This document shows positions 1 through 64,000 of a DNA stretch of 64,000 nt, piece after piece. The notes below the pieces were generated by a model. That model did not search any database, was not told the DNA's origin, and saw only the letters and a list, made by a program, of their open reading frames with translations. The stretch spans positions 1 to 64,000 of the forward strand of contig JAFXXN010000158.1 in the NCBI GenBank assembly GCA_017542245.1, written 5' to 3'. The number at the start of each line of letters is the position of its first letter. The first letter of the stretch is position 1. A program made the translations under genes and the position numbers. This DNA is from Lachnospiraceae bacterium (GTDB taxonomy: Bacteria; Bacillota; Clostridia; Lachnospirales; Lachnospiraceae).

Positions 1-2
1 AA

Positions 3-923
3 TTCTACATTATCTATTCCACTATAATCAATAGTATCTACATTATCAACAGATTTAGTAGAATATCCACTGGTAAAATCATGTATATCATTATAAGTAA
101 AATAAAAAAATGAATTATTAAAATGGAAATTATTAAAATATGCTTGAGTATATGTTTTTATTTCAATTAATTTTTTGTTATTTGAAAAAATACTTTGTCC
201 ATTACTCGCATAAAAATCGTATTTAGCACCTACGAGTTGAAGAAAATTATCTTTTTTAACAAGAGCCATAAAAGGATAAGGATTATTCCAAGGTGACCAG
301 ACACTTTTTTTTCGATCTTTTCTATTTTGTAATTTAAAATCATAAATTTCTTTTATATCATTACCAAATTTATATTTAGTATCTAGACTAAGAGTTTTAT
401 CTTTAAGCCTTAATACATAACTTTCACCGTTCATAAGATAAAAAACAAGAAAAGGTTCCTCCCTATGATAAAAACATTTTAAATCAAACTTAGGATTTGT
501 TATCCAAGTATTATTATACTCAGCTGTCTGTGAAATTGAATTTGTGGCAGGAAATTGATATGGATTTACACTACCTCTCGGACATACTATAGGATGTTTT
601 GTTTCACAATCTACCCAGCCATAAAAACTTTCAACTGATTCAAAATTTACTTCACCATAGAAAATACCACAGTTATTAGTACAATCTGACCAAAATTGAG
701 TATATGTATTTTTATGAGTGATATGTCCATTGCTATCCCTTTTTATTTCTTTTTCTAATTTATTAGTTGATTTATACCAAGATTTTCTTTCGTCAATTGT
801 ATATTTATAAGATTTTTCACCTGTCCCTGGTAATAAGTCGTTAACTGAAGTTGCAAAATTCCAATTTGGTAATACGGAAATATAACTTCTTAATAAGATA
901 AGAAATAAAATTGACCAAAATAA
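3..923 (-). CDS. Partial AT-rich open frame, unknown protein
   Basis: This minus-strand frame has no stop for about 307 codons: the upstream stop is at 924-926 and the frame runs off the left edge. The product is not recognised. Its composition looks like a real protein, with several Cys and aromatic residues (for example the segments WVDCETKHPIVCPRG and SDCTNNCGIFYGE) and many Asn, Lys and Tyr. No ATG with a ribosome binding site lies near its upstream end, so it appears truncated at both ends. From about 886 to 923 it overlaps the plus-strand coiled-coil frame, so real coding probably starts left of 886. Two sampled 60-base lines of this 1.4-kb region are 20-23% G+C, far below the rest. An AT-rich eukaryote, a giant virus or a phage are possible sources. 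Function is not inferred. Confidence 0.4.
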
Positions 924-1464
924 TCAAGTTATTAATGAAATTAAAAATGAAAAAAATATTAATAATGATTTAATTAATGAATTAAGAAATAAAGAATCAG
1001 ATTTAATGCAAGCTCAACAAGAATTATGTAAAGCAAATGATACTATATGTAATCTTGAAAGTGAATTAAATGATTTAAATTGTGATCATAATAGGAATAA
1101 AGATGAAATTGCATGTTTGAATAATAATTTATTAAAAGAAACTTCTTTAAAAAATCAAGTAGAAAGTAATAATAAAAAACTGGCAGATATGATAAATGAT
1201 CGTGAAAATAAAATAAATAAATTAACAAATGAAAATGATATATTAAAGGATGGAAACATTAATTTAAATAGTAATATTAATGACTTAAATAAACAAATTG
1301 AATTATATAAAAAGCATATTTTAGTCATAACTGAACAAAATGACACATTATCACAAGAATTAGAAGCTATTTTGAATAGAGATGCCCAACTTTTATACAC
1401 TTGTCGTCTCCCCTCGTATGAGGGGAGCGGATTGAAATTATTGTTCATTAAAGTCTTGAGGTGA
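886..1464 (+). CDS. Truncated coiled-coil protein fragment
   Basis: The plus-strand frame opens right after a stop at 883-885. It encodes a long heptad-like run rich in Asn, Lys, Glu, Leu and Ile (for example LNDLNCDHNRNKDEIACLNN and KINKLTNENDILKDGNINLN), typical of a coiled coil. The first ATG is at 1006 and has no ribosome binding site, while the coiled coil already begins upstream of it, so the N terminus is missing. The last residues read through the first CRISPR repeat (1406-1438), so the authentic sequence must end at or before about 1,400. This is a gene piece without its own start or end. It shares the extreme AT richness of the minus-strand frame to its left and probably came in with it. 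No function can be given. Confidence 0.4.
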   Translation, partial: LLNKIRNKIDQNNQVINEIKNEKNINNDLINELRNKESDLMQAQQELCKANDTICNLESELNDLNCDHNRNKDEIACLNNNLLKETSLKNQVESNNKKLADMINDRENKINKLTNENDILKDGNINLNSNINDLNKQIELYKKHILVITEQNDTLSQELEAILNRDAQLLYTCRLPSYEGSGLKLLFIKVLR

Positions 1465-1970
1465 TTTATGAAGTCTCCCCTCGTATGAGGGGAGCGGATT
1501 GAAATCCACATACCACGCTCTGGCATTTCTGCCTTAATCGTCTCCCCTCGTATGAGGGGAGCGGATTGAAATAGTCTGCCGGACATATGCGATCATTGTG
1601 CCGTGTCTCCCCTCGTATGAGGGGAGCGGATTGAAATAATCCTATTGAAAATTACTCAATGGAGGAGAAACGTCTCCCCTCGTATGAGGGGAGCGGATTG
1701 AAATAATTTCTACCGCATTTCTTACTGCCATAAGCAAACGTCTCCCCTCGTATGAGGGGAGCGGATTGAAATCAATGGTAAGGAGCTTAGTGTCTCCATA
1801 ATCAGAGTCTCCCCTCGTATGAGGGGAGCGGATTGAAATCGTTTCCAAGTTATCTGTTCCCTTAAAGTATCGTCTCCCCTCGTATGAGGGGAGCGGATTG
1901 AAATTTTGATCTGATGCAATCCTTGTATTGATATAAAGTCTCCCCTCGTATGAGGGGAGTGGATTAAAAA
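1406..1970 (+). CRISPR. Type I-C-like CRISPR array, 9 repeats, 8 spacers
   Basis: Nine 33-nt repeats start at 1406, 1473, 1540, 1605, 1672, 1740, 1807, 1872 and 1938. Each begins GTCTCCCCTC, contains the stem CTCCCCTC/GAGGGGAG around GTAT, and ends GGATTGAAAT. The eight spacers are 32-35 nt. The hairpin followed by ATTGAAAT is the classic pattern of subtype I-C repeats, in which the last bases form the crRNA 5' handle. The ninth repeat is decayed at three positions (AGC to AGT, TTGA to TTAA, final T to A), marking the trailer end, so transcription should run left to right with the leader on the left. No leader and no cas genes are present here. The bases before the first repeat belong to the AT-rich block, so the leader-proximal part is missing or was replaced. 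Confidence 0.96.
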
Positions 1971-1971
1971 A

Positions 1972-2073
1972 TTCTTTGATAAGGAGACTAGGAAAGAAAT
2001 CAAATGCATAGATAAAAAAATTCATGGAAAAAGGATACCAAAGAGTTTTGTTAAATTCGATAAAATGTGTTAA
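1972..2073 (+). pseudogene. C-terminal remnant of an unrecognised protein
   Basis: Directly after the degenerate last CRISPR repeat an open frame encodes 33 basic residues ending KRIPKSFVKFDKMC and a stop at 2071-2073. It has no start codon or ribosome binding site and no counterpart upstream, because the array intervenes. The basic composition suggests the tail of a nucleic-acid-binding protein, but no family can be named. The rest of the gap to 2157 shows nothing further. Confidence 0.25.
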
Positions 2074-2157
2074 TCTTTATAAAATTGATTTATTTCAAAA
2101 ATTAGATTGGTTACCCAAAAGTGAATATATAAATATGTGTACATATAGCTGGATGCT

Positions 2158-2814
2158 TTATAGTTCATCTAACGTTCGAATAACCTTGACACCATCGATA
2201 ACAGGCAGGGGATCTTCATTTGCATTTCTTACAATAAGTACCGGGATGATTCCGAGATTCATAGCCGGATCGATATCAGATTTTACAGAATCACCAATAA
2301 GCATAACCTCTTCCGGCCTCACACCTGCCATTTCAAATGCTTTTTCAAAAATCAGCCTATTAGGTTTGCAAGCATGGGCAATCTCTGCTGAAACGATTCC
2401 TGCGGGATGTAAATCTTTTATCTTCATTGATTCTTCCAAAAAACAGGTATCATCATTTGAAAGCACATATATGGGCAGCTTACTTCTCTCAAAGAAAGGC
2501 TTTACATCCTCGTATAAGGGAGCATAAATCCATACTTTTTGCCAAGTTTCATGTATATATTCGAAATTACCCTGCAATCCATATTTTTCACGGCAATATT
2601 CCAGTATTCTTGAAACCTTCTCATGATTCTTTATAAAGTTATCTCCAACGCTCTTTGCCTCATACTCCTTTATCTTTCCCCAAACAACCCCCAACACCTC
2701 TGTAGGGTTCTTAAAATTACTGTGAGTCAAAAAATACTTTAATAATTCTCTTGTATAAGGCTCATCCTCTTTTACCATAGTCCCGGTATAATCTAAAAAT
2801 ATCGCTTTAATCAT
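2158..2814 (-). CDS. HAD-superfamily hydrolase
   Basis: A 218-residue haloacid-dehalogenase-type phosphatase, probably acting on a small phosphorylated metabolite in the cytoplasm. Motif I is MIKAIFLDYTGTM, with the nucleophile Asp; the usual second Asp of DxD is replaced by Thr (DYTGT). Motif II is YVLSNDD, the motif III Lys lies in AHACKPNRLIFEKA, and motif IV is LIGDSVKSDIDPA. The start at 2814 is chosen because AGGAG lies 9 nt upstream and the product then begins at motif I; longer in-frame starts add an unlikely tail. It stands alone, facing away from the aldehyde dehydrogenase gene. The substrate cannot be told. The Thr is seen in some phosphonatase-like and P-type ATPase members. Confidence 0.85.
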   Translation of the reverse strand: MIKAIFLDYTGTMVKEDEPYTRELLKYFLTHSNFKNPTEVLGVVWGKIKEYEAKSVGDNFIKNHEKVSRILEYCREKYGLQGNFEYIHETWQKVWIYAPLYEDVKPFFERSKLPIYVLSNDDTCFLEESMKIKDLHPAGIVSAEIAHACKPNRLIFEKAFEMAGVRPEEVMLIGDSVKSDIDPAMNLGIIPVLIVRNANEDPLPVIDGVKVIRTLDEL

Positions 2815-2929
2815 GTGCTTATTTTCTCCTGATTTTTTTGTCATATTTAAAGCTCTTTCGATGCTTAAAATATATTTTAACATATTAATGTATAAAAGTT
2901 AATATGTTTTTGAAAAACCTTTACATAAG

Positions 2930-2958
2930 TTGACTGAATCATGAAAATCTGATAATAT
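2930..2958 (+). promoter_or_regulatory. Sigma-A promoter for the aldehyde dehydrogenase gene
   Basis: A TTGACT -35 box (2930-2935) and a TAATAT -10 box (2953-2958) are separated by exactly 17 bases. The promoter points at the dehydrogenase gene, whose leader carries the palindromic repeat at 2960-3022. Confidence 0.6.
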
Positions 2959-2959
2959 A

Positions 2960-3022
2960 ACAAAATAGATGCGGAGCATCGTTTTGTTACCGAGGAAACG
3001 CAGAAGGCGTTTTCGAGGTGAC
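2960..3022. repeat. Double-hairpin palindromic repeat (family 3)
   Basis: Two neighbouring hairpins: CAAAATAGATGC pairs with GCATCGTTTTG, and ACCGAGGAAACGC pairs with GGCGTTTTCGAGGT. The second hairpin recurs almost identically at 39201-39238. It lies in the 5' leader of the aldehyde dehydrogenase mRNA between promoter and start codon, so it is transcribed. There is no T-run, so it is not a simple terminator. Confidence 0.7.
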
Positions 3023-3102
3023 TTTGACCTATAAATATATTTCATGAATAGTGAAAAATTTTAAGATTTTTTATATGGTTCCAAACCAGAAAGGAATATA
3101 CT

Positions 3103-4521
3103 ATGGAATATACTAAAGATTCAATACATGACATAGTACTTGCACAGAGAAAATTCTTCAGAACGGGGAAAACGCTTGACGTAGAATGGCGCATTAGACA
3201 ATTGATACGATTAAAAGAGGCACTGCTTGCAAACAAGAAGCAATTACAGGATGCCCTTTATGAGGATCTGCGAAAAAGCCCACTGGAAGCATACCTTGTT
3301 GATATAGGTCCTGTTATAGTTGAAATAAATGAAATAATAAAAGGGTTAAAAAAGTGGGCGAAACCTGAAAAGCATTTCAGTGGTTTTATGTGTTTTCCAA
3401 GTACAGAGACCAAAGTTTATAAGATGGCCTATGGGGTGTCTTTAATAATTAGTCCGTTCAATTTCCCTGTTGTATTGACTTTAGGTGTGCTTGCAGCTTC
3501 TATCTGTGGCGGTAATACCGCAGTTATAAAAGCAAGTTCAAAGTCGGCTGCGACTACGGAAACACTTCATAAATTGATAGCTGATACTTTCCCTGAGAAG
3601 TATGCTATCGTCATAGGTGGAGGACATGACATAGCTGACATCTGTCTTGAGGAACGTTTTGACAAGATTTTTTATACCGGCTCACCGCAGGTAGCTAAGC
3701 ATGTTATGGAAAAAGCTTCGCATAATCTTACGTCTGTGGCTTTAGAACTTGGAGGCGAAACAGGAAACTGGGCTATCATAAGGAAAGATGCAAATCTAAA
3801 GGATTCAGCCAGAAAAATAGCGTTTTTCAAGTTGTGTAATGCAGGTCAAATTTGTATCAATATAAATCAGATAGCTGTAGCTGAGGAAGTAGCTGATAAA
3901 TTCCTGGAGGAGCTTAAGAAACAATTTACACGTATGATTGGTAAAGAGCCGGAGAACAATCCCGATTATCCTAAGCTTATCACTTCGAAAGTTTATGAGA
4001 AATGTGAAAAGCTTACAGCTGAATACTCTGACAGAGTGGTATTTGGGGGTAAGGGGAATTCGGAAACCCGATGTTTTTCTCCAACTATTATTTATCCTGT
4101 TGATCCTGGCGATGATATCGTTCAGCATGAGCTGTTTTGCCCGATACTTCCTATTGTTCCGTTTAAGGATGAAGAAGTGGACAGCATTCTTGAGATAATA
4201 GCTGACAGGGAGCACCCTTTGGCAATGTATCTCTTTACTTCGGATATGAAATGGGCTGATAAGGTGATGTCTACGCAGCAATATGGTGGGGGGTGCATAA
4301 ATGAAGTTTGTCTGCATATGATGGTAAAGGGCGTACCGTTTAACGGAACCGGACATTCAGGCATGGGTGCCTATCACGGAGAGTGGGGATTTAGAGAGTT
4401 TACTCATCCTCAAACGGTACTTAAAGGTAAAACTCGCTTCAATCTTCCTTTAAGGGAACATCCATATTCGGGAATTCAGGGCAAAATAAAGATGAAATTG
4501 CTAAAAATGTTTGAAAAGTAG
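3103..4521 (+). CDS. Aldehyde dehydrogenase (class 3-like)
   Basis: A 472-residue NAD(P)-dependent aldehyde dehydrogenase, which oxidises aldehydes to carboxylic acids. The substrate-anchoring stretch IISPFNFPVVLTLG, the catalytic-Glu region ALELGGETGNW and the catalytic Cys region NAGQICININQ are in the expected order. The length and the C-terminal hydrophobic/basic tail (KIKMKLLKMFEK) fit the class 3 (YwdH/ALDH3-like) branch, whose tail can associate with membranes. The family usually has LELGGKSP, so ELGGET is a mild variation. AAAGGAATATACT precedes the start. It is followed after 56 bases by a flavin oxidoreductase, probably co-transcribed, which suggests a shared role in handling reactive carbonyls or enoates. 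Confidence 0.92.
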   Translation: MEYTKDSIHDIVLAQRKFFRTGKTLDVEWRIRQLIRLKEALLANKKQLQDALYEDLRKSPLEAYLVDIGPVIVEINEIIKGLKKWAKPEKHFSGFMCFPSTETKVYKMAYGVSLIISPFNFPVVLTLGVLAASICGGNTAVIKASSKSAATTETLHKLIADTFPEKYAIVIGGGHDIADICLEERFDKIFYTGSPQVAKHVMEKASHNLTSVALELGGETGNWAIIRKDANLKDSARKIAFFKLCNAGQICININQIAVAEEVADKFLEELKKQFTRMIGKEPENNPDYPKLITSKVYEKCEKLTAEYSDRVVFGGKGNSETRCFSPTIIYPVDPGDDIVQHELFCPILPIVPFKDEEVDSILEIIADREHPLAMYLFTSDMKWADKVMSTQQYGGGCINEVCLHMMVKGVPFNGTGHSGMGAYHGEWGFREFTHPQTVLKGKTRFNLPLREHPYSGIQGKIKMKLLKMFEK

Positions 4522-4577
4522 AAAACAGCGAAGTAGAAAATATATATTTTTATAGTAGTGATAATTAGGGGGAAAAC

Positions 4578-5666
4578 ATGGCAAAAGTAAACGATCCGAT
4601 AATAATAAACGGCAAAACCATAAAAAACAGACTTACTATGGCACCTACGGTCAAATTTGACTTTGCAGGAGAAGACGGCCAGCTTACTTTAAGACATTTA
4701 GTACATTATTTGGAAAGGGCTGAAGGCGGTATCGGGCTCATCTGTGTTGAGGCGACAGCTGTAACACCTGAGGGCAGATTTGCCAAAAATCATTTAGGGC
4801 TCTGGGAAGATGCTCAGATAGAAGGCCATAAAAGAATAAATGAATCATGCCATATGAATGATGTCGTAGTGTTGATACAGCTCAATCATACGGGCATTAC
4901 CGGCAATCCCATATTTGGCACACCGATGGGACCTTCCTCCGTACCGACCAGGGATGGAAAAATGTCAAGAGAAATGAGCGTGGACGAAATACATTCAATG
5001 CAGGAAAGCTTTATATCTGCTGCCATCAGAGCTAAAGAGGCGGGATATGATGGCATACAGCTGCATGGATGTCACGGGTATCTTATAAATCAGTTTATAT
5101 CACCTAAAACGAATCTCAGAACCGATAAGTATGGGAAAAACAAAGCTCTATTCGGTAAAGAGATAATAGAGGGAATCAGAAAAGAATGCGGAAAGGACTT
5201 TATAATATCAGTTAGGACTCCCGGGGCAGAGCCCGATGTACAGCATGCAGTTGATGTGGCAAAGGAATATGTGGAGGCAGGCTGTGATTATCTTCAGATT
5301 TCACATGGTATAGACAGTTTTGGAGTAAGGTTGAAGACTGAAGATGAGCCATATAGTGATTTATGTGCGCTTGGCGTGAACTTCCATAAAGTATTTGGAC
5401 AATGCAAAAAGCAGGGGACAGAGGAGCCGGTTCACATTCCAATCTCTTGTGTCGGAGGGCTTCTTACTCCGGAGCGAGTAAGATATATTATAGAGAATGA
5501 TCTGGCAGATACGGTGGATTTGGCCCGTGGAATCCTTGCAGATCCACAGTTTTCGAATGCGATATTAAATGATTCTGCATATATTAAATGCTTCGAATGT
5601 CAGCGATGCCAGTACGGACCTGGTACAGCACACACATGTCCGGCAGAGATGAAACGTAAGAAATAA
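4578..5666 (+). CDS. Old Yellow Enzyme-type NADH:flavin oxidoreductase
   Basis: A 362-residue FMN-binding TIM-barrel oxidoreductase that reduces activated C=C bonds with NAD(P)H. Visible family features are the N-terminal KNRLTMAPT, the active-site block GYDGIQLHGCHGYLINQFIS with its conserved His residues, NLRTDKYG, and the late-barrel SCVGGLLTPERV and DLARGILADPQF. The C terminus carries CFECQRCQYG followed by HTCPAE, the four-Cys cluster that in 2-enoate and 2,4-dienoyl-CoA reductases binds a 4Fe-4S cluster. The FAD/NAD domains that follow in those large enzymes are absent, so this is a short single-barrel member that needs another electron donor or uses NAD(P)H directly. The start has AGGGGGAAAAC upstream. 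Confidence 0.9.
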   Translation: MAKVNDPIIINGKTIKNRLTMAPTVKFDFAGEDGQLTLRHLVHYLERAEGGIGLICVEATAVTPEGRFAKNHLGLWEDAQIEGHKRINESCHMNDVVVLIQLNHTGITGNPIFGTPMGPSSVPTRDGKMSREMSVDEIHSMQESFISAAIRAKEAGYDGIQLHGCHGYLINQFISPKTNLRTDKYGKNKALFGKEIIEGIRKECGKDFIISVRTPGAEPDVQHAVDVAKEYVEAGCDYLQISHGIDSFGVRLKTEDEPYSDLCALGVNFHKVFGQCKKQGTEEPVHIPISCVGGLLTPERVRYIIENDLADTVDLARGILADPQFSNAILNDSAYIKCFECQRCQYGPGTAHTCPAEMKRKK

Positions 5667-5677
5667 TATGGGGATAT

Positions 5678-5688
5678 GGGACGGTTCT
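5678..5688 (+). repeat. Isolated core of the GGGACGGTTCT repeat
   Basis: The 11-base core GGGACGGTTCT of the dispersed hairpin family occurs between the oxidoreductase and response regulator genes, followed by GTG, without clear flanking arms. It is probably a decayed half-element. Confidence 0.4.
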
Positions 5689-5729
5689 GTGTAGTTAAAC
5701 TCTTGATGTGAAAGGAATATATAAAAAAC

Positions 5730-6503
5730 ATGGAGATAGAGAAGGTAAGTGTTTTAATTGTGGATGACGATGATGTGATAGCCCAGTCTACCGCAGAATT
5801 TTTCAATATGTTTGAGGTGAGCACCGCTTATGTGACGAGCTATGATGAGGCAGTTAGCTTTCTGGATACACATTTAGTCTCATTGCTCCTTCTGGACATC
5901 AACCTTGGGGATAAATCCGGATTTGACCTTTGCAGAAAGGTGAGAGAGAACTATGATATGCCAATTCTCTTTATCAGTGCAAGGACAAGTGACGACGATA
6001 TTCTGATAGCTCTGAATATAGGTGGAGATGATTATATCAAGAAGCCTTTTACCTTGAATATTCTTTTGGCGAAAGTTAAAGCGATACTGGCAAGATATGA
6101 AAAAGCCAAAGAAGCAGCTATACTTTCAAACAATATCACAGAGAAAACCGGTAATGTAGGAATACCTGATAACAGAATCGGTTCTGATACTGTAATAAAA
6201 CTTACCCCGTATATAAGCCTGGATACTGCTTCTCATAAACTTAAGGCCGGGAGCGGGCAGATAAGCTTAAAGGCGATGGAATATAAACTTCTTAAATATC
6301 TCATAGATAATTGCGGAAGAGTTGTAACCAAGGATGAATTACTAAGAGATGTCTGGGATGATGAGTTTATCGGTGAAGGTACTCTTGCAGTCCATATAAG
6401 GCACTTAAGAGAAAAAATAGAAAAAGATCCGAAGCAGCCGGAACTGATAAAAACCATATGGGGCGTGGGATATATGGTGGAAGCTTATGAAGAATTACTA
6501 TAA
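5730..6503 (+). CDS. OmpR/VanR-type response regulator
   Basis: A 257-residue two-component response regulator: receiver domain (about 1-125), an unusually long linker (about 125-160) and a winged-helix DNA-binding domain (about 160-255). Acidic pocket residues lie in LIVDDDDVI, the phospho-acceptor is Asp56 in LLLDINLGD, the Thr/Ser switch is in FISARTS, and the conserved Lys is in YIKKPF. The output domain has the pattern LKAMEYKLLKYLI ... LLRDVWDDEF ... TIWGVGYM. It overlaps the following kinase gene by 17 bases, so the two are translationally coupled. It probably controls the MacB-like exporter downstream, as VanR/BceR-type systems often do. A paralogue lies at 23,555. Confidence 0.95.
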   Translation: MEIEKVSVLIVDDDDVIAQSTAEFFNMFEVSTAYVTSYDEAVSFLDTHLVSLLLLDINLGDKSGFDLCRKVRENYDMPILFISARTSDDDILIALNIGGDDYIKKPFTLNILLAKVKAILARYEKAKEAAILSNNITEKTGNVGIPDNRIGSDTVIKLTPYISLDTASHKLKAGSGQISLKAMEYKLLKYLIDNCGRVVTKDELLRDVWDDEFIGEGTLAVHIRHLREKIEKDPKQPELIKTIWGVGYMVEAYEELL

Positions 6504-7788
6504 AATTGTCATTGTAATCGCTATCCTATATTTCCTAGCTGTATTAGTTCTTGGATTTTATGTCAGCAGGGAAGACAGCTCTGATTCTGTGAGAGGCAGA
6601 GATATCACTATATTGAATGATATTTCAATGAATGCCGGGGAATATTGGAATAATCTTGAAAAACTTAAAGAAAAAGATTATAACGCTGACTATGTTATAT
6701 TGAATACAGAAAATGCTGTATTGTTTTCATCGATAAATAACCAAAAGAGTGATGAAGTATATTCTGTTCAATCGGCTATAAAAAAAGGATATCCCTATGC
6801 GTATGTCATTATAAACAATACTGTAAGAGGCAGCGTAATCCTATTGGAAGACGGCTTGGGAAGGCTTCATAGCTTAAGAAACGGTATGATACTGGGTATT
6901 GCAGTGTTTGGAGTTATTCTTGTTTTTATCGCCTGTATATATGGTAAATATATTGAAAAGAATATTGTAAATCCTTTTGATAATATGAAAGACTTTGCCG
7001 GGCGTATTGCAGAGGGAAAGCTTGATGAAGTCCTGGTAATGGAAAAGAACAATATGTTTGGTACATTTACCGAGAGTTTTGATATCATGAGGGAGGAACT
7101 GAATGCTTCAAGGAAGAGGGAAGTAGAGCTCCAAAGACGGGAAAGAGAACTTGTGGCATCATTAAGTCATGATTTAAAGACTCCGATAACCGGGATTAAG
7201 GTAACGACTGAACTGTTAAAAGCAAAAGTTTCTGCCGGGAAAACAGATGGGATGGATGAAAAACTCGATAATATATATAAGAAAGCAGAGCAGATAGATG
7301 TTCTGGTTAGCGATCTGTTCTCATCCACATTGGAAGACCTCGGTGAATTTAAAGTAAGCTGTTCTGATGAAAAGGCGTCTGTACTCGGAGATATAGTGGC
7401 GAAATATGATGACAAATCTAAAGTTGCAGCCACTGAAATTCCGAATGTTCTTATACGTATTGATACAAAACGTATGAGCCAGGTTATAGGCAACATTATA
7501 TCAAACTCATATAAATACGCAGGAACAAAGATTGATGTTTCCTATAGGATAGAGGAGGAATTCCTTGAGATGACTATAAGGGATTATGGACCGGGGGTGC
7601 CTGAAGAAGAATTAAGCCTTATAGCAAATAAATTCTACCGTGGAAAGCAATGGGCAAACAGTAAAGAGGAAGGAAGCGGATTAGGACTGTATATAGCTAA
7701 GATGCTTATGGAAAAGATGGACGGAGAACTTCTTCCGGAGAGTAAAGGGGACGGATTAAGCATCACGCTTCTTATTCCGTTAAGTTAG
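6487..7788 (+). CDS. Membrane sensor histidine kinase
   Basis: A 433-residue sensor kinase, partner of the preceding regulator. It has an N-terminal membrane helix (about 5-24), an extracellular sensor of about 110 residues, a second helix (about 136-156) and a HAMP segment (about 160-210, ending FGTFTESFDIMREEL). The HisKA domain carries His228 in LSHDLKTPITG, the N box is IIGNIISNSYKYAG, G1 is IRDYGPGVPEEE and G2 is GSGLGLYIAK. Its HAMP exit sequence is nearly the same as in the second kinase (24,319), so the two systems arose by duplication. The sensor domain is not similar enough to any family to name a ligand. An antimicrobial peptide or cell-envelope signal is plausible from context only. 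Confidence 0.95.
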   Translation: MKNYYKIVIVIAILYFLAVLVLGFYVSREDSSDSVRGRDITILNDISMNAGEYWNNLEKLKEKDYNADYVILNTENAVLFSSINNQKSDEVYSVQSAIKKGYPYAYVIINNTVRGSVILLEDGLGRLHSLRNGMILGIAVFGVILVFIACIYGKYIEKNIVNPFDNMKDFAGRIAEGKLDEVLVMEKNNMFGTFTESFDIMREELNASRKREVELQRRERELVASLSHDLKTPITGIKVTTELLKAKVSAGKTDGMDEKLDNIYKKAEQIDVLVSDLFSSTLEDLGEFKVSCSDEKASVLGDIVAKYDDKSKVAATEIPNVLIRIDTKRMSQVIGNIISNSYKYAGTKIDVSYRIEEEFLEMTIRDYGPGVPEEELSLIANKFYRGKQWANSKEEGSGLGLYIAKMLMEKMDGELLPESKGDGLSITLLIPLS

Positions 7789-7844
7789 TATATAACAAAA
7801 TTGAATTTTTAATTTATTACAGAAAATGATTGAAAGGGAAATGT

Positions 7845-9638
7845 ATGGGTACAAAGAAATTTATTTCTGATATTCATTTAAACGATTATACAGAGCAATA
7901 CGAGCATAAACAGGCTATGGCTTCGAATGCTGTTTTTATGGGTGGAAGGAACAAGGTTAGCCTTAATGGAGAATGGCGCTATGCTGTAGATCAATATGAC
8001 ACCTGTCTCAGACAGAAATGGTTTAACGAAATATATAGGGATAATAAAGGATTTTCTTTACCTGTAGATTATTCTTTTGATGAATGGCCTGTCATGGAAC
8101 TTCCCTGCTCATGGAATACCAAGCAAAAGGAGTATCTTCTCTATGAGGGCAGTATGGTATTTACAAGAACATTTGAATACATCTCACATGAAGATGAAAA
8201 AGTCATTTTACGTATCGGTGCAATAAATTATATAGGAAGAATATTCTTAAACGGGGAGTATGTAGGTATGCACCGCGGCGGATCCACTCCCGCATTTTAT
8301 GATGTAACCGCTATTATCAAGGAGCAAAATCGGATTATCATAGCTGCTGATGCTACCAGAAGACCGGAGCAGGTTCCGACTGAAAATACCGACTGGTTTA
8401 ATTACGGTGGTGTTTACAGAGATATAGAACTGATAACTGTACCAAAGGTATATATTAAAGATTTTTTTGTAGCATTGGTTCCTGACGGAAGTTTTAGACA
8501 TATCAGAATAAAAGCTGAACTTTCGGAACCGGTAACAGCCAAAGGACAGCTGGACATTCCCGGACTTAGTGTTTTAGCTGAAATTCTGTTTGATAACGGT
8601 TTGGCAGAAATAGTAATAGAAGCTGAACCGGAACTCTGGTCGCCCGAGAATCCTAAGCTATATGATGTGAAATTATCATGTGAAAAAGACTGTGTCAGTG
8701 ACAGGGTAGGTTTTAGAGAGATAAAAGTAAGTGGCAGGAATATACTTTTTAACGGAAAAAATATATTCTTAAAAGGAATAAGCTGTCATGAGGAAAGTGT
8801 GGAGAACGGTAAAGCACTTACTGACGAAGAACGCAAAGATAATATCTTGTTAGCGAAAGAACTTGGATGTAATTATATGAGGCTTGCACATTATCCTCAC
8901 CATGAGAATATGGCAAAGCTGGCTGATGAGATGGGATTACTATTATGGGAGGAAATTCCTGTATACTGGGCTATACGATTTGACAGGGAAGCAACGTATC
9001 TTGACGCCGAAAATCAATTGAAGGAGCTGATCATACGCGACCGTAACCGTGCGAGTGTTATCATATGGTCGGTAGGAAACGAAAATGCTGATTCTGATGA
9101 AAGACTAAAGTTTATGAGCGGTCTTGCTGAGTGTGCACACGGCTTGGATGATACCCGTTTGGTTTCGGCTGCCTGTCTTGTGGATGGAGAAAAGAATATG
9201 ATAAGGGACAGATTGGAGACATATCTGGATGTTATCGGACTAAATGAATATTGTGGCTGGTATTCACCGGATTTCAATTCCCTTCCCGAGCTTATGAATA
9301 ACAGTAATCCCGACAAGCCGGTGATCATCACAGAGTTCGGAGCAGATGCGCTGCAAGGACATCATGGCTCAATAAATGATAAAGGAACAGAAGAATGCCA
9401 AGAACATGTTTATGAGATGCAGATATCGACATTAAAAGATATCGAATATATAAAGGGCATGACTCCCTGGATCATGTATGATTTCAGGTGCCCCAGACGT
9501 ACTAGTTATATACAGAAATACTATAACCGTAAGGGGCTCCTGTCGGAAGACAAAAGTTACCGTAAGCCTGCATTTTATGTTCTGCAGAAATTCTATAGAA
9601 GTTTAGGAGACAGCTCGAATAAAGTTGAAGATAAATAA
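7845..9638 (+). CDS. GH2 beta-glucuronidase/beta-galactosidase
   Basis: A 597-residue glycoside hydrolase family 2 enzyme with sugar-binding, immunoglobulin-like and TIM-barrel domains. The family signatures [14 protein letters not shown] and [20 protein letters not shown] are clear. The acid/base Glu413 lies in [10 protein letters not shown] and the nucleophile Glu497 in [12 protein letters not shown]. Near the C terminus Asn561 and Lys563 ([11 protein letters not shown]) match the N-x-K motif that recognises the glucuronate carboxylate in beta-glucuronidases, so glucuronidase activity is preferred over galactosidase. No signal peptide, so it acts in the cytoplasm on imported glucuronides. 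The ATG at 7845, behind GAAAGGGAAA, is preferred to an upstream TTG. Its place between a two-component system and an exporter operon is unusual. Confidence 0.92.
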
Positions 9639-9694
9639 GACGTTTAGGATATTTGATGAGCGGACTGTATTTAAAAATATGATTTTGAGCAATT

Positions 9695-9716
9695 AAGAAT
9701 TTGATAAGAATTTAAT
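9695..9716 (+). promoter_or_regulatory. Tandem 11-bp direct repeat, candidate regulator site
   Basis: AAGAATTTGAT is followed at once by AAGAATTTAAT, two copies in 11-bp register. OmpR-family regulators bind such direct repeats one helical turn apart. It lies about 170 bases before the exporter ATPase gene, with TTGACA at 9723-9728 and TATACT at 9752-9757 downstream at non-optimal spacing, as expected for an activator-dependent promoter. Assignment to the regulator at 5730 is inference. Confidence 0.4.
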
Positions 9717-9883
9717 AATAGTTTGACAAAGAAGATTTTTATGAAACCATATATACTACAATCAAGATGATGTGGAACGGATGTAGTGTATGTGGTTTTT
9801 TATATATAGATTTATTACACGTAACATAATTATCCGGATCAAGAAGTATAATGTAAATAGTAAAGAAAAAAACGGAGGCAGAT

Positions 9884-10651
9884 ATGAAAAACAATCGAAG
9901 CATACTTAAGACTGAAAAACTTTGCAAGTCATTTTCGAACGGTGGCAGGCAGCAGCATGTAATAAAGAATCTGGACTTGGAGATCAGGGAAGGCGATTTT
10001 ACCATCATCATGGGAGCATCGGGATCCGGTAAATCAACCCTGCTCTATGCATTATCCGGTATGGATAAGCCTTCTATGGGAAAAGTATTCTTTGTAGATA
10101 AAGAAATCCAGGATTTCTCAAACGACGAGCTGGCAGTTTTCAGACGTGGTAACTGCGGATTTGTATTCCAGAGCATCTACCTGCTAGAAAACCAGACAGT
10201 ACTTGACAACGTACTCACTGGTGCACTGATAGTCCAAAAGAACAGTCCGGAACTTGTAAAAAAAGCAAAAGAGTTACTTAAAAAATCAGGCATAAAAGAA
10301 GAAATGTGGAATAAATATCCGAATCAGCTCTCAGGCGGTGAAGCGCAGCGTGTAGGAATTGTCAGAGCGGTCATAAATGATCCGAAGATCCTGTTTGCAG
10401 ATGAACCCACAGGTCAGCTGAATTCAGCATCAGGCCAGGATGTTCTTGATATATTTACTGATGTTCACAAAAATGGACAGAGCATAGTAATGGTAACACA
10501 TGATTTAAAGACTGCACTCCGTGGTACTCGGGTTCTGTACTTACGTGACGGCGGCGTGGTCGGAGACTTCGAGATGAAGCCATATGGCACAGATGATATA
10601 AAGGAGCGCCGTAGCAAGCTCACAGCCTTCCTGGAGGATATGGGTTGGTAG
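9884..10651 (+). CDS. MacB-like ABC transporter ATP-binding protein
   Basis: A 255-residue ATPase of the LolD/MacB type that drives an FtsX-like permease. Walker A is MGASGSGKST, the Q loop is FVFQSIYLLENQTV, the signature is LSGGEAQRVGI, Walker B with catalytic Glu is ILFADEPTG, and the H-switch is VMVTHD. It starts behind ACGGAGGCAGAT. The permease gene follows after a palindromic repeat. Such pairs export or detach antimicrobial peptides from the membrane, or handle lipoproteins. With the two-component system upstream, peptide-antibiotic defence is the likeliest role. It is a paralogue of the ATPase at 20,035; both end in an FLxxMGW tail. Confidence 0.94.
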   Translation: MKNNRSILKTEKLCKSFSNGGRQQHVIKNLDLEIREGDFTIIMGASGSGKSTLLYALSGMDKPSMGKVFFVDKEIQDFSNDELAVFRRGNCGFVFQSIYLLENQTVLDNVLTGALIVQKNSPELVKKAKELLKKSGIKEEMWNKYPNQLSGGEAQRVGIVRAVINDPKILFADEPTGQLNSASGQDVLDIFTDVHKNGQSIVMVTHDLKTALRGTRVLYLRDGGVVGDFEMKPYGTDDIKERRSKLTAFLEDMGW

Positions 10652-10662
10652 TAAAGGAGAAG

Positions 10663-10718
10663 TACTCATCCAGCCTTTCCCTTGAGGGGAAGGTGGCACG
10701 AAGTGCCGGATGAGGTGT
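10663..10718. repeat. Three-way-junction palindromic repeat (family 2)
   Basis: ACTCATCC and GGATGAGGT form an outer stem enclosing two hairpins, CCTTTCCC-TTGA-GGGGAAGG and GGCAC-GAA-GTGCC, so the single strand can fold as a three-way junction. It sits between the ATPase and permease genes of one operon. Longer relatives lie at 27533 and 40593. Confidence 0.8.
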
Positions 10719-10745
10719 TTGTTAAAAATATTTAGAGGATATATT

Positions 10746-13301
10746 ATGAAAATACTTAGATTATCATTGTTCAACCTAAAAAAGAACAAAAAAGAAGCCA
10801 TGGCGATAGCCTTCCTAACACTGGTTACTACTCTTATGTTGTGCATATTCATAGCCAACAATTCAAAGAGCAGCAATGTATTTGATGAAAGCTATGCGGC
10901 TTCCGGATCAGTCAGTGATTTAATTATCTTCGAGGAAGCGGGTTACAGGGATACATATTCGAAGATACTTGAAAATGAATATAATCCCCAAAATCTAAGG
11001 GAAATCAAAACGCTGTTTGTACCTTCGGCGGATGTAATAGAATACGACGGAAATGCCATTTCTTACAATATGTTATTCGTTACCGAAAAAACAGAACGAA
11101 AGTTGGAAAACTTTACGAAACGTGACTGTCTTAACGAAGAGGAGATAAGCAATATAGCTCATCCCATATGGCTTCCTCAGTGCTTCGAAATAAATAACGG
11201 ATATAAATTAAAAGATAAATTTTCCGTACTGAAGGCAGGTAAAGAGTATCCTTTTGAGGTGGTCGGTTTCTATGAAACAGGCTTGGCTGCGAATGACGGA
11301 TATGGTTATAAGGCTATCATATCGGATGAGGACTATGAGCTCTTTGTACAGATTTTTAACAGTATGATGGCGAGTGAATACAGAGGTCTGGCTTTTGATT
11401 ATGAAAACGACTTCCCCTATAATGAATACCTTGAAAAATGTGAAGAAAAATCAGGAGAGAATGTTAAAAACAACAGCTATTTATTTAGCAAAAGCCGTGA
11501 AAAAAATTCAGAGACACAATTTGTCGATATATTCCTGTTGCTCATCGTGTTTATATCGATAGTTACCATGATAGCTGCAATGTTTATGATAAGGCATAAA
11601 ATAAGCAACGACCTCGAAGACCAGATGCAACAGATAGGTGTACTCGAAGCACTGGGATACAAGTCGGGAGAGATATCACTCTCGTATCTGTTTGAATATA
11701 TTATCTCAGGTGGAATAGGAGCGGTACTTGGAGTACTTACAGCCATAATCCTTACACCAGCGCAGAACGGTGTCATAAGATCAATGATGGGGCGTGATAT
11801 CGAAGGCCGTCCGGAGATTTTGAAGCTTATAATTGTAGCCATAGTGGTAGTCATCATAGTTACTTTGTTTGCATTGATAAAAGCAAGATCTGTCAAGAAG
11901 TATCCCCCTGTCATAGCCTTCAGAAAGGGCATAAAGACACATAATTTCAAGAAAAATGTCCTGCCCCTCGAAAAGGCTAAAGGAAATATCAACTTTAGGT
12001 TAGCCATGAAGGGGCTGATGCAGGAGATGAAGGGGAGTATCGGGATTGCCATATGCATCATCACTACCGGCACAGCACTACTCTTTGGACTTATGACATT
12101 TGGATTTTTTAAGAACGGAACCGAAGGACTCATGTCCATGATGGGTATCGATGTTGAACCAGTAGTCGTAGTTCTGGCAAATGGGGTGGATCCTTATGAG
12201 ACCGCTGCCAAGATGCAGGAAGACCCCGAAGTGGAAAAAGCAATCGTTTCATATGATTTTAAGAAACTTACGGTATCCGGATCGGATGATGCGGGTTCAC
12301 TCGTAATATATGATAACTTTAAAGATGCGAAGCAGTTTTCCCCTTTCGAAGGTAGATTCCCGGAGCATGATAATGAAGTGGCGATAGCAGTAAAAAGGGC
12401 AGATTACGAGCAGCGTGCAATAGGCGATAGTCTGATTTTAGAACATAACGGAATCAAAAGATCCTATATCATCACCGGTACCGTCAGCTCTTTGTATAAC
12501 GGTGGATCTGCTATATACATGACATCGGAAGCGTTCAGAAGAATCGATATAAATGCCCGCCCGAATGTAGTAAATGTATACTTAAAAGACGGCACAGATC
12601 CGGAAAAATATGAGAAGCAGCTCCTTGAAACATACGGGGGAAGTGCTAAAGACAAAGCAAATACAGGTGTTGCAGAAGGTAGTTCTGAAGAAAATATAAG
12701 TGCGACGACAGTAAATGGAACCTTAGAAGAGAAGATAAGCGCAAAAGCAGAAGAAAAAATAGCCACACTTCTGTCACAATACGGAGTAACATCCGTTGAT
12801 TATGCGGTGAGGATTGGCGATAAGCTCATAACCGGAAATAGCAGGAATTTTATTATAAAAGAAGTAAGATCCTGGAGAGGTATGATAAAATCCCAGATGG
12901 AGCCCATAGCCGATGCAACAAGAGCCGGCACCCTTGGCGCAGCAGTACTTGTAATATTCATAGTATTTATGATTCTGATCATCATCTCAGCATCTAATGT
13001 CAAGAGGCAGAGAAAGAATCTCGGAATCATGAAGAGCCTGGGATATTCTTCCAAAGACTTAAGACGTCAGATGGCCCTCAAGGTCATGCCTGTCATGATA
13101 GTTTCAATGGTGATAGCATCCATAGTAGCCATATATGTAAATAAAGTATTCTGGTCGGTAATGTTTGCTACGATCGCTACAACGGATATAATACTTATCA
13201 TCTGTGTGGATATAGCTATGATAGTGCTGGCATACATCATGACTTACATCGGCGCCGGTAAGATCAAGAAGATATCCGTAACTGAACTGATGACAGAATA
13301 A
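10746..13301 (+). CDS. FtsX-like ABC transporter permease
   Basis: An 851-residue MacB/FtsX-type permease, partner of the ATPase upstream. One N-terminal membrane helix (about 19-38) is followed by a large extracytoplasmic domain, then a three-helix FtsX block (about 260-395), a further helix near 440 (GIAICIITTGTALLFGLMTF), a second extracytoplasmic domain, and a final FtsX block (about 735-840). This is the arrangement of long permeases that carry two FtsX domains. The ATG at 10746 behind AGAGGATATATT is preferred; an upstream in-frame ATG would start inside the repeat. It probably forms a membrane mechanotransmission exporter for peptides or lipids. Substrate unknown. Confidence 0.93.
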   Translation: MKILRLSLFNLKKNKKEAMAIAFLTLVTTLMLCIFIANNSKSSNVFDESYAASGSVSDLIIFEEAGYRDTYSKILENEYNPQNLREIKTLFVPSADVIEYDGNAISYNMLFVTEKTERKLENFTKRDCLNEEEISNIAHPIWLPQCFEINNGYKLKDKFSVLKAGKEYPFEVVGFYETGLAANDGYGYKAIISDEDYELFVQIFNSMMASEYRGLAFDYENDFPYNEYLEKCEEKSGENVKNNSYLFSKSREKNSETQFVDIFLLLIVFISIVTMIAAMFMIRHKISNDLEDQMQQIGVLEALGYKSGEISLSYLFEYIISGGIGAVLGVLTAIILTPAQNGVIRSMMGRDIEGRPEILKLIIVAIVVVIIVTLFALIKARSVKKYPPVIAFRKGIKTHNFKKNVLPLEKAKGNINFRLAMKGLMQEMKGSIGIAICIITTGTALLFGLMTFGFFKNGTEGLMSMMGIDVEPVVVVLANGVDPYETAAKMQEDPEVEKAIVSYDFKKLTVSGSDDAGSLVIYDNFKDAKQFSPFEGRFPEHDNEVAIAVKRADYEQRAIGDSLILEHNGIKRSYIITGTVSSLYNGGSAIYMTSEAFRRIDINARPNVVNVYLKDGTDPEKYEKQLLETYGGSAKDKANTGVAEGSSEENISATTVNGTLEEKISAKAEEKIATLLSQYGVTSVDYAVRIGDKLITGNSRNFIIKEVRSWRGMIKSQMEPIADATRAGTLGAAVLVIFIVFMILIIISASNVKRQRKNLGIMKSLGYSSKDLRRQMALKVMPVMIVSMVIASIVAIYVNKVFWSVMFATIATTDIILIICVDIAMIVLAYIMTYIGAGKIKKISVTELMTE

Positions 13302-13324
13302 GCCTTCCCCTTCAATCAGAGGTT

Positions 13325-13429
13325 CAATCAGAGGGACGGTTCTCTGATTGAAAATCGAATTTAAAAAAGCTTTGAAAACAGGGCGTTCCGGAGCCTGAAG
13401 AATTAATCACAGAACCGTCCTTGTGATTG
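13325..13429. repeat. REPIN-like hairpin doublet 1
   Basis: The left arm (13325-13350) has stem CAATCAGAG/CTCTGATTG around GGACGGTT; the right arm (13405-13429) has AATCACAG around AACCGTCC. The arms are inverted copies separated by a spacer. The doublet starts 23 bases after the permease stop. A second copy of the spacer motif (GCGTTGAAAATTGGG) and a decayed arm follow up to 13479, suggesting tandem insertion. Confidence 0.85.
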
Positions 13430-13496
13430 AAATTAAAATTGAAAAGAGCGTTGAAAATTGGGGAATCGGTGGATTGAAACAAGAAAGGATTTAAAA

Positions 13497-15575
13497 ATGA
13501 AACGTAAATTTAATAAATGGCTACTTGCTCCGATAGCTATAATAGTTATTGCATTATCAATATGGATATTAGCCGGACATGGTATAACTGATAAATTGTT
13601 TGAAAAAACTCAGGCTAATGGAGCCGAGAAACTGAACGAAAATGATATATCAAGTAACTCGGATTCTTCTTTAATATCCGAAACATACGTTAACGGTTGG
13701 GATGATGCATCAGGCTCACCCGTATACTGTGTGGGTTCCGTAAGCAAAATCTACGCCACAGTAGCTGTAATGCAGTTAGTAGATGTCGGAAAAGTAGAAC
13801 TTGACGGACCTGTTACCGACTATCTTCCGGATTTCAAGATGGCGGATGAAAGGTATAAAGATATCACAGTACGTATGCTGATGAACCACACTTCAGGTAT
13901 AATGGGGACTACTCTCCAAGGTGATTTCTTGTTTTCAGATGCGGATACATACCGCCATGACAATCTCTTGGAACTTCTTTCGACACAGAGACTGAAGGCT
14001 AATCCGGGAAGTTATGCGGCATATTGTAATGACGGATTTGATCTTTTGGAACTCATAGTAGAAGAAGTTACCGGTATATCTTACACCGAATACATACAGG
14101 AAAATCTTGCAAAAAAGACAGGCGGTACAAATACCGGCACCGGTATGACTACTGCGAACGGAAATGGACTGGTTCAGGCATTTTCTCCTAACAATCTTCA
14201 TTATGAAAATGAAACGGTAATGTGTCTTGGGGCAGGTGGTGTATATGCGACAGCAGAAGATGTGGCAAATTTCGGAACAGGTTTTTTTGCAGGAAATGAA
14301 GCCATCCTTTCAGAAAACTCAAAAAATGAAATGGCTATTCGTGTAAGTAATGATGAATACAGGGACGGCAGCGGTCTGGGATGGGATTATGTGAATATGC
14401 CCAGGTATGATGCGGCAGGTGTAAAATTCCTTGCTAAAGGCGGGGATGTAATGCTGAACCATGCATTTTTAGGAGTGGCACCTGAAGAAAATATTAGCAT
14501 TGCAGTACTTTCTAATGGCGGTTCAAGTTCTTATAATGGGATGTTGGCTATGGACATCTTTGACATAATACTTGCCGACAGAGGTATAGAGGTAAAAGAT
14601 ACAGATCAGCCCGAAATAAAAGTAACAGACGAAATACCGGCTTCCTTTGATGAATATGCAGGAATGTATACCTCAGGTAATATGAGAGATGGGGGAGCTG
14701 TCGTAAATGTTATTTCCTTCCCTGATCATAAGTATATGCATGTAACCACGGTCACTCCTTTTTATGCAGATGAATCGGACTATATGCTGACAGAAGACGG
14801 AGTATTTGTAGAGCTTGCATATAAAATTGAAAACGGAAATTTGGGCGATGTGCGTATTGCAAAAAATCCTGTGAAAATAAAATTCGTCAAAAACGAAGAC
14901 GGAAAGATATACTTTGCCATAGATTATCAGGATACAAAGGTCGGACTCGGACAGTTGGAACGTAAGGAATATGTCGGAGAAAAGATGGAAGCAAATCCGA
15001 TAAGTGACGAAGTAAGGAACAGCTGGCAGGCAGTATCCGGAAAAGACTTTATGTTGTACGATGACCTTGAGGCATCAAGATGGTATGAAGCGCCAAAAGC
15101 CACTGTATACACAATGGATGTAGCAGACGGTTATCTGTATTTAAATATGAGCGGGTTCCCGAGACTTTTAAAAATAGTTGACAGCACGACTGCGATAGCA
15201 TTCCAGTCCATTCCTTCCAGTGCAAACAGAGATCTGATAGATATAAAACTGGTAAGGGATGAGAATGGATTGAAACTTACAACAAGTACCGGACTCGATT
15301 GCATCTCGGTAGAAACTATCCCTGAACTCACCACAGACATAAATACAATTGAGTTAAAGACTATGGAAGCTTCATGGTACAGGATAGGAGCAGATATGGC
15401 AGAAGCTGAAATAGTGGCAGAAAGACCCGAAAACGGTGAGATATTTGTATATAATAAATATGGAGAAGAAGTTTATACAACTCATGTTGTAGATGCATCC
15501 CCCATGATACCCCTCCCAAAAGACGGATATATTGTATTCTTAGGCAAGACAGGAGACAGTATAAACATAAAATAA
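13497..15575 (+). CDS. Membrane-anchored serine beta-lactamase-like protein
   Basis: A 692-residue protein with an N-terminal membrane helix (about 6-25) and an extracytoplasmic class C beta-lactamase/penicillin-binding-type domain (about 50-370), followed by about 320 residues of accessory beta-rich sequence. The active site SxxK is Ser81-V-S-Lys84 (GSVSKIYATV) and the YxN motif is Tyr176-C-Asn178. A KGG (AKGGDVML) fits the third motif. The ATG at 13497 behind AAAGGATTTAAAA is preferred. Such proteins act as D-amino-acid peptidases, esterases or peptide-antibiotic-inactivating hydrolases at the cell surface. It lies downstream of the exporter and may join it in peptide resistance, which is inference. 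The mature domain begins unusually close to the Ser, so a usual N-terminal segment is short. Confidence 0.87.
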   Translation: MKRKFNKWLLAPIAIIVIALSIWILAGHGITDKLFEKTQANGAEKLNENDISSNSDSSLISETYVNGWDDASGSPVYCVGSVSKIYATVAVMQLVDVGKVELDGPVTDYLPDFKMADERYKDITVRMLMNHTSGIMGTTLQGDFLFSDADTYRHDNLLELLSTQRLKANPGSYAAYCNDGFDLLELIVEEVTGISYTEYIQENLAKKTGGTNTGTGMTTANGNGLVQAFSPNNLHYENETVMCLGAGGVYATAEDVANFGTGFFAGNEAILSENSKNEMAIRVSNDEYRDGSGLGWDYVNMPRYDAAGVKFLAKGGDVMLNHAFLGVAPEENISIAVLSNGGSSSYNGMLAMDIFDIILADRGIEVKDTDQPEIKVTDEIPASFDEYAGMYTSGNMRDGGAVVNVISFPDHKYMHVTTVTPFYADESDYMLTEDGVFVELAYKIENGNLGDVRIAKNPVKIKFVKNEDGKIYFAIDYQDTKVGLGQLERKEYVGEKMEANPISDEVRNSWQAVSGKDFMLYDDLEASRWYEAPKATVYTMDVADGYLYLNMSGFPRLLKIVDSTTAIAFQSIPSSANRDLIDIKLVRDENGLKLTTSTGLDCISVETIPELTTDINTIELKTMEASWYRIGADMAEAEIVAERPENGEIFVYNKYGEEVYTTHVVDASPMIPLPKDGYIVFLGKTGDSINIK

Positions 15576-15596
15576 AAAACTGTAAAAAGTTTACAG
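15572..15596 (-). terminator. Rho-independent terminator, minus strand
   Basis: On the minus strand CTGTAAA-CTT-TTTACAG is followed by TTTTTTATTTTA. It lies about 70 bases past the stop of the minus-strand HAD gene and probably ends that operon. It also overlaps the end of the convergent hydrolase gene. Confidence 0.6.
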
Positions 15597-15651
15597 AGGC
15601 TCCAGGGTTGTTGAGAATGGATGCAGTAGAAGTAGTTGAAGGTATATCTGA

Positions 15652-15679
15652 GAGTCATTCTGTCAATGCAGAATGACTC
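15652..15679. repeat. Palindrome over the HAD gene stop codon
   Basis: GAGTCATTCTG and GCAGAATGACTC form an 11-bp stem with a five-base loop. The stop codon of the minus-strand HAD gene lies in the loop. No T-run follows. It could protect the 3' end of the mRNA. Confidence 0.45.
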
Positions 15680-16340
15680 CCGGAATATCAGAAACTTCTT
15701 TTACTATATAAGTAGCTCCGGCTTCTTTTAATTCATCCTCATTCCCATAACCATACAATACTCCGATAGAGTCCATGCCAACTTCACGTGCGGCTCTTAT
15801 ATCATAAAACCGGTCGCCGATTACGAGGCATTGAGACAAAATATTTTTATCTGCTGTTTGATCAGAATCATTTATAAAATCGAGTGATTTTAAAGCTCTA
15901 CGTATTAAAATGGCCTTATTGGGGTCGTGTTCATCAAGTGCAGGGCCTATTATACCGTCAAAGAAATCAAATATTTCATCATTTTTAGAGACAGTAACAG
16001 CCATAGCTTCAGGTTTAGATGTAGTAATCATCAAAGTACATCCTGAAGCTTTAAGCACTTTCAACATTTCTTTTATTCCGTTATAAAGAGGAGCCTGATA
16101 TACGCCTTCTTTTACATAATATTCACGGTAAATCTTTATGGCTTCCTGACTGTCTTCTTCAGAAAGTCCGTAAAAATCGTGAAAAGAAACATATAAAGGC
16201 GGACCTATAAATTTTTTCAAAATCTCTTCACTGGGAATTTCTATACCAAAATGGTTTAAAGCTCTCACAGCTGCAGCCATTATACCAAACTCAGATTTCG
16301 TGAGGGTTCCGTCAAGATCAAAAAAAATATATTTATACAT
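15663..16340 (-). CDS. HAD-family phosphatase, phosphoglycolate phosphatase-like
   Basis: A 225-residue HAD-IA phosphatase with a helical cap. Motif I is FFDLDGTLTKSEFG, the cap opening is RALNHFGI with the typical FIGPPL stretch, motif II is LMITTSKPEAMA, the Lys is in DPNKAILIRRAL and motif IV is CLVIGDRFYDIRAA. These match the Gph/PpaX branch (phosphoglycolate or pyrophosphate phosphatase), but the substrate cannot be fixed. The ATG at 16340 is chosen with GGAG 9 nt upstream; a longer TTG start is less likely. It overlaps the end of the phosphodiesterase gene by 8 bases, so the pair is translationally coupled. Confidence 0.9.
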   Translation of the reverse strand: MYKYIFFDLDGTLTKSEFGIMAAAVRALNHFGIEIPSEEILKKFIGPPLYVSFHDFYGLSEEDSQEAIKIYREYYVKEGVYQAPLYNGIKEMLKVLKASGCTLMITTSKPEAMAVTVSKNDEIFDFFDGIIGPALDEHDPNKAILIRRALKSLDFINDSDQTADKNILSQCLVIGDRFYDIRAAREVGMDSIGVLYGYGNEDELKEAGATYIVKEVSDIPGVILH

Positions 16341-16863
16341 TTTGTTCTCCGTCAAATTTACAAAAAGTAAATGTTTCGTTCTCTAACACTATATATCCGC
16401 GTGGAGTTCCTTCTTTCGGCAGTGATACAGATCCCGGATTCATATAGGTATAATCCCCCATATCCTCATTTGCAGTAACATGAGTATGACCTGTGAGCAG
16501 AATATCGCCTTTCTTCATAGGAGGCAGATTCTCTTTGTTGTAGATATGTCCATGTGTGGCAAATACCATACGGCTGCCTACAGGGAGCAGTATATAATCA
16601 GCCATCACCGGGAACTTAAGTACCATTTGGTCCACTTCTGCTTCACAGTTTCCTCGCACAGCATATATCTCATCTTTATATGCATTTAAGAGATCAATAA
16701 CCTCCTTAGGGGCATACTTTTCCGGCAGGTCATTTCTTGGCCCGTGGTAAAGTATATCTCCGAGCAGCAACAGCCTGTCAGCTTTTTCCCTTCTATATGC
16801 ATCAAGCAGCAGTCTGCAGTATTTTGCGGAACCATGAATGTCAGATGCTATCAGTATTCTCAT
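16333..16863 (-). CDS. YfcE/MJ0936-type metallophosphodiesterase
   Basis: A 176-residue calcineurin-like phosphodiesterase that hydrolyses phosphodiester bonds using two divalent metal ions. Metal-binding motifs in order: ASDIHG, LLLGDILYHGPRNDLP, RGNCEAEVD, ATHGH and LTGHTHV, then MNPGSVSLPK, typical of the YfcE subfamily. The ATG at 16863 lies behind AAGGTGAAGAA; an upstream GTG would overlap that site. First gene of a two-gene minus-strand operon with a HAD phosphatase. A second, divergent family member (18,365) lies on the other side of the intergenic promoters. Confidence 0.92.
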   Translation of the reverse strand: MRILIASDIHGSAKYCRLLLDAYRREKADRLLLLGDILYHGPRNDLPEKYAPKEVIDLLNAYKDEIYAVRGNCEAEVDQMVLKFPVMADYILLPVGSRMVFATHGHIYNKENLPPMKKGDILLTGHTHVTANEDMGDYTYMNPGSVSLPKEGTPRGYIVLENETFTFCKFDGEQNV

Positions 16864-16896
16864 TTTCTTCACCTTAAAAGTTTATTTATAGATGAA

Positions 16897-16925
16897 AGTA
16901 TATGCGTTGGGAATAGTTTTGTCAA
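16897..16925 (-). promoter_or_regulatory. Sigma-A promoter, minus strand
   Basis: Reading the minus strand, TTGACA and TATACT are separated by exactly 17 bases. It drives the phosphodiesterase-HAD operon, whose start codon is 34 bases downstream. Confidence 0.75.
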
Positions 16926-16943
16926 TAATTTCTATAATATCCA

Positions 16944-16972
16944 TTGTAGAAAGGCGAGATATATGGTAAAAT
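16944..16972 (+). promoter_or_regulatory. Sigma-A promoter, plus strand
   Basis: TTGTAG and TAAAAT are separated by 17 bases, about 50 bases before the SGNH hydrolase start. It is back to back with the minus-strand promoter. Confidence 0.5.
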
Positions 16973-17021
16973 GAATTGAGAAGATTTACTAAAAAATTTA
17001 ACAAAATTGGAGGAGCACAAA

Positions 17022-17966
17022 ATGACTAATCAGGAACTGAAAAACATTTATTTTGGAGCATACTTTTTTGAAGAGACTTCGGATGGATACCTGCAGTCCT
17101 TTCAGTATTCAAAGGAACAGATGAAATACTTTGAAGGAGCATTTGATTTCTGGTATGATAGATGCATGGCGTCTACAGCAAAAACGCTGGAGTTTACTAC
17201 TGAAGCTACAAGTATGTCTTTGGATTATAAGTTTATCTGGACAGGTTCGCTGGACTCGTTTGAAGTGTTCGTGGATGGGCTGGCTGTAGATATTAGGTAT
17301 GTGAAGGACTTAGAAAAAGAGGGGACGCTTAAATGGACACTTCCCACAGGGAAAAAGGATGTCATAGTATACCTGCCTGCCGATGCAACAGTACTTATAA
17401 AGAATTTTGAGATAAATGCGCCTTATATAAAGGCAGAGAAGAAAGAAAAAGTTCTTTGGCTGGGAGACTCCATTACTCAGGGGTATGGACCGCTCAGGTC
17501 GGCAGAGACATATGTCAGCATAGCTAACAGACTGCTGGACTATGATATCATAAATCAGGGTATCGGCGGGTATATTTATGATAAAAAATCCCTAATGAAG
17601 ATGGAGGGATACAAGCCTGACAAGATCATAGTAGCATTAGGGACAAACCAGTTTTGGAGTGAGACTATGACGGATGTAGAAGAGTACTATGAGACGCTGA
17701 TGAGTATCTATGGGGATGATATACCGGTTCTTTGCATTTCCCCTATATGGAGGGGAGACCAGCCTGAACAAATGGAGAAATTTGTTGATTTTTGTGAAAA
17801 AGTAAAGGAAATAGCAGGCAGATACAAAAATGTGAAGGTAGTGGATGGTTTTAAACTGGTGCCGCATCTATCGGAGTATTATATCGACAACCTACACCCT
17901 AACTGCCTTGGGACAGAAAACTACGGTAGGAATCTGGTAGAAGAAATAAGAAAAATTGGATTTTAA
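17022..17966 (+). CDS. SGNH/GDSL-family esterase
   Basis: A 314-residue hydrolase with an N-terminal beta-rich domain (about 1-135) and a C-terminal SGNH fold. Block I is VLWLGDSITQGYG with the nucleophile Ser, the Gly block is INQGIGGY, the Asn block is ALGTNQFW, and the catalytic Asp/His are in YIDNLHPN. This two-domain plan is common in carbohydrate acetylesterases of gut Clostridia that remove acetyl groups from plant polysaccharides, but it lacks a signal peptide. The ATG at 17022 is used because GGAGGAGCAC is its ribosome binding site; a longer TTG start would lie inside it. First gene of a plus-strand group with its own promoter. Confidence 0.88.
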   Translation: MTNQELKNIYFGAYFFEETSDGYLQSFQYSKEQMKYFEGAFDFWYDRCMASTAKTLEFTTEATSMSLDYKFIWTGSLDSFEVFVDGLAVDIRYVKDLEKEGTLKWTLPTGKKDVIVYLPADATVLIKNFEINAPYIKAEKKEKVLWLGDSITQGYGPLRSAETYVSIANRLLDYDIINQGIGGYIYDKKSLMKMEGYKPDKIIVALGTNQFWSETMTDVEEYYETLMSIYGDDIPVLCISPIWRGDQPEQMEKFVDFCEKVKEIAGRYKNVKVVDGFKLVPHLSEYYIDNLHPNCLGTENYGRNLVEEIRKIGF

Positions 17967-18000
17967 ATAATGTAGGAAAAACTAAAGGAGGATAAAAAGG

Positions 18001-18306
18001 ATGGTAAAGCATGTAATAGTTTGGACTTTGAAGGATGAGTATTCGGCAGAGGAAAAGGCTGATATTAAGAAAGGCATAAAGGAAGGTCTTGAGGGTCTTA
18101 AAGGTAAGGTGCCCGGACTGTTAGAGATAAAGGTTTATACGGATGGCCTTGCAAGTTCTAACGGAGATCTAATGCTTGATTCTACACTTGTCGATGAGGC
18201 AGCACTCAAGGAATATGCAGTACATCCCGATCATGTGGCAGTGGCCGATAACAAGGTAAGGCCTTTCGTAAAACAGAGAAGCTGTTTTGATATGGTTATT
18301 GGCTGA
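18001..18306 (+). CDS. Dabb-family alpha/beta-barrel protein
   Basis: A 101-residue protein of the stress-responsive dimeric A/B barrel (Dabb) family, recognised from VKHVIVWTLKDEY at the start, the VPGLLEIKVYTDG stretch and the ending HPDHVAVADNKVRPFV. These small cytoplasmic dimers bind ligands or act as cyclases or monooxygenase-like enzymes. No specific role can be given. The start at 18001 sits behind AAAGGAGGATAAAAAGG. Confidence 0.88.
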   Translation: MVKHVIVWTLKDEYSAEEKADIKKGIKEGLEGLKGKVPGLLEIKVYTDGLASSNGDLMLDSTLVDEAALKEYAVHPDHVAVADNKVRPFVKQRSCFDMVIG

Positions 18307-18364
18307 TTGGTAGTAAGAAACATAAATATATTTGATGGATACTTATATCAAAGGAGCATTGGTT

Positions 18365-18835
18365 TTGAGAATACTGATCATAAGTGATTCTCACGGAAAA
18401 ACTGAGAATATAGACTTAATAAGGCAGAAAGAGGGTAAATTTGATCTTATTTTGCATTGTGGTGACGGTACAGAGGATTTTGATTATATCGGTGACCGGC
18501 TAGGCTGCAGGGTAAATGGAGTCAAGGGAAACTGCGACCTCCTTTCAAGAGAATTTTCTGTACAAAACCTTAATATTGAGGGTAAGCTGATACATATTGA
18601 GCATGGACACAGGCTGCCGTATTTCAGTGAAACAGCTATGCTTGATTTTGCAGAAAGTAACGGGTATGATATGATACTTTACGGGCATACCCATGTACAA
18701 AAGCTGTTAAACCGGAATGGTAAATGGGTGATAAACCCCGGCAGTATATCAAGACCAAGGGACGGATACCCTTCATATGTAGTGATGAAAACAGACGGTA
18801 AGGGGAAATTTGAATTTGAAGCGAAACGCTTGTAA
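18365..18835 (+). CDS. YfcE/MJ0936-type metallophosphodiesterase
   Basis: A 156-residue calcineurin-like phosphodiesterase with ISDSHGK, LHCGDGTEDF, KGNCD, IEHGH and LYGHTHV followed by INPGSISRPR. It is related to, but clearly different from, the enzyme encoded at 16333-16863. The TTG at 18365 is chosen because AAAGGAG ends 8 bases upstream and the product then begins with RILIISDSHG; longer frames from 18332 place that site inside the gene. It probably hydrolyses small phosphodiesters or cyclic nucleotides; the substrate is unknown. Located between a Dabb protein and a PfkB kinase. Confidence 0.9.
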   Translation: MRILIISDSHGKTENIDLIRQKEGKFDLILHCGDGTEDFDYIGDRLGCRVNGVKGNCDLLSREFSVQNLNIEGKLIHIEHGHRLPYFSETAMLDFAESNGYDMILYGHTHVQKLLNRNGKWVINPGSISRPRDGYPSYVVMKTDGKGKFEFEAKRL

Positions 18836-18938
18836 ATTTGAGATTATTGCCCGACAAGATTTAATTGAAATAACTGGTTAACGGTTCCTGCTTGGCATAA
18901 AACTAAGGAATGTATGGAGTGAAAGAGGGGGATTTATT

Positions 18939-19844
18939 ATGGAGAAGAAACCTGAGGTATACTTGTTTGGACAGATACTTGGTACACACTCTTTTTTGTT
19001 AAAGGATGGATTTTTAGAACCTGATGAATACTCTGAGATTAAAGATCAGTATTTCCTGCCGGGAGGTGAGACCGGTACAGCAGCAACTGTATTGGATTCA
19101 CTAGGTGTATCGGTGAGAATGGACGGTACGTGGTTAGGTACTGCAGTAGCACCTATGATCAAAGAGTTTTATAAGGAAAAAAATGTGGATTTTTCCGGAA
19201 TGTATTTCTGGGAAGATGACCCGGGAGTCATGGATTATGTCGTGATAGCAGGACTCGTACGTTCACCCATGGGTAGATTTCAGACTTTGTTTAGCTCCGG
19301 AAAAAGATGGTGGAATATTCCTAAAGAAGAAGATATAGTTGGATGTAAGGCAGCAGCCATAGATCCTTTTTTTGGAGAAGAAACTATTTTAGCAGCAGAT
19401 ATTTGCAAGAAAAACGGGATTCCTTATGTTACTATCGACAGTCCTCATAATTCGGAACTGCATCGTAATGCAGCTGTTAATGTTGTATCCAAGGAGTGTA
19501 CCTCACAACATTATGCAGGTATGAGACCTGAGGATATAATGAAACTTATGCAGGAAGAAACTGACGGCCTCACCATCATCACACAAGGCGGCGGGGAGAT
19601 GCTTTATGCCAGGAAAGGCGAGAAAATACATAGGATGAATCCTTTTAAAATAGAGGTAAAGAGTACTCTTGGCGCAGGAGATACATTTAAGGCGGGGTGC
19701 ACATATGGTATATTGCATGGAATGAGTGACAGTGAACTGGTAAGGTTTGCAAGCGCCTGCTCAGCTATAGCCATTTCCAGATTCCCGCTTCCGCTAAATC
19801 CACCGAGGTTAGAGGAAGTAGAGGCGTTGATAAGAAATAATTGA
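18939..19844 (+). CDS. PfkB-family carbohydrate/nucleoside kinase
   Basis: A 301-residue ribokinase-superfamily kinase, which phosphorylates a sugar or nucleoside using ATP. The N-terminal substrate-binding PGGETGTAATVLDSLG and the C-terminal signature STLGAGDTFKAG, with the catalytic Asp, are present. Length is normal. The member is not close enough to ribokinase, fructokinase or adenosine kinase to choose. GAAAGAGGGGGATTTATT precedes the ATG. Last gene of the group, followed by a strong terminator. Confidence 0.9.
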   Translation: MEKKPEVYLFGQILGTHSFLLKDGFLEPDEYSEIKDQYFLPGGETGTAATVLDSLGVSVRMDGTWLGTAVAPMIKEFYKEKNVDFSGMYFWEDDPGVMDYVVIAGLVRSPMGRFQTLFSSGKRWWNIPKEEDIVGCKAAAIDPFFGEETILAADICKKNGIPYVTIDSPHNSELHRNAAVNVVSKECTSQHYAGMRPEDIMKLMQEETDGLTIITQGGGEMLYARKGEKIHRMNPFKIEVKSTLGAGDTFKAGCTYGILHGMSDSELVRFASACSAIAISRFPLPLNPPRLEEVEALIRNN

Positions 19845-19887
19845 ATAATTAAGAAATAATTAAGGAATAGAGAAGATACAGATTAAG

Positions 19888-19944
19888 ACTTCCGTGTTCG
19901 TTTGTTGTATATTATGATCAACAAATGAGGCACGGAAGTTTTTT
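19888..19944 (+). terminator. Long nested-stem terminator after the PfkB gene
   Basis: An outer stem ACTTCCGTG/CACGGAAGT encloses an inner stem TTTGTTG/CAACAAA, followed by TTTTTT. The stem-loop plus T-run ends the 17,022-19,844 group and isolates the next exporter operon. Confidence 0.85.
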
Positions 19945-19966
19945 AATCAGAGGACCATTTGATTGA
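19945..19966. repeat. Decayed GGGACGG-family hairpin arm
   Basis: AATCAGAGGACCATTTGATTG keeps the outer arms AATCAGAG and TGATTG of the family but has lost the GGACGGTT centre. A relic of one arm. Confidence 0.45.
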
Positions 19967-20034
19967 AAAAAGAATCAAGTATATACGGTCTTCATAAATG
20001 TGATGAAGGATCTTTATAAAAAAGGAGCAGAGAT

Positions 20035-20892
20035 ATGAACAAGGAAACAATTTTAACAGCAAAGGATTTATGTAAGACATTTTCAAACGAATCTGTACAA
20101 CAGCATGTACTTAAGAATCTTAACTTAAATATCTATAAAGGAGATTTCACAGTAGTTATGGGAAACTCCGGATCAGGAAAGAGTACACTGCTTTATGCAC
20201 TATCCGGAATGGACAGGCCGTCTCTCGGGACCATTACATATTATGTGGAAGAGTGCAAAGGGAATAAAAGGAATAAGGGTGATGAATCACAGAGTAAAAA
20301 AACAGATGGTATTGAGATTTCAAGGTACAGCAATGATAAGCTGGCACTGTTCAGGCGAAACCATGCAGGGTTCGTTTTCCAACAGAATTACTTAAATGAT
20401 TCTCTCTCAGCACTGGATAATGTAATGATCAGTGGGCTCTTAAAGAACAAGGATCGTAGGGTTTTGGCAACTAAGGCAAAGGAATTGCTGAACAGAGTGG
20501 AAATAGGTGAGGGTGATTACAAAAAGTTTCCCACACAGCTCTCCGGCGGACAACAACAGAGAGTTGCAGTGGTAAGAGGTGTCATAAATGATCCTGAGGT
20601 ACTTTTTGCTGATGAGCCTACTGGAGCACTTAACTCACAAAATACGATAAATGTACTTGATATCTTAAGTGACCTCAATGCAAAAGGACAAAGCATAGTA
20701 ATGGTAACCCATACTGTAAAGGCAGCAGAACGGGGGAACCGAATTATATATCTTTCAGATGGTGTTATCTCAGATGAATGTGATTTGGGACCGTACATAG
20801 GTGACTACAAGGATGAGAAAAATCCCAACCAAAAGAAGGCGATTGAGAGACACAAGAAGTTAAAAGATTTCCTGCAGGAGATGGGTTGGTAA
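20035..20892 (+). CDS. MacB-like ABC transporter ATP-binding protein (second copy)
   Basis: A 285-residue ATPase with Walker A MGNSGSGKST, Q loop FVFQQNYLNDSL, signature LSGGQQQRVAVVRG, Walker B VLFADEPTGALNS and H-switch VMVTHT. It is paralogous to the ATPase at 9,884 but carries an extra charged loop of about 30 residues (about 73-103) before the Q loop, rich in Lys, Asn and Asp. Both proteins share the ending FLxxMGW. The permease gene starts 18 bases downstream. Position 6 of the H-switch is THT rather than THD. Probable peptide or lipid exporter with the permease. AAAAAGGAGCAGAGAT precedes the ATG. Confidence 0.94.
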   Translation: MNKETILTAKDLCKTFSNESVQQHVLKNLNLNIYKGDFTVVMGNSGSGKSTLLYALSGMDRPSLGTITYYVEECKGNKRNKGDESQSKKTDGIEISRYSNDKLALFRRNHAGFVFQQNYLNDSLSALDNVMISGLLKNKDRRVLATKAKELLNRVEIGEGDYKKFPTQLSGGQQQRVAVVRGVINDPEVLFADEPTGALNSQNTINVLDILSDLNAKGQSIVMVTHTVKAAERGNRIIYLSDGVISDECDLGPYIGDYKDEKNPNQKKAIERHKKLKDFLQEMGW

Positions 20893-20910
20893 TTACAAAG
20901 GAGCTTAGAA

Positions 20911-23331
20911 ATGTATAAAATATTCTTCATAGCAAAAAACAATATAAAGCGTCAGAAGGGTGACATGATTACTTTCCTCATCCTCACATGCCTTTCTGCG
21001 ATTCTGATCTTTGATTGTGTATCGGCACTTTTGGGACTGGAAAAAGTCCTTGATGATAAATTCAGTGAAGTTAACGGAGCAGATATATATATGTGGGTTA
21101 ACGATAATGATAAAGCGGTTTCATCAGCTGACAAAGCATTTGCCGAAAGTACGCATATCATCAATTATGAGAAAAAAAAGGCAGCCAGATTAAAAGCTAA
21201 ATACAGGAATATGAAGGATGAAAAATATGAATCTTTCAGTTTCATTTTTCAGGATTTTAAAAACAAAAACGAGATAATGAATATAAAAATGCCGGAAGGT
21301 GCATTAGCTGAAAACGATATTGTTATTCCGTTCAATCTCAAAAACTCTTTTGAAGTCGGGGATACTTTTGAACTTAGAATTGAGGATAAAACCTTCAGAT
21401 TCAATGTAGCGGGATATTCTGAAGATCCAATCTACTGTTCAACTATGAACATTTCAATGCATAGCATGTATATATCGGATGCAAAAATGAAAGAATTGGC
21501 TGATGCCAATATCGGTTTTGAAAACGGCTTTGTATATAAAGGCATTACAAATCGAGAAGTACTTGAGCAGGAAAATCTGGATATTTCAGATATAGAAAAA
21601 GAGGTAGCGGACATATATAAGCTGGGGCTTGTTGATTGGAAAGAGAAAAATCAGGAAAAAGAAAATAATCCGGAGGCAGCAAGCTTATATAATGGCAAGT
21701 ATATGTTGATAAACTGGGATACCATGAGAAGCGGTGATCAGATTGTCCCAAAGATTATTATGGCCGTGATACTACTGTTCGCACTTATGGTGCTTGCTAT
21801 AGCACTGATAATCATTTCCTTCAGTATCAGAAACTTTATCAGGAGAAACATGAAAAACACCGGTATACTTGAAGCCGGAGGTTATACTGTAGGTCAGCTA
21901 AAGACCGCCATGGTATTCCAGATTACGATGGTAGCCAGCGTGGGTTCTGCTATAGGTCTTGCTATTGCTTTAGGAACATTTAATTACTTTGGAGATATAT
22001 TGAGTTTTGTAATAGGACTTAGCTGGAATCAGCCTGTGAACTGGACCGTTGCTTTGACAACATTCTTCGGATTAAGCCTTCTTGTATGTTTTGTTACACT
22101 TATTATCAGCAGGCAGTACAACAGAATAACGGTACTTGATGCATTGAGAGGCGGCATCACTACACATAATTACAAGAAAAATCTGTTTTCATTTGAAAAT
22201 ACTCCCGCGCCTGTATCGTTAGTTCTTTCCTTAAAGGATACCTTAGGAGGCCTTGGAAAAAATATATTACTTAGTTTTATCATTTTTATGTTATCCATTT
22301 TTACGATCGTGGGTTTCGGTTTGAATGAGAATTTTGGAAGTAATCCCGAAGGTATGATCAAAATGATGGGGTTTGAAATAGGTGACATAATAGTTGCCGG
22401 TGATAACGGAATAGTAGAGGATATAAGGAGCCTTCCCGAGGTTAAAAGTGTATTTTGTTTATCAGGATTCGATATGAACCTAATATTTAACGGGGTTACT
22501 AAGCAGTATAATATATATGTACATGATGACCCCAAGCAGACCACCAACACCAATATTATTGAAGGCAGACTGCCCGAGAAAGATAATGAGATAATGGTGA
22601 CCGCAGCTATAGCAGATGATCTTTCACTTAAACTTGGTGATGTTATAGAGGTTGAAAATGCGGGTAAAAAGGGTGATTATTTATTAGTTGGTATCAATCA
22701 GAGAATGGAGCAGTTCGGACGTACAGGTATAATGTCATTGGCTGCCGCAGAAAAAATCCTGCCATCGGAACCTCATTTTTCAATATATGTAACCGGAAAT
22801 GACGGTGAAGATTTTGAAAGCCTAAAGACAAAAATAGAGGAGATAGCAAAAAATAAAGGACTTACACTTCAATATACAGATTCTAAAAAATCGATGGAAA
22901 CAACAATTGTTACGCTGGTATCTACCATGAAGGCATTATGTGCAGTAATTTGTATAGTAACTTTGCTTGTTGTTGTATTCGTAGAATCGCTGGTAATACG
23001 TGCTAAGATTAGCAAAGAATGGCGCGGTATGGGAATTAGCAAAGCTTTAGGCCAGACTACCGGTGGCCTCATATCTCAGATAATGCTTTCTAATATGCCT
23101 GCCATCTTCGTCGGTGGGATTATCGGTGCAATTTTCTCAAGTTTTGTAGGTGAAATCGGAGTAGAAACTGTATTTTCGGGATTCGGCATCAAGAAAGTTA
23201 ATTTTGATATCCCGTTCCTGTACATGCTGGCAACGGTAGCAGGCATAATGCTTGTGGCAGTCATTACTTCAGGTCTTGCAGGACTTAAGGTAAAAAAACT
23301 TAATCCAGTTGAGATGATAACAGAAGAATAA
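20911..23331 (+). CDS. FtsX-like ABC transporter permease (second copy)
   Basis: An 806-residue permease paired with the ATPase upstream. Layout: N-terminal helix (about 17-40), extracytoplasmic domain, FtsX block (about 280-420, containing the helix ALMVLAIALIIISFSI), a helix near 445-465, a second extracytoplasmic domain and a final FtsX block (about 680-800). It resembles the permease at 10,746, sharing VLDALRGGITTHNYKKN versus VIAFRKGIKTHNFKKN in the same place. It is followed by a hairpin doublet and then its likely regulators. Confidence 0.93.
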   Translation: MYKIFFIAKNNIKRQKGDMITFLILTCLSAILIFDCVSALLGLEKVLDDKFSEVNGADIYMWVNDNDKAVSSADKAFAESTHIINYEKKKAARLKAKYRNMKDEKYESFSFIFQDFKNKNEIMNIKMPEGALAENDIVIPFNLKNSFEVGDTFELRIEDKTFRFNVAGYSEDPIYCSTMNISMHSMYISDAKMKELADANIGFENGFVYKGITNREVLEQENLDISDIEKEVADIYKLGLVDWKEKNQEKENNPEAASLYNGKYMLINWDTMRSGDQIVPKIIMAVILLFALMVLAIALIIISFSIRNFIRRNMKNTGILEAGGYTVGQLKTAMVFQITMVASVGSAIGLAIALGTFNYFGDILSFVIGLSWNQPVNWTVALTTFFGLSLLVCFVTLIISRQYNRITVLDALRGGITTHNYKKNLFSFENTPAPVSLVLSLKDTLGGLGKNILLSFIIFMLSIFTIVGFGLNENFGSNPEGMIKMMGFEIGDIIVAGDNGIVEDIRSLPEVKSVFCLSGFDMNLIFNGVTKQYNIYVHDDPKQTTNTNIIEGRLPEKDNEIMVTAAIADDLSLKLGDVIEVENAGKKGDYLLVGINQRMEQFGRTGIMSLAAAEKILPSEPHFSIYVTGNDGEDFESLKTKIEEIAKNKGLTLQYTDSKKSMETTIVTLVSTMKALCAVICIVTLLVVVFVESLVIRAKISKEWRGMGISKALGQTTGGLISQIMLSNMPAIFVGGIIGAIFSSFVGEIGVETVFSGFGIKKVNFDIPFLYMLATVAGIMLVAVITSGLAGLKVKKLNPVEMITEE

Positions 23332-23340
23332 GAGCAATTT

Positions 23341-23407
23341 GGCGACAGGGGACGGTTCTCTGTCGCCAAATTTTAGTTATGACGACAGAGAACCGTCCCC
23401 TGTCGCC
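23341..23407. repeat. GACA-type hairpin doublet
   Basis: GGCGACAGGGGACGGTTCT...CTGTCGCC and its inverted copy CGACAGAGAACCGTCCCC...TGTCGCC are separated by about 15 bases, so the whole 67-nt piece is one long palindrome. It shares the GGGACGGTTCT core with the longer doublets but has GACAG arms. It lies 9 bases after the permease stop. Confidence 0.85.
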
Positions 23408-23427
23408 ACCCTTCGCAGATTTTTTTA

Positions 23428-23456
23428 GTGACAAACTGACAGAAATGATGTAAAAT
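23428..23456 (+). promoter_or_regulatory. Sigma-A promoter for the second two-component system
   Basis: GTGACA and TAAAAT are separated by 17 bases, about 100 bases before the regulator start. The leader contains a relic of the hairpin family (CCGTGATTGAAA near 23493). Confidence 0.5.
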
Positions 23457-23554
23457 CTAAACAGAGGATTAAATGATCAATCAACGTTTTACTCCGTGAT
23501 TGAAAAAATTGCAAAAGGAAGTTGTTTGCAAAACAGATTAATGGAGCGTAGATT

Positions 23555-24313
23555 ATGCATTACAATTGCTTAATAGTGGATGATGAAGTTGAACTGGCAA
23601 AGGTGACCGCTGAATATTTTGAAATGTTTGATATTAAGACGAAGTATGTAGAATCGGCCGTGTCTTGTTTTGATTTCTTAAAAGAGAACGAAACAGATAT
23701 GATATTGCTGGACATCAACCTGAAGGACGGATCAGGGTTTGAAGTATGTAGAAAGATACGTGAGGACTATCAATTGCCGATACTCTTTATCAGCGCCAGG
23801 CAGAGTGATGATGATGTCCTGGTGGCACTCAGTATCGGTGGTGATGACTATGTCAAAAAGCCTTACAGTCTGTCAGTGCTTTTGGCAAAGGTTAAGGTTA
23901 ATTTGAAGAGAGTGGATCAAATAAAGAAGCTTTCAGAAAATGGAAATACCATATCAGGAAATCCAATTAATGATATTGTTAGCAAAGGCTGTGATGAAAC
24001 GTCAGAGAAAAATACTCCAACCTGTGAAAAAAGTATCATAGATTTAGATGCTTCTACTATGTCTGTAATTATGTTTGATAAACGTATTCCTTTGAAAGCT
24101 AAGGAGTTTGCACTTTTAAAGGCACTTTATGAGCACAAAAACACAATAGTAACAAAGGAACAGTTGTTTGATGAGGTATGGGGCGACAGCTTTTACGGCG
24201 ACGGAACACTTAATGTCCACATAAGAAAGCTTAGGGAAAAGATGGAAAAGGATCCCAATAATCCTGAATATATAAAGACAGTTTGGGGAACAGGATATAT
24301 TCTTGAAGTATAA
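23555..24313 (+). CDS. OmpR/VanR-type response regulator (second copy)
   Basis: A 252-residue response regulator: receiver domain with acidic pocket LIVDDEVEL, phospho-acceptor Asp53 in ILLDINLKDGSGFEVCRKIRE, switch FISARQS and Lys in YVKKPY; a long linker; winged helix with LKAKEFALLKALYE and TVWGTGYI. It is paralogous to the regulator at 5,730 (shared DINL...SGF..CRK.RE block). The kinase gene starts 5 bases after its stop. It probably controls the exporter at 20,035-23,331. Confidence 0.95.
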   Translation: MHYNCLIVDDEVELAKVTAEYFEMFDIKTKYVESAVSCFDFLKENETDMILLDINLKDGSGFEVCRKIREDYQLPILFISARQSDDDVLVALSIGGDDYVKKPYSLSVLLAKVKVNLKRVDQIKKLSENGNTISGNPINDIVSKGCDETSEKNTPTCEKSIIDLDASTMSVIMFDKRIPLKAKEFALLKALYEHKNTIVTKEQLFDEVWGDSFYGDGTLNVHIRKLREKMEKDPNNPEYIKTVWGTGYILEV

Positions 24314-24318
24314 CAAAA

Positions 24319-25515
24319 ATGAAGAAAATTAGAAAACTGCTAATTGTATATACGATTTTTATGATGGCAGCACTTGGTATAATGGTCATCCTGTGGAAAA
24401 ATATGAAGACCATCATGGGTAGTGTTGCTTCTTATAATGCAGAAGAACTTGAGATATACAAGAAAATCTGGAATGATCTGAATGAAAAAATGGTTAATGG
24501 TCAGAATATGATGTTAAAGTATGTGATCATATTTTGGGTAGCCTTACTGATTTTGGGATATGTTCTGATTCTTGTTGTTTATTTGTTTGAACTTAAACCG
24601 GTTAGTGAGGTTGAGAAATTTGCTTCTGAGATTGCCAAGGGGAATTTAGAGGTTCCGCTTCCGATACATAAAAACAATATGTTCGGAAGTTTTACGGAAA
24701 GTTTTGATATGATGAGGGAGGAACTGAAGGCTTCAAGAATGAGAGAGTTGGAAGCCGAAAAAGCAAAAAAGGAGATGGTAGCTGAGTTAAGTCATGATTT
24801 AAAGACTCCTGTAGCTACGATCAGGGCAACCTGTGAAGTGTTGGAATTAAAGCTTAGGAAAGAAATTGAAATTAATAAAAAGATGTTGGACGACAGTTCC
24901 AATAATCAAGAGAGCCGTGAACAGATAGAGGGGAAAATAGCTGAATTACAAAATTATCTGGAAAAAATAGGGTATATATATAATAAGTCTGATATGATAA
25001 ATGAACTTGTCGGAAGTGTTTTCCGTGCTACTTTGGATGATATGCAGGAAATAAGTATAGAGCCTAAGGAAAACGAGTCTGTAATTATAGAAAGTTATTT
25101 TAGAGGACTAAAGGAATACGGAAATATAATTTTAGATAATCATATACCCGAATGCCTGGTATATATGGATAAGCTCCGGATGGAACAGGTTATAGACAAT
25201 ATTGTTGGTAATTCATACAAGTACGCCGGCACGGATATTCATGTATCATTTGATGAGACAGATATGACATTACCCGGCAACGGGAATAAAACTTCATTTA
25301 TTAAGATTACTATCCGTGATGCAGGTTCGGGAGTCAACGAGGATGACCTTCCTCTTCTTATAGAGAAATTTCATAGAGGAAGCAATGCCGGTGACAAACC
25401 GGGTTATGGCTTAGGCTTATACTTGGCAAACTGGTACATGGAGAAACAAGGTGGCGGCATGGAATATTATAACGACCACGGATTTGTAGTGGAACTGCTT
25501 GTGAAGAAGGTTTGA
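24319..25515 (+). CDS. Membrane sensor histidine kinase (second copy)
   Basis: A 398-residue kinase with two membrane helices (about 7-26 and 68-93) that bracket only about 40 extracytoplasmic residues. HAMP (about 95-145, ending MFGSFTESFDMMREELKASRM) leads to His159 in LSHDLKTPVAT, a long charged insertion in the dimerisation region, N box IVGNSYKYAG, G1 IRDAGSGVNEDD and G2 GYGLGLYLAN. The tiny sensor loop is typical of intramembrane-sensing kinases that read the state of a partner ABC exporter, as in BceS-like systems. This contrasts with the larger sensor of its paralogue at 6,487. Confidence 0.94.
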   Translation: MKKIRKLLIVYTIFMMAALGIMVILWKNMKTIMGSVASYNAEELEIYKKIWNDLNEKMVNGQNMMLKYVIIFWVALLILGYVLILVVYLFELKPVSEVEKFASEIAKGNLEVPLPIHKNNMFGSFTESFDMMREELKASRMRELEAEKAKKEMVAELSHDLKTPVATIRATCEVLELKLRKEIEINKKMLDDSSNNQESREQIEGKIAELQNYLEKIGYIYNKSDMINELVGSVFRATLDDMQEISIEPKENESVIIESYFRGLKEYGNIILDNHIPECLVYMDKLRMEQVIDNIVGNSYKYAGTDIHVSFDETDMTLPGNGNKTSFIKITIRDAGSGVNEDDLPLLIEKFHRGSNAGDKPGYGLGLYLANWYMEKQGGGMEYYNDHGFVVELLVKKV

Positions 25516-25605
25516 GGCGGATTCTGATCACAAGGTTCTCAAAACATAAGGACTGGATACATGCGCTCTTCGAAAATGATAATCTGAGATTTTGAGGTGT
25601 GGGCT

Positions 25606-25890
25606 ATGGAATTAAAACATATAATATTATTAGTTTATCTCGTAATAATGAATATTGTCGGAATAGCAATTATGGGGATTGACAAGAGTAAGGCGAAGCA
25701 TGGAGCGTGGCGTATAAAAGAAGCAACATTGTTCGGGGTAAGCTTTATAGGCGGAAGTCTTGGGACATTGCTTGGAATGTACATGTTTAGGCACAAAACG
25801 AAGCACATTTACTTTGTTATCGGAATGCCACTGATACTAATCCTGCATATTGGGCTGGGAGTATTTCTGTTCATGAAGGGGATTTTGTGA
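25606..25890 (+). CDS. DUF1294 small membrane protein
   Basis: A 94-residue protein with three hydrophobic segments (about 3-25, 42-60 and 68-92). The central GIDKSKAKHGAWRIKEATLF and GGSLGTLLGMYMFRHKTKH stretches are the hallmark of DUF1294. Function is unknown. The ATG at 25606 lies behind GAGGTGTGGGCT and is preferred to an upstream GTG. Not obviously tied to its neighbours. Confidence 0.88.
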   Translation: MELKHIILLVYLVIMNIVGIAIMGIDKSKAKHGAWRIKEATLFGVSFIGGSLGTLLGMYMFRHKTKHIYFVIGMPLILILHIGLGVFLFMKGIL

Positions 25891-25970
25891 TGACTTTTTA
25901 GAGCCCCCCCGAAGTGATATTGGGACGATTTTCTTACTTATGATTCTAATCGCAGGGACGGAGGAATAAA

Positions 25971-26852
25971 ATGCATTTTGTGGATGCAAAAGGGCTGCTT
26001 TCCGGGAGTGGCGGTCATTTAGGCATGAATATTTATCGTGGATGTTCTCATGGCTGTATATACTGTGATAGCAGGAGCCTTTGTTATCAGTTTACCCATC
26101 AATTTGAGGATATAGAGGTAAAACAGAATGCACCGGAGCTGCTTGAAAAGGCGTTGAAGTCCAAAAGAAAGAAGGCAATGATAGGTACGGGAGCAATGTC
26201 TGATCCATATATGCATTGCGAGGAAAAACTGAGACTTACCGGAAAGTGCCTGGAGATTATAAAAAAATACGGATTCGGCGTGGCTATTCAGACAAAATCC
26301 GACAGGATACTTCGAGATATCGATCTCCTGGACGAAATCAATAAAGAAGCAAAATGTGTGGTACAGATGACGCTTACCACATACGATGATGCGCTTTGTA
26401 AGATATTAGAGCCAAATGTATGCAATACCAAGAGGCGTATTGAGGTTCTCGGAAAGATGCAGGAGAGGGGCATACCGACAATAGCGTGGCTGTCACCGAT
26501 CCTTCCATATATTAATGACACGGAAGAAAACATCACCGCCATACTTAATGAGTGCGTGAGAGTAGGCGTGAAAGGAATCATCTGCTTTGGAATGGGGCTT
26601 ACCCTGCGTGATGGAGACAGAGAGTACTATTATGCTGCTCTCGATAAACATTTCCCGGGGCTAAAGGAAATATATATCAAAGAGTTTGGAAATGCATACG
26701 AGATACCGAGCCCAAATACTAAAAATCTTTATAAGATTTTTTTTGATATATGCGGGAAAAACGGATTAATGTCGACACCTGATGAGTGTTTCGAATTTAT
26801 GTACGAATTTCCTGAAAAGTATAAGCAGATGAGTTTGTTTGATTTGCAGTGA
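25971..26852 (+). CDS. SplB-like radical SAM protein
   Basis: A 293-residue radical S-adenosylmethionine protein. The cluster motif is CSHGCIYC (C-x3-C-x2-C), within NIYRGCSHGCIYCDSRS, the pattern of spore-photoproduct-lyase-like proteins that lack the UV-lesion lyase C-terminal Cys context. Other family blocks are TGAMSDPYMHCEE and LTTYDDALCKILEPN. The protein ends KQMSLFDLQ, which matches the beta-sliding-clamp binding consensus QxxLF and suggests a link to DNA replication or repair. Substrate unknown. GACGGAGGAATAAA precedes the ATG. Confidence 0.88.
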   Translation: MHFVDAKGLLSGSGGHLGMNIYRGCSHGCIYCDSRSLCYQFTHQFEDIEVKQNAPELLEKALKSKRKKAMIGTGAMSDPYMHCEEKLRLTGKCLEIIKKYGFGVAIQTKSDRILRDIDLLDEINKEAKCVVQMTLTTYDDALCKILEPNVCNTKRRIEVLGKMQERGIPTIAWLSPILPYINDTEENITAILNECVRVGVKGIICFGMGLTLRDGDREYYYAALDKHFPGLKEIYIKEFGNAYEIPSPNTKNLYKIFFDICGKNGLMSTPDECFEFMYEFPEKYKQMSLFDLQ

Positions 26853-26861
26853 AGATTGTGA

Positions 26862-26882
26862 CAGGGTGACAGTGGGGACGAC
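26862..26882. repeat. Fragment of a GACA-type hairpin
   Basis: GTGACAGTGGGGACG sits immediately before the HD-GYP remnant and after the radical SAM gene. Only the GACA arm and the GGGGACG half of the core remain. Confidence 0.4.
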
Positions 26883-27053
26883 AATGGCTGGTATGCAGGA
26901 CTGCTTCATGATATAGGTAAGATTGGTATTCCGGAAAGCATTATAACTAAAGAAGGCAAGCTTTCACCGGAAGAATACGATACAATAAAACAGCATCCTG
27001 TACTTGGAGCACAGATTCTGGGAAATATAACAGCATTCCCTTATACTTTTTGA
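26883..27053 (+). pseudogene. HD-GYP phosphodiesterase remnant
   Basis: The open frame encodes 56 residues, including AGLLHDIGKIGIPESIITK and KLSPEEYDTIKQHPVLGAQI, unmistakably the N-terminal half of an HD-GYP domain (cyclic-di-GMP phosphodiesterase) with its HD pair. It has no start codon and stops after ITAFPYTF, before the GYP motif. It is a broken piece between a hairpin fragment and the ABC-F leader, so it probably marks a past deletion or insertion end point. Confidence 0.85.
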
Positions 27054-27112
27054 AAAAGTGTAAGAAAGTACTAACAGTTATGTAAGAAAATAGGAGTTAT
27101 TTAAAATATTAG

Positions 27113-27141
27113 TTGACAATTTGATTATATATAGATATAAT
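27113..27141 (+). promoter_or_regulatory. Consensus sigma-A promoter of the ABC-F operon
   Basis: A perfect TTGACA and a perfect TATAAT are separated by 17 bases, the best promoter in the window. Transcription should begin near 27,148, giving a leader of about 500 bases before the ABC-F start codon. Confidence 0.9.
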
Positions 27142-27275
27142 CGAGAATGAAAGTTATTTATGATGTGTAACGATTTAGATAAGAGTTTGGATATATTATC
27201 AGTTTGGGTTACGTATCGTAAAAAACAACCTTATATTTTTATAAGAAAAAGGTTCCAGAAAGGGAGGTAACAGTA

Positions 27276-27347
27276 ATGATTATTATCATTAGAAGAATTA
27301 TTAAAAAGAATATCAAAAGTATTACCTCCTGTGGCGGTGTATATTAA
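27276..27347 (+). CDS. Leader peptide MIIIIRRIIKKNIKS..., 23 aa
   Basis: A short frame with a strong ribosome binding site (AGGGAGGTAA, 27261-27270) encodes 23 residues, starting with an Ile/Arg/Lys-rich run and ending SCGGVY. The sequence ATTACCTCCT inside the coding part (27320-27330) is complementary to the ribosome binding site AGGGAGGTAA, so translation and folding compete. The terminator at 27405 follows. Leader peptides of this kind control antibiotic-resistance ABC-F and methyltransferase genes: a drug-stalled ribosome on the leader changes RNA folding and lets transcription pass the terminator. The role is inferred from this arrangement. It is too short for most gene callers. Confidence 0.65.
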   Translation: MIIIIRRIIKKNIKSITSCGGVY

Positions 27348-27404
27348 TAGTTTTAAGTCATACACTATAGGTTTACTATGGCCTAAAGATGATCAAGAAT
27401 TATT

Positions 27405-27440
27405 ATACCCTGATACCGGAAGGTATCGGGGTATTTTTAT
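27405..27440 (+). terminator. Attenuator-type terminator before the ABC-F gene
   Basis: ATACCCTGATACC-GGAA-GGTATCGGGGTAT forms a 13-bp stem with one G-T pair, followed by TTTTTAT. It lies between leader peptide and ABC-F gene, so it would stop transcription unless an alternative fold forms. Confidence 0.85.
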
Positions 27441-27446
27441 ATTTGG

Positions 27447-27511
27447 TGACAATGGGGACGGTTCTTTTTGTCACCTCATCGAAGTGACAAAGAGAACCGT
27501 CCCCATTGTCA
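27447..27511. repeat. GACA-type hairpin doublet
   Basis: TGACAATGGGGACGGTTCT...TGTCAC and the inverted GTGACAAAGAGAACCGTCCC...TTGTCA are separated by nine bases and together make one 65-nt palindrome. It lies in the ABC-F leader RNA, downstream of the attenuator. Confidence 0.85.
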
Positions 27512-27532
27512 TACCCCGGGAGACTGAACACC

Positions 27533-27628
27533 GATCAAGCCTTCCTCTTGAGGGGATTATCTCAACCACGAAGTGGCTGAGATGCCTCACTGGCGAAGTG
27601 AAGGTGGCACGAAGTGCCGGATGAGGTG
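27533..27628. repeat. Branched palindromic repeat (family 2, long form)
   Basis: Several hairpins in a row: CTTCCTCTTGAGGGG, ATCTCAACCACGAAGTGG...GAGAT, CACTGGCGAAGTG and GGCACGAAGTGCC, ending CGGATGAGGTG. The same order occurs at 40593, and a short form at 10663. It ends about 25 bases before the ABC-F start codon. Confidence 0.8.
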
Positions 27629-27654
27629 TTTTATATCAGGAAGGGGGAATGTAT

Positions 27655-29319
27655 ATGTTTCAGATAAAGAATGTAACATTAACACATAAAAAAGATTTAA
27701 GAACCATTTTAGATAATTTCTCACTTGTTTTAAATGACGGTGACAGAGCTGTTATGATAGGCGAAGAGGGAAATGGAAAATCCACACTTATGAAGTGGAT
27801 ATATGATCCGGAACTGGTAGAGGATTATATTGAGTATTCCGGAGAGAAAGTGATAAATGGTGAGAGGCTCGGCTATCTGCCTCAGGAGCTGTCGGAGCAG
27901 GAAAAGGGAAAAACTGTATGCGAGTATTTTATGGATGCTTCAGGTTTCCTTGATAAAACTCCTAAAGAGCTGTCAAAGCTAGCTAACGATTTTCATGTTG
28001 AACCGGAGTTTTACTACAGGGAGCAGACGATGCAGACTCTTTCGGGTGGAGAGAGAGTAAAGGCTCAGATGATGAGGATTCTAATAGATGATTCGACCAT
28101 ACTTATGCTTGATGAACCCTCGAATGACATCGACATTGAGACCCTAGAGCTTATGGAAAAGCTTATAAACTCATGGGATCACGCGGTACTCTTTATATCA
28201 CATGACGAGACCCTGATAGAAAATACTGCTAATCGTGTGATACATTTTGAGCAGATACGCAGGAAAACCATGTGCAGACATACTGTGGCAAATATCCCAT
28301 ACAGGCAGTATGTGGAAGAAAGGCTGAATAACTTTAATAAGCAAGAACAGATGGCTATTACTGACCGAAAAGAAAAGGAGATACGTGAAGCAAAGTATCG
28401 ACGCCTTTTGCAGAAGGTTGAGCATGCACAGGGAGCTGTCTCCAGACAGGACCCTTCCATTGGAAAAAATCTGAAGGACAAAATGCATACTGTAAAGGCT
28501 ATGGGTAAGCGTTTTGAAAGATTGGATGAACAGATGACCGAGATGCCAGAGCAGGAGGAAGCTATATTCTTTAAGCTGGGAGATAAAGACAGCAGCATAC
28601 CTTCGGGAAAGTGGGTACTGGAATACGAGAGCCCGGAGCTAAAGACAAGTGATGGCAGCAGGGTATTGGCTGAAAACATTGTACTTAAAATACGAGGTTC
28701 CGAGAAAATAGCAATAGTTGGAACTAATGGTTGTGGAAAGACCACGCTAATTTCAAAGATAGCCGAGGATTTATTTGCAAGGTCTGATTTAAAAGTTCAG
28801 TATATGCCTCAGAATTATGAAGTATTACTTGAATTGGATGAGACACCGGTGGACTTCCTGGAGAATTCACTGATAAAGGATAATTGTAATATTGTATCAC
28901 AGTTTAATAACAGGGCAGAAAAGAGAAAAAAAGATTCTGAAAAGAAATCAGAAAGTGATTTTCGAGGAATACCCGGCGGAAAGGAATTTAGAACACAGAT
29001 ATGTACATATCTTGGTTCATTGAAGTATACTGCGGATGAGATGGAGCATCCTATACGTGAGCTTTCAGGCGGACAGAAAGCAAAGGTATTACTGCTTAAA
29101 CTGAGTATGTCAGGAGCTAACGTGCTGATACTTGATGAACCGACCAGAAACTTTTCCCCGTTATCAGGTCCTGTAATCCGGAAAATGCTAAAGGAATTTC
29201 CGGGAGCTATTATCAGTGTATCTCATGACAGAAAGTATCTTTCGGAAGTCTGTGACAAGATATATCGACTGACAGAGAAGGGGCTACGAAATCAATCGGA
29301 GGGACGGTTCTCTGATTGA
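27655..29319 (+). CDS. ABC-F ribosomal protection-type ATPase
   Basis: A 554-residue soluble protein with two ABC domains and no membrane part, the ABC-F plan. Domain 1: Walker A IGEEGNGKST, signature LSGGERVKAQ, Walker B ILMLDEPSND. Domain 2: Walker A VGTNGCGKTT, signature LSGGQKAKVL, Walker B VLILDEPTRNFSPLSG. The charged linker between them (about 225-300) would reach into the ribosome. Antibiotic-resistance ABC-Fs expel drugs that bind the peptidyl-transferase centre, and the attenuated leader upstream supports that role over a housekeeping one. The ATG at 27655 is chosen because GGGGG ends 7 bases upstream; the ATG at 27649 is too close. The last nine residues, NQSEGRFSD, come from the hairpin doublet. 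Confidence 0.9.
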   Translation: MFQIKNVTLTHKKDLRTILDNFSLVLNDGDRAVMIGEEGNGKSTLMKWIYDPELVEDYIEYSGEKVINGERLGYLPQELSEQEKGKTVCEYFMDASGFLDKTPKELSKLANDFHVEPEFYYREQTMQTLSGGERVKAQMMRILIDDSTILMLDEPSNDIDIETLELMEKLINSWDHAVLFISHDETLIENTANRVIHFEQIRRKTMCRHTVANIPYRQYVEERLNNFNKQEQMAITDRKEKEIREAKYRRLLQKVEHAQGAVSRQDPSIGKNLKDKMHTVKAMGKRFERLDEQMTEMPEQEEAIFFKLGDKDSSIPSGKWVLEYESPELKTSDGSRVLAENIVLKIRGSEKIAIVGTNGCGKTTLISKIAEDLFARSDLKVQYMPQNYEVLLELDETPVDFLENSLIKDNCNIVSQFNNRAEKRKKDSEKKSESDFRGIPGGKEFRTQICTYLGSLKYTADEMEHPIRELSGGQKAKVLLLKLSMSGANVLILDEPTRNFSPLSGPVIRKMLKEFPGAIISVSHDRKYLSEVCDKIYRLTEKGLRNQSEGRFSD

Positions 29320-29399
29320 AATGTTCAACAGTAAAAACACTGATAAATAGGAGATTTTGGTTGATGTAAAAATCAATCACAGAACCGTCCCGGTGATTG
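29293..29399. repeat. REPIN-like hairpin doublet 2
   Basis: Left arm 29293-29318 (CAATCGGAG-GGACGGTT-CTCTGATTG), right arm 29374-29399 (CAATCACAG-AACCGTCC-CGGTGATTG). The left arm supplies the last codons and the TGA stop of the ABC-F gene. The spacer is nearly identical to that of doublet 3 (30902). Confidence 0.9.
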
Positions 29400-29421
29400 A
29401 GTCGAGGGAGACTATGAAAAG

Positions 29422-30117
29422 ATGAAATACAAAAACTATTTTGAAAATTTTAAGATCGGTTCAGAGAAAGAATTGATTAAGGCGATAGAAGATCTCGGAT
29501 TTGTTCCGTTTTTTGAAAATGAGATTAAAGGTTTTTCTTTAGAGGAACACATTGCAGACAACTGCTGGTATTATGGTTCCGACCCATGGGAAGCGTGGGA
29601 ATGGAAAGGACCGGTAATTAGAAAATCCAAATGTGCATACGGAAAGTTTATGTTTAACAAGGCTGTATATATAAGCAGAAAATGGTTTCCTGATTTTGCA
29701 AATTATCGTAGGGATGGGTATGATTTTGATGCGAGATATGATGACGGACTAGCTTCGCGCGATGATAAATACCTGTATGATTTAATAGAAAAAAATGCTC
29801 CGGTTCTTTCCAAACCTTTGAAATCTCTTGGAAACTACCGCAAAGGTGGCAGAAAAGGGTTTGACAGTTCTATTCTACGGCTTCAGAAACAAGGTTATAT
29901 CGTGATCAGCGATTTTACGCATGCCAAGGATAAACAAGGTAATGAGTATGGCTGGGGCATAGCTGAGTATTCGATTCCTGAGAAATTATGGGAAGATGGA
30001 TTTAGGAATGAAGTTTACAGACGTACCCCTGAAGAGTCGTTTGAAAGGCTTGTGGGTCATCTTAAACAAATTCTCCCCGGTATATCTGAAGAACTGATAA
30101 GAAAAATCATTAAATAG
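29422..30117 (+). CDS. AlkZ-related protein
   Basis: A 231-residue protein. The strings IEDLGFVPFFENEIKGFSLE, YGSDPWEAWEWKGPVI and DFANYRRDGYDFDARYDDGL are typical of a family annotated as AlkZ-related, distantly linked to the winged-helix DNA glycosylase fold that repairs alkylated or crosslinked DNA. No catalytic role has been verified for this branch. It begins 22 bases after the hairpin doublet, with GGGAG a little far upstream, and is followed 18 bases later by a kinase-like gene. Confidence 0.7.
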   Translation: MKYKNYFENFKIGSEKELIKAIEDLGFVPFFENEIKGFSLEEHIADNCWYYGSDPWEAWEWKGPVIRKSKCAYGKFMFNKAVYISRKWFPDFANYRRDGYDFDARYDDGLASRDDKYLYDLIEKNAPVLSKPLKSLGNYRKGGRKGFDSSILRLQKQGYIVISDFTHAKDKQGNEYGWGIAEYSIPEKLWEDGFRNEVYRRTPEESFERLVGHLKQILPGISEELIRKIIK

Positions 30118-30135
30118 TTAAAGGAAGAACGAAAT

Positions 30136-30924
30136 ATGAACTATTTTATAGAAGGGATACAGGGTGCCGGAAAAAGCACACTTGTGGGAAAGCTGGCAGA
30201 GATGAAGCCGGACTGCAAAATATTTCGCGAGGGTGATTACAACCCTGTGGAGCTTGCATGGTGTGCTTATGTCGGAAAAGAAAAGTATCGGGAGATATTT
30301 GAAAAATATGCACCTATACAAAGCGAGATAGAAGAAAAAAGCCATGTTGAAGATGATCACATGGTGATCTGTTATACACAGATACTTACGGATATACCCG
30401 GGTTTCATAAGGATCTGGAACAGTATGAGATATACAATGCCCGAGTTGGACGCGAAGAGTTTGAGAAGATTATCCTCTCGAGATACGGTAATTGGGATGG
30501 TGAAGAACAGATTTTTGAATGCTCTTTGCTACAGAATATAGTTGAGAATCAGATGTTGTATTTTGATATGCAGGATGAGGAGATCATTGCATTTTATAAA
30601 AAAATAGCTGATGTTTTGGCACAGAAGCAATACCGTATCCTGTATCTTGATACGGAGGATGTGGCAGGCTCACTTGAGGTTATCCGTAAGGAAAGAGTGG
30701 ATGAAAAAGGAAACGAGATATGGTATCAGATGATGTTGCAGTTCCTTGAAAGTTGCCCTTATGGTAAGAAACACGGATTTAAAGGTTTTGATGATCTGGT
30801 GGTTCATCTTGAGCACCGTAAAACACTTGAAAAGCGGATAATGAATGAAATCTTCGGTGAACATGCTGTAATACTTAAATCCAAGGACTATGATTTAGAA
30901 TCGATTAGAGGGACGGTTCTCTGA
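30136..30924 (+). CDS. P-loop kinase-like protein
   Basis: A 262-residue protein that opens with a Walker A motif, MNYFIEGIQGAGKSTLVGKL, then has REGDYNPVELAWC, where a substrate Glu/Asp is expected in nucleoside or small-molecule kinases. No clear lid signature lets it be named. Residues 255-262 (ESIRGTVL) and the stop codon are contributed by the left arm of a hairpin doublet, so the native C terminus was probably replaced. GGAAGAACGAAAT precedes the ATG. It may phosphorylate a small molecule or drug, by analogy with the similar genes around it. Confidence 0.75.
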   Translation: MNYFIEGIQGAGKSTLVGKLAEMKPDCKIFREGDYNPVELAWCAYVGKEKYREIFEKYAPIQSEIEEKSHVEDDHMVICYTQILTDIPGFHKDLEQYEIYNARVGREEFEKIILSRYGNWDGEEQIFECSLLQNIVENQMLYFDMQDEEIIAFYKKIADVLAQKQYRILYLDTEDVAGSLEVIRKERVDEKGNEIWYQMMLQFLESCPYGKKHGFKGFDDLVVHLEHRKTLEKRIMNEIFGEHAVILKSKDYDLESIRGTVL

Positions 30925-31008
30925 TTGAAATGTTTAATAGCAAAAATACTGATAAACAGGCGGGTTTGGTTGATGCAAAAATCAATCACAGAACCGTCCC
31001 GGTGAATG
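30902..31008. repeat. REPIN-like hairpin doublet 3
   Basis: Left arm 30902-30927 overlaps the end of the kinase-like gene and supplies its TGA; right arm 30983-31008 ends CGGTGAATGA. The spacer matches that of doublet 2 at most positions (GGTTGATGCAAAAATCAATC), so one is a recent copy of the other. Confidence 0.9.
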
Positions 31009-31020
31009 AAAGGAATAGAA

Positions 31021-31590
31021 ATGAAGGAAATAAAGGATATTACTAAGGATCAGTGGGCTTCGCTCTTTAACGAGCTGCATCCGGGATATTTTGAGAGAGA
31101 TTATGTAAAAAGAGTAGCTGATGATGAACCGGCTTCAGAGATGTTTTTGAGTTTGAATGGCTTTGATGAGTATATTTACGAAAAGTCATTTCCGGGGAAT
31201 ATCACATTTGGATATTATAACGGAGATTTTAAGGACCTTCTGACAGCAGTTGAAAAAGTTATGCCTCACTGGGTTCCGCTGTTTAGTGAAAAGTCGCGTG
31301 TATACTGTGGTTTTGTGGATGGAAAGATTGCAAGCTTCTGTATGATCGAGAATTTTGGAGAGCATACGGTGTCCGGAAATAAACTTAAAATCGGCGGCCC
31401 GGGTTGTGTAGGAACGGTACCGGAATATCGTGACCGGGGAATCGGACTTACTATGGTTAAGAACGTTACAAAGATTCTTAAAGATGAAGGGTATGCTCTC
31501 AGCTATATACATTATACATATGAGACCGGGTGGTATGCAAAACTTGGTTACAAAGTGGTATTAAGCTGGACCGGAAAAGGGATAATATAG
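31021..31590 (+). CDS. GNAT-family N-acetyltransferase
   Basis: A 189-residue GNAT protein. The acetyl-CoA-binding motif A is VPEYRDRGIGLTMVKNVTKIL, followed by SYIHYTYETGWYAKLGYKVV, which fits a late-strand motif B. The N-terminal half is not close to a known substrate class. ATG at 31021 behind AAAGGAATAGAA. Comes directly after hairpin doublet 3. Confidence 0.85.
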   Translation: MKEIKDITKDQWASLFNELHPGYFERDYVKRVADDEPASEMFLSLNGFDEYIYEKSFPGNITFGYYNGDFKDLLTAVEKVMPHWVPLFSEKSRVYCGFVDGKIASFCMIENFGEHTVSGNKLKIGGPGCVGTVPEYRDRGIGLTMVKNVTKILKDEGYALSYIHYTYETGWYAKLGYKVVLSWTGKGII

Positions 31591-31613
31591 TCTGACCGAT
31601 CAGGAAAGGGAAA

Positions 31614-32594
31614 ATGATGGATTTTGCGGCTTTTGTTAAGGATATTACTGATAATAAGTGGAATGTCTATGGAGTTGAAGTATATGAAAACGGAATTCTG
31701 ACTCACAGCTTTGGAGATACTAAAGGGATATATGATCTTTATTCCGCTACAAAAACCATTACTTCTATAGCTTTCGGAATAGCATATGATGAGGGAAAGA
31801 TTGACCTTGATGAGACTGTTTTGACATACCTTCCTGAAGATAAGGTTTCAAATATGTCTGAAGAACAAAATAATACTTTTAGAAAGATATCGCTCAGAAG
31901 ACTTATGACTATGTCAATAGCCGATATACCATTTGTTGCGGAAGGAGACAGCTGGATTGATTTTGCATTGGCATGCCCTATAAGTAACCCTGAAGAAAAG
32001 GTATTTAATTATAGTAATATAAATACATATCTTGTCGGAGTATGTTTGACAAAGGCTATAGGCAGTGACCTTGGGGCTTTTATTGAGGAGCGGATATTTA
32101 AACCTTTGGACATAGTTAATTTTGAGTATGCAAGATGTCCTGAAGGATATTTTTACGGTGCGTCAAGAGCAAAACTTTCTGTCCATGACTTAAGCAAAAT
32201 AGGATTACTTCTCTGTAATGGCGGCGAATACAAAGGTAAACGGATAGTTTCTGAGAAATATGTTGAGATGGCTACTTCAGTTCAGCAGATGAATAGGGAA
32301 GGGGGATACGGCTTTTTTATCTGGAAGTATAGGGATGGTTTCAGCATTAATGGAAAATGGGGACAGAAATGTTATATTTTGCCAAATGAAAGAATAATAG
32401 TAACATATTTATCTCATTTTGAAGATGGCTCGCATTCTCTTAAAGAAAGTATGGAAAAAAATATCTTAAATGTCCCTGAAATGATAATTCAGAGTTTTGT
32501 GGAAAATACTAAAAACATTTTAAGGGATAATCTTGCAGGTATATATCTGCATGGCTCGGCAGTTATGGGCTGTTACAATCCTGAAAAAAAGTGA
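31614..32594 (+). CDS. Serine beta-lactamase-like hydrolase fused to nucleotidyltransferase (5' part)
   Basis: The 326-residue reading frame has a class C beta-lactamase-like domain (about 1-285) and then the start of a nucleotidyltransferase. SxxK is in YSATKTITSIAFG, YxN is YSNIN, and KWGQKCYILPN fits the third motif. From about 290 it continues as FVENTKNILRDNLAGIYLHG and SAVMGCYNPE, the N terminus of an aminoglycoside-type nucleotidyltransferase, and then stops because of an A-run frameshift. The continuation is in the next frame. With the shift corrected it would be about 540 residues. No separate ribosome binding site is convincing at the join. A sequencing error or a real mutation in the A-run is possible. 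Confidence 0.8.
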   Translation: MMDFAAFVKDITDNKWNVYGVEVYENGILTHSFGDTKGIYDLYSATKTITSIAFGIAYDEGKIDLDETVLTYLPEDKVSNMSEEQNNTFRKISLRRLMTMSIADIPFVAEGDSWIDFALACPISNPEEKVFNYSNINTYLVGVCLTKAIGSDLGAFIEERIFKPLDIVNFEYARCPEGYFYGASRAKLSVHDLSKIGLLLCNGGEYKGKRIVSEKYVEMATSVQQMNREGGYGFFIWKYRDGFSINGKWGQKCYILPNERIIVTYLSHFEDGSHSLKESMEKNILNVPEMIIQSFVENTKNILRDNLAGIYLHGSAVMGCYNPEKK

Positions 32595-33237
32595 CTTGGA
32601 CTTTTTAGTAGTTGTAAAAGAAAATGTAAAAGATGAGACCAAGAAAGCTTTTATGGAAATGGTCGTGGCTCTGAATGCACAGACCCCAGGTAAGGGTATA
32701 GAAATGAGCATAGTCAAAAGAGAAGTCTGTGATCCTTTTGTATATCCGACTCCTTTTGAATTACATTTTTCACAGATGCATATCAAATGGTACAGTGATA
32801 ATCCGGATGATTACATCAGAAAAATGAATGGAACGGATAAGGATCTGGCTGCTCATTTTACAGTAATAAAAGCTCGTGGAAAGTGCTTGTTCGGATTAGC
32901 CATCAGTGAAGTGTTCGGTGAAGTTCATGAACAGTACTATATGGATTCTTTGTGGAGTGATATAGAGGAAGCTGCAGAGGAAATTACAGATAATACCATG
33001 TATCTGACTTTGAATTTGGCTAGAGTCATGGCGTGGATCAAGGAGAAAAAGATCCTTTCAAAGCAGGAAGGCGGAGAATGGGGACTAAATAATCTGCCTG
33101 ATAAATATCATCCATTATTACAGGAGGCTCTTAAGGAATATAAGGGCATGGAACCGGATTATAATATGGAAATGGCTATTACTTATGCAAATGATATGCT
33201 GGCTAGAATTCAATCAGAGGGACGGTTCTCTGATTGA
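32533..33237 (+). CDS. ANT/aadA-like nucleotidyltransferase (3' part after frameshift)
   Basis: This frame continues the nucleotidyltransferase: true sequence starts near 32584 with KKSDLDFLVVVKENV. Together with the upstream GSAVMGCYNPE it forms the G-S-x10-D-x-D metal- and nucleotide-binding motif of adenylyltransferases that inactivate aminoglycosides. The helical C-terminal part (about 120-225, with YLTLNLARVMAWIKEKKILS) is typical of the ANT(9)/ANT(3'')-like group. Residues before about 17 are out of frame with the family and are not real. The final residues IQSEGRFSD and the stop come from hairpin doublet 4. Substrate is not established. Confidence 0.75.
   Translation: MQVYICMARQLWAVTILKKSDLDFLVVVKENVKDETKKAFMEMVVALNAQTPGKGIEMSIVKREVCDPFVYPTPFELHFSQMHIKWYSDNPDDYIRKMNGTDKDLAAHFTVIKARGKCLFGLAISEVFGEVHEQYYMDSLWSDIEEAAEEITDNTMYLTLNLARVMAWIKEKKILSKQEGGEWGLNNLPDKYHPLLQEALKEYKGMEPDYNMEMAITYANDMLARIQSEGRFSD
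32584..32590 (+). other. Seven-A run at the frameshift
   Basis: A run of seven A residues joins the two frames. Removing one A restores a continuous PEKSDLDFLVV sequence. Slippage, mutation or a base-calling error are all possible. Confidence 0.85.
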
Positions 33238-33315
33238 AAATCAAATTTTTGAAAGCGTTGAAAATAGGACGTTTTGACGATTGAAAAATCAATTAAAGAA
33301 CCGTCCCGGTGATTG
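33211..33315. repeat. REPIN-like hairpin doublet 4
   Basis: Left arm 33211-33236 (perfect CAATCAGAG-GGACGGTT-CTCTGATTG) supplies the end and TGA of the nucleotidyltransferase; right arm 33290-33315. The spacer contains GCGTTGAAAATAGGAC, as in doublets 1 and 5. Confidence 0.9.
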
Positions 33316-33328
33316 AAAAGGGAAAAAC

Positions 33329-33532
33329 ATGATAACAGAAGAAGATATAAAAAGAATTAATGAATTACATCATAAATCGAAAAATGAAGGACTTACTGAG
33401 GAAGAAAAACAAGAACAGCAGAAACTGCGGGCAGCATATATAGAAACTATGCGTAACCATATAAGGACACATTTGGATAATGTAGTAATACAAAGACCGG
33501 ATGGCAGTAGGGAAAAACTGAAGAAAAAATAA
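33329..33532 (+). CDS. DUF896 (YnzC-like) small protein
   Basis: A 67-residue protein with a two-helix N-terminal hairpin (DIKRINELHHKSKNEGLTEE) followed by RAAYIETMRNHIRTHLDNVV, the signature of DUF896/YnzC. Members are small cytoplasmic proteins found across Bacillota; YnzC of Bacillus lies in an SOS-regulated locus. Its presence among the resistance-like genes is not explained. GGGAAAAAC precedes the ATG. Confidence 0.9.
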   Translation: MITEEDIKRINELHHKSKNEGLTEEEKQEQQKLRAAYIETMRNHIRTHLDNVVIQRPDGSREKLKKK

Positions 33533-33555
33533 TATAGAGTAATGGAGAACTAGCG

Positions 33556-34338
33556 ATGGGAATAAATGATAAAGCTTCGGTAAAATCACAATACAATACT
33601 TCAGAAAATTTGAGCACCAGAATATCAATACATGACAAATATTCAACCAACAAGCAGGGATTCGGAAATTGGATTACGTCGCATTATGAGATTGCAACCG
33701 GAATGAAAGTACTGGAACTGGGCTGTGGTACCGGCAGCATGTGGGTTGGAAAGGGTGAACTGATAAAAAAATGTTCTAAGCTTATATTATCCGATTTTTC
33801 TGAGGGTATGCTTGATAAAACAAAGGAAACCTTAAGAGAGTACGAAGGTATTGAATATCAGGTTATTGATATACAGGATATACCCTACGCAGATAATACA
33901 TTTGATATCGTAATTGGTAATATGATGCTGTATCATGTGCCGGATTTATATAAGGGACTCAGTGAAGTAAGCCGAGTCCTTAAGAAAAACGGCAAGTTCT
34001 ACTGTGCCACATATGGTGAGAACGGTATAATGGAATATGTATATGGCCTTTTTGCAGACCGTGGAGTTGAGGCTACTACAAAAAACACTTCGTTTACTTT
34101 ACAAAACGGTGCGGAGAAGCTTTCAAAGGTATTTCTGAAGGTTATAAGATATAATTATATAGATTCTCTGGAAGTAACAAATCTGGACGATTTGGCAGAT
34201 TATGTTTATTCTCTGACGGGAATGTCAGAATTAAAGGAGATACCTCGTGAAACTATGCTTAAAGTCTTTAAAGAGAATTCAGTAGATGGAATACTTCGCG
34301 TGCCCAAGGATTACGGAATGTTTGTGGCTGAGGTGTAG
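33556..34338 (+). CDS. Class I SAM-dependent methyltransferase
   Basis: A 260-residue methyltransferase. Motif I is VLELGCGTGSMWVG, motif II/III includes LILSDFSEGMLDKTKE with the ribose-binding Asp, motif IV is FDIVIGNMMLYHVPD and post IV is SRVLKKNGKFYCATYG. It transfers a methyl group from S-adenosylmethionine to a small molecule; the substrate is not apparent. AATGGAGAACTAGCG precedes the ATG. Confidence 0.9.
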   Translation: MGINDKASVKSQYNTSENLSTRISIHDKYSTNKQGFGNWITSHYEIATGMKVLELGCGTGSMWVGKGELIKKCSKLILSDFSEGMLDKTKETLREYEGIEYQVIDIQDIPYADNTFDIVIGNMMLYHVPDLYKGLSEVSRVLKKNGKFYCATYGENGIMEYVYGLFADRGVEATTKNTSFTLQNGAEKLSKVFLKVIRYNYIDSLEVTNLDDLADYVYSLTGMSELKEIPRETMLKVFKENSVDGILRVPKDYGMFVAEV

Positions 34339-34407
34339 TATAGCTTGTTCTTATAAATGTATATTTATGAAAACTATAAAGAATTTTTAGCTTAACAAGG
34401 TGGCGTA

Positions 34408-34452
34408 ATGGATATACAAGAGGATTTTATGTTTTATATGGTGACGAAATGA
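34408..34452 (+). promoter_or_regulatory. 14-codon upstream frame, ATGA-coupled
   Basis: A short frame with ribosome binding site AAGGTGGCG encodes MDIQEDFMFYMVTK and ends at a TGA that overlaps the next ATG (ATGA). The arrangement could couple translation of the SAP-domain gene, or be the tail of a lost gene. Confidence 0.35.
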
Positions 34453-35075
34453 ATACAAGACCTGATTTTGACAGTATAAAAAATTTTGAGGAATTCAGTA
34501 GATATTACTGGTATAGAGAAGAACTTATCAAAATCTGCAAAAAACTTGGTTTGAAAGCAGACGGAGGGAAGATAGAACAAAACAAAGTGATAGAAGCTTA
34601 TTTTGCAGGTGAGAGAATATTGCCTGAAACTAAAACAAAAAAAGGAAAAAACACCTCAAAGAAAAAAGCAACAGTAACAGAATTGTACTTGGAAACCGGA
34701 CTTATAGAGTGCGGTTTCACCTTTGGCCCGAGATTTCGTGATTTTTTCATAAAACAGACAGGAGATGCTTCTTTTAAGTTTAATGTGGACATGGTAGTCA
34801 CGGCAAAAGCGGTAAAGGAAAGAGGAGACGAATCCTTTAAACTGGGCGATCTGTTGGATATCTATTACGGAAAAAAGACTTATGCGACTTATGATAAGTC
34901 AGCTCTACAGTGGAACAAATTTGTTCATGATTTTTGCGAGGATGATGCCACAAAAGTATTCCCGGAAAGACTTAAGGTAGCAGCTGCTTTGTGGAAGATA
35001 GTTCGTGAATCTGACAGAGAGAAAAAATACTCGCACGGATTGTTGGAAGATTTCTGGGAGGAAATAAAGAAATAA
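34449..35075 (+). CDS. SAP-like/DUF6434 domain protein
   Basis: A 208-residue protein. The first 60 residues (WYREELIKICKKLGLKADGG...KVIEAYFAG) look like a SAP helix-extended-helix domain, a putative nucleic-acid-binding motif. A Lys-rich linker follows, then a domain with VTELYLETGLIECGFTFGPR, as in DUF6434 proteins. Functions of this family are unknown. It is a single-gene unit with translational coupling to a 14-codon frame upstream. Confidence 0.75.
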   Translation: MNTRPDFDSIKNFEEFSRYYWYREELIKICKKLGLKADGGKIEQNKVIEAYFAGERILPETKTKKGKNTSKKKATVTELYLETGLIECGFTFGPRFRDFFIKQTGDASFKFNVDMVVTAKAVKERGDESFKLGDLLDIYYGKKTYATYDKSALQWNKFVHDFCEDDATKVFPERLKVAAALWKIVRESDREKKYSHGLLEDFWEEIKK

Positions 35076-35163
35076 GAAATTGTTTCACACAAATTACCGG
35101 ATGGATTCCGAAAGGAAATAGAGCAGTCAGAGATGGTGACATCAGAAAGAAAAGGACGAGAAA

Positions 35164-35736
35164 ATGATACATGTAAAGAAAACTGACAGATCCTGCTTTG
35201 AAATATATGATTCAATAAGCATGAATGTCGATGTAAGAAGTGAATACAAGGTAAAAAGAATTGATAACGGCCTGGGCGGATTAACTTTCGAGGAGATTCC
35301 GGTCAAGCCTTATATCAAAGACTTAAGCGTTTATGAACGTGCAACTGAATATGAGAAAGAATTTGATATCACATACTGGAGCTTTTATATGGCTTTTGAT
35401 GATGAAAAGCCGGTAGGAGCAGTTACTATCGCAGCAAGAACAGATAAGCTGTATATGCTTGCCGGACGTGATGACGCCTGTGTTTTGTGGGATATCCGTG
35501 TTGCAGATGGATATAAACATCAGGGTATCGGCCAGAAAATGCTTGATCTTGCGATAAAGGATGCTAAGGCGGACGGTTACAGGCAGATGATTATAGAATG
35601 TCAGAATAACAATGTCCCTGCATGTAACTTTTACAGAAAACAGGGGGCTTTACTTTCAAAGATTGATATGTATGCTTACTATCAGGAAGAAGCATGCAGG
35701 GATGAAGTACAGTTCGTGTGGTATCTGGACTTATAA
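35164..35736 (+). CDS. GNAT acetyltransferase, streptothricin acetyltransferase-like
   Basis: A 190-residue GNAT enzyme. Motif A is LWDIRVADGYKHQGIGQKML and motif B is MIIECQNNNVPACNFYRKQG. The N-terminal DNGLGGLTFEEIPVKPYIKDLS and the ending EVQFVWYLDL closely follow streptothricin acetyltransferase (SatA-like) proteins of Bacillota, which acetylate the beta-lysine of streptothricin. A role in streptothricin tolerance is therefore plausible, although the group also includes enzymes of unknown substrate. AAAGGACGAGAAA precedes the ATG. Doublet 5 begins 2 bases after the stop. Confidence 0.85.
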   Translation: MIHVKKTDRSCFEIYDSISMNVDVRSEYKVKRIDNGLGGLTFEEIPVKPYIKDLSVYERATEYEKEFDITYWSFYMAFDDEKPVGAVTIAARTDKLYMLAGRDDACVLWDIRVADGYKHQGIGQKMLDLAIKDAKADGYRQMIIECQNNNVPACNFYRKQGALLSKIDMYAYYQEEACRDEVQFVWYLDL

Positions 35737-35738
35737 AT

Positions 35739-35842
35739 CAATCAGAGGGACGGTTCTTTGATTGAAATTTAAATTGCAAAAGGCATTGAAAATAGGACAT
35801 TCAGGAACATGGAAAATCAATCGGAGAACCGTCCCTCTGATT
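35739..35842. repeat. REPIN-like hairpin doublet 5
   Basis: Left arm 35739-35764 begins two bases after the acetyltransferase stop; right arm 35818-35842. The spacer has GCATTGAAAATAGGACATTC, like doublets 1 and 4. Confidence 0.9.
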
Positions 35843-35866
35843 GAAGGAGATGGAGAAAAGAAAAAG

Positions 35867-36802
35867 ATGGAATACAGTACAAAAATATCTGAAAGAATGT
35901 GGAACCAGCCGGATAAGGGTGAACTTGAGGCTGAGAGAGAACAGACTTTCATAGACGATATAGTGCAGAAAGCACATATTGAAAAAGAATTATTGAGAAG
36001 TCTGGACGGAATTGAGACTGCGTTTGACGGTGGAGCGGGAAGTGGTAGATTTTCCATCCTTCTTGCAAAGCATGGAATTAAGGTTACACATTTTGATATC
36101 TCTCAGTCTATGATTGATAAGGCTAAAGAGATAGCTGAAAAAGAAGGTGTACTTGACAGGATAACTTTTGTGAGAGGCGCGTTAGAGGATTTGTCTGCGT
36201 ATGCGGATAAGGCATTTGATCTTGTTATGTCATTTGACGCTCCTATATCCTATACCTATCCGAATCAGGAAAGAACCATAAAAGAACTTGTAAGAATATC
36301 GAAAAAGAGAATAATCCTCAGTGTATCAAGCAGGCTTGGAGCATTACCTTATCTGGCAAACCCGATACAAAAAAATCAGTTTATACTGGATGAGAAATGT
36401 GATAATTCCTGGGTGCAGTGGTGTATCGCAAGTAGAGAGCAGATGATTCAAAACTTTAGTTTCAAAAAAGAGAAATTGTTAGAAACATATGAGAGTGGAT
36501 TACTCTGTGATGTTGAAGAAACCAAAAGGGCATATGATAATGGCAAATCACCGTGGAGCATTTCATATCACTTTATGCCGGATGAATTGGAAAGAATCCT
36601 AAAAGAATGTGGTGTAAAGAACATTGCTTTGGCAGGTCCCGGAGCATTTGCCAGAACAATACCAAACGAAATACTGGTAAAGATTATGAATGATCCGAAA
36701 CAGAAAGAAGAATTTCTAGACTTCTGTCATATGTATGACAGCAACCCTTATGTTTGTGGAATGGGTAAGGATAACCTTTTTGCTAAAGGAGAAATTCTGT
36801 AA
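35867..36802 (+). CDS. Class I SAM-dependent methyltransferase
   Basis: A 311-residue methyltransferase. Motif I is FDGGAGSGRFSILLAKHG, then VTHFDISQSMIDKAKEIAE with the acidic ribose-binding residue, and motif IV is FDLVMSFDAPISY. Relatives with an extra C-terminal helical part act on small molecules or cofactors. The ATG at 35867 is preferred, behind GGAGATGGAGAAAAGAAAAAG; a longer frame would start inside the hairpin element. Substrate unknown. Confidence 0.88.
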   Translation: MEYSTKISERMWNQPDKGELEAEREQTFIDDIVQKAHIEKELLRSLDGIETAFDGGAGSGRFSILLAKHGIKVTHFDISQSMIDKAKEIAEKEGVLDRITFVRGALEDLSAYADKAFDLVMSFDAPISYTYPNQERTIKELVRISKKRIILSVSSRLGALPYLANPIQKNQFILDEKCDNSWVQWCIASREQMIQNFSFKKEKLLETYESGLLCDVEETKRAYDNGKSPWSISYHFMPDELERILKECGVKNIALAGPGAFARTIPNEILVKIMNDPKQKEEFLDFCHMYDSNPYVCGMGKDNLFAKGEIL

Positions 36803-36935
36803 AAAGTTGATGCTATATCCGAAGCTATCGATGCATACAGCTTATTTTCTGAAGTTGCGAAAAAGTATTAGAACAGGCTAAGAATAAGTCAAAAATAATG
36901 ATGATGCCAGAAATCAGGATTGATGGAGAGTACTG
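36803..36935 (+). pseudogene. Possible decayed gene tail
   Basis: The gap between the methyltransferase and acyltransferase genes encodes, with one frame change, VDAISEAIDAYSLFSEVAKKY and LEQAKNKSKIMMMPEIRIDG. These pieces look protein-like but have no start, and no family is recognised. A degraded unit is possible. Confidence 0.2.
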
Positions 36936-38009
36936 ATGAAAGAAACAACAAAAAGGGTTTATTATATTGACAATTTAAGATGGATGACAGTCTCACTCCT
37001 GATATTGTATCATGCAGCTATGGCGTATAATACTTGGGGAGAGGCAAATTATATTTTTCTTGATGCTGTGAAGCCAATATCATCTGTAGTTGTTTTTATC
37101 AGCCCGTGGTTTATGCCTCTAATGTTTCTGCTTGCCGGGATATCCTCAAAATACTCTTTGAAAAAAAGGGGATATAAGGCCTTTATATTAGAAAGGTTCA
37201 AAAGACTTGGAATTCCTTTTGTTTTTGGTATAGTTATCATTAACCCGGTGTTAAGTTATATAGCTGATGTCACACATAATGGATATACAGGAAATTATTT
37301 TACTCACTATTATGTTTACTTTTCAAAATATACTGACCTTACCGGATATGACGGAGGATTTACTCTGGGGCATTTTTGGTTTATTGCTGTGCTTATAGGG
37401 ATATCCCTTATCTCTTGTCTGATAATTTGGCTGGCAGATATGATTCCGGAAAGAATAAGAGAAAAGGGAAGATTATTGGCTGGAGTATTGTTATTTGTTG
37501 GTGCTGTAGCATCTTTTGAGATAACCGCTTTCGGAAAATCGCTGATAACATATCTGTGTCTCTATCTTTTAGGATATTATTTTAGCAACCCACAGATTGT
37601 CAAGAGCATATCTAGATATAAATGGCTGTTTACAGGATTTTTTGTACCAATAGCTTTAGCCAATGCTATTCTATATGTTTATGTCGGTGAATATCAAACG
37701 TTAAATACTGTTTGCATGTACGGATCTTTGGCATTTGGTGTATTGGCGCTGTTGAGTCTCGGACACGATTACCTCGATTTTACCGGGAGTTTTAATCAGT
37801 TCAACTCGAAGGTGTCGTATGTTCATTACATTATCCACTTTCCGGTCGTGGTACTTTGCCAGTATTGTTTTAGCGTGATCAATGTCGGGAATATTGCTAA
37901 TTTCGTTCTGACGCTGGTGGTTTCTTATCCGATTACATACATCCTATGTTACGGGGTTGAAAAAACGAAGTATCTCAGAGTTGTGTTTGGATTAAAAATG
38001 TATAAATGA
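36936..38009 (+). CDS. Acyltransferase 3 family membrane protein
   Basis: A 357-residue integral membrane acyltransferase of the OafA/acyltransferase-3 type with about ten hydrophobic segments. It starts with RVYYIDNLRWMTVSLLILYH, where the conserved motif Arg and the first-helix His of this family lie, and continues with FKRLGIPFVFGI and LGHFWFI. Such enzymes O-acetylate or O-acylate surface polysaccharides or other acceptors. TGGAGAGTACTG precedes the ATG. It may modify a cell-envelope target, which would fit a defence theme; that is inference. Confidence 0.88.
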   Translation: MKETTKRVYYIDNLRWMTVSLLILYHAAMAYNTWGEANYIFLDAVKPISSVVVFISPWFMPLMFLLAGISSKYSLKKRGYKAFILERFKRLGIPFVFGIVIINPVLSYIADVTHNGYTGNYFTHYYVYFSKYTDLTGYDGGFTLGHFWFIAVLIGISLISCLIIWLADMIPERIREKGRLLAGVLLFVGAVASFEITAFGKSLITYLCLYLLGYYFSNPQIVKSISRYKWLFTGFFVPIALANAILYVYVGEYQTLNTVCMYGSLAFGVLALLSLGHDYLDFTGSFNQFNSKVSYVHYIIHFPVVVLCQYCFSVINVGNIANFVLTLVVSYPITYILCYGVEKTKYLRVVFGLKMYK

Positions 38010-38049
38010 TTAATTGTGTAAATACCTATATGTGACTAAGGAGAAATTG

Positions 38050-39201
38050 ATGAAGAAATTCATATTATTATTGGTGGTTTCTATTCTTCTTGTAGTATTA
38101 TCATGTTGCTCAAAAAATGAATCTTATGAAGTAGAAAACACAAGCAAAAATGATCCAGGTATAAAAAAAGAAATTGATGAGAATGGCATTGGTCTGTCAG
38201 GTACTACCAGTATTTTTGTTAGTGATTTATCAAAAGGCAACCGGATTAATATCACAGATATTGAAACGATAAATAAAATTATAAATGAACTTATGAATAA
38301 TAAGTTTGAATATGAAAAACAAGATAATGATAGTGATGAAAATAGTAATACATATATAGCTGTTTTTTATTGTGGCGATACAGAAATTAATGATTGTATG
38401 TATTATAGTGATCATCATATACTAATAAATTCTAAAGATATGTTTTTTGAATCAAAATTACTCAGCTATGAGTTAATTGATAACAAAATAAAAGGTAAAG
38501 TCAGTGATGTTATCATACCGGATATTCCATCAAAGTTTAATTATGCAGGGTTTAATCTTATCAATTATCCTCGAGATGTTACGATCAACAGATACCCAAT
38601 AGATACGGTAGGATTAATATATGAAGAAAATCCATCAGGCTTTACAGAAAACAAAAATTATGGGGTTTTAAAAATATATGTTACGGAGTATTTTATAAAG
38701 AGATATATAGATGAATGTCCTGTACATTCTGAAAATGAGTTTAAGTTTAAAGTAAACAATAATATTATTACTGTTTCTGAGAACAGCCTTAAGGTTGAGA
38801 ACGAATTGTTTGGATTGATTTCAGAAAGAGAGATTATTTCTTTCTGTTATAATAATACATTTTTTATGGAAGCAACTGCACTTTCAGAGATTATTGGGAT
38901 GTTTTCTATGTCTCATTATAGAGAAAAACCGAATGATAAATATATGAAGACGGAAAATTTAAATTTTGAATCTGATTATATGGGACTTCCATACACTGAT
39001 TCGATGTATCGCTATGGATACGATTACTATACCCAAGGATTTGTACGTGAAAAACCTAAAGGGGAAATAATCGGAGTGAATTTAAGAGGAAATTATATTT
39101 ATAAAGACAATGAAGGTAATTATTTTATTGATGCTAATGGATTGTATTATATGATTTTTATGGAACGTTCAAAAATCGAGCCAGATATTACTTTAGATTA
39201 G
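38050..39201 (+). CDS. Putative lipoprotein of unknown function
   Basis: A 383-residue protein with a lipoprotein signal peptide: MKKFILLLVVSILLVVLSCCS with lipobox V-L-S-C. The remainder (about 22-383) is extracytoplasmic, acidic and Asn/Tyr-rich, and not recognised. The C-terminal part has YRYGYDYYTQGFVREKPKGE. The ATG at 38050 is chosen because AAGGAGAAATTG lies just upstream. The gene is visibly more AT-rich than its neighbours, a possible sign of separate acquisition. A family 3 half-repeat follows directly after its stop. Confidence 0.75.
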   Translation: MKKFILLLVVSILLVVLSCCSKNESYEVENTSKNDPGIKKEIDENGIGLSGTTSIFVSDLSKGNRINITDIETINKIINELMNNKFEYEKQDNDSDENSNTYIAVFYCGDTEINDCMYYSDHHILINSKDMFFESKLLSYELIDNKIKGKVSDVIIPDIPSKFNYAGFNLINYPRDVTINRYPIDTVGLIYEENPSGFTENKNYGVLKIYVTEYFIKRYIDECPVHSENEFKFKVNNNIITVSENSLKVENELFGLISEREIISFCYNNTFFMEATALSEIIGMFSMSHYREKPNDKYMKTENLNFESDYMGLPYTDSMYRYGYDYYTQGFVREKPKGEIIGVNLRGNYIYKDNEGNYFIDANGLYYMIFMERSKIEPDITLD

Positions 39202-39238
39202 TTTCCGAGGAAACGCAGAAGGCGTTTTCGAGGTGACA
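39201..39238. repeat. Family 3 palindrome, single hairpin
   Basis: CCGAGGAAACGC-AGAA-GGCGTTTTCGAGGTGAC, almost identical to the right hairpin at 2990-3022. It lies between the lipoprotein gene and the next acetyltransferase. Confidence 0.75.
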
Positions 39239-39266
39239 TAGACTATATAAAAAATGGAGTAACTTC

Positions 39267-39788
39267 ATGATGGATAATGAATATAATATACGAGTAGTTA
39301 AGCTTGAAGATGCAGAAAGATTAGCTGAAATATACAGCTATTATGTAGAGGAAACAGCGGTTTCTTTCGAATATCAGGCGCCTTCAAAGAATGATTTTCA
39401 GGATAGGATAAGAAAGACTGTTGAAAAGTATCCTTATATTGTATGCACATATAATGACAGAGTGGTCGGATACGCATACGCTGAAGCCTATAGTACTCGA
39501 GAGGCATATAATTGGACAGTGACTTCATCGATTTATATTGACAAAGCTTTCCGCAGGAAAAGAATTGGATCTGCCCTGTATGTTGAATTGGAGAAAAAAC
39601 TAAAAAAAATGGGGATAGTTAATATACTTGCGGGCGTAGCATATTCTGAGAATGAAGATGAGTACTTATCACATGACAGTATGAAGTTTCATTTGAAAGA
39701 AGGCTATACTCAGGTTGCTCATATGCCATCTATAGGAAAAAAGTTTGGAAGATGGTATGACCTTCTATGGTTACAGAAAAAGATTTAA
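39267..39788 (+). CDS. GNAT acetyltransferase, phosphinothricin acetyltransferase-like
   Basis: A 173-residue GNAT enzyme with the layout of the Pat/Bar group: N-terminal YNIRVVKLEDAERLAEIYSY, central FEYQAPSKNDFQDRIRKT, VVGYAYAEAYSTREAYNWTV, motif A DKAFRRKRIGSALYVELEKK, and a final KFGRWYDLLWLQ. Pat-like enzymes acetylate phosphinothricin, methionine sulfoximine or similar amino-acid analogues. The specific substrate here is not proven. ATGGAGTAACTTC precedes the ATG. Confidence 0.88.
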   Translation: MMDNEYNIRVVKLEDAERLAEIYSYYVEETAVSFEYQAPSKNDFQDRIRKTVEKYPYIVCTYNDRVVGYAYAEAYSTREAYNWTVTSSIYIDKAFRRKRIGSALYVELEKKLKKMGIVNILAGVAYSENEDEYLSHDSMKFHLKEGYTQVAHMPSIGKKFGRWYDLLWLQKKI

Positions 39789-39808
39789 TGGTATAAAGGG
39801 TTAAAGTT

Positions 39809-40561
39809 ATGAATACGACAAACAAATTTGACGGATATTCAAAAAAATATACTGTGGGACGACCGGGATATGCTAAGGAAATGATAGATTGTCTGTATAA
39901 TGAATACGGAATGTCGGCAACGTCCGTTATCGCAGATATCGGATCGGGCACCGGTAAGTTTGCCAGACATCTGCTTGAAAGAAAAAGCGAAGTTTACTGT
40001 GTTGAACCCAATGATGATATGCGAATGGAGGCAGAAAACGAACTTTATATGTTTAGTAATTTTCATTCGATAAAAGGAGATGCTGAAAACACAACACTTG
40101 AAGATAACGCAGTTGATTTTATCACTACGGCCCAGGCATTTCATTGGTTTAATGTACAGAGATTTAAGCAGGAATGCGCTAGGATATTAAAGGATAACGG
40201 TAAGGCTGTATTGATATGGAATATGCGTGATGAGTCTGATCCGTTGAATCAGGAATTGTATCGTATCTTCATAGAGTATTGCCCCGATTTTAAGGGCTTT
40301 GGCGGAGGAATTGTGAAAGATGATCCAAGGATAAAACTCTTCTTTAACAGTCAGTATGATTACATATCGTTTGATAATCCGTTGTACTATGATAGAGAAA
40401 AATTTATAGCAAGAAGTCTTTCTGGTTCATATTCTTTAAAAGAAGGGGATAGAGGTTTTGATGATTATTTTAAGGAGATTGAAAGTATCTTCAATAAATA
40501 TGTTCGTGACGGCATCATATCAATAGGCAATAGATCTGTGGCCTATATAGGTAAGATATAA
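39809..40561 (+). CDS. Class I SAM-dependent methyltransferase
   Basis: A 250-residue methyltransferase of the Methyltransf_11 type. It begins NKFDGYSKKYTVGRPGYAKE, motif I is IADIGSGTGKFARHLLER, motif II has VYCVEPNDDMRMEAE with the acidic residue, and VDFITTAQAFHWFNVQRFKQ precedes motif IV. Typical of small-molecule methyltransferases related to trans-aconitate or unknown targets. AAAGGGTTAAAGTT precedes the ATG. Confidence 0.9.
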   Translation: MNTTNKFDGYSKKYTVGRPGYAKEMIDCLYNEYGMSATSVIADIGSGTGKFARHLLERKSEVYCVEPNDDMRMEAENELYMFSNFHSIKGDAENTTLEDNAVDFITTAQAFHWFNVQRFKQECARILKDNGKAVLIWNMRDESDPLNQELYRIFIEYCPDFKGFGGGIVKDDPRIKLFFNSQYDYISFDNPLYYDREKFIARSLSGSYSLKEGDRGFDDYFKEIESIFNKYVRDGIISIGNRSVAYIGKI

Positions 40562-40592
40562 AATCAGAAATGGGTCTAATGCTATTAGAGTA

Positions 40593-40685
40593 AGGCTTCC
40601 CCTTGAGGGGATTATCTCTACCACGAAGTGGTTGAGATGCCTCACTGGCGAAGTGAAGCTGTCAGCGAAGCTGACTGATGAGGTG
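40593..40685. repeat. Branched palindromic repeat (family 2, long form)
   Basis: It shares the order of hairpins with the copy at 27533 (CTTGAGGGGATTATCTC, CCACGAAGTGG, CACTGGCGAAGTG), but its last hairpin is CTGTCAGCGAAGCTGAC instead of GGCACGAAGTGCC. It ends TGATGAGGTG. Confidence 0.8.
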
Positions 40686-40738
40686 ACAATACTTAATGAC
40701 ATTTTTGATAGAATGATGATAAAAATGAGGATTTTAAT

Positions 40739-41335
40739 ATGAAAATATATGTAGATTTTGATGACTGCCTTTGTGAAACCGCCAGGGCATTTACGGGAAT
40801 CGCTGATAGAATGTTTGGAAAGAAAGTCCCTTATGAAGAAGTGCGTTTCTTTAATCTTCAGGATTCTTTTAATCTTACGGATGATGAGTATAAACAGATC
40901 ATGATAGAAGGGCATCTTCCGGAGGTTCTGCTTTCGTTTGAAGAAACTCCCGGTGTTTCAAGGGTGATCAATGAATGGGTTAACCGGGGATATGAGGTTG
41001 ATATTATAACAGGCAGACCTTACAGTACATGCGAAGTATCCAGAAGATGGCTTGATGAACATGGATTAAGCAGGGTAGAGCTATTTTTCTTAAACAAATA
41101 TGGAAGAGATCAATTTTATAAGAGAAATGATTATAATCTTGAACTGGAAGATTTTTATAGAATGAAGTTCGATTATGCCATAGAAGATTCGCCGGAGGCA
41201 TTTAAGTTTTTTGATCATCTGCCTGAACTAAAGGTAATGATATTTGATCGTCCATGGAACCGGGAATGTGAGCTGCCTAACAGTAATTATTTTCGGTGCC
41301 CGGATTGGGATTTTATAAGAGAAAAAGTAAAATGA
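40739..41335 (+). CDS. 5'(3')-deoxyribonucleotidase-like (NT5C type)
   Basis: A 198-residue HAD-family nucleotidase. Motif I is MKIYVDFDDCLCETA with the catalytic DxD, motif II contains DIITGRPYS, and motif IV is DYAIEDSPEAFKFF. This layout matches the NT5C-type nucleotidases that dephosphorylate pyrimidine nucleoside monophosphates. Its role among detoxification-type genes may be nucleotide clean-up. GAGG precedes the ATG. Confidence 0.85.
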   Translation: MKIYVDFDDCLCETARAFTGIADRMFGKKVPYEEVRFFNLQDSFNLTDDEYKQIMIEGHLPEVLLSFEETPGVSRVINEWVNRGYEVDIITGRPYSTCEVSRRWLDEHGLSRVELFFLNKYGRDQFYKRNDYNLELEDFYRMKFDYAIEDSPEAFKFFDHLPELKVMIFDRPWNRECELPNSNYFRCPDWDFIREKVK

Positions 41336-41379
41336 TAATTAGAATCTAATCAGACTAGACAATTATAAAAAGGTGGAAA

Positions 41380-42414
41380 ATGGAAAATACACTAGAGAAA
41401 ATTATGAAAATGTTTTTCAATCAGCCTGCAAAGAATATAATTATTCTTGACACCCGGGATGACGATGATGATTTCAGGGAGGCAATCCGTATCGATTTAG
41501 AAAATGGCGAACGATATGTATTAAAACTTGCTGCTAATGATTTTACATTTCCTGACAGAATAAGGATGTGGGGAAGAACTGCCGATGAATATCGAAATCT
41601 GGGATACTATACTCCTCGAATAATTTCTGACAGATGGGGCGATTTTCCAAGAGTAGAATATAAAGAACGGAATTGTGTGGCTTATCTGGAAGAATTTGCG
41701 CCATATAAAAATGCAGGAGAGCACAGGGACGGAGCCAATGTAAACCTGGTTCCTGAGGAGGATTATTTACATGATGCATGGCGTATGACTGCAAAGGTTG
41801 CACAAAAACATTTTGATTTCACAGAGTATCTTTCTGCATGGTGCCTTTTTGATCTGTTCGATTCAACTTGTGAAGTTGACGAAGTTATGGAGAATGCTTT
41901 TTCCTGGAAGGAATATGCGGAGCGTCTTCCTGAGGAGTTCAAGGAGCAGGTGAATAGGATATGGAAGCTATGGGAAGAAAATAAAAACTTCCTCGAACCT
42001 GTATACAGAAATCTGCCTAAGTCGGTATTTCAGGCAGATTTGTGCTCAAGCAATCTTCTTTTAGATGATCAAAATAAACTTGTGGGAGTATTTGATTTTA
42101 ATCTTGCCGGTAAGGAAGTGGTTTTAAACTATCTATTTAGGGAAACGTATGGGAATGATTTTGAAGATGAGATAGAACTGCTTCGGGAGATGCTTCAAGT
42201 GGTCGGAGAATACTATGAGTATTCGGAGCTTGAAAAAGACATGGTATTAATGTTATATAGGTATTTGAAGCCTTTATGGTATATTAAGCTGGAAAATCTG
42301 AAGAAATTGAAGGATGATTGGAAGGCAGTAAGAGAGTATCTGAATAAGACGGAAGAATACCTTACCATTGATATCGATTTTAAGTCCTATATGACAAAGG
42401 ATAAGATATGTTAG
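41380..42414 (+). CDS. APH/choline-kinase-type phosphotransferase
   Basis: A 344-residue phosphotransferase. The catalytic loop is FQADLCSSNLLLDD, matching the H-x-D-x4-N pattern with the first His replaced by Gln, and the metal-binding segment is VGVFDFNLAGKE. These motifs place it in the aminoglycoside/choline/homoserine kinase fold. It is longer than typical drug phosphotransferases. The N-terminal half contains LENGERYVLKLAAN, which carries the nucleotide Lys. Substrate unknown. AAAGGTGGAAA precedes the ATG. Confidence 0.82.
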   Translation: MENTLEKIMKMFFNQPAKNIIILDTRDDDDDFREAIRIDLENGERYVLKLAANDFTFPDRIRMWGRTADEYRNLGYYTPRIISDRWGDFPRVEYKERNCVAYLEEFAPYKNAGEHRDGANVNLVPEEDYLHDAWRMTAKVAQKHFDFTEYLSAWCLFDLFDSTCEVDEVMENAFSWKEYAERLPEEFKEQVNRIWKLWEENKNFLEPVYRNLPKSVFQADLCSSNLLLDDQNKLVGVFDFNLAGKEVVLNYLFRETYGNDFEDEIELLREMLQVVGEYYEYSELEKDMVLMLYRYLKPLWYIKLENLKKLKDDWKAVREYLNKTEEYLTIDIDFKSYMTKDKIC

Positions 42415-42434
42415 AAATAGGAGATAAGTAGAAA

Positions 42435-43310
42435 TTGAATATAGGAGATGTTTTAACACTTTGGAAATTGGATAATCCTCGGATTGGTGACAGGTATCAT
42501 AAAGATTCAGAAAGATTGATCTATAAAATTGAAACGTCATCAGGGAATTTTTTGCTTAAAGGTTTTCCCGGTGAGAAGCTGGAAACTACAATACAGGGAA
42601 ATGTAAATGCTCACCTGTTTCTCGGAAACGAGAATGAAATGGCACCGAAGCTCTATCAGACAAAAGACGGAAAATACTATATAAGGGAGCAGGATTATTG
42701 GTTTTATCTGATGGAGTTTATTGATGGCAGGCAAATGGAGGAAACTCCCGAGGATGCATTTAAGCTCGGTCAGGCGGCACGGAAGCTGCATTTGTTACAG
42801 GGCTATAAAAATATATCTCCGGAAACACAGAGTAAGGAGAGGTTTTATACCTGGTTCAGAGACCATGAGTTTGTGAAAGAATTTGATGAGATACTTGATG
42901 CAATCCCTGATTTTGAGAAAATGGATCAGTGTTTTGTGCATACGGACATCGGACCTCATAATGCGATGCTGCGTGTAAACGGTGAAGTTGTATTTATCGA
43001 TCTGGATGATGCAGGTATAGGAAGCAGGTATCTGGATCTCGGATGGCCATTTATCATGCAGTTTGTTGATTTTAACCATGATACCGAAGAAATGAAATAT
43101 CGCTTTGATCTGGCTTTGAGTTTTCTTAAGGGATATTACGGTAAGCAAACCATCTTAAAAGAAGAATATGACCTGGTTTTTCAAGGGGCAATACAAATGC
43201 ACATTTCTTACATGCAGAGTTACGGACCATATGCGGTTGATTCTCTATGGAAGATATTACGATACGGAATAGAACAAAAAGATATTTTATGGAAAATGAT
43301 TCACTGCTGA
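42435..43310 (+). CDS. APH/choline-kinase-type phosphotransferase
   Basis: A 291-residue phosphotransferase with a complete catalytic loop CFVHTDIGPHNAMLR (H-x-D-x4-N) and metal site VVFIDLDDAGIGSRYLDLGW. The N-terminal Lys of the ATP site is in NFLLKGFPGE. It starts at a TTG, supported by AGGAG 11 bases upstream; no usable ATG lies nearby. Probably phosphorylates a small alcohol or drug. Adjacent to the phosphotransferase above, yet not closely related. Confidence 0.82.
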   Translation: MNIGDVLTLWKLDNPRIGDRYHKDSERLIYKIETSSGNFLLKGFPGEKLETTIQGNVNAHLFLGNENEMAPKLYQTKDGKYYIREQDYWFYLMEFIDGRQMEETPEDAFKLGQAARKLHLLQGYKNISPETQSKERFYTWFRDHEFVKEFDEILDAIPDFEKMDQCFVHTDIGPHNAMLRVNGEVVFIDLDDAGIGSRYLDLGWPFIMQFVDFNHDTEEMKYRFDLALSFLKGYYGKQTILKEEYDLVFQGAIQMHISYMQSYGPYAVDSLWKILRYGIEQKDILWKMIHC

Positions 43311-43399
43311 AGAACTAAAACTTAGGGATGGACTTAAGGAATTTCTTGGATTTTGACCTTATAAAGTAAATTTTTTGCTGATTTGGGGTGACGAATGGT

Positions 43400-43729
43400 A
43401 TGGGTGATACAATTTGGTTTATAATAATCGGTGTAATATTTATATTATTAGGTGTTATGTTTATCTGGTTAGGTTTTAATATCTGGATAAAACAGAGGAT
43501 TGATCTTATAATTAGGTATCATATGGATAAAGTAGATGAAAAGAATAAGCCGGCTTTCTGCAGAATTATTGGTATTGGCTTACTGGTTATAGGAACAGGC
43601 GTAATAGTGTCGGGAATATGTATAATGATTACCGGAGGACTTTTAAGCTTTATTCCAATGGCTTGCGGAATTGTATTGGGAATAATGATTATTTTTTCAT
43701 CTATAATCCGTTATAACAAGAAAAATTAG
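43400..43729 (+). CDS. DUF3784-like small membrane protein
   Basis: A 109-residue protein with three membrane helices (about 6-28, 55-77, 80-100). The first helix followed by FNIWIKQRIDLIIRYHMDKV and the order of features resemble DUF3784, whose function is unknown. The ATG at 43400 is chosen with GGGGTG ending 9 bases upstream. Confidence 0.7.
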   Translation: MGDTIWFIIIGVIFILLGVMFIWLGFNIWIKQRIDLIIRYHMDKVDEKNKPAFCRIIGIGLLVIGTGVIVSGICIMITGGLLSFIPMACGIVLGIMIIFSSIIRYNKKN

Positions 43730-43794
43730 TATAAAGATGAGTATTTTTTATGAATTTTGTGCTGCCAACCAAATGCGGTGGAATGGAGAATAAA

Positions 43795-44319
43795 ATGGTT
43801 TATTATCAGGATGAAAAGTTAAGTATAAGAAGTATGGTGCCGGAGGATGCGAAAGTTTATTTTGATACTTACATGTCGTATGGTTGGCACCCGCAGATTG
43901 AAACATATGAGAATTATTATAAAGAACAGGAAAACGGTGAAAGAATGGTATTTGTTGCGGAATACGAAGGAAAAGTATGCGGTATATGCACGTTAGTGTT
44001 ACATCCAAAGGAGGGCCCTTTTGCTGGGAAGGGATATCCTGAGATTGTAGACCTCGGAGTGTTCTTCCATATTCATAAACAGGGAATCGGAGGTAAACTC
44101 CTTGATGTGGCGGAGGCTGAGGCAGTTAAGATATCCGATACTGTATTTTTAGCTGTTGGATGTCATTCAGGATATGGAGCGGCCCAGAGAATTTATGTAA
44201 AACGCGGTTATATACCTGATGGCAGCGGAGTCTGGTATCAGGGAAAGCAGCTGGAGCAGTATGCGCCTTGTGTAAACGATGATGACCTGTTGTTATTTAT
44301 GTCGAAGAAACTAAGCTAA
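43795..44319 (+). CDS. GNAT-family N-acetyltransferase
   Basis: A 174-residue GNAT protein. The N-terminal half includes KLSIRSMVPEDAKVYF, and the acetyl-CoA region has DLGVFFHIHKQGIGGKLLDV. The C-terminal AAQRIYVKRGYIPDG segment is typical. The ATG at 43795 sits behind GGAGAATAAA; a longer frame from 43750 lacks such a site. A solo GACA-type hairpin follows 20 bases downstream. Confidence 0.87.
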   Translation: MVYYQDEKLSIRSMVPEDAKVYFDTYMSYGWHPQIETYENYYKEQENGERMVFVAEYEGKVCGICTLVLHPKEGPFAGKGYPEIVDLGVFFHIHKQGIGGKLLDVAEAEAVKISDTVFLAVGCHSGYGAAQRIYVKRGYIPDGSGVWYQGKQLEQYAPCVNDDDLLLFMSKKLS

Positions 44320-44338
44320 TTATGCATTGCTAATAAAT

Positions 44339-44367
44339 GTGACAAAAAGAACCGTCCCCAGTGTCAC
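44339..44367. repeat. Solo GACA-type hairpin
   Basis: GTGACAAAAAGAACCGTCCC followed by CAGTGTCAC, one arm of the GACA type. It ends 4 bases before the GGAGG of the next gene, so it would sit in that mRNA as a 5' hairpin. Confidence 0.8.
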
Positions 44368-44384
44368 AAATTTGGAGGTTAAAA

Positions 44385-44756
44385 ATGAAAAAGTGGTATG
44401 ATGAAGAATATGAATTTACAGTTGAGGTTACGGGTTTTCTTCACGGAGATCGTACGGAAAGATACTGTCGAAACGGGGAGGAAATAGGCGATAAATATAC
44501 CTGTACCTATGGATGTCCGGTAAATAAGGACGGATACGGAATCTGTTCCAAAACCATGATGATGCTGTATCCGCTTATGGAAGCTATTCGAAGCGGCGGA
44601 GATCTTGAAAATTTGGGCGGAGACAGCAAATATACGAAAACGGTTGTTTGTCCGGATGGTTGCGTGATCTTTAAACTGACAGCAAAACCTTTGGGAAATG
44701 AGAATTTCCATAAGGGCGGTTTCTGGGAATATCCGGATGAAACGACAAAAAATTGA
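44385..44756 (+). CDS. TIGR04076-family protein
   Basis: A 123-residue protein matching TIGR04076: FTVEVTGFLHGDRTERYC, YGCPVNKDGYGICSKTM, LYPLMEAIRSGGDLENLGGD and VCPDGCVIFKL. The Cys residues could bind a metal. The function of the family is unknown. The ATG at 44385 is behind TTGGAGGTTAAAA and is preferred to an upstream in-frame ATG. Confidence 0.82.
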   Translation: MKKWYDEEYEFTVEVTGFLHGDRTERYCRNGEEIGDKYTCTYGCPVNKDGYGICSKTMMMLYPLMEAIRSGGDLENLGGDSKYTKTVVCPDGCVIFKLTAKPLGNENFHKGGFWEYPDETTKN

Positions 44757-44811
44757 TAGATAATTGGAGATAGGCATTAAAAGTATTTACAATGCGAATG
44801 CCAAGAGAAAA

Positions 44812-45912
44812 ATGAAGAAGATATATAAGAAACTGATTGCAGTCGTTGGTGTGGTTGCGGGAATTGAAGCGGTTTTCAGGATGTATCCGGCATTCGGCGG
44901 AAAAGTAACAGATAAGGACAGAGCTAATTACAGGTTGAGATGTAAGTATTTGGAAGGTAAGAAATTTATATATCCGGATGAATGGAAAATGGATGGTCTG
45001 CCCGCAAATAATAAAGTATCATCAAATGGAACCAGACCCAAAATTAAACTTCCGGTTTATACACCCGATTTCAGCATGCCCGAAAAAGGAAAGCTTAAAT
45101 TTACTTGGTTTGGGCATTCATCTATACTTTTGCAGGTGTCCGGTAAGAATATACTTATTGATCCGGTGTTTTTTAAACGCTTTTTCCCTATTCCTAAAAT
45201 GGGTCCCAAGCGCTTTTCCGATAATCCGGTAAAACCGGAGGAATTGCCGCATATCGATATAGTACTTATTACACACGATCATCACGATCATTTGGAACCG
45301 CGGACTATAAAGAATCTTGATCATAATGTGGACAGATACATAGTTCCGATAGGTATTGAAAAGCACCTTATAAAATGGGGTATAGATGCAAGGAAGATAA
45401 AAAGTCTTTCCTGGTGGGAAAGTATATCAATTGATGATAGAACGAATGTCGACGATTACCTTGAATTTACCTGTACTCCTTCCAGACATTTCTCGGGAAG
45501 AAGGCTTACCGGACAGAATCAGACGGAGTACTGTTCGTGGGTTATAAAAACATCGGATTACAAGATATTTGACAGTGGTGACGGCAGTATTGGTAAGCAT
45601 TTTGAAAAGATACATGATCGTTTTGGAGACTTTGACCTTGCGTTTATGGAATGTGGCCAGTACAGTGATAAGTGGCATTACAGTCATATGTATCCCGAAG
45701 AATCGGCAGAAATGACCGGTAAGGTCGGTGCTAAGGCGGTGGTACCTGTTCACTGGGGAGCATTTTGCATAGCCGATCATGCTTGGGATGATTCAATCAG
45801 AAGATTTACCAATAAAGCAGATGAAATGGGATTAAATGTTTTAACACCGCATATTTCTGAATCGGTTGATATCGGATGCATGGGCAAATACAAGGACGAC
45901 TGGTGGATATAA
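44812..45912 (+). CDS. Metallo-beta-lactamase-fold hydrolase (NAPE-PLD/UlaG-like)
   Basis: A 366-residue metallohydrolase with an N-terminal hydrophobic segment (about 6-20) and a metallo-beta-lactamase domain. The metal ligands are in THDHHDHLEPRT (H-x-H-x-D-H), later Asp in DSGDGSIGKH and His in VPVHWGAFC. TWFGHSSILLQVSGKNILID, preceding the metal site, is typical of the NAPE-PLD/RomA-like branch that hydrolyses phospholipid- or phosphoester-like substrates. Start at 44812 chosen because AAGAGAAAA lies just upstream and it fits family length; an in-frame TTG at 44764 is an alternative. Next gene starts one base after its stop. Confidence 0.85.
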   Translation: MKKIYKKLIAVVGVVAGIEAVFRMYPAFGGKVTDKDRANYRLRCKYLEGKKFIYPDEWKMDGLPANNKVSSNGTRPKIKLPVYTPDFSMPEKGKLKFTWFGHSSILLQVSGKNILIDPVFFKRFFPIPKMGPKRFSDNPVKPEELPHIDIVLITHDHHDHLEPRTIKNLDHNVDRYIVPIGIEKHLIKWGIDARKIKSLSWWESISIDDRTNVDDYLEFTCTPSRHFSGRRLTGQNQTEYCSWVIKTSDYKIFDSGDGSIGKHFEKIHDRFGDFDLAFMECGQYSDKWHYSHMYPEESAEMTGKVGAKAVVPVHWGAFCIADHAWDDSIRRFTNKADEMGLNVLTPHISESVDIGCMGKYKDDWWI

Positions 45913-45913
45913 T

Positions 45914-46384
45914 ATGATTAGTTTAAAACCGATAACAAGAGAAAATCTGGAAGAAGTACTTGAATTAAGGGTAAATGAAGACCAGAAAAAGTATGTAATC
46001 TCGAATGCAGAATCGCTTTCGAGAGCCTATGTGTACTCTGAGACAGCGTATCCATTTGCAGTATACGATGATGATACTATTGTGGGGTTTATTATGATGG
46101 GGTATTATGAAGTTAAGGCGTATTATACTCTTTGGGAATTCATGATAGACCGCAAATTTCAGAATAAGGGTTATGGCAGGCAAGCCTTGAAATTGGGATT
46201 GGATTTTATAAGAGACAGATTTGGACCAGTTGATATTTATACAGGAGTAACACCGGGAAACATCATAGCTAAAAAACTGTATGAATCAGTTGGATTTGAG
46301 GGTACAGGACTGGTTGAACTGGGCATGGAGGAAATGAAGTTGAAGTGCAACAAAAATCGATTAGAGGGACGGTTCTCTGATTGA
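45914..46384 (+). CDS. GNAT-family N-acetyltransferase (spermidine-type)
   Basis: A 156-residue GNAT protein. The N-terminal ISLKPITRENLEEVLELRVN and motif A FMIDRKFQNKGYGRQALKLG with the following PVDIYTGVTPGNIIAKKLYE resemble the BltD/PaiA-like polyamine acetyltransferase group. The start at 45914 lies one base after the previous stop and behind GGTGGATATAAT. The last six residues EGRFSD and the stop are from hairpin doublet 6. Confidence 0.85.
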   Translation: MISLKPITRENLEEVLELRVNEDQKKYVISNAESLSRAYVYSETAYPFAVYDDDTIVGFIMMGYYEVKAYYTLWEFMIDRKFQNKGYGRQALKLGLDFIRDRFGPVDIYTGVTPGNIIAKKLYESVGFEGTGLVELGMEEMKLKCNKNRLEGRFSD

Positions 46385-46463
46385 AAATGAATGTGCAATT
46401 GTTATAGGTTTTATGAGGCTTTTTTGAAATAAAAAAACAATCACGGAACCGTCCCTGTGATCG
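46358..46463. repeat. REPIN-like hairpin doublet 6
   Basis: The left arm (46358-46383) overlaps the acetyltransferase 3' end and provides its TGA; right arm 46438-46463. The spacer contains TGTTATAGG...TTTT and is like that of doublet 7. Confidence 0.88.
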
Positions 46464-46493
46464 AAAATCCAGGGTAAGAGAAAGGGAAAAACG

Positions 46494-46775
46494 ATGATAG
46501 ATTTTAATACAATAACGGCATGTGGGGAATGCTGCACAGGATGTAAGAAAAAGCTGGAGGCCATATGCCCGGGGTGCATAGAAGCAGACGGGCGTGTTCC
46601 GGAATGGGCAGAATCAGGTGTGTGCAAGATTCATGCCTGCTGTAAAGAGCATCATGCAAAATTTTGCGGTCTTTGTGAGGAGTTCCCATGTGAAAAGCTT
46701 CCGCAGATGATTTCATGGAATCCCAATATTGTGGAACACTTAAAGAATCTGGCGGCACAGTTTGAGGGAAGCTAA
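46494..46775 (+). CDS. DUF3795-family Cys-rich protein
   Basis: A 93-residue protein with ten or more Cys residues: CGECCTGCKKK, CPGCIEADGR, CKIHACCKEH and CGLCEEFPCEKL. This is the DUF3795 signature, probably a zinc-binding domain of unknown function. GGGAAAAACG precedes the ATG. Occurs directly after doublet 6. Confidence 0.88.
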   Translation: MIDFNTITACGECCTGCKKKLEAICPGCIEADGRVPEWAESGVCKIHACCKEHHAKFCGLCEEFPCEKLPQMISWNPNIVEHLKNLAAQFEGS

Positions 46776-46796
46776 TGATTTTCTTAAGAAGAAAAT

Positions 46797-46825
46797 GTGA
46801 CAAAAAGAACCGTCCCCATTGTCAC
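46797..46825. repeat. Solo GACA-type hairpin
   Basis: GTGACAAAAAGAACCGTCCC followed by CATTGTCAC, nearly identical to the solo arm at 44339. It lies in the gap between the DUF3795 gene and the next HAD gene. Confidence 0.8.
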
Positions 46826-46845
46826 CAAGGAGAACGAAGGATAAC

Positions 46846-47565
46846 ATGATACTGATATTTGATTTCTTTGAAACACTTTTAAATAATAAATCCATAGATT
46901 TTAATCGTGGATTAAAGCCATTATGGGAGAAGCATTATAGAGATAAATGTTCATTTGAAGAGATATGTAAATTTGGAGAGAAACTGTTCGTTCATCTTCA
47001 GAATATGCATAAAGATGGCAATGAGTTTCCTTTTGTAAAGGATGAACTGCCTTTATACGCAGAAAAATACGGTGGGGAAGTAGTCAGTATGACGACTGAA
47101 GAAGAAACGGATTTTCTAATGCTGTGCAATGATATGGAACTTATCCCCGGTGTAAAGGATATGCTGGATGAATTTGAAAATGATAGAATACCTATGTATG
47201 TTCTGTCAAACAGTGGTTTTACTGCAAAAGCTCTTTGGACTGTGCTTGACCGCTTTGGAATAGGGCAGTATTTCTCTAATGTATGGTCAAGTGCTGATTA
47301 TGGAAAGATTAAGCCATGCCGAGAGGTTTTTGATATGGCTATAAATACTGCCTTATCAGAACATCCCGAGGAAAGAAAAGAGGATATCCTGTTTATCGGG
47401 GATATGTATGAGACCGATGTAACAGGTGCCCAAGCCGCCGGAATAAAATCAGTGTGGATCAACAGAAAGAAAGAGGAAGACGTTCTAAAATATGCAACAT
47501 ATCAGATTGCAGAAACAAGTAGCTTGTTAGACTTAGTAAAATCAATCAGAGGGACGGTTCTCTGA
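46846..47565 (+). CDS. HAD-IA family hydrolase
   Basis: A 239-residue HAD phosphatase. Motif I is LIFDFFETLLNN (nucleophile Asp, second position Phe instead of Asp, like haloacid dehalogenases), motif II is MYVLSNSGFTAK, the Lys is in ADYGKIKPCREVF and motif IV is LFIGDMYETDVTGA. It could be a dehalogenase or a phosphatase. The ATG at 46846 with GAAGGATAAC is preferred over an upstream TTG. The ending KSIRGTVL and the stop come from hairpin doublet 7. Confidence 0.87.
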   Translation: MILIFDFFETLLNNKSIDFNRGLKPLWEKHYRDKCSFEEICKFGEKLFVHLQNMHKDGNEFPFVKDELPLYAEKYGGEVVSMTTEEETDFLMLCNDMELIPGVKDMLDEFENDRIPMYVLSNSGFTAKALWTVLDRFGIGQYFSNVWSSADYGKIKPCREVFDMAINTALSEHPEERKEDILFIGDMYETDVTGAQAAGIKSVWINRKKEEDVLKYATYQIAETSSLLDLVKSIRGTVL

Positions 47566-47648
47566 TTGAAAATGAAGGTGTCATTGTTATTGGAAAAACA
47601 AGGGGTTTCATAAATGAAAAATCAATCGCAGAACCGTCCCTATGATTG
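47543..47648. repeat. REPIN-like hairpin doublet 7
   Basis: Left arm 47543-47568 encodes the last residues and TGA of the HAD gene; right arm 47623-47648. Both arms are close to consensus, and the spacer resembles that of doublet 6. Confidence 0.9.
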
Positions 47649-47661
47649 AAAGGGAGAAAAA

Positions 47662-48294
47662 ATGAAAACAAGAAGTGAAGCATTAACATACGGACTATCA
47701 TTTCCTGATACTTACTCTGATATTCCTTTTCATGATCCGAACTGGCAATTGGTACGATACAAGGGTAACAAAAAGGCGTTTCTTTGGACGTACGAAAAGG
47801 ATGGATATGTGAATCTGAATGTCAAGGTTGATCCGGAGAGAGCTTACCTTTGGCGGAGCATGTACAAGTCAGTCATCCCGGGATACCATCAGAATAAGGA
47901 TCATTGGAACACGATCATTCTGGACGAAAGTATACCGGAGAATGATATAAAGACCATGATAGCTGAAAGTTATGAGCTGGTAAGCGACAGCCCCTCAAAG
48001 CGGATATATGAAGCTGTAAAGAAGATACCTTACGGACATGTGGCTACATACGGTCAGGTGGCAGAACTGGCAGGGGACAGGAAGATGGCCAGGGCTGTAG
48101 GTAATGCACTTCATAAAAATCCTGACCCGGATGGTATTCCCTGTTACAGAGTAGTTAATTCAAAAGGTGAGCTGGCCGGTGAGTTTGCTTTTGGAGGTGC
48201 GTGGGAACAAGGGAAACTTCTTGAAGCAGAAGGGGTTGAAGTTATAAATGGAAGGGTAGACCTTTCTAGATACCAGTGGAGTGTGGGTAAATAA
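47662..48294 (+). CDS. MmcQ/YjbR domain fused to O6-alkylguanine methyltransferase-like domain
   Basis: A 210-residue two-domain protein. Residues 1-112 form a MmcQ/YjbR-like DNA-binding fold (LVRYKGNKKAFLWTYEKDGY, VNLNVKVDPERAYLWR). Residues 113-205 form the C-terminal domain of alkylguanine-DNA alkyltransferases, with YEAVKKIPYGHVATYGQVAE, ARAVGNALHKNP and the active-site IPCYRVVNSKG in which the acceptor Cys is kept (PCYRV instead of PCHRV). A repair role, removing alkyl groups from DNA in a suicide reaction, is likely; the change of His to Tyr near the Cys is a variation. GGGAGAAAAA precedes the ATG. Confidence 0.88.
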   Translation: MKTRSEALTYGLSFPDTYSDIPFHDPNWQLVRYKGNKKAFLWTYEKDGYVNLNVKVDPERAYLWRSMYKSVIPGYHQNKDHWNTIILDESIPENDIKTMIAESYELVSDSPSKRIYEAVKKIPYGHVATYGQVAELAGDRKMARAVGNALHKNPDPDGIPCYRVVNSKGELAGEFAFGGAWEQGKLLEAEGVEVINGRVDLSRYQWSVGK

Positions 48295-48311
48295 AGAAAA
48301 GGAGAAGAAAA

Positions 48312-49196
48312 GTGGGAGAAATACAGTATTTTACATCGGAAAAAATAGCAGAAAACAGTTGGATGATTAAGAATAACTTCGGAGATTCTACACCTGCTAT
48401 TTGTTATCTTATTGAAGGAGAGAATTATGCACTTTTGATCGATTCGATCATTGGTATCGGTAATCTTAAAAAGTTTTGCGAGACACTGACAAAGAAACCG
48501 ATAAAGCTTGTCAATACGCATGCGCATTCAGATCATGTGGGAGGAAATTTCCATTTTGAAGAGTGTTATATGCATCATAGGGATATCGGCTTTTTTCAGA
48601 CAGTAATGGGGATAAATAAAGAAAAAGTATTTGAGATTACAAAGAATATGGCACCGGAAGATTTTAGGGAAAAGATGGTGCTTGACGATAATTTTGCTGA
48701 CTGGAAGCCGATGAAAACATACCCGGTATATGACGGCGATGAATTTGACCTCGGGGACAGGATAATAGAGGTTGTCGAGGTATTAGGACATACGGAAGGT
48801 TCTATAGTTCTGATCGATCATAAAACCAGGATATGTTATGCAGGTGACGCATGCAACAGTAATACATTGCTTGATCTGCCAACTTCATTACCGGTGGAGA
48901 CATATTACGGATATCTTAAGCATCTTAAAGATCATCAGCCCGAGTTTGACATGATGTACTGCGGACATGAATTCTTTAAAGCGGGAGTACTCGATGAAGC
49001 TTTGGAGACTGTGGCAACGGTGCTTGACGGTACGGATGCCAAGTGTGAAAGAATCGGAATAATGGGAACACCTGTCTTATATGCTGCGGAGAAGATAAAG
49101 GACGGATACCCCAGAGTAGATGGCAAACGTTTCAATATGAGCTATCTTCCTGACAGGATAAAAGCGCTTGAAAGCACTAAACAGATTATTAAATGA
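48312..49196 (+). CDS. Metallo-beta-lactamase-fold hydrolase
   Basis: A 294-residue metallohydrolase. Metal ligands: NTHAHSDHVGGNFHFE (H-x-H-x-D-H), later His in VEVLGHTEGSIVL and Asp in CYAGDACNS, and MYCGHEFFKAG with the last His. The order follows glyoxalase II or aryl-sulfatase-like MBL enzymes. The start is a GTG with AAAAGGAGAAGAAAA upstream, 17 bases after the previous gene, so the pair may share an mRNA. Substrate unknown. Confidence 0.88.
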   Translation: MGEIQYFTSEKIAENSWMIKNNFGDSTPAICYLIEGENYALLIDSIIGIGNLKKFCETLTKKPIKLVNTHAHSDHVGGNFHFEECYMHHRDIGFFQTVMGINKEKVFEITKNMAPEDFREKMVLDDNFADWKPMKTYPVYDGDEFDLGDRIIEVVEVLGHTEGSIVLIDHKTRICYAGDACNSNTLLDLPTSLPVETYYGYLKHLKDHQPEFDMMYCGHEFFKAGVLDEALETVATVLDGTDAKCERIGIMGTPVLYAAEKIKDGYPRVDGKRFNMSYLPDRIKALESTKQIIK

Positions 49197-49234
49197 TGGC
49201 ATCATTAATTAGGAGAAAAAGAGGTTGAGGAAAA

Positions 49235-49996
49235 ATGATAACAGATGCATTTGATAATTTAACAGAAGAAATAATAAAAGTAGGTCGTAATGAGAATGCC
49301 AAAAAGGTTGATGCATGCATATTAACATTCTCAAATGAGATCCTGAAATATGTACTTGAACAGTATGACTGTACAAAGATAGGAGATCTTTATTCTTCGA
49401 ACGGAACTAATCCCGTGTATGGCTTTTCATATAACGGGAAGGAATTTGCAGTATATATGTCTTATGTCGGTGCACCGGGATGCGTGGCAGATATTGAGGA
49501 TACAATGACAGTTATTAAAACCGATAAGTATGTCGTATTCGGGGGAAGCGGATGCCTCAATAAGGATATAGCGAGAGGCAGAGTTATGGTTCCGACAGCA
49601 GCATATCGTGATGAGGGTACCTCATATCATTATGTTCCGGCATCGGATTACATCAAAGTAAAGAACAGTGATGTTGTGGCATCCTTTATGGAAGAGGCAG
49701 GACTTCCCTTTATTCAAGGAAAGACCTGGACTACGGATGCTGTGCATCGTGAGACAAGGGGTAATTTTGAAAAAAGGAAGGCCGAGGGCTGTATATCTGT
49801 AGAAATGGAGTGCGCAGCAGTACAGGCTATGTGTGACTACAGAGGACTTAATGCATATTTCTTCTTTACATGCGGAGATCTTCTGGATGCACCTAAATGG
49901 GATGCCAGAAAAGAAAAAAATCAGAAGAAACACACGCAGCATGATCCCGGTCATTTTGAGATAGCGCTGGAACTGGCATCATATATTGTAAGATAA
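49235..49996 (+). CDS. Nucleoside phosphorylase-family protein
   Basis: A 253-residue phosphorylase (purine nucleoside/uridine phosphorylase fold) with ILTFSNEILKYVLEQYDC near the N terminus, VVFGGSGCLNKDIARGRVMV and CISVEMECAAVQAMCDYRG, the nucleoside-binding M-E motif, plus FFFTCGDLLDAP. It cleaves nucleosides with phosphate, giving a base and ribose phosphate. Length fits the family. Whether purines or uridine are used cannot be read. AGAGGTTGAGGAAAA precedes the ATG. Confidence 0.85.
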   Translation: MITDAFDNLTEEIIKVGRNENAKKVDACILTFSNEILKYVLEQYDCTKIGDLYSSNGTNPVYGFSYNGKEFAVYMSYVGAPGCVADIEDTMTVIKTDKYVVFGGSGCLNKDIARGRVMVPTAAYRDEGTSYHYVPASDYIKVKNSDVVASFMEEAGLPFIQGKTWTTDAVHRETRGNFEKRKAEGCISVEMECAAVQAMCDYRGLNAYFFFTCGDLLDAPKWDARKEKNQKKHTQHDPGHFEIALELASYIVR

Positions 49997-50042
49997 TGAC
50001 TATATATCAAGAATTATAATAATTTAGGAGAGGTGACAAATT

Positions 50043-50567
50043 ATGATCTTATTGGTAATTGATATGCAGAAAGGTATCGTAGATGAAGAACTATACGGCT
50101 ATGATACTTTTATAGAGAGGACGGTCAGACTGATCGAAGCGGCCAGAAAAAACAATGTTGAGGTAGTATATGTTAGGCATGATGCAGGTCCCGGCAGTGG
50201 AATGTCTGTTGGAGACGATGATTTTGAAATCGCAGATCAGGTTCGCCCCGAACAGGGAGAAAAGGTTTTTGTAAAAACAATAAACAGCTGTTTTGGAAAT
50301 AAAGACTTTAAGGAATATTTGAAACAGCAGGAAGACAAGCGCCTGATGATAATAGGTTTGCAGACAAATTATTGTATAGATGCCACAATTAAATCTGCTT
50401 TTGAAAGAGGCTTTGAGGTTATCATTCCGGAGGGAACAAACAGCACTTTCGACAATGATTATATGACTGGTGAAACTACCGTCAGGTATTATAACGAAGA
50501 TGTCTGGGAAAATATTGTTGATTCTGTAACCATCGAGGAAGCCATAGATATGTTGTCGCGAAAATAA
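50043..50567 (+). CDS. Isochorismatase-family cysteine hydrolase
   Basis: A 174-residue cysteine hydrolase. The catalytic triad is visible: Asp in LLVIDMQKGIVDEE, Lys in KVFVKTINSCFGN, Cys in IGLQTNYCIDATIKSAFERG. The substrates of this fold range from isochorismate to nicotinamide and ureidoacrylates; this member cannot be assigned. GGAGAGGTGACAAATT precedes the ATG; the next gene is 13 bases downstream and probably co-transcribed. Confidence 0.9.
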   Translation: MILLVIDMQKGIVDEELYGYDTFIERTVRLIEAARKNNVEVVYVRHDAGPGSGMSVGDDDFEIADQVRPEQGEKVFVKTINSCFGNKDFKEYLKQQEDKRLMIIGLQTNYCIDATIKSAFERGFEVIIPEGTNSTFDNDYMTGETTVRYYNEDVWENIVDSVTIEEAIDMLSRK

Positions 50568-50580
50568 CGAGGAAATTAAA

Positions 50581-51600
50581 ATGATTAAGCCTAACAGATT
50601 AAACAAAGGTGATAAAATTGCCATAGTCAGCCTTTCTTGGGGCGGTCTTGGTGATGCTGAACTGATCCATAAATACCATATAGCCAAAGAAAGATTGGAA
50701 AAAGATTTTGGGTTGGAAGTTATAACTATGCCCAACGCGCTGAAGGGCAGTGCATATATCTATGAGAATCCGGAGGCAAGAGCAAAAGATCTGATGGACG
50801 CATTTAAGGATGAATCCATAAAGGGGATTTTTTGTTCGATAGGCGGGGATGATACGGTAAGATTATTACCGTACATAGATTATGACATCATCAAAAACAA
50901 TCCCAAGATTTTTATGGGCTATTCGGATACTACGGTTAATCATTTTATGATGTACAAAGCAGGCTTGGTATCTTATTACGGACCTTCCGTTATGGCTGAA
51001 TTCGGTGAATATGTAAAAATGGCCGATTATACAAAAGAGGCTGTTGAGAACATATTGTTTTCAGACTGCAAGGGATATGAAATAAAGTCAAGCCCGGTAT
51101 ACTCTAAGGACCATGTTCCGTGGTCGGAAGAAAGCATTAATACAGCAAGAAAAATGATACCAGAAGAGCATGGGTATGAACTGTTGCAGGGTCGGGGCTC
51201 AGTAACAGGAAAGATTTTGGGCGGCTGTCTGGATGTTTTCCCTATGATAGTCGGAACTGAGATATGGCCCGAAGTAAGTGAATGGAAAGACAAGATATTA
51301 TTACTGGAAACCAGCGAAGAAAAACCGAGTCCGGATTTAGTGACATATTATCTGAGAAACCTGGGAGCTCAGGGGATTTTTGATGTAGTTAAAGGTATAC
51401 TAGTCGGTAAACCGCAGGATGAAATGTATTATGAAGAGTATAAGGAAGTATTTAGAAAGGTGATGAAGGAATTTCACTGTGAAGATTTGCCTATACTCTA
51501 TAATATCAATATCGGACATGCATTCCCCACAGGGATAATACCCTTAGGTCTGGATATGCAGATTGATTTTACAGAAAAACGGATAATTATTGTGGAATAG
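50581..51600 (+). CDS. S66-family peptidase, MccF-like
   Basis: A 339-residue serine peptidase of the LD-carboxypeptidase/MccF group. The nucleophile is in MGYSDTTVNHFMMYK, the supporting Glu in LLLETSEEKPSPD, the His in NIGHAFPTGIIPLG, and GIFCSIGGDDTVRLLPYID is the typical upstream strand. MccF cleaves the amide in microcin C-type nucleotide peptides and gives self-immunity; others recycle murein peptides. The MccF-like length and GGDDTVR motif favour the first, but a murein role is not excluded. CGAGGAAATTAAA precedes the ATG. Confidence 0.88.
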   Translation: MIKPNRLNKGDKIAIVSLSWGGLGDAELIHKYHIAKERLEKDFGLEVITMPNALKGSAYIYENPEARAKDLMDAFKDESIKGIFCSIGGDDTVRLLPYIDYDIIKNNPKIFMGYSDTTVNHFMMYKAGLVSYYGPSVMAEFGEYVKMADYTKEAVENILFSDCKGYEIKSSPVYSKDHVPWSEESINTARKMIPEEHGYELLQGRGSVTGKILGGCLDVFPMIVGTEIWPEVSEWKDKILLLETSEEKPSPDLVTYYLRNLGAQGIFDVVKGILVGKPQDEMYYEEYKEVFRKVMKEFHCEDLPILYNINIGHAFPTGIIPLGLDMQIDFTEKRIIIVE

Positions 51601-51648
51601 CAGGATAGAAGGCAGTGTACGGGATGAAATACGCAGCGTGTTACTTTT

Positions 51649-51674
51649 CAATCACAGAACCGTCCCTATGATTG
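51649..51674. repeat. Solo hairpin arm of the GGGACGG family
   Basis: CAATCACAG-AACCGTCC-CTATGATTG stands alone, in the right-arm orientation, between the MccF-like gene and the chloramphenicol phosphotransferase-like gene. It ends 12 bases before the AGGAG. Confidence 0.85.
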
Positions 51675-51693
51675 ATTATTAGGAGAAAAAGAA

Positions 51694-52206
51694 ATGGAAA
51701 AAGGAAAGATTATATTTTTAAACGGTGTTACAAGTGCAGGAAAGACAACAATCGTTGGGGCGCTTCAGGAGAGAAGGGACGTATTCTTTTATGTAGTGGC
51801 AAACGATCTGTTTCAAGAGATGGTTGGAGAGCAGTATTTACAGGAAAACTATTGGAAGTACCTTTCGGAAGTGATCATCATGATGTACCACACAGCAAAG
51901 CTGTATTCAGATATGGGAAAAAACGTGTTGATCGACGGTATCCTGGTTGAGCGAGAGGAGATAAAGCCGCATTATCAGCAACTCATGGAGATCATGAAGG
52001 ACAGTCCTTTGGAGATCGTGGAAGTGTATTGTCCGCTTGAAATATGCAGACAGAGGAACATAGATCGCGGTGACCGGTATGAAAGCCAGTCTGATGAGCA
52101 GGCAGAGCTCATGAGTAAGGACATTGTTTATAGTTTACGTGTGGATACCAGCATATCTTCAGCCGAGGAATGTGCGGAGCAGATCGTTCGCAAGTTTTGG
52201 GGTTAA
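51694..52206 (+). CDS. Chloramphenicol phosphotransferase-like protein
   Basis: A 170-residue P-loop kinase. The Walker A motif is FLNGVTSAGKTTIVGAL, followed by FYVVANDLFQEM, then NVLIDGILVEREEI and VYCPLEICRQRNIDRGDR, as in chloramphenicol 3-O-phosphotransferases (CPT), which inactivate chloramphenicol. The strings SAGKTT, ANDxF, CPLEICRQRN and RGDR fit well. Actual activity is not proven. AGGAGAAAAAGAA precedes the ATG. Confidence 0.87.
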   Translation: MEKGKIIFLNGVTSAGKTTIVGALQERRDVFFYVVANDLFQEMVGEQYLQENYWKYLSEVIIMMYHTAKLYSDMGKNVLIDGILVEREEIKPHYQQLMEIMKDSPLEIVEVYCPLEICRQRNIDRGDRYESQSDEQAELMSKDIVYSLRVDTSISSAEECAEQIVRKFWG

Positions 52207-52244
52207 GTATAAGATGGTAAAGAGGACTAAAAAGGAACACTTAG

Positions 52245-52787
52245 ATGGAAGATTTAAATAAACTTGAGAGGTTTGAAACCGAACATCTGATACTCAGAAA
52301 GGCGAGACCGGATGATATGGAATATATCTTAAAAAATGTCTGGTCCGATGAGTCCATATCAAAATATATGTTATGGAAACCGACCTATACAAAAGAAGAA
52401 GCTGAAGACAGAATGAAGAGAACCATGAATTATCAAAAATCAGCTGCGGCTTATTTTGTATGTTTAAAAGAAACGGATGAGCCTATAGGTTTTTGTGGGA
52501 TAAAAGAGGTTTCTCCCGGAGTTTATGAGGACAGCGGTATATGCATTGCTTCAAGATACCAGAGGCACGGATATGGGAAGGAAATGGTTAAAGCACTGCT
52601 AAATATAGCTTTTAACCTGTTCGGCGGAAAAGAGTTTATATACGGCTGTTGGAAAGAAAATAAACCTTCTGCCGCTCTTGCAAAGAGTCTTGGCTTTAAA
52701 TACACGCACAGTCTGGAAGAAGTGCGTGAGTGGGATGGTATGAAATATACAGCAGATTATTTTTCAATCACAGAACCATCCCTATGA
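52245..52787 (+). CDS. GNAT acetyltransferase, RimJ/RimL-type
   Basis: A 180-residue GNAT enzyme of the RimJ/RimL type: RFETEHLILRKARPDDMEYI near the N terminus, ETDEPIGFCGIKEV, and motif A CIASRYQRHGYGKEMVKAL, then KENKPSAALAKSLGFKY. Such enzymes acetylate amino termini or small amines. The final residues FSITEPSL and the TGA come from the solo hairpin at 52765. AAAAAGGAACACTTAG precedes the ATG. Confidence 0.88.
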   Translation: MEDLNKLERFETEHLILRKARPDDMEYILKNVWSDESISKYMLWKPTYTKEEAEDRMKRTMNYQKSAAAYFVCLKETDEPIGFCGIKEVSPGVYEDSGICIASRYQRHGYGKEMVKALLNIAFNLFGGKEFIYGCWKENKPSAALAKSLGFKYTHSLEEVREWDGMKYTADYFSITEPSL

Positions 52788-52790
52788 TTG
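52765..52790. repeat. Solo hairpin arm providing a stop codon
   Basis: CAATCACAG-AACCATCC-CTATGATTG. The reading frame of the RimJ/RimL-type gene enters it and ends at the TGA in TATGATTG. Confidence 0.85.
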
Positions 52791-52808
52791 TTTAACGGTG
52801 AATAGGAA

Positions 52809-53576
52809 ATGGAAAAAAACAATATAACACAAAGTGATATTTTTTATGAGGTAAAAAAACAATTATCATACGAATTTAATTGTACAGTTGAAGATTTTTC
52901 AAAAGATGAGAACACAATAACTACATCGATACTTCACGAAAAAAGACGAAAGTTTTCCGAAGAGAAGTTTTTTGTTCAGATGGCTACATTCGGAAGAGGC
53001 ACAGTGATATCAGCAGACGAAGCGCTTCATCCTTGGCTTCAGGAATGGGTAAAAGAAAAGAATGGAATATGGCTATTTGAGCAGCATAATTTCTATGAGC
53101 TTGAAACGGAAATCCGAAAGTTCGGGTATAAAATGGCTCTTACCCACCATATGTTTTTGCCAAAAGATGAAATTATAAATGTTGATACAGATTTGGATAT
53201 CAAATGGCTGGAACAGGAAGATATTATGGAATATTACGGACGGAAAGAGTTCCCTAACGCCATATGTGATTACTTCCGTCCTGACAGACCTGATGTGCTG
53301 GCCGTTGTAGCTCTTGACGGAAACAAGATCATGGGTATGGCCGGATGTTCGGCAGACACTCCGAAGCTATGGCAGATAGGTATTGACGTTGATCCTATGT
53401 ATCGTGGAAGAGGTGTTGCGAGAACACTGGTAACACTTCTTAGAAATGAAACGTTTCGAAGAGGGACAATACCTTATTATGGGACTAGTTTATCAAACCT
53501 GGCATCATGGAAAACGGCATTATCTAGTGAATTTACGCCGGCATGGATAGAAGTCGAAAGCAGGGATAATATGTGA
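52809..53576 (+). CDS. GNAT-family N-acetyltransferase
   Basis: A 255-residue acetyltransferase. The N-terminal 130 residues lack recognisable motifs. The C-terminal GNAT domain has VVALDGNKIMGMAGCSADTP, IGIDVDPMYRGRGVARTLVT (motif A) and RGTIPYYGTSLSNLASWKTA. It resembles GNAT members with an N-terminal half-domain found next to resistance genes. Substrate unknown. Short spacing, 21 bases after the previous stop. Confidence 0.85.
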   Translation: MEKNNITQSDIFYEVKKQLSYEFNCTVEDFSKDENTITTSILHEKRRKFSEEKFFVQMATFGRGTVISADEALHPWLQEWVKEKNGIWLFEQHNFYELETEIRKFGYKMALTHHMFLPKDEIINVDTDLDIKWLEQEDIMEYYGRKEFPNAICDYFRPDRPDVLAVVALDGNKIMGMAGCSADTPKLWQIGIDVDPMYRGRGVARTLVTLLRNETFRRGTIPYYGTSLSNLASWKTALSSEFTPAWIEVESRDNM

Positions 53577-53591
53577 AAGGTATAGTTTGTA

Positions 53592-54050
53592 ATGATTGTA
53601 AAGATACAGGATTCGAAAGAAAAAAAGGTTATAGCAAGAACAATACTTGAGAGTTTGAAAGAATGGTTTGAGGTTGAAGAGAGCAGGGAAGGTTATATCA
53701 GAGACTGTGCAGATTGGATATTCCTTGCTGCAAAGGATGACGATAAAGAAGTGGGATTCCTGTGTTTAAAGGAAACAGGGAATGCTACGGTTGAGCTTGC
53801 CGTAATGGGAGTTCTTAAGGATTATCACAGGAATGGAATCGGTCGTCAGCTCATTTGTAAGGCAAAGGAGGTCGCTAAGTCCTCGGGTTACGAATTTATG
53901 CAGGTTAAGACCGTAAAGATGGGTATGTATGAAGACTATGATAAGACAAACCATTTTTATATCAGCTGTGGGTTTAAGGAATTTGAGTTGTTCCCGCTAT
54001 ACTGGGATGAAGCTAACCCATGTCAGGTTTATGTGATGTCTTTGAAATGA
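53592..54050 (+). CDS. GNAT-family N-acetyltransferase
   Basis: A 152-residue acetyltransferase. Motif A is VLKDYHRNGIGRQLICKAKE; the N-terminal part contains SLKEWFEVEESREGYIRDCA, typical of AAC-like small GNATs. The C-terminal TNHFYISCGFKEFELFPLYWD completes the fold. Substrate not inferred. Starts 15 bases after the previous gene. Confidence 0.87.
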   Translation: MIVKIQDSKEKKVIARTILESLKEWFEVEESREGYIRDCADWIFLAAKDDDKEVGFLCLKETGNATVELAVMGVLKDYHRNGIGRQLICKAKEVAKSSGYEFMQVKTVKMGMYEDYDKTNHFYISCGFKEFELFPLYWDEANPCQVYVMSLK

Positions 54051-54123
54051 AATGTAGCGAATGTCTGCATGTTTAAGTTGTAGCAAGGAAAAGAAGGAAA
54101 CACTATAAAATGGGAAGTGAAAA

Positions 54124-56502
54124 ATGGTTATGGGAAACTATATAAAGGCATATGGGGTTAAGAAACATAATCTTAAAAACATTGATATTTGTATACCTAA
54201 AGGTAGATTAACGGCGATTACCGGTGTTTCCGGAAGCGGAAAATCCAGTTTCGCATTTGATGTTTTGTATGAAGAAGGAAAGAGAAAATATTTATCCATA
54301 ACCGAATCTCAGTTTTCGCTCACGACGAGTAATGATTTTGAACGCATCGAAGGTTTGTCTCCGACAATCGGAGTGGAACAACGGATAATCAGGCAAAGCA
54401 ATCCATTAAGTACGGTCGGAACTAAAACAAGATTAATAAATGCTTTGGCTTCTTTGTTTTCAGTAAGCGGAGTTATCGATCCTGAATATGATGACGGAAA
54501 ACCATTGTCCGTAGATATGTTTCAGAAGAATTCACCCAATGGTATGTGCCTGCATTGTTTGGGTACAGGTGAAAAAAAGGTATTTGATGAGAATAAAATA
54601 TTTGAAGACAGTAAGGCTAGATTAAACGCATTATTATTCGGCTTTTTGGATCGAGGCAGATCACAGAAAAAATATAGGGCTTTTCTGGAACAAAATGGAA
54701 TGTTTCCTTCGCAAACACTCGGTGAGTTAACAGATGAGCAATTGCAAAAATTAAAGTACGGTGACCGAAAAGATATTTTTCCGGGCATTATGCCTTTAAT
54801 TATGAATGCATCAAAATATAATCTGATAAGTTTACGTCAAATCGAGATCATAACGGAAGAATATGGGAAAAAGATAATCTGTCCGAGGTGTCTCGGTGTC
54901 GGATTAAATCAGATTGCGTCACATACCCAATTGCAAGACCGGACATTTGCAGAAGCTAGCAATATCTCTCTGAGTGAGTTAGATAAATTTTTATTAAATG
55001 CCGAAGATGATAAGAACAGAAAGATTGTAAATGCGATCAGACTAAGAATAAAGTATTTGGTTATGTTAGGACTTGGTCATTTATCTATGTCAAGACCGAT
55101 TCCGACTTTATCGGGTGGAGAATTGCAGAGACTTTGTATTAGTGCATTCATTATGTCTGATTTTGATTCATTGACATTTATATTTGATGAACCGTCAATA
55201 GGATTGCATGAGAGAGAGAAGGAAAAACTTATTGAAGTTTTGAAAAATATTGTGTCCGCGGGAAATACAGTTATTGTGGTAGAGCATGATAAAAGTATCA
55301 TTTCGATTGCGGATTATATCGTTGAAATCGGACCGGGAGCCGGAACCGAGGGCGGCGAGTTGATTTTTCAGGGCGAATATAAAGAATTTTTAAATTGTGA
55401 AAATTCCGTTATAGCAAAATATTTGAAGGATAGAAACTATTTTATTGAAAATTATAAACGTCAAACGAAAAATGCCCCTGCATTACGTTGCGATGAGAGA
55501 CTTCGTATATGTGGCGCAAAAATCCATAACTTAAAAAACGTGTCATTGTCGATTCCGTTATATAAAATGGTAGGCTTTGCGGGTGTTTCAGGCAGCGGAA
55601 AATCAAGTTTGATAGCACATACACTTGTTCCTAAATTAAAAATGCTTATTCGAAACCGTGTCATACAGAATGAGGATGAGGGTTTTTATGACTATCCAAG
55701 AGAACTTGATGATGTGGAGATTTTGGGAACTGAATATATAAATAAGTGTTATGTAATTAATCAACAACCGATCGGACGAGCGAAAACATCGAATATTGCT
55801 ACATATACCGGTGTTTTTGATGTCATACGAAAACTGTTTGCCGAGACACAGGACGCAAAAGATTTTGGGTTTGATATGAGCTTTTTCAGTTTAAATGCTG
55901 AAGGAGGTTGTCCAACCTGCAAAGGGCAGGGATTCCTGGTTTATAATGTTGGGTTTGGCGATATTAATATGATCTGTGACAGGTGCCATGGAACCGGATA
56001 TATAGAGGAAGTGCTTGATATTAAATACCATAATAAAAATATTGCCGAAGTGCTTGAGATGACCGTAAAGGAAGCATGTGGATTTTTTAAAGACGTTCCT
56101 AAAATATATCAAATTTTATGTTTACTTGATAAAGTAGGCATGGGATATATCAAATTGGGACAAAAGACCACCACTATATCCGGAGGAGAGGCCCAAAGAA
56201 TTAAATTAGCAAAAGAATTGGGAAAAAGCAGGAATAAAGATAATATCTATATTTTGGATGAACCTACTGTCGGTTTATCACTAAAAGACTCTGAACATCT
56301 TATTTATTTGCTGAGAGAAATCTGTAACGCCGGTAATACGGTTATTGTTACGGAGCATGATATCGATGTTTTATCCTGCTGTGATTATCTTTTTGAGTTG
56401 GGACAGAAAGGCGGAGATGAAGGTGGTTATTTAATTGCGGAAGGAACTCCGAAATCAATAAAAGAGAATTCAAATTCTATCATTGGCGGCTATTTAAAGT
56501 AA
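54124..56502 (+). CDS. UvrA-like ABC protein
   Basis: A 792-residue UvrA paralogue. Two P-loops, ITGVSGSGKSSFAFDVLYEE and AGVSGSGKSSLIAHT, two signatures, LSGGELQRLCISAF and ISGGEAQRIKLAKEL, two Walker B motifs, FIFDEPSIGLHEREKEK and YILDEPTVGLS, and Cys pairs (CLHCLGTG, CPRCLGVG, CPTCKGQG, CDRCHGTGY) are seen. It is about 150 residues shorter than true UvrA, lacking much of the UvrB-binding region. Such UvrA2/DrrC-like proteins have been linked to resistance to DNA-binding drugs. Resistance is inferred by neighbours; a repair role is possible. The ATG at 54124 is behind GGAAGTGAAAA. Confidence 0.9.
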   Translation: MVMGNYIKAYGVKKHNLKNIDICIPKGRLTAITGVSGSGKSSFAFDVLYEEGKRKYLSITESQFSLTTSNDFERIEGLSPTIGVEQRIIRQSNPLSTVGTKTRLINALASLFSVSGVIDPEYDDGKPLSVDMFQKNSPNGMCLHCLGTGEKKVFDENKIFEDSKARLNALLFGFLDRGRSQKKYRAFLEQNGMFPSQTLGELTDEQLQKLKYGDRKDIFPGIMPLIMNASKYNLISLRQIEIITEEYGKKIICPRCLGVGLNQIASHTQLQDRTFAEASNISLSELDKFLLNAEDDKNRKIVNAIRLRIKYLVMLGLGHLSMSRPIPTLSGGELQRLCISAFIMSDFDSLTFIFDEPSIGLHEREKEKLIEVLKNIVSAGNTVIVVEHDKSIISIADYIVEIGPGAGTEGGELIFQGEYKEFLNCENSVIAKYLKDRNYFIENYKRQTKNAPALRCDERLRICGAKIHNLKNVSLSIPLYKMVGFAGVSGSGKSSLIAHTLVPKLKMLIRNRVIQNEDEGFYDYPRELDDVEILGTEYINKCYVINQQPIGRAKTSNIATYTGVFDVIRKLFAETQDAKDFGFDMSFFSLNAEGGCPTCKGQGFLVYNVGFGDINMICDRCHGTGYIEEVLDIKYHNKNIAEVLEMTVKEACGFFKDVPKIYQILCLLDKVGMGYIKLGQKTTTISGGEAQRIKLAKELGKSRNKDNIYILDEPTVGLSLKDSEHLIYLLREICNAGNTVIVTEHDIDVLSCCDYLFELGQKGGDEGGYLIAEGTPKSIKENSNSIIGGYLK

Positions 56503-56521
56503 AAATGGGGAACAGGTAAAT

Positions 56522-57487
56522 ATGTTTGAACTGTCAGAAGGCGGATTGTCGGAAAACGGATTAGATGAGAATGTTATTTATTCAATTGATGATTTTATAC
56601 AAGCCCGCAAATATCGATTGATGCGAAGTGTTCTTATCATAAAAAATCAAAAAATAGTGTATGAATGGTACGGTGAAAAATGTAATAGAGAAACAAAGCA
56701 TGCATTACATTCGATAGAAAAAAGTGTTGCATCGACGGCAATAGGAGTATGCCTTAAAAATAATCTGATTGAAAGCCTCAATATACCAATTACTCAGATT
56801 TTGCCGGAGTATTTTAATGATGAGGCAAATTTTTTTCATAAATTGATCACTTTAAAGACATTACTGACAATGACATCCGGATTTTATTGGAGAAACGGAC
56901 CTCATTTGAATGACCCGATGCGTGAGCAGTTAAAACGTTCAAAAGATTGGTTGCAGGCAATTGCGGATTGCAATATTGTGGATACACCGAATACAGTCTT
57001 TAAATATAAGGTGACAGATATTTATTTGATGAATGCCTGTATTGAAAGATTAACCGGGAAAACGGTATACGACATATTAAATGAATATATGTTTCCATAT
57101 GTTGGAATTGACTGTGACCCTTTTATTATGACGCCGACCAGTACTGTTTATCATGACTTAACACAGATAAAAGGTTGCATTGAGTTATCTGCAGTCGATC
57201 TTGCGAAGTTTGGCCTTCTTTATTTGAATAATGGAAAGTTAAACAATAGTCAGATTATTACGGCTGAATATATAGATGAGGCTACAACCGCACATATTGA
57301 TAATTATGGGTATTATTGGTGGATTAATGAGGATGGCAGCGGATACAGGGGCTTAGGTCGTGGTGGTCAAGAACTGCATGTTTATCCCGAGTATGATATG
57401 GTTGTTGTGTTGCAAGCACAGGATTCACCGAGATCGAAATTCTATACTCCGATTATTACAGATATAATCTTAAAAGCTTTGAAATAA
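56522..57487 (+). CDS. Serine beta-lactamase-like hydrolase
   Basis: A 321-residue class C beta-lactamase-like protein. SxxK is in LHSIEKSVASTAIG. The usual YxN position reads YKVTDIYLMN, in which the Asn is not found. The third motif area has GYRGLGRGGQELHVYPEYD. No signal peptide is seen, so it acts in the cytoplasm and may be an esterase or an enzyme of unknown type. Starts 19 bases after the UvrA-like stop and probably shares its mRNA. A GNAT fragment overlaps its 3' end. Confidence 0.82.
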   Translation: MFELSEGGLSENGLDENVIYSIDDFIQARKYRLMRSVLIIKNQKIVYEWYGEKCNRETKHALHSIEKSVASTAIGVCLKNNLIESLNIPITQILPEYFNDEANFFHKLITLKTLLTMTSGFYWRNGPHLNDPMREQLKRSKDWLQAIADCNIVDTPNTVFKYKVTDIYLMNACIERLTGKTVYDILNEYMFPYVGIDCDPFIMTPTSTVYHDLTQIKGCIELSAVDLAKFGLLYLNNGKLNNSQIITAEYIDEATTAHIDNYGYYWWINEDGSGYRGLGRGGQELHVYPEYDMVVVLQAQDSPRSKFYTPIITDIILKALK

Positions 57488-57663
57488 TACGGGTATGTGA
57501 TGATGCTAAAATAAATGGATATATTGCTGTAGAAGGGTACGCCAAAATATCTGAAGTCAGGGATGAATATGACTTTACGGGACCAATCAGGATGTATGAA
57601 AAGGCCGGATTTACCCGGATTATGGAGCAAAATGGACAAGTGATTATGAGAAAGGTTTTGTGA
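57487..57663 (+). pseudogene. C-terminal fragment of a GNAT acetyltransferase
   Basis: A frame without start codon encodes IRVCDDAKINGYIAVEGYAK, then DEYDFTGPIRMYEKAGFTRI, ending VIMRKVL and a stop at 57661-57663. It is the C-terminal part of a GNAT acetyltransferase with the G-P-x-R-x-Y-E-K-x-G-F motif. It begins where the beta-lactamase-like gene ends, so a gene was truncated by recombination at that point. Confidence 0.8.
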
Positions 57664-57670
57664 GCGGAAA

Positions 57671-58195
57671 ATGATTACAATTAAAGAATCAACATATGAT
57701 GACATCATAAATATACAGAGTCTTTGGGCAGATGAAGATGTCATGAAATACATCTGGCCGGGAGGATTGCACGAAACAGAGGAAGCTATACGAGAATGGT
57801 TAGATAGAATTATCTCTGCAAGACCAATGCAGAACTATTATTCAATCTTTGAAGATGGTAAATACTGCGGAGAAACTCAATATGGTATAGTCGAAGGAAT
57901 GAACAGTGCTTCATTGGACATCAAGTTGTTTAAATTTGCGCGAGGACGAGGTATTGCTACGCAAGCGTTATCGTATTCTATTCGAGAAGCTTTCAAACAC
58001 GGAGCCGAAAAAGTGTGGGTTGACCCGCATCCGTTGAATGCAAATGCAATTCATTTGTATCATAAACTAGGTTTTGTTCAGAAAGATATGCCGAAGGATG
58101 TTATAGCCTTAGGAGAAAATCCAACAGTTTATACATATATGGAACTCTGCAAAGAACAATGGGAAGAGAGATATGAGAATAGAAAGATTAAATGA
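57671..58195 (+). CDS. GNAT-family N-acetyltransferase
   Basis: A 174-residue GNAT enzyme with motif A LDIKLFKFARGRGIATQALS and motif B KVWVDPHPLNANAIHLYHKL, followed by GFVQKD. It ends in a Glu/Arg-rich tail that overlaps the next gene's start by 23 bases, so translation is coupled. Substrate unknown. Confidence 0.87.
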   Translation: MITIKESTYDDIINIQSLWADEDVMKYIWPGGLHETEEAIREWLDRIISARPMQNYYSIFEDGKYCGETQYGIVEGMNSASLDIKLFKFARGRGIATQALSYSIREAFKHGAEKVWVDPHPLNANAIHLYHKLGFVQKDMPKDVIALGENPTVYTYMELCKEQWEERYENRKIK

Positions 58196-58622
58196 AAATA
58201 ATGTTGAAGCATATATTATATATTTGAAAAAGGCAATGTCCATAGAACCTGATATGATGACGGCTGAAAAAATAGACGAGGATGGTATCCGGAAAAGGAT
58301 AATGGATAGTTTTTACCAAAAAACGACATCATTATTGGCCATTGATAATGATAAGGTTGTGGGCAGGATAGAATATCACTTTTACGGATGTATGCAAGAC
58401 GGTTATCGCATGGCTTATGTTGATTGGGTATATGTTTTACCGGAGTATCGGCATAAGGGTATAGCACAGAGTCTTTTTAAAGCTTTGGAAAAAGATTGTA
58501 TTGATAATGAAATAAATCAATATTATCTAATAAGATCTATAAATACTGAGGCAGATCGATTTTATCACAGTTTTGAAGCTGCGTCTTTGAGCGAGGCACC
58601 TATTCTGAGAAAGGAATTATAA
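58173..58622 (+). CDS. GNAT-family N-acetyltransferase
   Basis: A 149-residue GNAT protein. Motif A is VDWVYVLPEYRHKGIAQSLF; NTEADRFYHSFEAASLSEAP follows. The overlap with the previous gene suggests a two-acetyltransferase unit. Ribosome binding site AAGAGAG precedes the ATG. Confidence 0.86.
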   Translation: MRIERLNENNVEAYIIYLKKAMSIEPDMMTAEKIDEDGIRKRIMDSFYQKTTSLLAIDNDKVVGRIEYHFYGCMQDGYRMAYVDWVYVLPEYRHKGIAQSLFKALEKDCIDNEINQYYLIRSINTEADRFYHSFEAASLSEAPILRKEL

Positions 58623-58660
58623 ATCGCTATTTTTAAATGAAATAAAGGGAGTAAAGGATT

Positions 58661-59107
58661 ATGACTGATAATAAAAACTATATTCAATGGATAAGGAACA
58701 AAGTTGGACACGAAAAAATAATTTTAACATTTGCAGGTGGCTGTATCTTTAATGATAAAGGTGAAGTCTTGTTGCAAAGGAGAGGTGACACTAATAAATG
58801 GGGGTTCCCGGGTGGAGCTATAGAACTGGGTGAAACTCCTCAGATGGCGGCAATCAGGGAAGCAAAAGAGGAAACAGGACTTGATGTTGAAATTGTAAAA
58901 ATAATCGGTGTTTATACAGATTTGGAAATAAAATATTCAAGTGGTGATGAGGCACAGAGTATAGTCATAGCATATGAGCTTAAACCTATAGGGGGAACTT
59001 TCTATTGTGATAATAATGAAACATTGGAATTGAAGTATTTCTCTAAGGATAACAAACCGGTATTATTTACTAAATCTCATGATGATCTTTGGAATGATAT
59101 TTTCTAG
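58661..59107 (+). CDS. NUDIX hydrolase
   Basis: A 148-residue NUDIX protein with the full box GGAIELGETPQMAAIREAKE followed by ETGLD (G-x5-E-x7-R-E-x2-E-E-x-G). The upstream strand reads NDKGEVLLQRRGDTNKWGFP. It hydrolyses a nucleoside diphosphate linked to another group, for example damaged nucleotides; the substrate is not known. GGGAGTAAAGGATT precedes the ATG. Confidence 0.92.
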   Translation: MTDNKNYIQWIRNKVGHEKIILTFAGGCIFNDKGEVLLQRRGDTNKWGFPGGAIELGETPQMAAIREAKEETGLDVEIVKIIGVYTDLEIKYSSGDEAQSIVIAYELKPIGGTFYCDNNETLELKYFSKDNKPVLFTKSHDDLWNDIF

Positions 59108-59116
59108 AGGTAGGAT

Positions 59117-59269
59117 ATGAGTGTAGTTGGGGGAAATATGGATAAGGTTGAAATCAATAGTTATGAAGATTTGTTTAATGTTCTTGATGTGATGAATGAA
59201 ATCGCTATAAAAGAAAACAAGAGAAACGATAGGTTTTTTTATTATACTGAAATATTGTCTTGCAAATAG
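59117..59269 (+). CDS. Small hypothetical protein, 50 aa
   Basis: A short frame with GAGGTAGGAT before the ATG encodes 50 residues, with MDKVEINSYEDLFNVLDVMN and a C-terminal ILSCK. It is not recognised. The promoter of the next gene begins inside its end. It may be a truncated N terminus of a lost gene. Confidence 0.35.
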   Translation: MSVVGGNMDKVEINSYEDLFNVLDVMNEIAIKENKRNDRFFYYTEILSCK

Positions 59270-59288
59270 AACAAAAATGACATATAAT
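59260..59288 (+). promoter_or_regulatory. Sigma-A promoter for the AAA ATPase gene
   Basis: TTGCAA and a perfect TATAAT are separated by 17 bases, about 30 bases before the start of the ATPase gene. So this gene is independently transcribed within the plus-strand block. Confidence 0.65.
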
Positions 59289-59316
59289 TGACCTATTAAT
59301 AAAACAAGGAGCGATT

Positions 59317-60582
59317 ATGAACAGAGAAAACTTAAAACAAGTAATCATTGATCAAAAAGAGATATATCTGAACAATCCTTTAGTGAAACGTGATTTTGAA
59401 CCGGAAGAAAAAATCAATTATTGCTTTGTCGGGATAAGAAGAACCGGGAAATCATATATGATATTTCAGAAAGTTAAGAACCTTATAGAGTCAGGGGTAC
59501 CTTTTGATGAAATATTGTATGTTAATTTTGAAGATGAGCGCCTTTTGGAAGTGACCACGGAGGATTTAAATCTCATTTTGGAGATCGGTATAGAGATTGC
59601 GGGAGAAGGGAGAAAACCATACTTATTTCTTGATGAGATTCAAAATGTTAACGGTTGGGAAAAATTTGTTAGACGTCTTGCGGATATGAAATATAAGGTG
59701 AATATTACCGGTAGTAACAGCAAGATGCTGAGTCATGAAATAGCTTCTACACTAGGTGGACGTTTCATGATTGTTCAGATATTCCCTTATTCCTTTAAGG
59801 AGTATCTTCATGCCCTTGGAAAAGAAAAAGACTATCTTCAGATACTCAGCACATCTGATAAGGCGAGTGTGAACAAAGCATATGAACAATATGTAAGATT
59901 TGGAGCATTCCCGGAACTTGTTGATCTTTCGAATAAACGCGAGTATTTAAGCAGTATTTATCAAACTATATATATAGGTGATATAATTGCGAGGAACAAC
60001 GTATCAAATGATTTTGCGGTTAGATTAATTTTAAAAAAGATTGCTGAGTCTGTGATGAAACCTTTATCCTTTAGTAGATTGGCTAATATTTTGAAAAGTG
60101 CAGGTACAGGTATTGGTAAGCAGACAGTTATCAATTATGTGGGATATATGGTTGATGCCTACATTCTGTTCACTATTCGTAATTATGCCTCAAAACTTGT
60201 AGATAAGGAAACTTCACCTAAATACTACTTTATGGATACCGGACTGCTTGGGTTACTTGTTTTGAACCCGGATACAGCCCAACTTGAAAATCTTGTTGCA
60301 ATAGAACTAGTCAGAAGATATGGTACAGATAATGTATATTACTTTGAAAGCAATATGGAGGTAGATTTTTATATTCCGGAGGATAATCTTGCAATACAGG
60401 TAAGCTATAGTATCGATGACATTGATACAAAAGAAAGAGAATTGAGTGCATTTGTTAAGCTAAGAAATTTTATGCCCGATGTGAAATGTCTCCTGATCAC
60501 TAACAGTGAGGAGATGAGAAACGAGTATAATGGGATAAGTATAGAAGTTCTACCAGCTTGGAAGTGGTTATTAAGGAAGTAA
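59317..60582 (+). CDS. AAA ATPase with DUF4143
   Basis: A 421-residue protein with an AAA-type ATPase domain (about 35-165) and a C-terminal DUF4143 region (about 200-400). Walker A is VGIRRTGKSYMIFQKVKN, Walker B is PYLFLDEIQNVNGWEKFV and sensor 1 is ITGSNSKML. The DUF4143 segment contains YYFESNMEVDFYIP, like a PD-(D/E)xK nuclease-type core. These ATPases are very common in anaerobes and archaea; function is unknown, possibly linked to toxin-like or mobile systems. It has its own promoter and AAGGAGCGATT. Confidence 0.9.
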   Translation: MNRENLKQVIIDQKEIYLNNPLVKRDFEPEEKINYCFVGIRRTGKSYMIFQKVKNLIESGVPFDEILYVNFEDERLLEVTTEDLNLILEIGIEIAGEGRKPYLFLDEIQNVNGWEKFVRRLADMKYKVNITGSNSKMLSHEIASTLGGRFMIVQIFPYSFKEYLHALGKEKDYLQILSTSDKASVNKAYEQYVRFGAFPELVDLSNKREYLSSIYQTIYIGDIIARNNVSNDFAVRLILKKIAESVMKPLSFSRLANILKSAGTGIGKQTVINYVGYMVDAYILFTIRNYASKLVDKETSPKYYFMDTGLLGLLVLNPDTAQLENLVAIELVRRYGTDNVYYFESNMEVDFYIPEDNLAIQVSYSIDDIDTKERELSAFVKLRNFMPDVKCLLITNSEEMRNEYNGISIEVLPAWKWLLRK

Positions 60583-60712
60583 TAATACTGACAAATCGCC
60601 GTTTGTTGAGCTCTTTTGTCGGAAGAAAACATCGATAACTTATCTAAATGCAGGATATGAAGATAAAGGGATATTAATAAATTTCAGTTGTAGTATAGAA
60701 AAGAGGAAAACT

Positions 60713-61405
60713 ATGAGAAAGAACTTTTTAGCGGTATTCAGTGGGTTCCCTGAGCATCATTTCTCGAAAGAGATTACGGAGCGGCTTCGTTCAGAACTAA
60801 CTGAGAGAAAAAGCATTGTATTTATCACTGCATGTCCGCTTGATTTTGAGCAAAACGATGATGATTGTGACGGTATGTACGAGATGTTTGCGGAGCAGGG
60901 ATTGCCGTTTGAGAAGCACTGCGTGATCGACAAACGTACAGAACCGGTAAAGGCTAAGGAACTGGTGGAAAATGCGGACTGCATTTTCCTTATGGGCGGA
61001 GGCGTCTGTGAGGAGCAGCTTGACTTGATCCGTGAGAAGGGTTGTTATGATGCCTTGATAAATTGTAATGCTGCAATCTTCGGTGTGAGTGCGGGGGCGA
61101 TGAACATGGCGCGGAAGACGGTGGATTTCTTCGAGTCAATGGAAGCTTTTGAAGGGCTCGGTCTCACGAATATCACGGTGAGCTGCCATCATGATCCGGA
61201 AGATACGTGGCGATATGAACAGACGCTTAGAATGTCTGAGGACCGTACGGTGTATGCCATGGAGGATATGAGTGCATTCTTTATAAAGAAAGGGCGGATC
61301 AATGTTGTAGGAACAATATATCGTGTGCAGAATAGGGAACTTCATGTTCTCACCGAGAAAGATATCAATGAACTGGAGCAGGATGGAGATTATATATGGA
61401 ACTAA
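60713..61405 (+). CDS. Peptidase S51/type 1 amidotransferase-like protein
   Basis: A 230-residue protein of the peptidase E/S51 group: FLMGGGVCEEQLDLIREKG and AIFGVSAGAMNMARKTVDFF with the nucleophile Ser in GVSAGAM, then VSCHHDPEDTWRYEQTL with a catalytic-type His. This fold cleaves Asp-X dipeptides or cyanophycin-like peptides. Specificity unknown. AAGAGGAAAACT precedes the ATG. The next gene starts inside its last codons, 10 bases before the end. Confidence 0.85.
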   Translation: MRKNFLAVFSGFPEHHFSKEITERLRSELTERKSIVFITACPLDFEQNDDDCDGMYEMFAEQGLPFEKHCVIDKRTEPVKAKELVENADCIFLMGGGVCEEQLDLIREKGCYDALINCNAAIFGVSAGAMNMARKTVDFFESMEAFEGLGLTNITVSCHHDPEDTWRYEQTLRMSEDRTVYAMEDMSAFFIKKGRINVVGTIYRVQNRELHVLTEKDINELEQDGDYIWN

Positions 61406-62073
61406 AAAAATTATCCGAACATATATGGTATATGCCTTATGAGGAAGAACGTGATCGTCCTAACCTCGGATATGTAAAAGGCGATAAAATGAGTCTGGCG
61501 GTCGATGCGGGCCACTCGGAAGCACACATAAGAGAGTTTTACGATCTTCTCAGAAAGGAAGGCCTACCGCTCCCTTCACTTACGGTTATTACACACTGGC
61601 ATTGGGATCATACATTCGCGATGCATGCCGTAAACGGTCTTTCACTGGCAAATAAAACGACAAACGGGCATCTTTTAGAATGCAAAAGAAAGATAGAGGA
61701 AAACGGTCCTAAAGAGTTCTTGAACATATATGACAGTATCCGAAAAGAATATGCAGGCGGCAAAGAAGTGATAGTCGTTTCTGCGGATATTGTTTTTGAG
61801 GGTGACCTGACTATCGATCTCGGTGGCTGCACTGTCAAGCTTATGCATACGCAAGCTCCCCACACAGATGATTCAACACTGGTTTATGTGTGCGAAGATA
61901 AGACACTCTTTGTCGGAGACTCTACTTGTGCGGAATTCCCTAACGGAGTCAAGGACAAGGATCGGGCAGGTGTACTGGCTGACAAGATCCGTTCGACCGG
62001 TGCCAAAACTTGTGTCGAGGGACATTGGCAGCCGGTAGAGACTACCGACACGCTGGCGGATCTTTTGGCTTGA
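61396..62073 (+). CDS. Metallo-beta-lactamase-fold hydrolase
   Basis: A 225-residue metallohydrolase. Metal ligands lie in ITHWHWDHTFAMHAV (H-x-H-x-D-H), later LMHTQAPHTDDSTLVYVCED and LFVGDSTCAEF and a final His in CVEGHWQPVE. It resembles small MBL-fold hydrolases of unknown substrate. Its start overlaps the end of the peptidase-like gene (10 bases), so the pair is coupled. Confidence 0.88.
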   Translation: MELKKLSEHIWYMPYEEERDRPNLGYVKGDKMSLAVDAGHSEAHIREFYDLLRKEGLPLPSLTVITHWHWDHTFAMHAVNGLSLANKTTNGHLLECKRKIEENGPKEFLNIYDSIRKEYAGGKEVIVVSADIVFEGDLTIDLGGCTVKLMHTQAPHTDDSTLVYVCEDKTLFVGDSTCAEFPNGVKDKDRAGVLADKIRSTGAKTCVEGHWQPVETTDTLADLLA

Positions 62074-62107
62074 AGAGATTATGATAGAAAGCAGAAAGAG
62101 AGAGCTT

Positions 62108-62905
62108 ATGGATAAGTATATTGAAGGAAATAAGGCGGCTTGGGAAGAAGCCTTTGATAACAGGGACGCATCCTGGGGTGCAGATATAACAGAACGAATA
62201 AAAAATGAAGAATATTCGTTTTTTGAAAAAGAAATGGTTGATGTTTTGCGAAACATCAATACAGAAGGAAAGACAATCGGTCAATTCTGCTGTAATAACG
62301 GTAGAGAACTGCTTTCTTTGGTAAAAAGCGGAAAAGCAGCTAAAGGAATAGGCTTTGACATTGCTGAAAATCAGGTTGCTTTTGCGAATGCAAAAGCAAA
62401 AGAACTAAATTTGCCTTGTACATTTGAAGCTGTAAATGTCTATGATATTGATGAACGTTTCAAAGAGCAGTTTGATGTTGTGATCATTACTATAGGGGCA
62501 TTATGCTGGTTTGAAGATCTGAATCGCTTTTTTGAGATTGTGGCAAAATGTATGAAGCCCGGGGCTGTGATCGTTCTTAACGAACAGCATCCATGCACGA
62601 ATATGCTGGCCTCGGAAGGTGATGCGGAGTTTGATCCGGAACACAGGACGGAATGTCATTTCTCTTACTTTGAGCATGAATGGACCGGAAATGGCGGTAT
62701 GTATTATATGACGCTGAAGAACTATCATTCAAAGACTTTTACTGATTTTACACATTCAATGTCAGAAATAATATCCGGAATGTGCAGTAATGGAATTGTA
62801 GTCACGGGACTTCAGGAGTTTAATCATGATATCAGCGGTGGTTTTTCTTCAATAGATCATGGCGGTTTTCCTCTATCTATGATCTTACAGGGGAAAAAGT
62901 TCTGA
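62108..62905 (+). CDS. Class I SAM-dependent methyltransferase
   Basis: A 265-residue methyltransferase. Motif I is GQFCCNNGRELLSLVKSG (unusual CCNNG instead of GxGxG), motif II is AKGIGFDIAENQVAFANAKA with the ribose Asp, and DVVIITIGALCWFEDLNRFF is motif IV. The C-terminal part has LNEQHPCTNMLA and HSMSEIISGMCSNGI. The N-terminal MDKYIEGNKAAWEEAFDNR is typical. The ATG at 62108, behind AAAGAGAGAG, is preferred; an ATG at 62081 is possible. Substrate unknown. Confidence 0.87.
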   Translation: MDKYIEGNKAAWEEAFDNRDASWGADITERIKNEEYSFFEKEMVDVLRNINTEGKTIGQFCCNNGRELLSLVKSGKAAKGIGFDIAENQVAFANAKAKELNLPCTFEAVNVYDIDERFKEQFDVVIITIGALCWFEDLNRFFEIVAKCMKPGAVIVLNEQHPCTNMLASEGDAEFDPEHRTECHFSYFEHEWTGNGGMYYMTLKNYHSKTFTDFTHSMSEIISGMCSNGIVVTGLQEFNHDISGGFSSIDHGGFPLSMILQGKKF

Positions 62906-62916
62906 TTTAATTTGTT

Positions 62917-63045
62917 ATGATGAAATTGTATATTCAAAAAGATATATTGGAATATGAGAAGAATGGATATAATTTTGTCAACGAGGAATACGGTGCAGAA
63001 AACGATCCTTATGGCACCGAAATGTTGATATATAAGACAGATTAA
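62917..63045 (+). pseudogene. Probable GNAT C-terminal remnant
   Basis: A 42-residue frame, with no ribosome binding site, encodes EKNGYNFVNEEYGAENDPYG and ends TEMLIYKTD. The pattern of a Tyr/Phe, a Gly and the final LIY resembles the C terminus of a GNAT protein. It fills the gap between the methyltransferase and the next acetyltransferase. Confidence 0.45.
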
Positions 63046-63059
63046 ATTGTGAGGTTTAA

Positions 63060-63461
63060 ATGGATATTAAGGAATATAAAGAGTATAAAGAAGATGAAAT
63101 CAAGCGTCTTTATACGGAGGTAGGCTGGTCTGCATATACGGAGAATATGCAGACATTGGAACAAGGCTATAAGAATTCGTTACTCGTATTAGCAGCATAT
63201 GAAGATGAAGAACTACTTGGTATCATAAGGGTTGTTGGAGATGGTTTTACTATTGTTTTCGTTCAAGATATCCTTGTGTTTCCTGAAAAGCAACGTGAAG
63301 GTGTCGGAACAGCTCTGTTAAAAGCAGTTCTCGAAAAATATCCTGATGTTCGGCAAATTGAGCTGGTTACCGACAACACGCCTAAAACAGTGGCTTTCTA
63401 TAAGTCGTTAGGCTTTTATGAGCTTTCAGAAATAGGGTGTTGTGGATTTATGAGATGTTGA
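63060..63461 (+). CDS. GNAT-family N-acetyltransferase
   Basis: A 133-residue GNAT protein. Motif A is DILVFPEKQREGVGTALLKA; IELVTDNTPKTVAFYKSLGF is motif B. The N-terminal LYTEVGWSAYTENMQTLEQG is typical of YhdJ/ElaA-like small members found in Clostridia. TGAGGTTTAA precedes the ATG. Next gene starts 17 bases after its stop. Confidence 0.88.
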   Translation: MDIKEYKEYKEDEIKRLYTEVGWSAYTENMQTLEQGYKNSLLVLAAYEDEELLGIIRVVGDGFTIVFVQDILVFPEKQREGVGTALLKAVLEKYPDVRQIELVTDNTPKTVAFYKSLGFYELSEIGCCGFMRC

Positions 63462-63478
63462 AGTTTGTGAGGAGTAAA

Positions 63479-63901
63479 ATGATTAGAATAGCAACGGCAG
63501 ATGATGCCGATCAATTAGATCTTTTAAATAATGAATTTAATGGTAAAGGAAATACAAGTATAGACTATATCAGAGATTCGCTTTTGAACAATAACCAAGA
63601 AGTGGTTATTGTAGCGCAGGAAAAAGAAGCTTTGGCAGGATTTGTCTGTGTGCAACTAAAAAAATCATTTTGCTATGATGAGTATATGCCTGAAATCACG
63701 GAAGTCTATGTCAGACCGGAATATAGAAAACAGGGGATTGCAAGTGCGATGATTACTTACGCAGAAAAGTACTGTAAAGAACACTATGCCCTTCATAAAT
63801 TTGAACTTCTGACCGGAAAAAATAATACTATCGCACAATCTGTATATAATAAACTTAATTATATAGATGATAATGAGATCCACTTATCGAAAAGGATTTA
63901 G
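63479..63901 (+). CDS. GNAT-family N-acetyltransferase
   Basis: A 140-residue GNAT protein. The N-terminal MIRIATADDADQLDLLNNEF and motif A ITEVYVRPEYRKQGIASAMI are clear, and GKNNTIAQSVYNKLNYIDDN completes motif B. Its layout resembles small aminoglycoside N-acetyltransferase-like members, but a drug substrate cannot be claimed. The ATG at 63479 is chosen because of GAGGAGTAAA upstream; a longer frame overlaps the previous gene. Confidence 0.88.
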   Translation: MIRIATADDADQLDLLNNEFNGKGNTSIDYIRDSLLNNNQEVVIVAQEKEALAGFVCVQLKKSFCYDEYMPEITEVYVRPEYRKQGIASAMITYAEKYCKEHYALHKFELLTGKNNTIAQSVYNKLNYIDDNEIHLSKRI

Positions 63902-63955
63902 GAGAATATCATTGCAAAAATTTAAACGATATTGACTTTAAAGGAGTTTCTGAAA

Positions 63956-64000
63956 ATGCGAAAAAACAAAAAATTATTCGTTTTGATAAGTACGCTGGTA
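63956..64000 (+). CDS. Start of a secreted or membrane protein (partial)
   Basis: An ATG behind AAAGGAGTTTCTGAAA opens MRKNKKLFVLISTLV, a typical positively charged start of a signal peptide, and runs off the window. The gap from 63902 holds nothing else of note. Confidence 0.6.
   Translation, partial: MRKNKKLFVLISTLV

Follow-up and report, generated by a model that had tools for sequence, protein, structure and literature searches.

The hairpin repeats of the window (the whole 64,000-nt stretch of Lachnospiraceae DNA that we analysed) are, in our reading, REP/REPIN-like miniature elements linked to RAYT transposases, whose insertions at gene ends replace native protein tails and supply the stop codon together with the last residues; we give this account a probability of roughly 0.83. 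It is carried by the anatomy of the elements, the stops that they encode, tails that orthologues do not share, the presence and absence of elements at orthologous sites, and RAYT genes flanked by the hairpins in relatives. The hairpins provide the C termini and stops of six proteins in the window, five through doublets and one through a single hairpin, as the earlier note on this DNA had claimed.

One loop core, several stems and the associated RAYT genes

Allowing up to two mismatches, the core GGGACGGTTCT has 29 matches in the window, compared with a mean of 7.3 and a maximum of 15 in 100 shuffles. The exact core occurs 94 times in the genome (a draft of 203 contigs with an estimated contamination of 8.6%), 47 times on each strand, while the reversed-pattern control gave no match. 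The relatives of the host bacterium are rumen dwellers. A hairpin is about 26 nt long, and two inverted hairpins carrying the core GGGACGGTTCT form a doublet of about 105 nt; genome-wide there are 76 clusters, comprising 28 doublets, all of them inverted (+/-), and 48 single hairpins. By a crude pairing rule, 57 of 104 hairpins have at least seven paired bases, and 41 of these 57 have 9-10; the control with swapped arms (mean 6.9 paired bases versus 5.2) is a weak one because many hairpins share one stem. Several stem families (AATCA, GTGACA and GGCGACAG) surround the single conserved loop core. Around 37 AATCA elements the flanking sequence is rich in A and T: position -1 is T in every one of them and position +1 is A in 35. 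Inspected for a GTAG/GTGG tetranucleotide at the hairpin foot, these flanks show no GTAG consensus. The window contains seven full AATCA-type doublets (left edges 13325, 29293, 30902, 33211, 35739, 46358 and 47543), which are listed here with the other elements.

13325..13429, + strand: doublet, intergenic, 23 nt past a stop
23341..23407 (edges nominal), + strand: doublet with GGCGACAG-family stems, 9 nt past a stop
27447..27511 (edges nominal), + strand: doublet of the GTGACA stem family, within a short doubtful ORF
29293..29399, + strand: REPIN-like doublet whose first hairpin encodes NQSEGRFSD and the TGA of the ABC-F gene 27649-29319
30902..31008, + strand: doublet encoding SIRGTVL and the TGA of the kinase-like gene 30136-30924
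33211..33315, + strand: doublet encoding QSEGRFSD and the TGA of the AadA_C-domain ORF ending at 33237
35739..35843, + strand: doublet beginning 2 nt past the TAA of the GNAT gene 35164-35736
44341..44366 (edges nominal), + strand: single hairpin with GTGACA-family stem that shares the loop core
46358..46463, + strand: doublet encoding RLEGRFSD and the TGA of the GNAT gene (45914) ending at 46384
46799..46824 (edges nominal), + strand: single hairpin with GTGACA-family stem
47543..47648, + strand: doublet encoding SIRGTVL and the TGA of the HAD gene ending at 47565
51649..51674, + strand: single hairpin, intergenic
52765..52790, + strand: single hairpin, reverse arm, one core mismatch, encoding SITEPSL and the TGA of the GNAT gene 52245-52787

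The 58-nt stretch around the intergenic hairpin at 51649..51674 is 84% alike to the hairpin-bearing 3' end of the GNAT gene 52245.

Among 25 RAYT-like (Y1) loci, the core lies on both sides within 400 nt, inverted and with at most one mismatch, in nine, and exactly in five; the upstream core has + orientation in 11 of 11 cases and the downstream core - orientation in 9 of 10. Eight of the nine doubly flanked loci fall into one tree group of 13 with support 94/94, just under the mark, and three RAYTs with GGGGTCTGACCCC flanks fall into another with support 100/99. Exact two-sided cores are found in four of the six same-genus members of the 13-member group; the exceptions to the pattern are L108, which is flanked on both sides yet lies outside the group, and the same-genus members L123 and L223, which have no core. 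RAYT genes flanked by the same hairpins were found in relatives, where it is the loop core that is shared, but not in the genome studied here (G000) and not with AATCA stems: none of the 25 loci, and none of 30 loci from a profile search, has AATCA-type stems, the two profile-search loci flagged for AATCA having one CAATCA just outside a different stem and one CAATC away from stems. At the site where G010, G019 and G022 carry the gene, G000 retains about 17 RAYT codons together with the hairpin downstream of them (tblastn gives 82% over 17 residues, E-value 3e-4 in one locus), and this relic is of the GTGACA type. No cognate full-length RAYT was found in G000, whose only Y1 gene was dropped as a candidate because its flanks carry another repeat, GGGGTCTGACCCC; G009, with 208 cores, gave no RAYT match. 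Passages of a study on GTAG-type REPs report that REP families do not obviously correlate with transposase genes (PMC3733652), so we do not count the missing cognate RAYT as decisive.

Element-encoded stops and the turnover of protein tails

Five of the seven doublets supply the stop of the upstream gene, and the remaining two start 23 nt (13325) and 2 nt (35739) past stops. Proteins end in EGRFSD at the doublets 29293, 33211 and 46358 and in RGTVL at 30902 and 47543, and the GNAT protein 52245 ends in TEPSL, here through a lone hairpin whose core has one mismatch; all three kinds of tail had been described in the earlier note, and all hold. Some details have changed. The ATG of the ABC-F gene lies at 27649 rather than at 27655, and the capped ORF named as a nucleotidyltransferase at 32533 stands as an ORF, but its only domain is AadA_C and the in-frame N-terminal part is absent. 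The distance of 2 nt at 35739 is correct; however, the end of that gene (35164-35736) may still have been altered by the element, since the G006 orthologue, which has no element, ends one codon later. Genome-wide, 12 genes have element-encoded stops, including the TEPSL gene, whose hairpin lacks the exact core; this count leaves out an antisense ORF in L049, an 82-aa ORF at L043:4797 and stops at -2/-3 (L035, L042 and L048). The Pfam domain ends ahead of the tail in 11 of the 12, and identical tails are found on unrelated protein families.

That the elements cap genes and remodel their tails, as had been proposed from the window, is backed by orthologues without the element, which end in other residues. 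No EGRFSD end was found in the 11 readable ends among the 12 best other loci of the ABC-F gene, a comparison that leaves out the more distant matches L140-L156, and the native ABC-F tails are poorly conserved. The tail is likewise absent from all 12 orthologue loci of the nucleotidyltransferase (G008 ends IQTEGKT and G013 ends IQSKRT) and from all 14 of the GNAT gene 45914, where G008 ends LKQ without an element and G006 has an apparent half-hairpin remnant. A REP-type tail occurs in one of nine kinase-like orthologues, that of G006, which carries a single hairpin there, and in two of six HAD orthologues, G010 and G006, each with its own single hairpin at the site and read in two different frames; G008 has none there. 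The G008 orthologue of the GNAT gene 52245 ends ITDLSQCH, possibly a degenerate version. The same gene ends thus hold a doublet, a singlet, a remnant or nothing across G006, G008, G010 and G013, and because element-free orthologues end otherwise and the sister-species sites vary in state, we conclude that the tails turn over. Outside the window, where 9 of 19 gene ends had a usable match, the APH-domain gene of L043 is a further case of an orthologue ending otherwise, and at some sites (L036 and L043:15786) an insertion next to the stop has not altered the end of the protein.

We propose that RAYT-type Y1 transposases probably spread the hairpins through this genus of ruminant Lachnospiraceae. 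An insertion within the last few codons would lead translation into the hairpin and to an immediate stop in two frames (EGRFSD and RGTVL), and the opposite arm would yield SITEPSL; in the third frame, a T just before the AAAT edge would give a TAA stop, and any other base would let NQRDGSLIE be read. As translation would stop inside the inserted hairpin, the native last residues would be replaced, and the start region of the next gene would be kept. Later internal deletions, presumably in this direction, may reduce a doublet to a singlet, a half hairpin or a scar and change the tail again, and the new tails are likely to be neutral.

Placement at gene 3' ends and competing readings

Of 46 gene 3' ends adjoining AATCA-type elements, 26 are found from -30 to +5 nt relative to the element edge, and no gene 5' end (0/43, with gene starts called by our own heuristic) lies within 10 nt of such an element; 5 of the 76 clusters are inside a called gene. 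Past the stop, 13 gene ends have the AATCA element at 0-5 nt, one at 6-10 nt and three at 11-20 nt. In other assemblies, 53 exact hairpins have 42 gene ends in the range from -110 to +60 nt, a set that retains probable antisense ORFs, two of which end in QSENRPSD, as well as a few orthologous or overlapping loci; 10 of them are at -27/-23, five are otherwise inside the element, 15 are at 0-5 nt, two at 6-10 nt and three at 11-20 nt.

The earlier note read such placement as suggesting a target preference. The strong concentration at gene 3' ends stands, but the preference itself is unproven, since selection against insertions in genes and ribosome-binding sites explains part of it and the AAT target motif predicts only about a two-fold excess just past stops, several times smaller than the one observed. 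We see an even chance that insertion is blind to gene ends and that selection purges copies in genes and ribosome-binding sites, so that copies at 3' ends remain, with the tail changes as neutral by-products. This bears on target preference only and is compatible with the REP/REPIN identity. Protection of ribosome-binding sites would account for the empty gene 5' ends, and the position of the tails beyond Pfam domains and the poor conservation of native ABC-F tails also fit; on the other hand, the sharp drop in density more than 5 nt past the stop is not predicted by uniform insertion into 3' flanks, nor is it covered by the two-fold effect of AAT motifs. Targeted insertion and selection are not separable on these data. 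Rather speculatively, the hairpins might be three-frame stop cassettes with a real insertion bias towards stop codons, a transposase-linked family that continually rewrites C termini across the genus, leaving ends that outlive both the hairpin (scars such as CPGD and ITDLSQCH) and the transposase, deleted here.

It is improbable that the elements are kept at gene ends because they terminate transcription or stabilise mRNA, with only incidental overlap of the stops. The folding energies of the seven AATCA doublets as RNA run from -37 to -51 kcal/mol, and the concentration of elements at gene 3' ends would suit such a role; however, near-identical copies occur at many places and equally on both strands, they are present or absent between sister species, and they flank RAYT genes. 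Rfam returned no match in 27000-54000, and we therefore rejected a known RNA family as their identity. A hairpin function may have been acquired after insertion. Very unlikely is a gene-cassette array in which the doublets are integron attC-like recombination sites 3' of co-directional accessory genes, even though the 27-54 kb region consists of small co-directional genes in an array, whole genes differ between sister species, and, of 10 collinear gaps longer than 450 nt (judged by eye in G006 and G008), 4 have their left break at a hairpin or no more than about 50 nt from one. In the remaining six the left break is free of hairpins, copies are scattered over both strands of the whole genome, some of them beside ordinary metabolic genes, and the RAYT flanks point elsewhere; we rejected this as the main account given the dispersal and the mostly hairpin-free breaks. 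Native ends that resemble the element by chance deserve almost no weight: the IQS of the nucleotidyltransferase does recur in G013, where it may itself be a deletion scar, but the same tails sit on unrelated families, and hairpin-free orthologues without the tail refute this reading for the ABC-F, HAD, GNAT 45914 and APH-domain genes.

Relation to known systems and meaning

Rickettsia palindromic elements are palindromes in coding genes, mostly as in-frame internal insertions, whereas the REP/REPIN-like hairpins described here cap gene 3' ends. In the parts of PMC3733652 that concern us, which mention the Rickettsia elements as well, REPs supplying stop codons are already published for GTAG-type REPs; these and their dimers are likewise short palindromes, mostly 3' of coding regions, often in opposite-orientation pairs and near RAYTs. 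Compared with what is described there, the present family has no GTAG foot, its conserved part is the loop core with several stem families on one loop, the TGA stops lie inside the hairpin, and tail turnover is seen in orthologues. The REPIN/RAYT (TnpAREP) system, as far as sections of PMC6006769 describe it, similarly has a Y1 HUH gene flanked by hairpins of a dispersed family and inverted doublets, with atypical classes 2.6 and 3 also devoid of the GT[AG]G consensus; in contrast, this genome has a RAYT relic only, with no cognate full-length RAYT found. Enterobacterial RU-1, RU-2 and RU-3, according to portions of PMC2759123, are also small mobile repeats that remove the normal stop and add C-terminal residues past the conserved domain; they are 103-168 bp long with longer peptides in the RU-1 cases, whereas here the tails have about 7-9 residues, a dozen genes are affected and orthologous sites occur in several states. 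We recognised no publication on this hairpin family among the matches listed in searches of open-licence literature for the core string and for REP, RAYT or REPIN in Lachnospiraceae, Firmicutes and clostridia.

This is not a new kind of system but a well-documented new case of known hairpin-repeat behaviour; what is new is that the family is clostridial and keeps its loop conserved while its stems differ, and that orthologues demonstrate the turnover of tails. It offers a clean, testable example of mobile hairpins editing protein ends, with states and frames that differ between sister species, and extends REP/RAYT biology to ruminant Lachnospiraceae, with a conserved loop on differing stems, unlike foot-tagged REPs. 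For annotation, EGRFSD or RGTVL on unrelated proteins is repeat-derived and is not evidence for a sorting or degradation signal.

Abundance and anatomy of the hairpin family

The core GGGACGGTTCT has 29 matches at up to two mismatches in the window, against a mean of 7.3 in shuffled sequences. There are 94 exact cores in the genome of the Lachnospiraceae bacterium itself (G000; a draft of 203 contigs with an estimated contamination of 8.6%), where the reversed-pattern control gave none. Stretches were taken around every exact core and the cores were then grouped, giving 76 clusters, namely, 28 inverted doublets and 48 singles. The loop is constant, while the stems vary between families (CAATCAGAG, GTGACAATG and GGCGACAG); we refer to two of these as AATCA and GTGACA. 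The exact AATCA 27-mer has 53 matches in 49 stretches from nine assemblies, a count that possibly omits records close to our genome. Eight of these assemblies are Lachnospiraceae and one is a Ruminococcus by title; all are metagenome-assembled, and several are from rumen or omasum by name.

The window also contains a CRISPR-like array (1381-1969; nine repeat copies, spacing 65-68 nt) and two further two-copy repeats (27537-27609 and 40592-40664, 92% alike; 2983-3028 and 39198-39243, 91% alike). At 27000-54000, small genes of common orientation (GNATs, HAD, methyltransferases and phosphotransferase-like) form an array, the order of which is largely kept in the sister species G006, G008 and G010, with single genes lost or gained. 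By eye, the left break coincides with a hairpin or falls no more than about 50 nt from one in four of 10 collinear gaps longer than 450 nt in G006 and G008.

Capped genes and the ends of their orthologues

The earlier note claimed that the element supplies the stop codons and C termini of six genes in the window, and this was borne out: the upstream gene's stop lies inside the element in five of the seven AATCA doublets, with the tails it had named, and a single hairpin forms the end of the GNAT gene at 52245. Six more capped genes (those with the stop codon inside a hairpin element) were found in the same genome outside the window.

Capped genes in the genome of the Lachnospiraceae bacterium
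27649: ABC-F, tail EGRFSD
30136: kinase-like protein, tail RGTVL
32533: nucleotidyltransferase, tail EGRFSD
45914: GNAT, tail EGRFSD
46846: HAD, tail RGTVL
52245: GNAT, tail TEPSL, single hairpin
Outside the window: APH-domain protein
Outside the window: Cys/Met PLP enzyme
Outside the window: RlmL-like methyltransferase
Outside the window: FGGY kinase
Outside the window: phosphodiesterase-domain protein
Outside the window: GNAT

Pfam domains were detected in the products of 11 of these 12 genes, the exception being the kinase-like protein, and none of the domains extends into the tail. By rough arithmetic assuming about 4,500 proteins, fewer than 0.001 proteins with a given six terminal residues would be expected by chance.

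As the earlier note's reading of the tails would have it, EGRFSD occurs in none of the 11 readable ABC-F ends (the 12 best other loci, one truncated by a contig end), all of which stop 3-12 residues past a conserved GL/GV. Likewise, the tail is found in none of 12 other nucleotidyltransferases, in none of 14 others for the GNAT at 45914, and TEPSL in none of the eight read among nine others for the GNAT at 52245. The GNAT at 45914 ends in CPGD* within an apparent half-hairpin remnant in G006; in G010 a further, repeat-like sequence is located at the end of this gene. The ITDLSQCH* end of the GNAT at 52245 in G008 is possibly a degenerate hairpin. Among nine orthologues of the kinase-like gene, that in G006 takes SIRETVL* from a single hairpin at the corresponding position, that in G008 reads on in frame into the next gene, and the others have different ends. 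The HAD gene was compared with six others, four of which have no hairpin; single hairpins provide SIRGTVL* in G010 and, in a different frame, NQSEGRFSD* in G006. Apart from point differences, removing the stretch between the two TGATTGA repeats from the G000 site gives the G010 site, so a simple deletion would convert a doublet to a singlet, which is the direction of change that we infer here. Of the gene ends outside the window, that of the APH-domain gene is different in locus L294, and L065:3751 ends in SIIGTVL*, whereas L258 has SITEPSR* from the opposite arm at this site; the tail of L065:3051 is identical in L272.

Several other structures were also seen. A methyltransferase-like gene (L062 2367-3503; PrmA-like by eye) carries an apparent in-frame GTGACA hairpin encoding an internal CDNGDGSFCHL. 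At 31614-33237 of the window, two ORFs overlap, one with a beta-lactamase domain and the other with an AadA_C domain and no in-frame N-terminal part. A 58-nt stretch occurs twice (51621-51678 and 52737-52794, 84% alike), each copy comprising a GNAT gene end and a hairpin, as if the two had been duplicated as one unit.

Position relative to gene ends

AATCA-type elements adjoin 46 3' ends and 43 5' ends. Thirteen of the 3' ends fall within the element at a depth of 1-30 nt (-27 in seven, -23 in five and -3 in one, counted from its edge), two of which, an antisense ORF and the one at -3, were left out of the capped-gene count; a further 13 lie 0-5 nt ahead of it, one at 6-10 and three at 11-20. 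None of the 43 5' ends is within 10 nt. The same pattern is found in other assemblies (15 at 0-5, 2 at 6-10, 3 at 11-20, 0 at 21-40 and 7 at 41-60). For any element type, the element is closer to the stop than to the next start in 41 of 52 co-directional pairs (p = 4e-5), a bias that may be explained by sparing of ribosome-binding sites.

Among 187 element-free genes, AAT occurs at 0.096 per position 1-5 nt after the stop versus 0.044 at 6-20; this enrichment is only about two-fold, so the motif alone is insufficient for the stop-adjacent peak. Six stop-adjacent insertions had orthologues, and the native stop is retained in two (L036 and L043:15786). Of the others, L037:4169 (right side) equals its orthologue in length at 60% identity, L043:10341 ends in PGNI* versus PGNIPQI* in G022, the window gene ending at 35736 in LDL* versus LDLN* in G006, and L065:7583 exceeds L172 by one residue. 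Given these shifted ends, part of the peak may itself reflect capping, with the AA of the element's edge following a T.

RAYT transposases and published precedents

We examined 25 loci resembling RAYT, the Y1 transposase linked to REP/REPIN hairpins (24 selected from relatives plus that of our genome). Within 400 nt, nine of them have cores at up to one mismatch on either side, in plus orientation upstream and in minus orientation downstream; the flanking cores are exact in five, from the same-genus G010, G013, G019 and G022 and from G063. In the protein alignment, an HUH-like NH.H pattern is common to the sequences and an RY is invariant. Eight of the nine flanked loci fall within one tree group of 13 (support 94/94), L108 lying outside it; L123 and L223, same-genus members of this group, have no core. 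Three RAYTs with GGGGTCTGACCCC flanks, including that of our genome, belong to a separate group of six (support 100/99). The C terminus of our genome's RAYT (L076 4332-4979), PGVRPHE*, is encoded by the flanking GGGGTCTGACCCC repeat.

By gene names assigned by eye, the RAYT lies directly ahead of a cysteine-desulfurase-like gene in G010, G019 and G022, and directly behind an RsmE-like gene in G019 and G022. At this site G000 has only an apparent relic (L062, G000:C86:161700-169000, at 4256-4306), consisting of roughly the final 17 RAYT codons (82% identity, E 3e-4) and the downstream hairpin; accordingly, the GTGACA-type hairpins of our genome look orphaned. No RAYT with AATCA stems was found among the loci examined. 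Copy number does not track RAYT presence, since G009, despite its 208 cores, yielded no RAYT match. G032, with 60 cores, harbors the C-terminal part of a RAYT (L241; G032:C61, about 111500-111700), and near-core matches lie in the same 3.2-kb locus; this is perhaps another orphaned family.

Stop codons supplied by REPs have been published for the GTAG-tagged type (PMC3733652). RU-1 removes the stop of an amidase gene and adds a tail (PMC2759123), and the RAYT classes described include some that have no GT[AG]G (PMC6006769). With these precedents, the kind of phenomenon is already known; what is added here is a clostridial hairpin family with a conserved loop, together with orthologue-based evidence for the turnover of protein tails.
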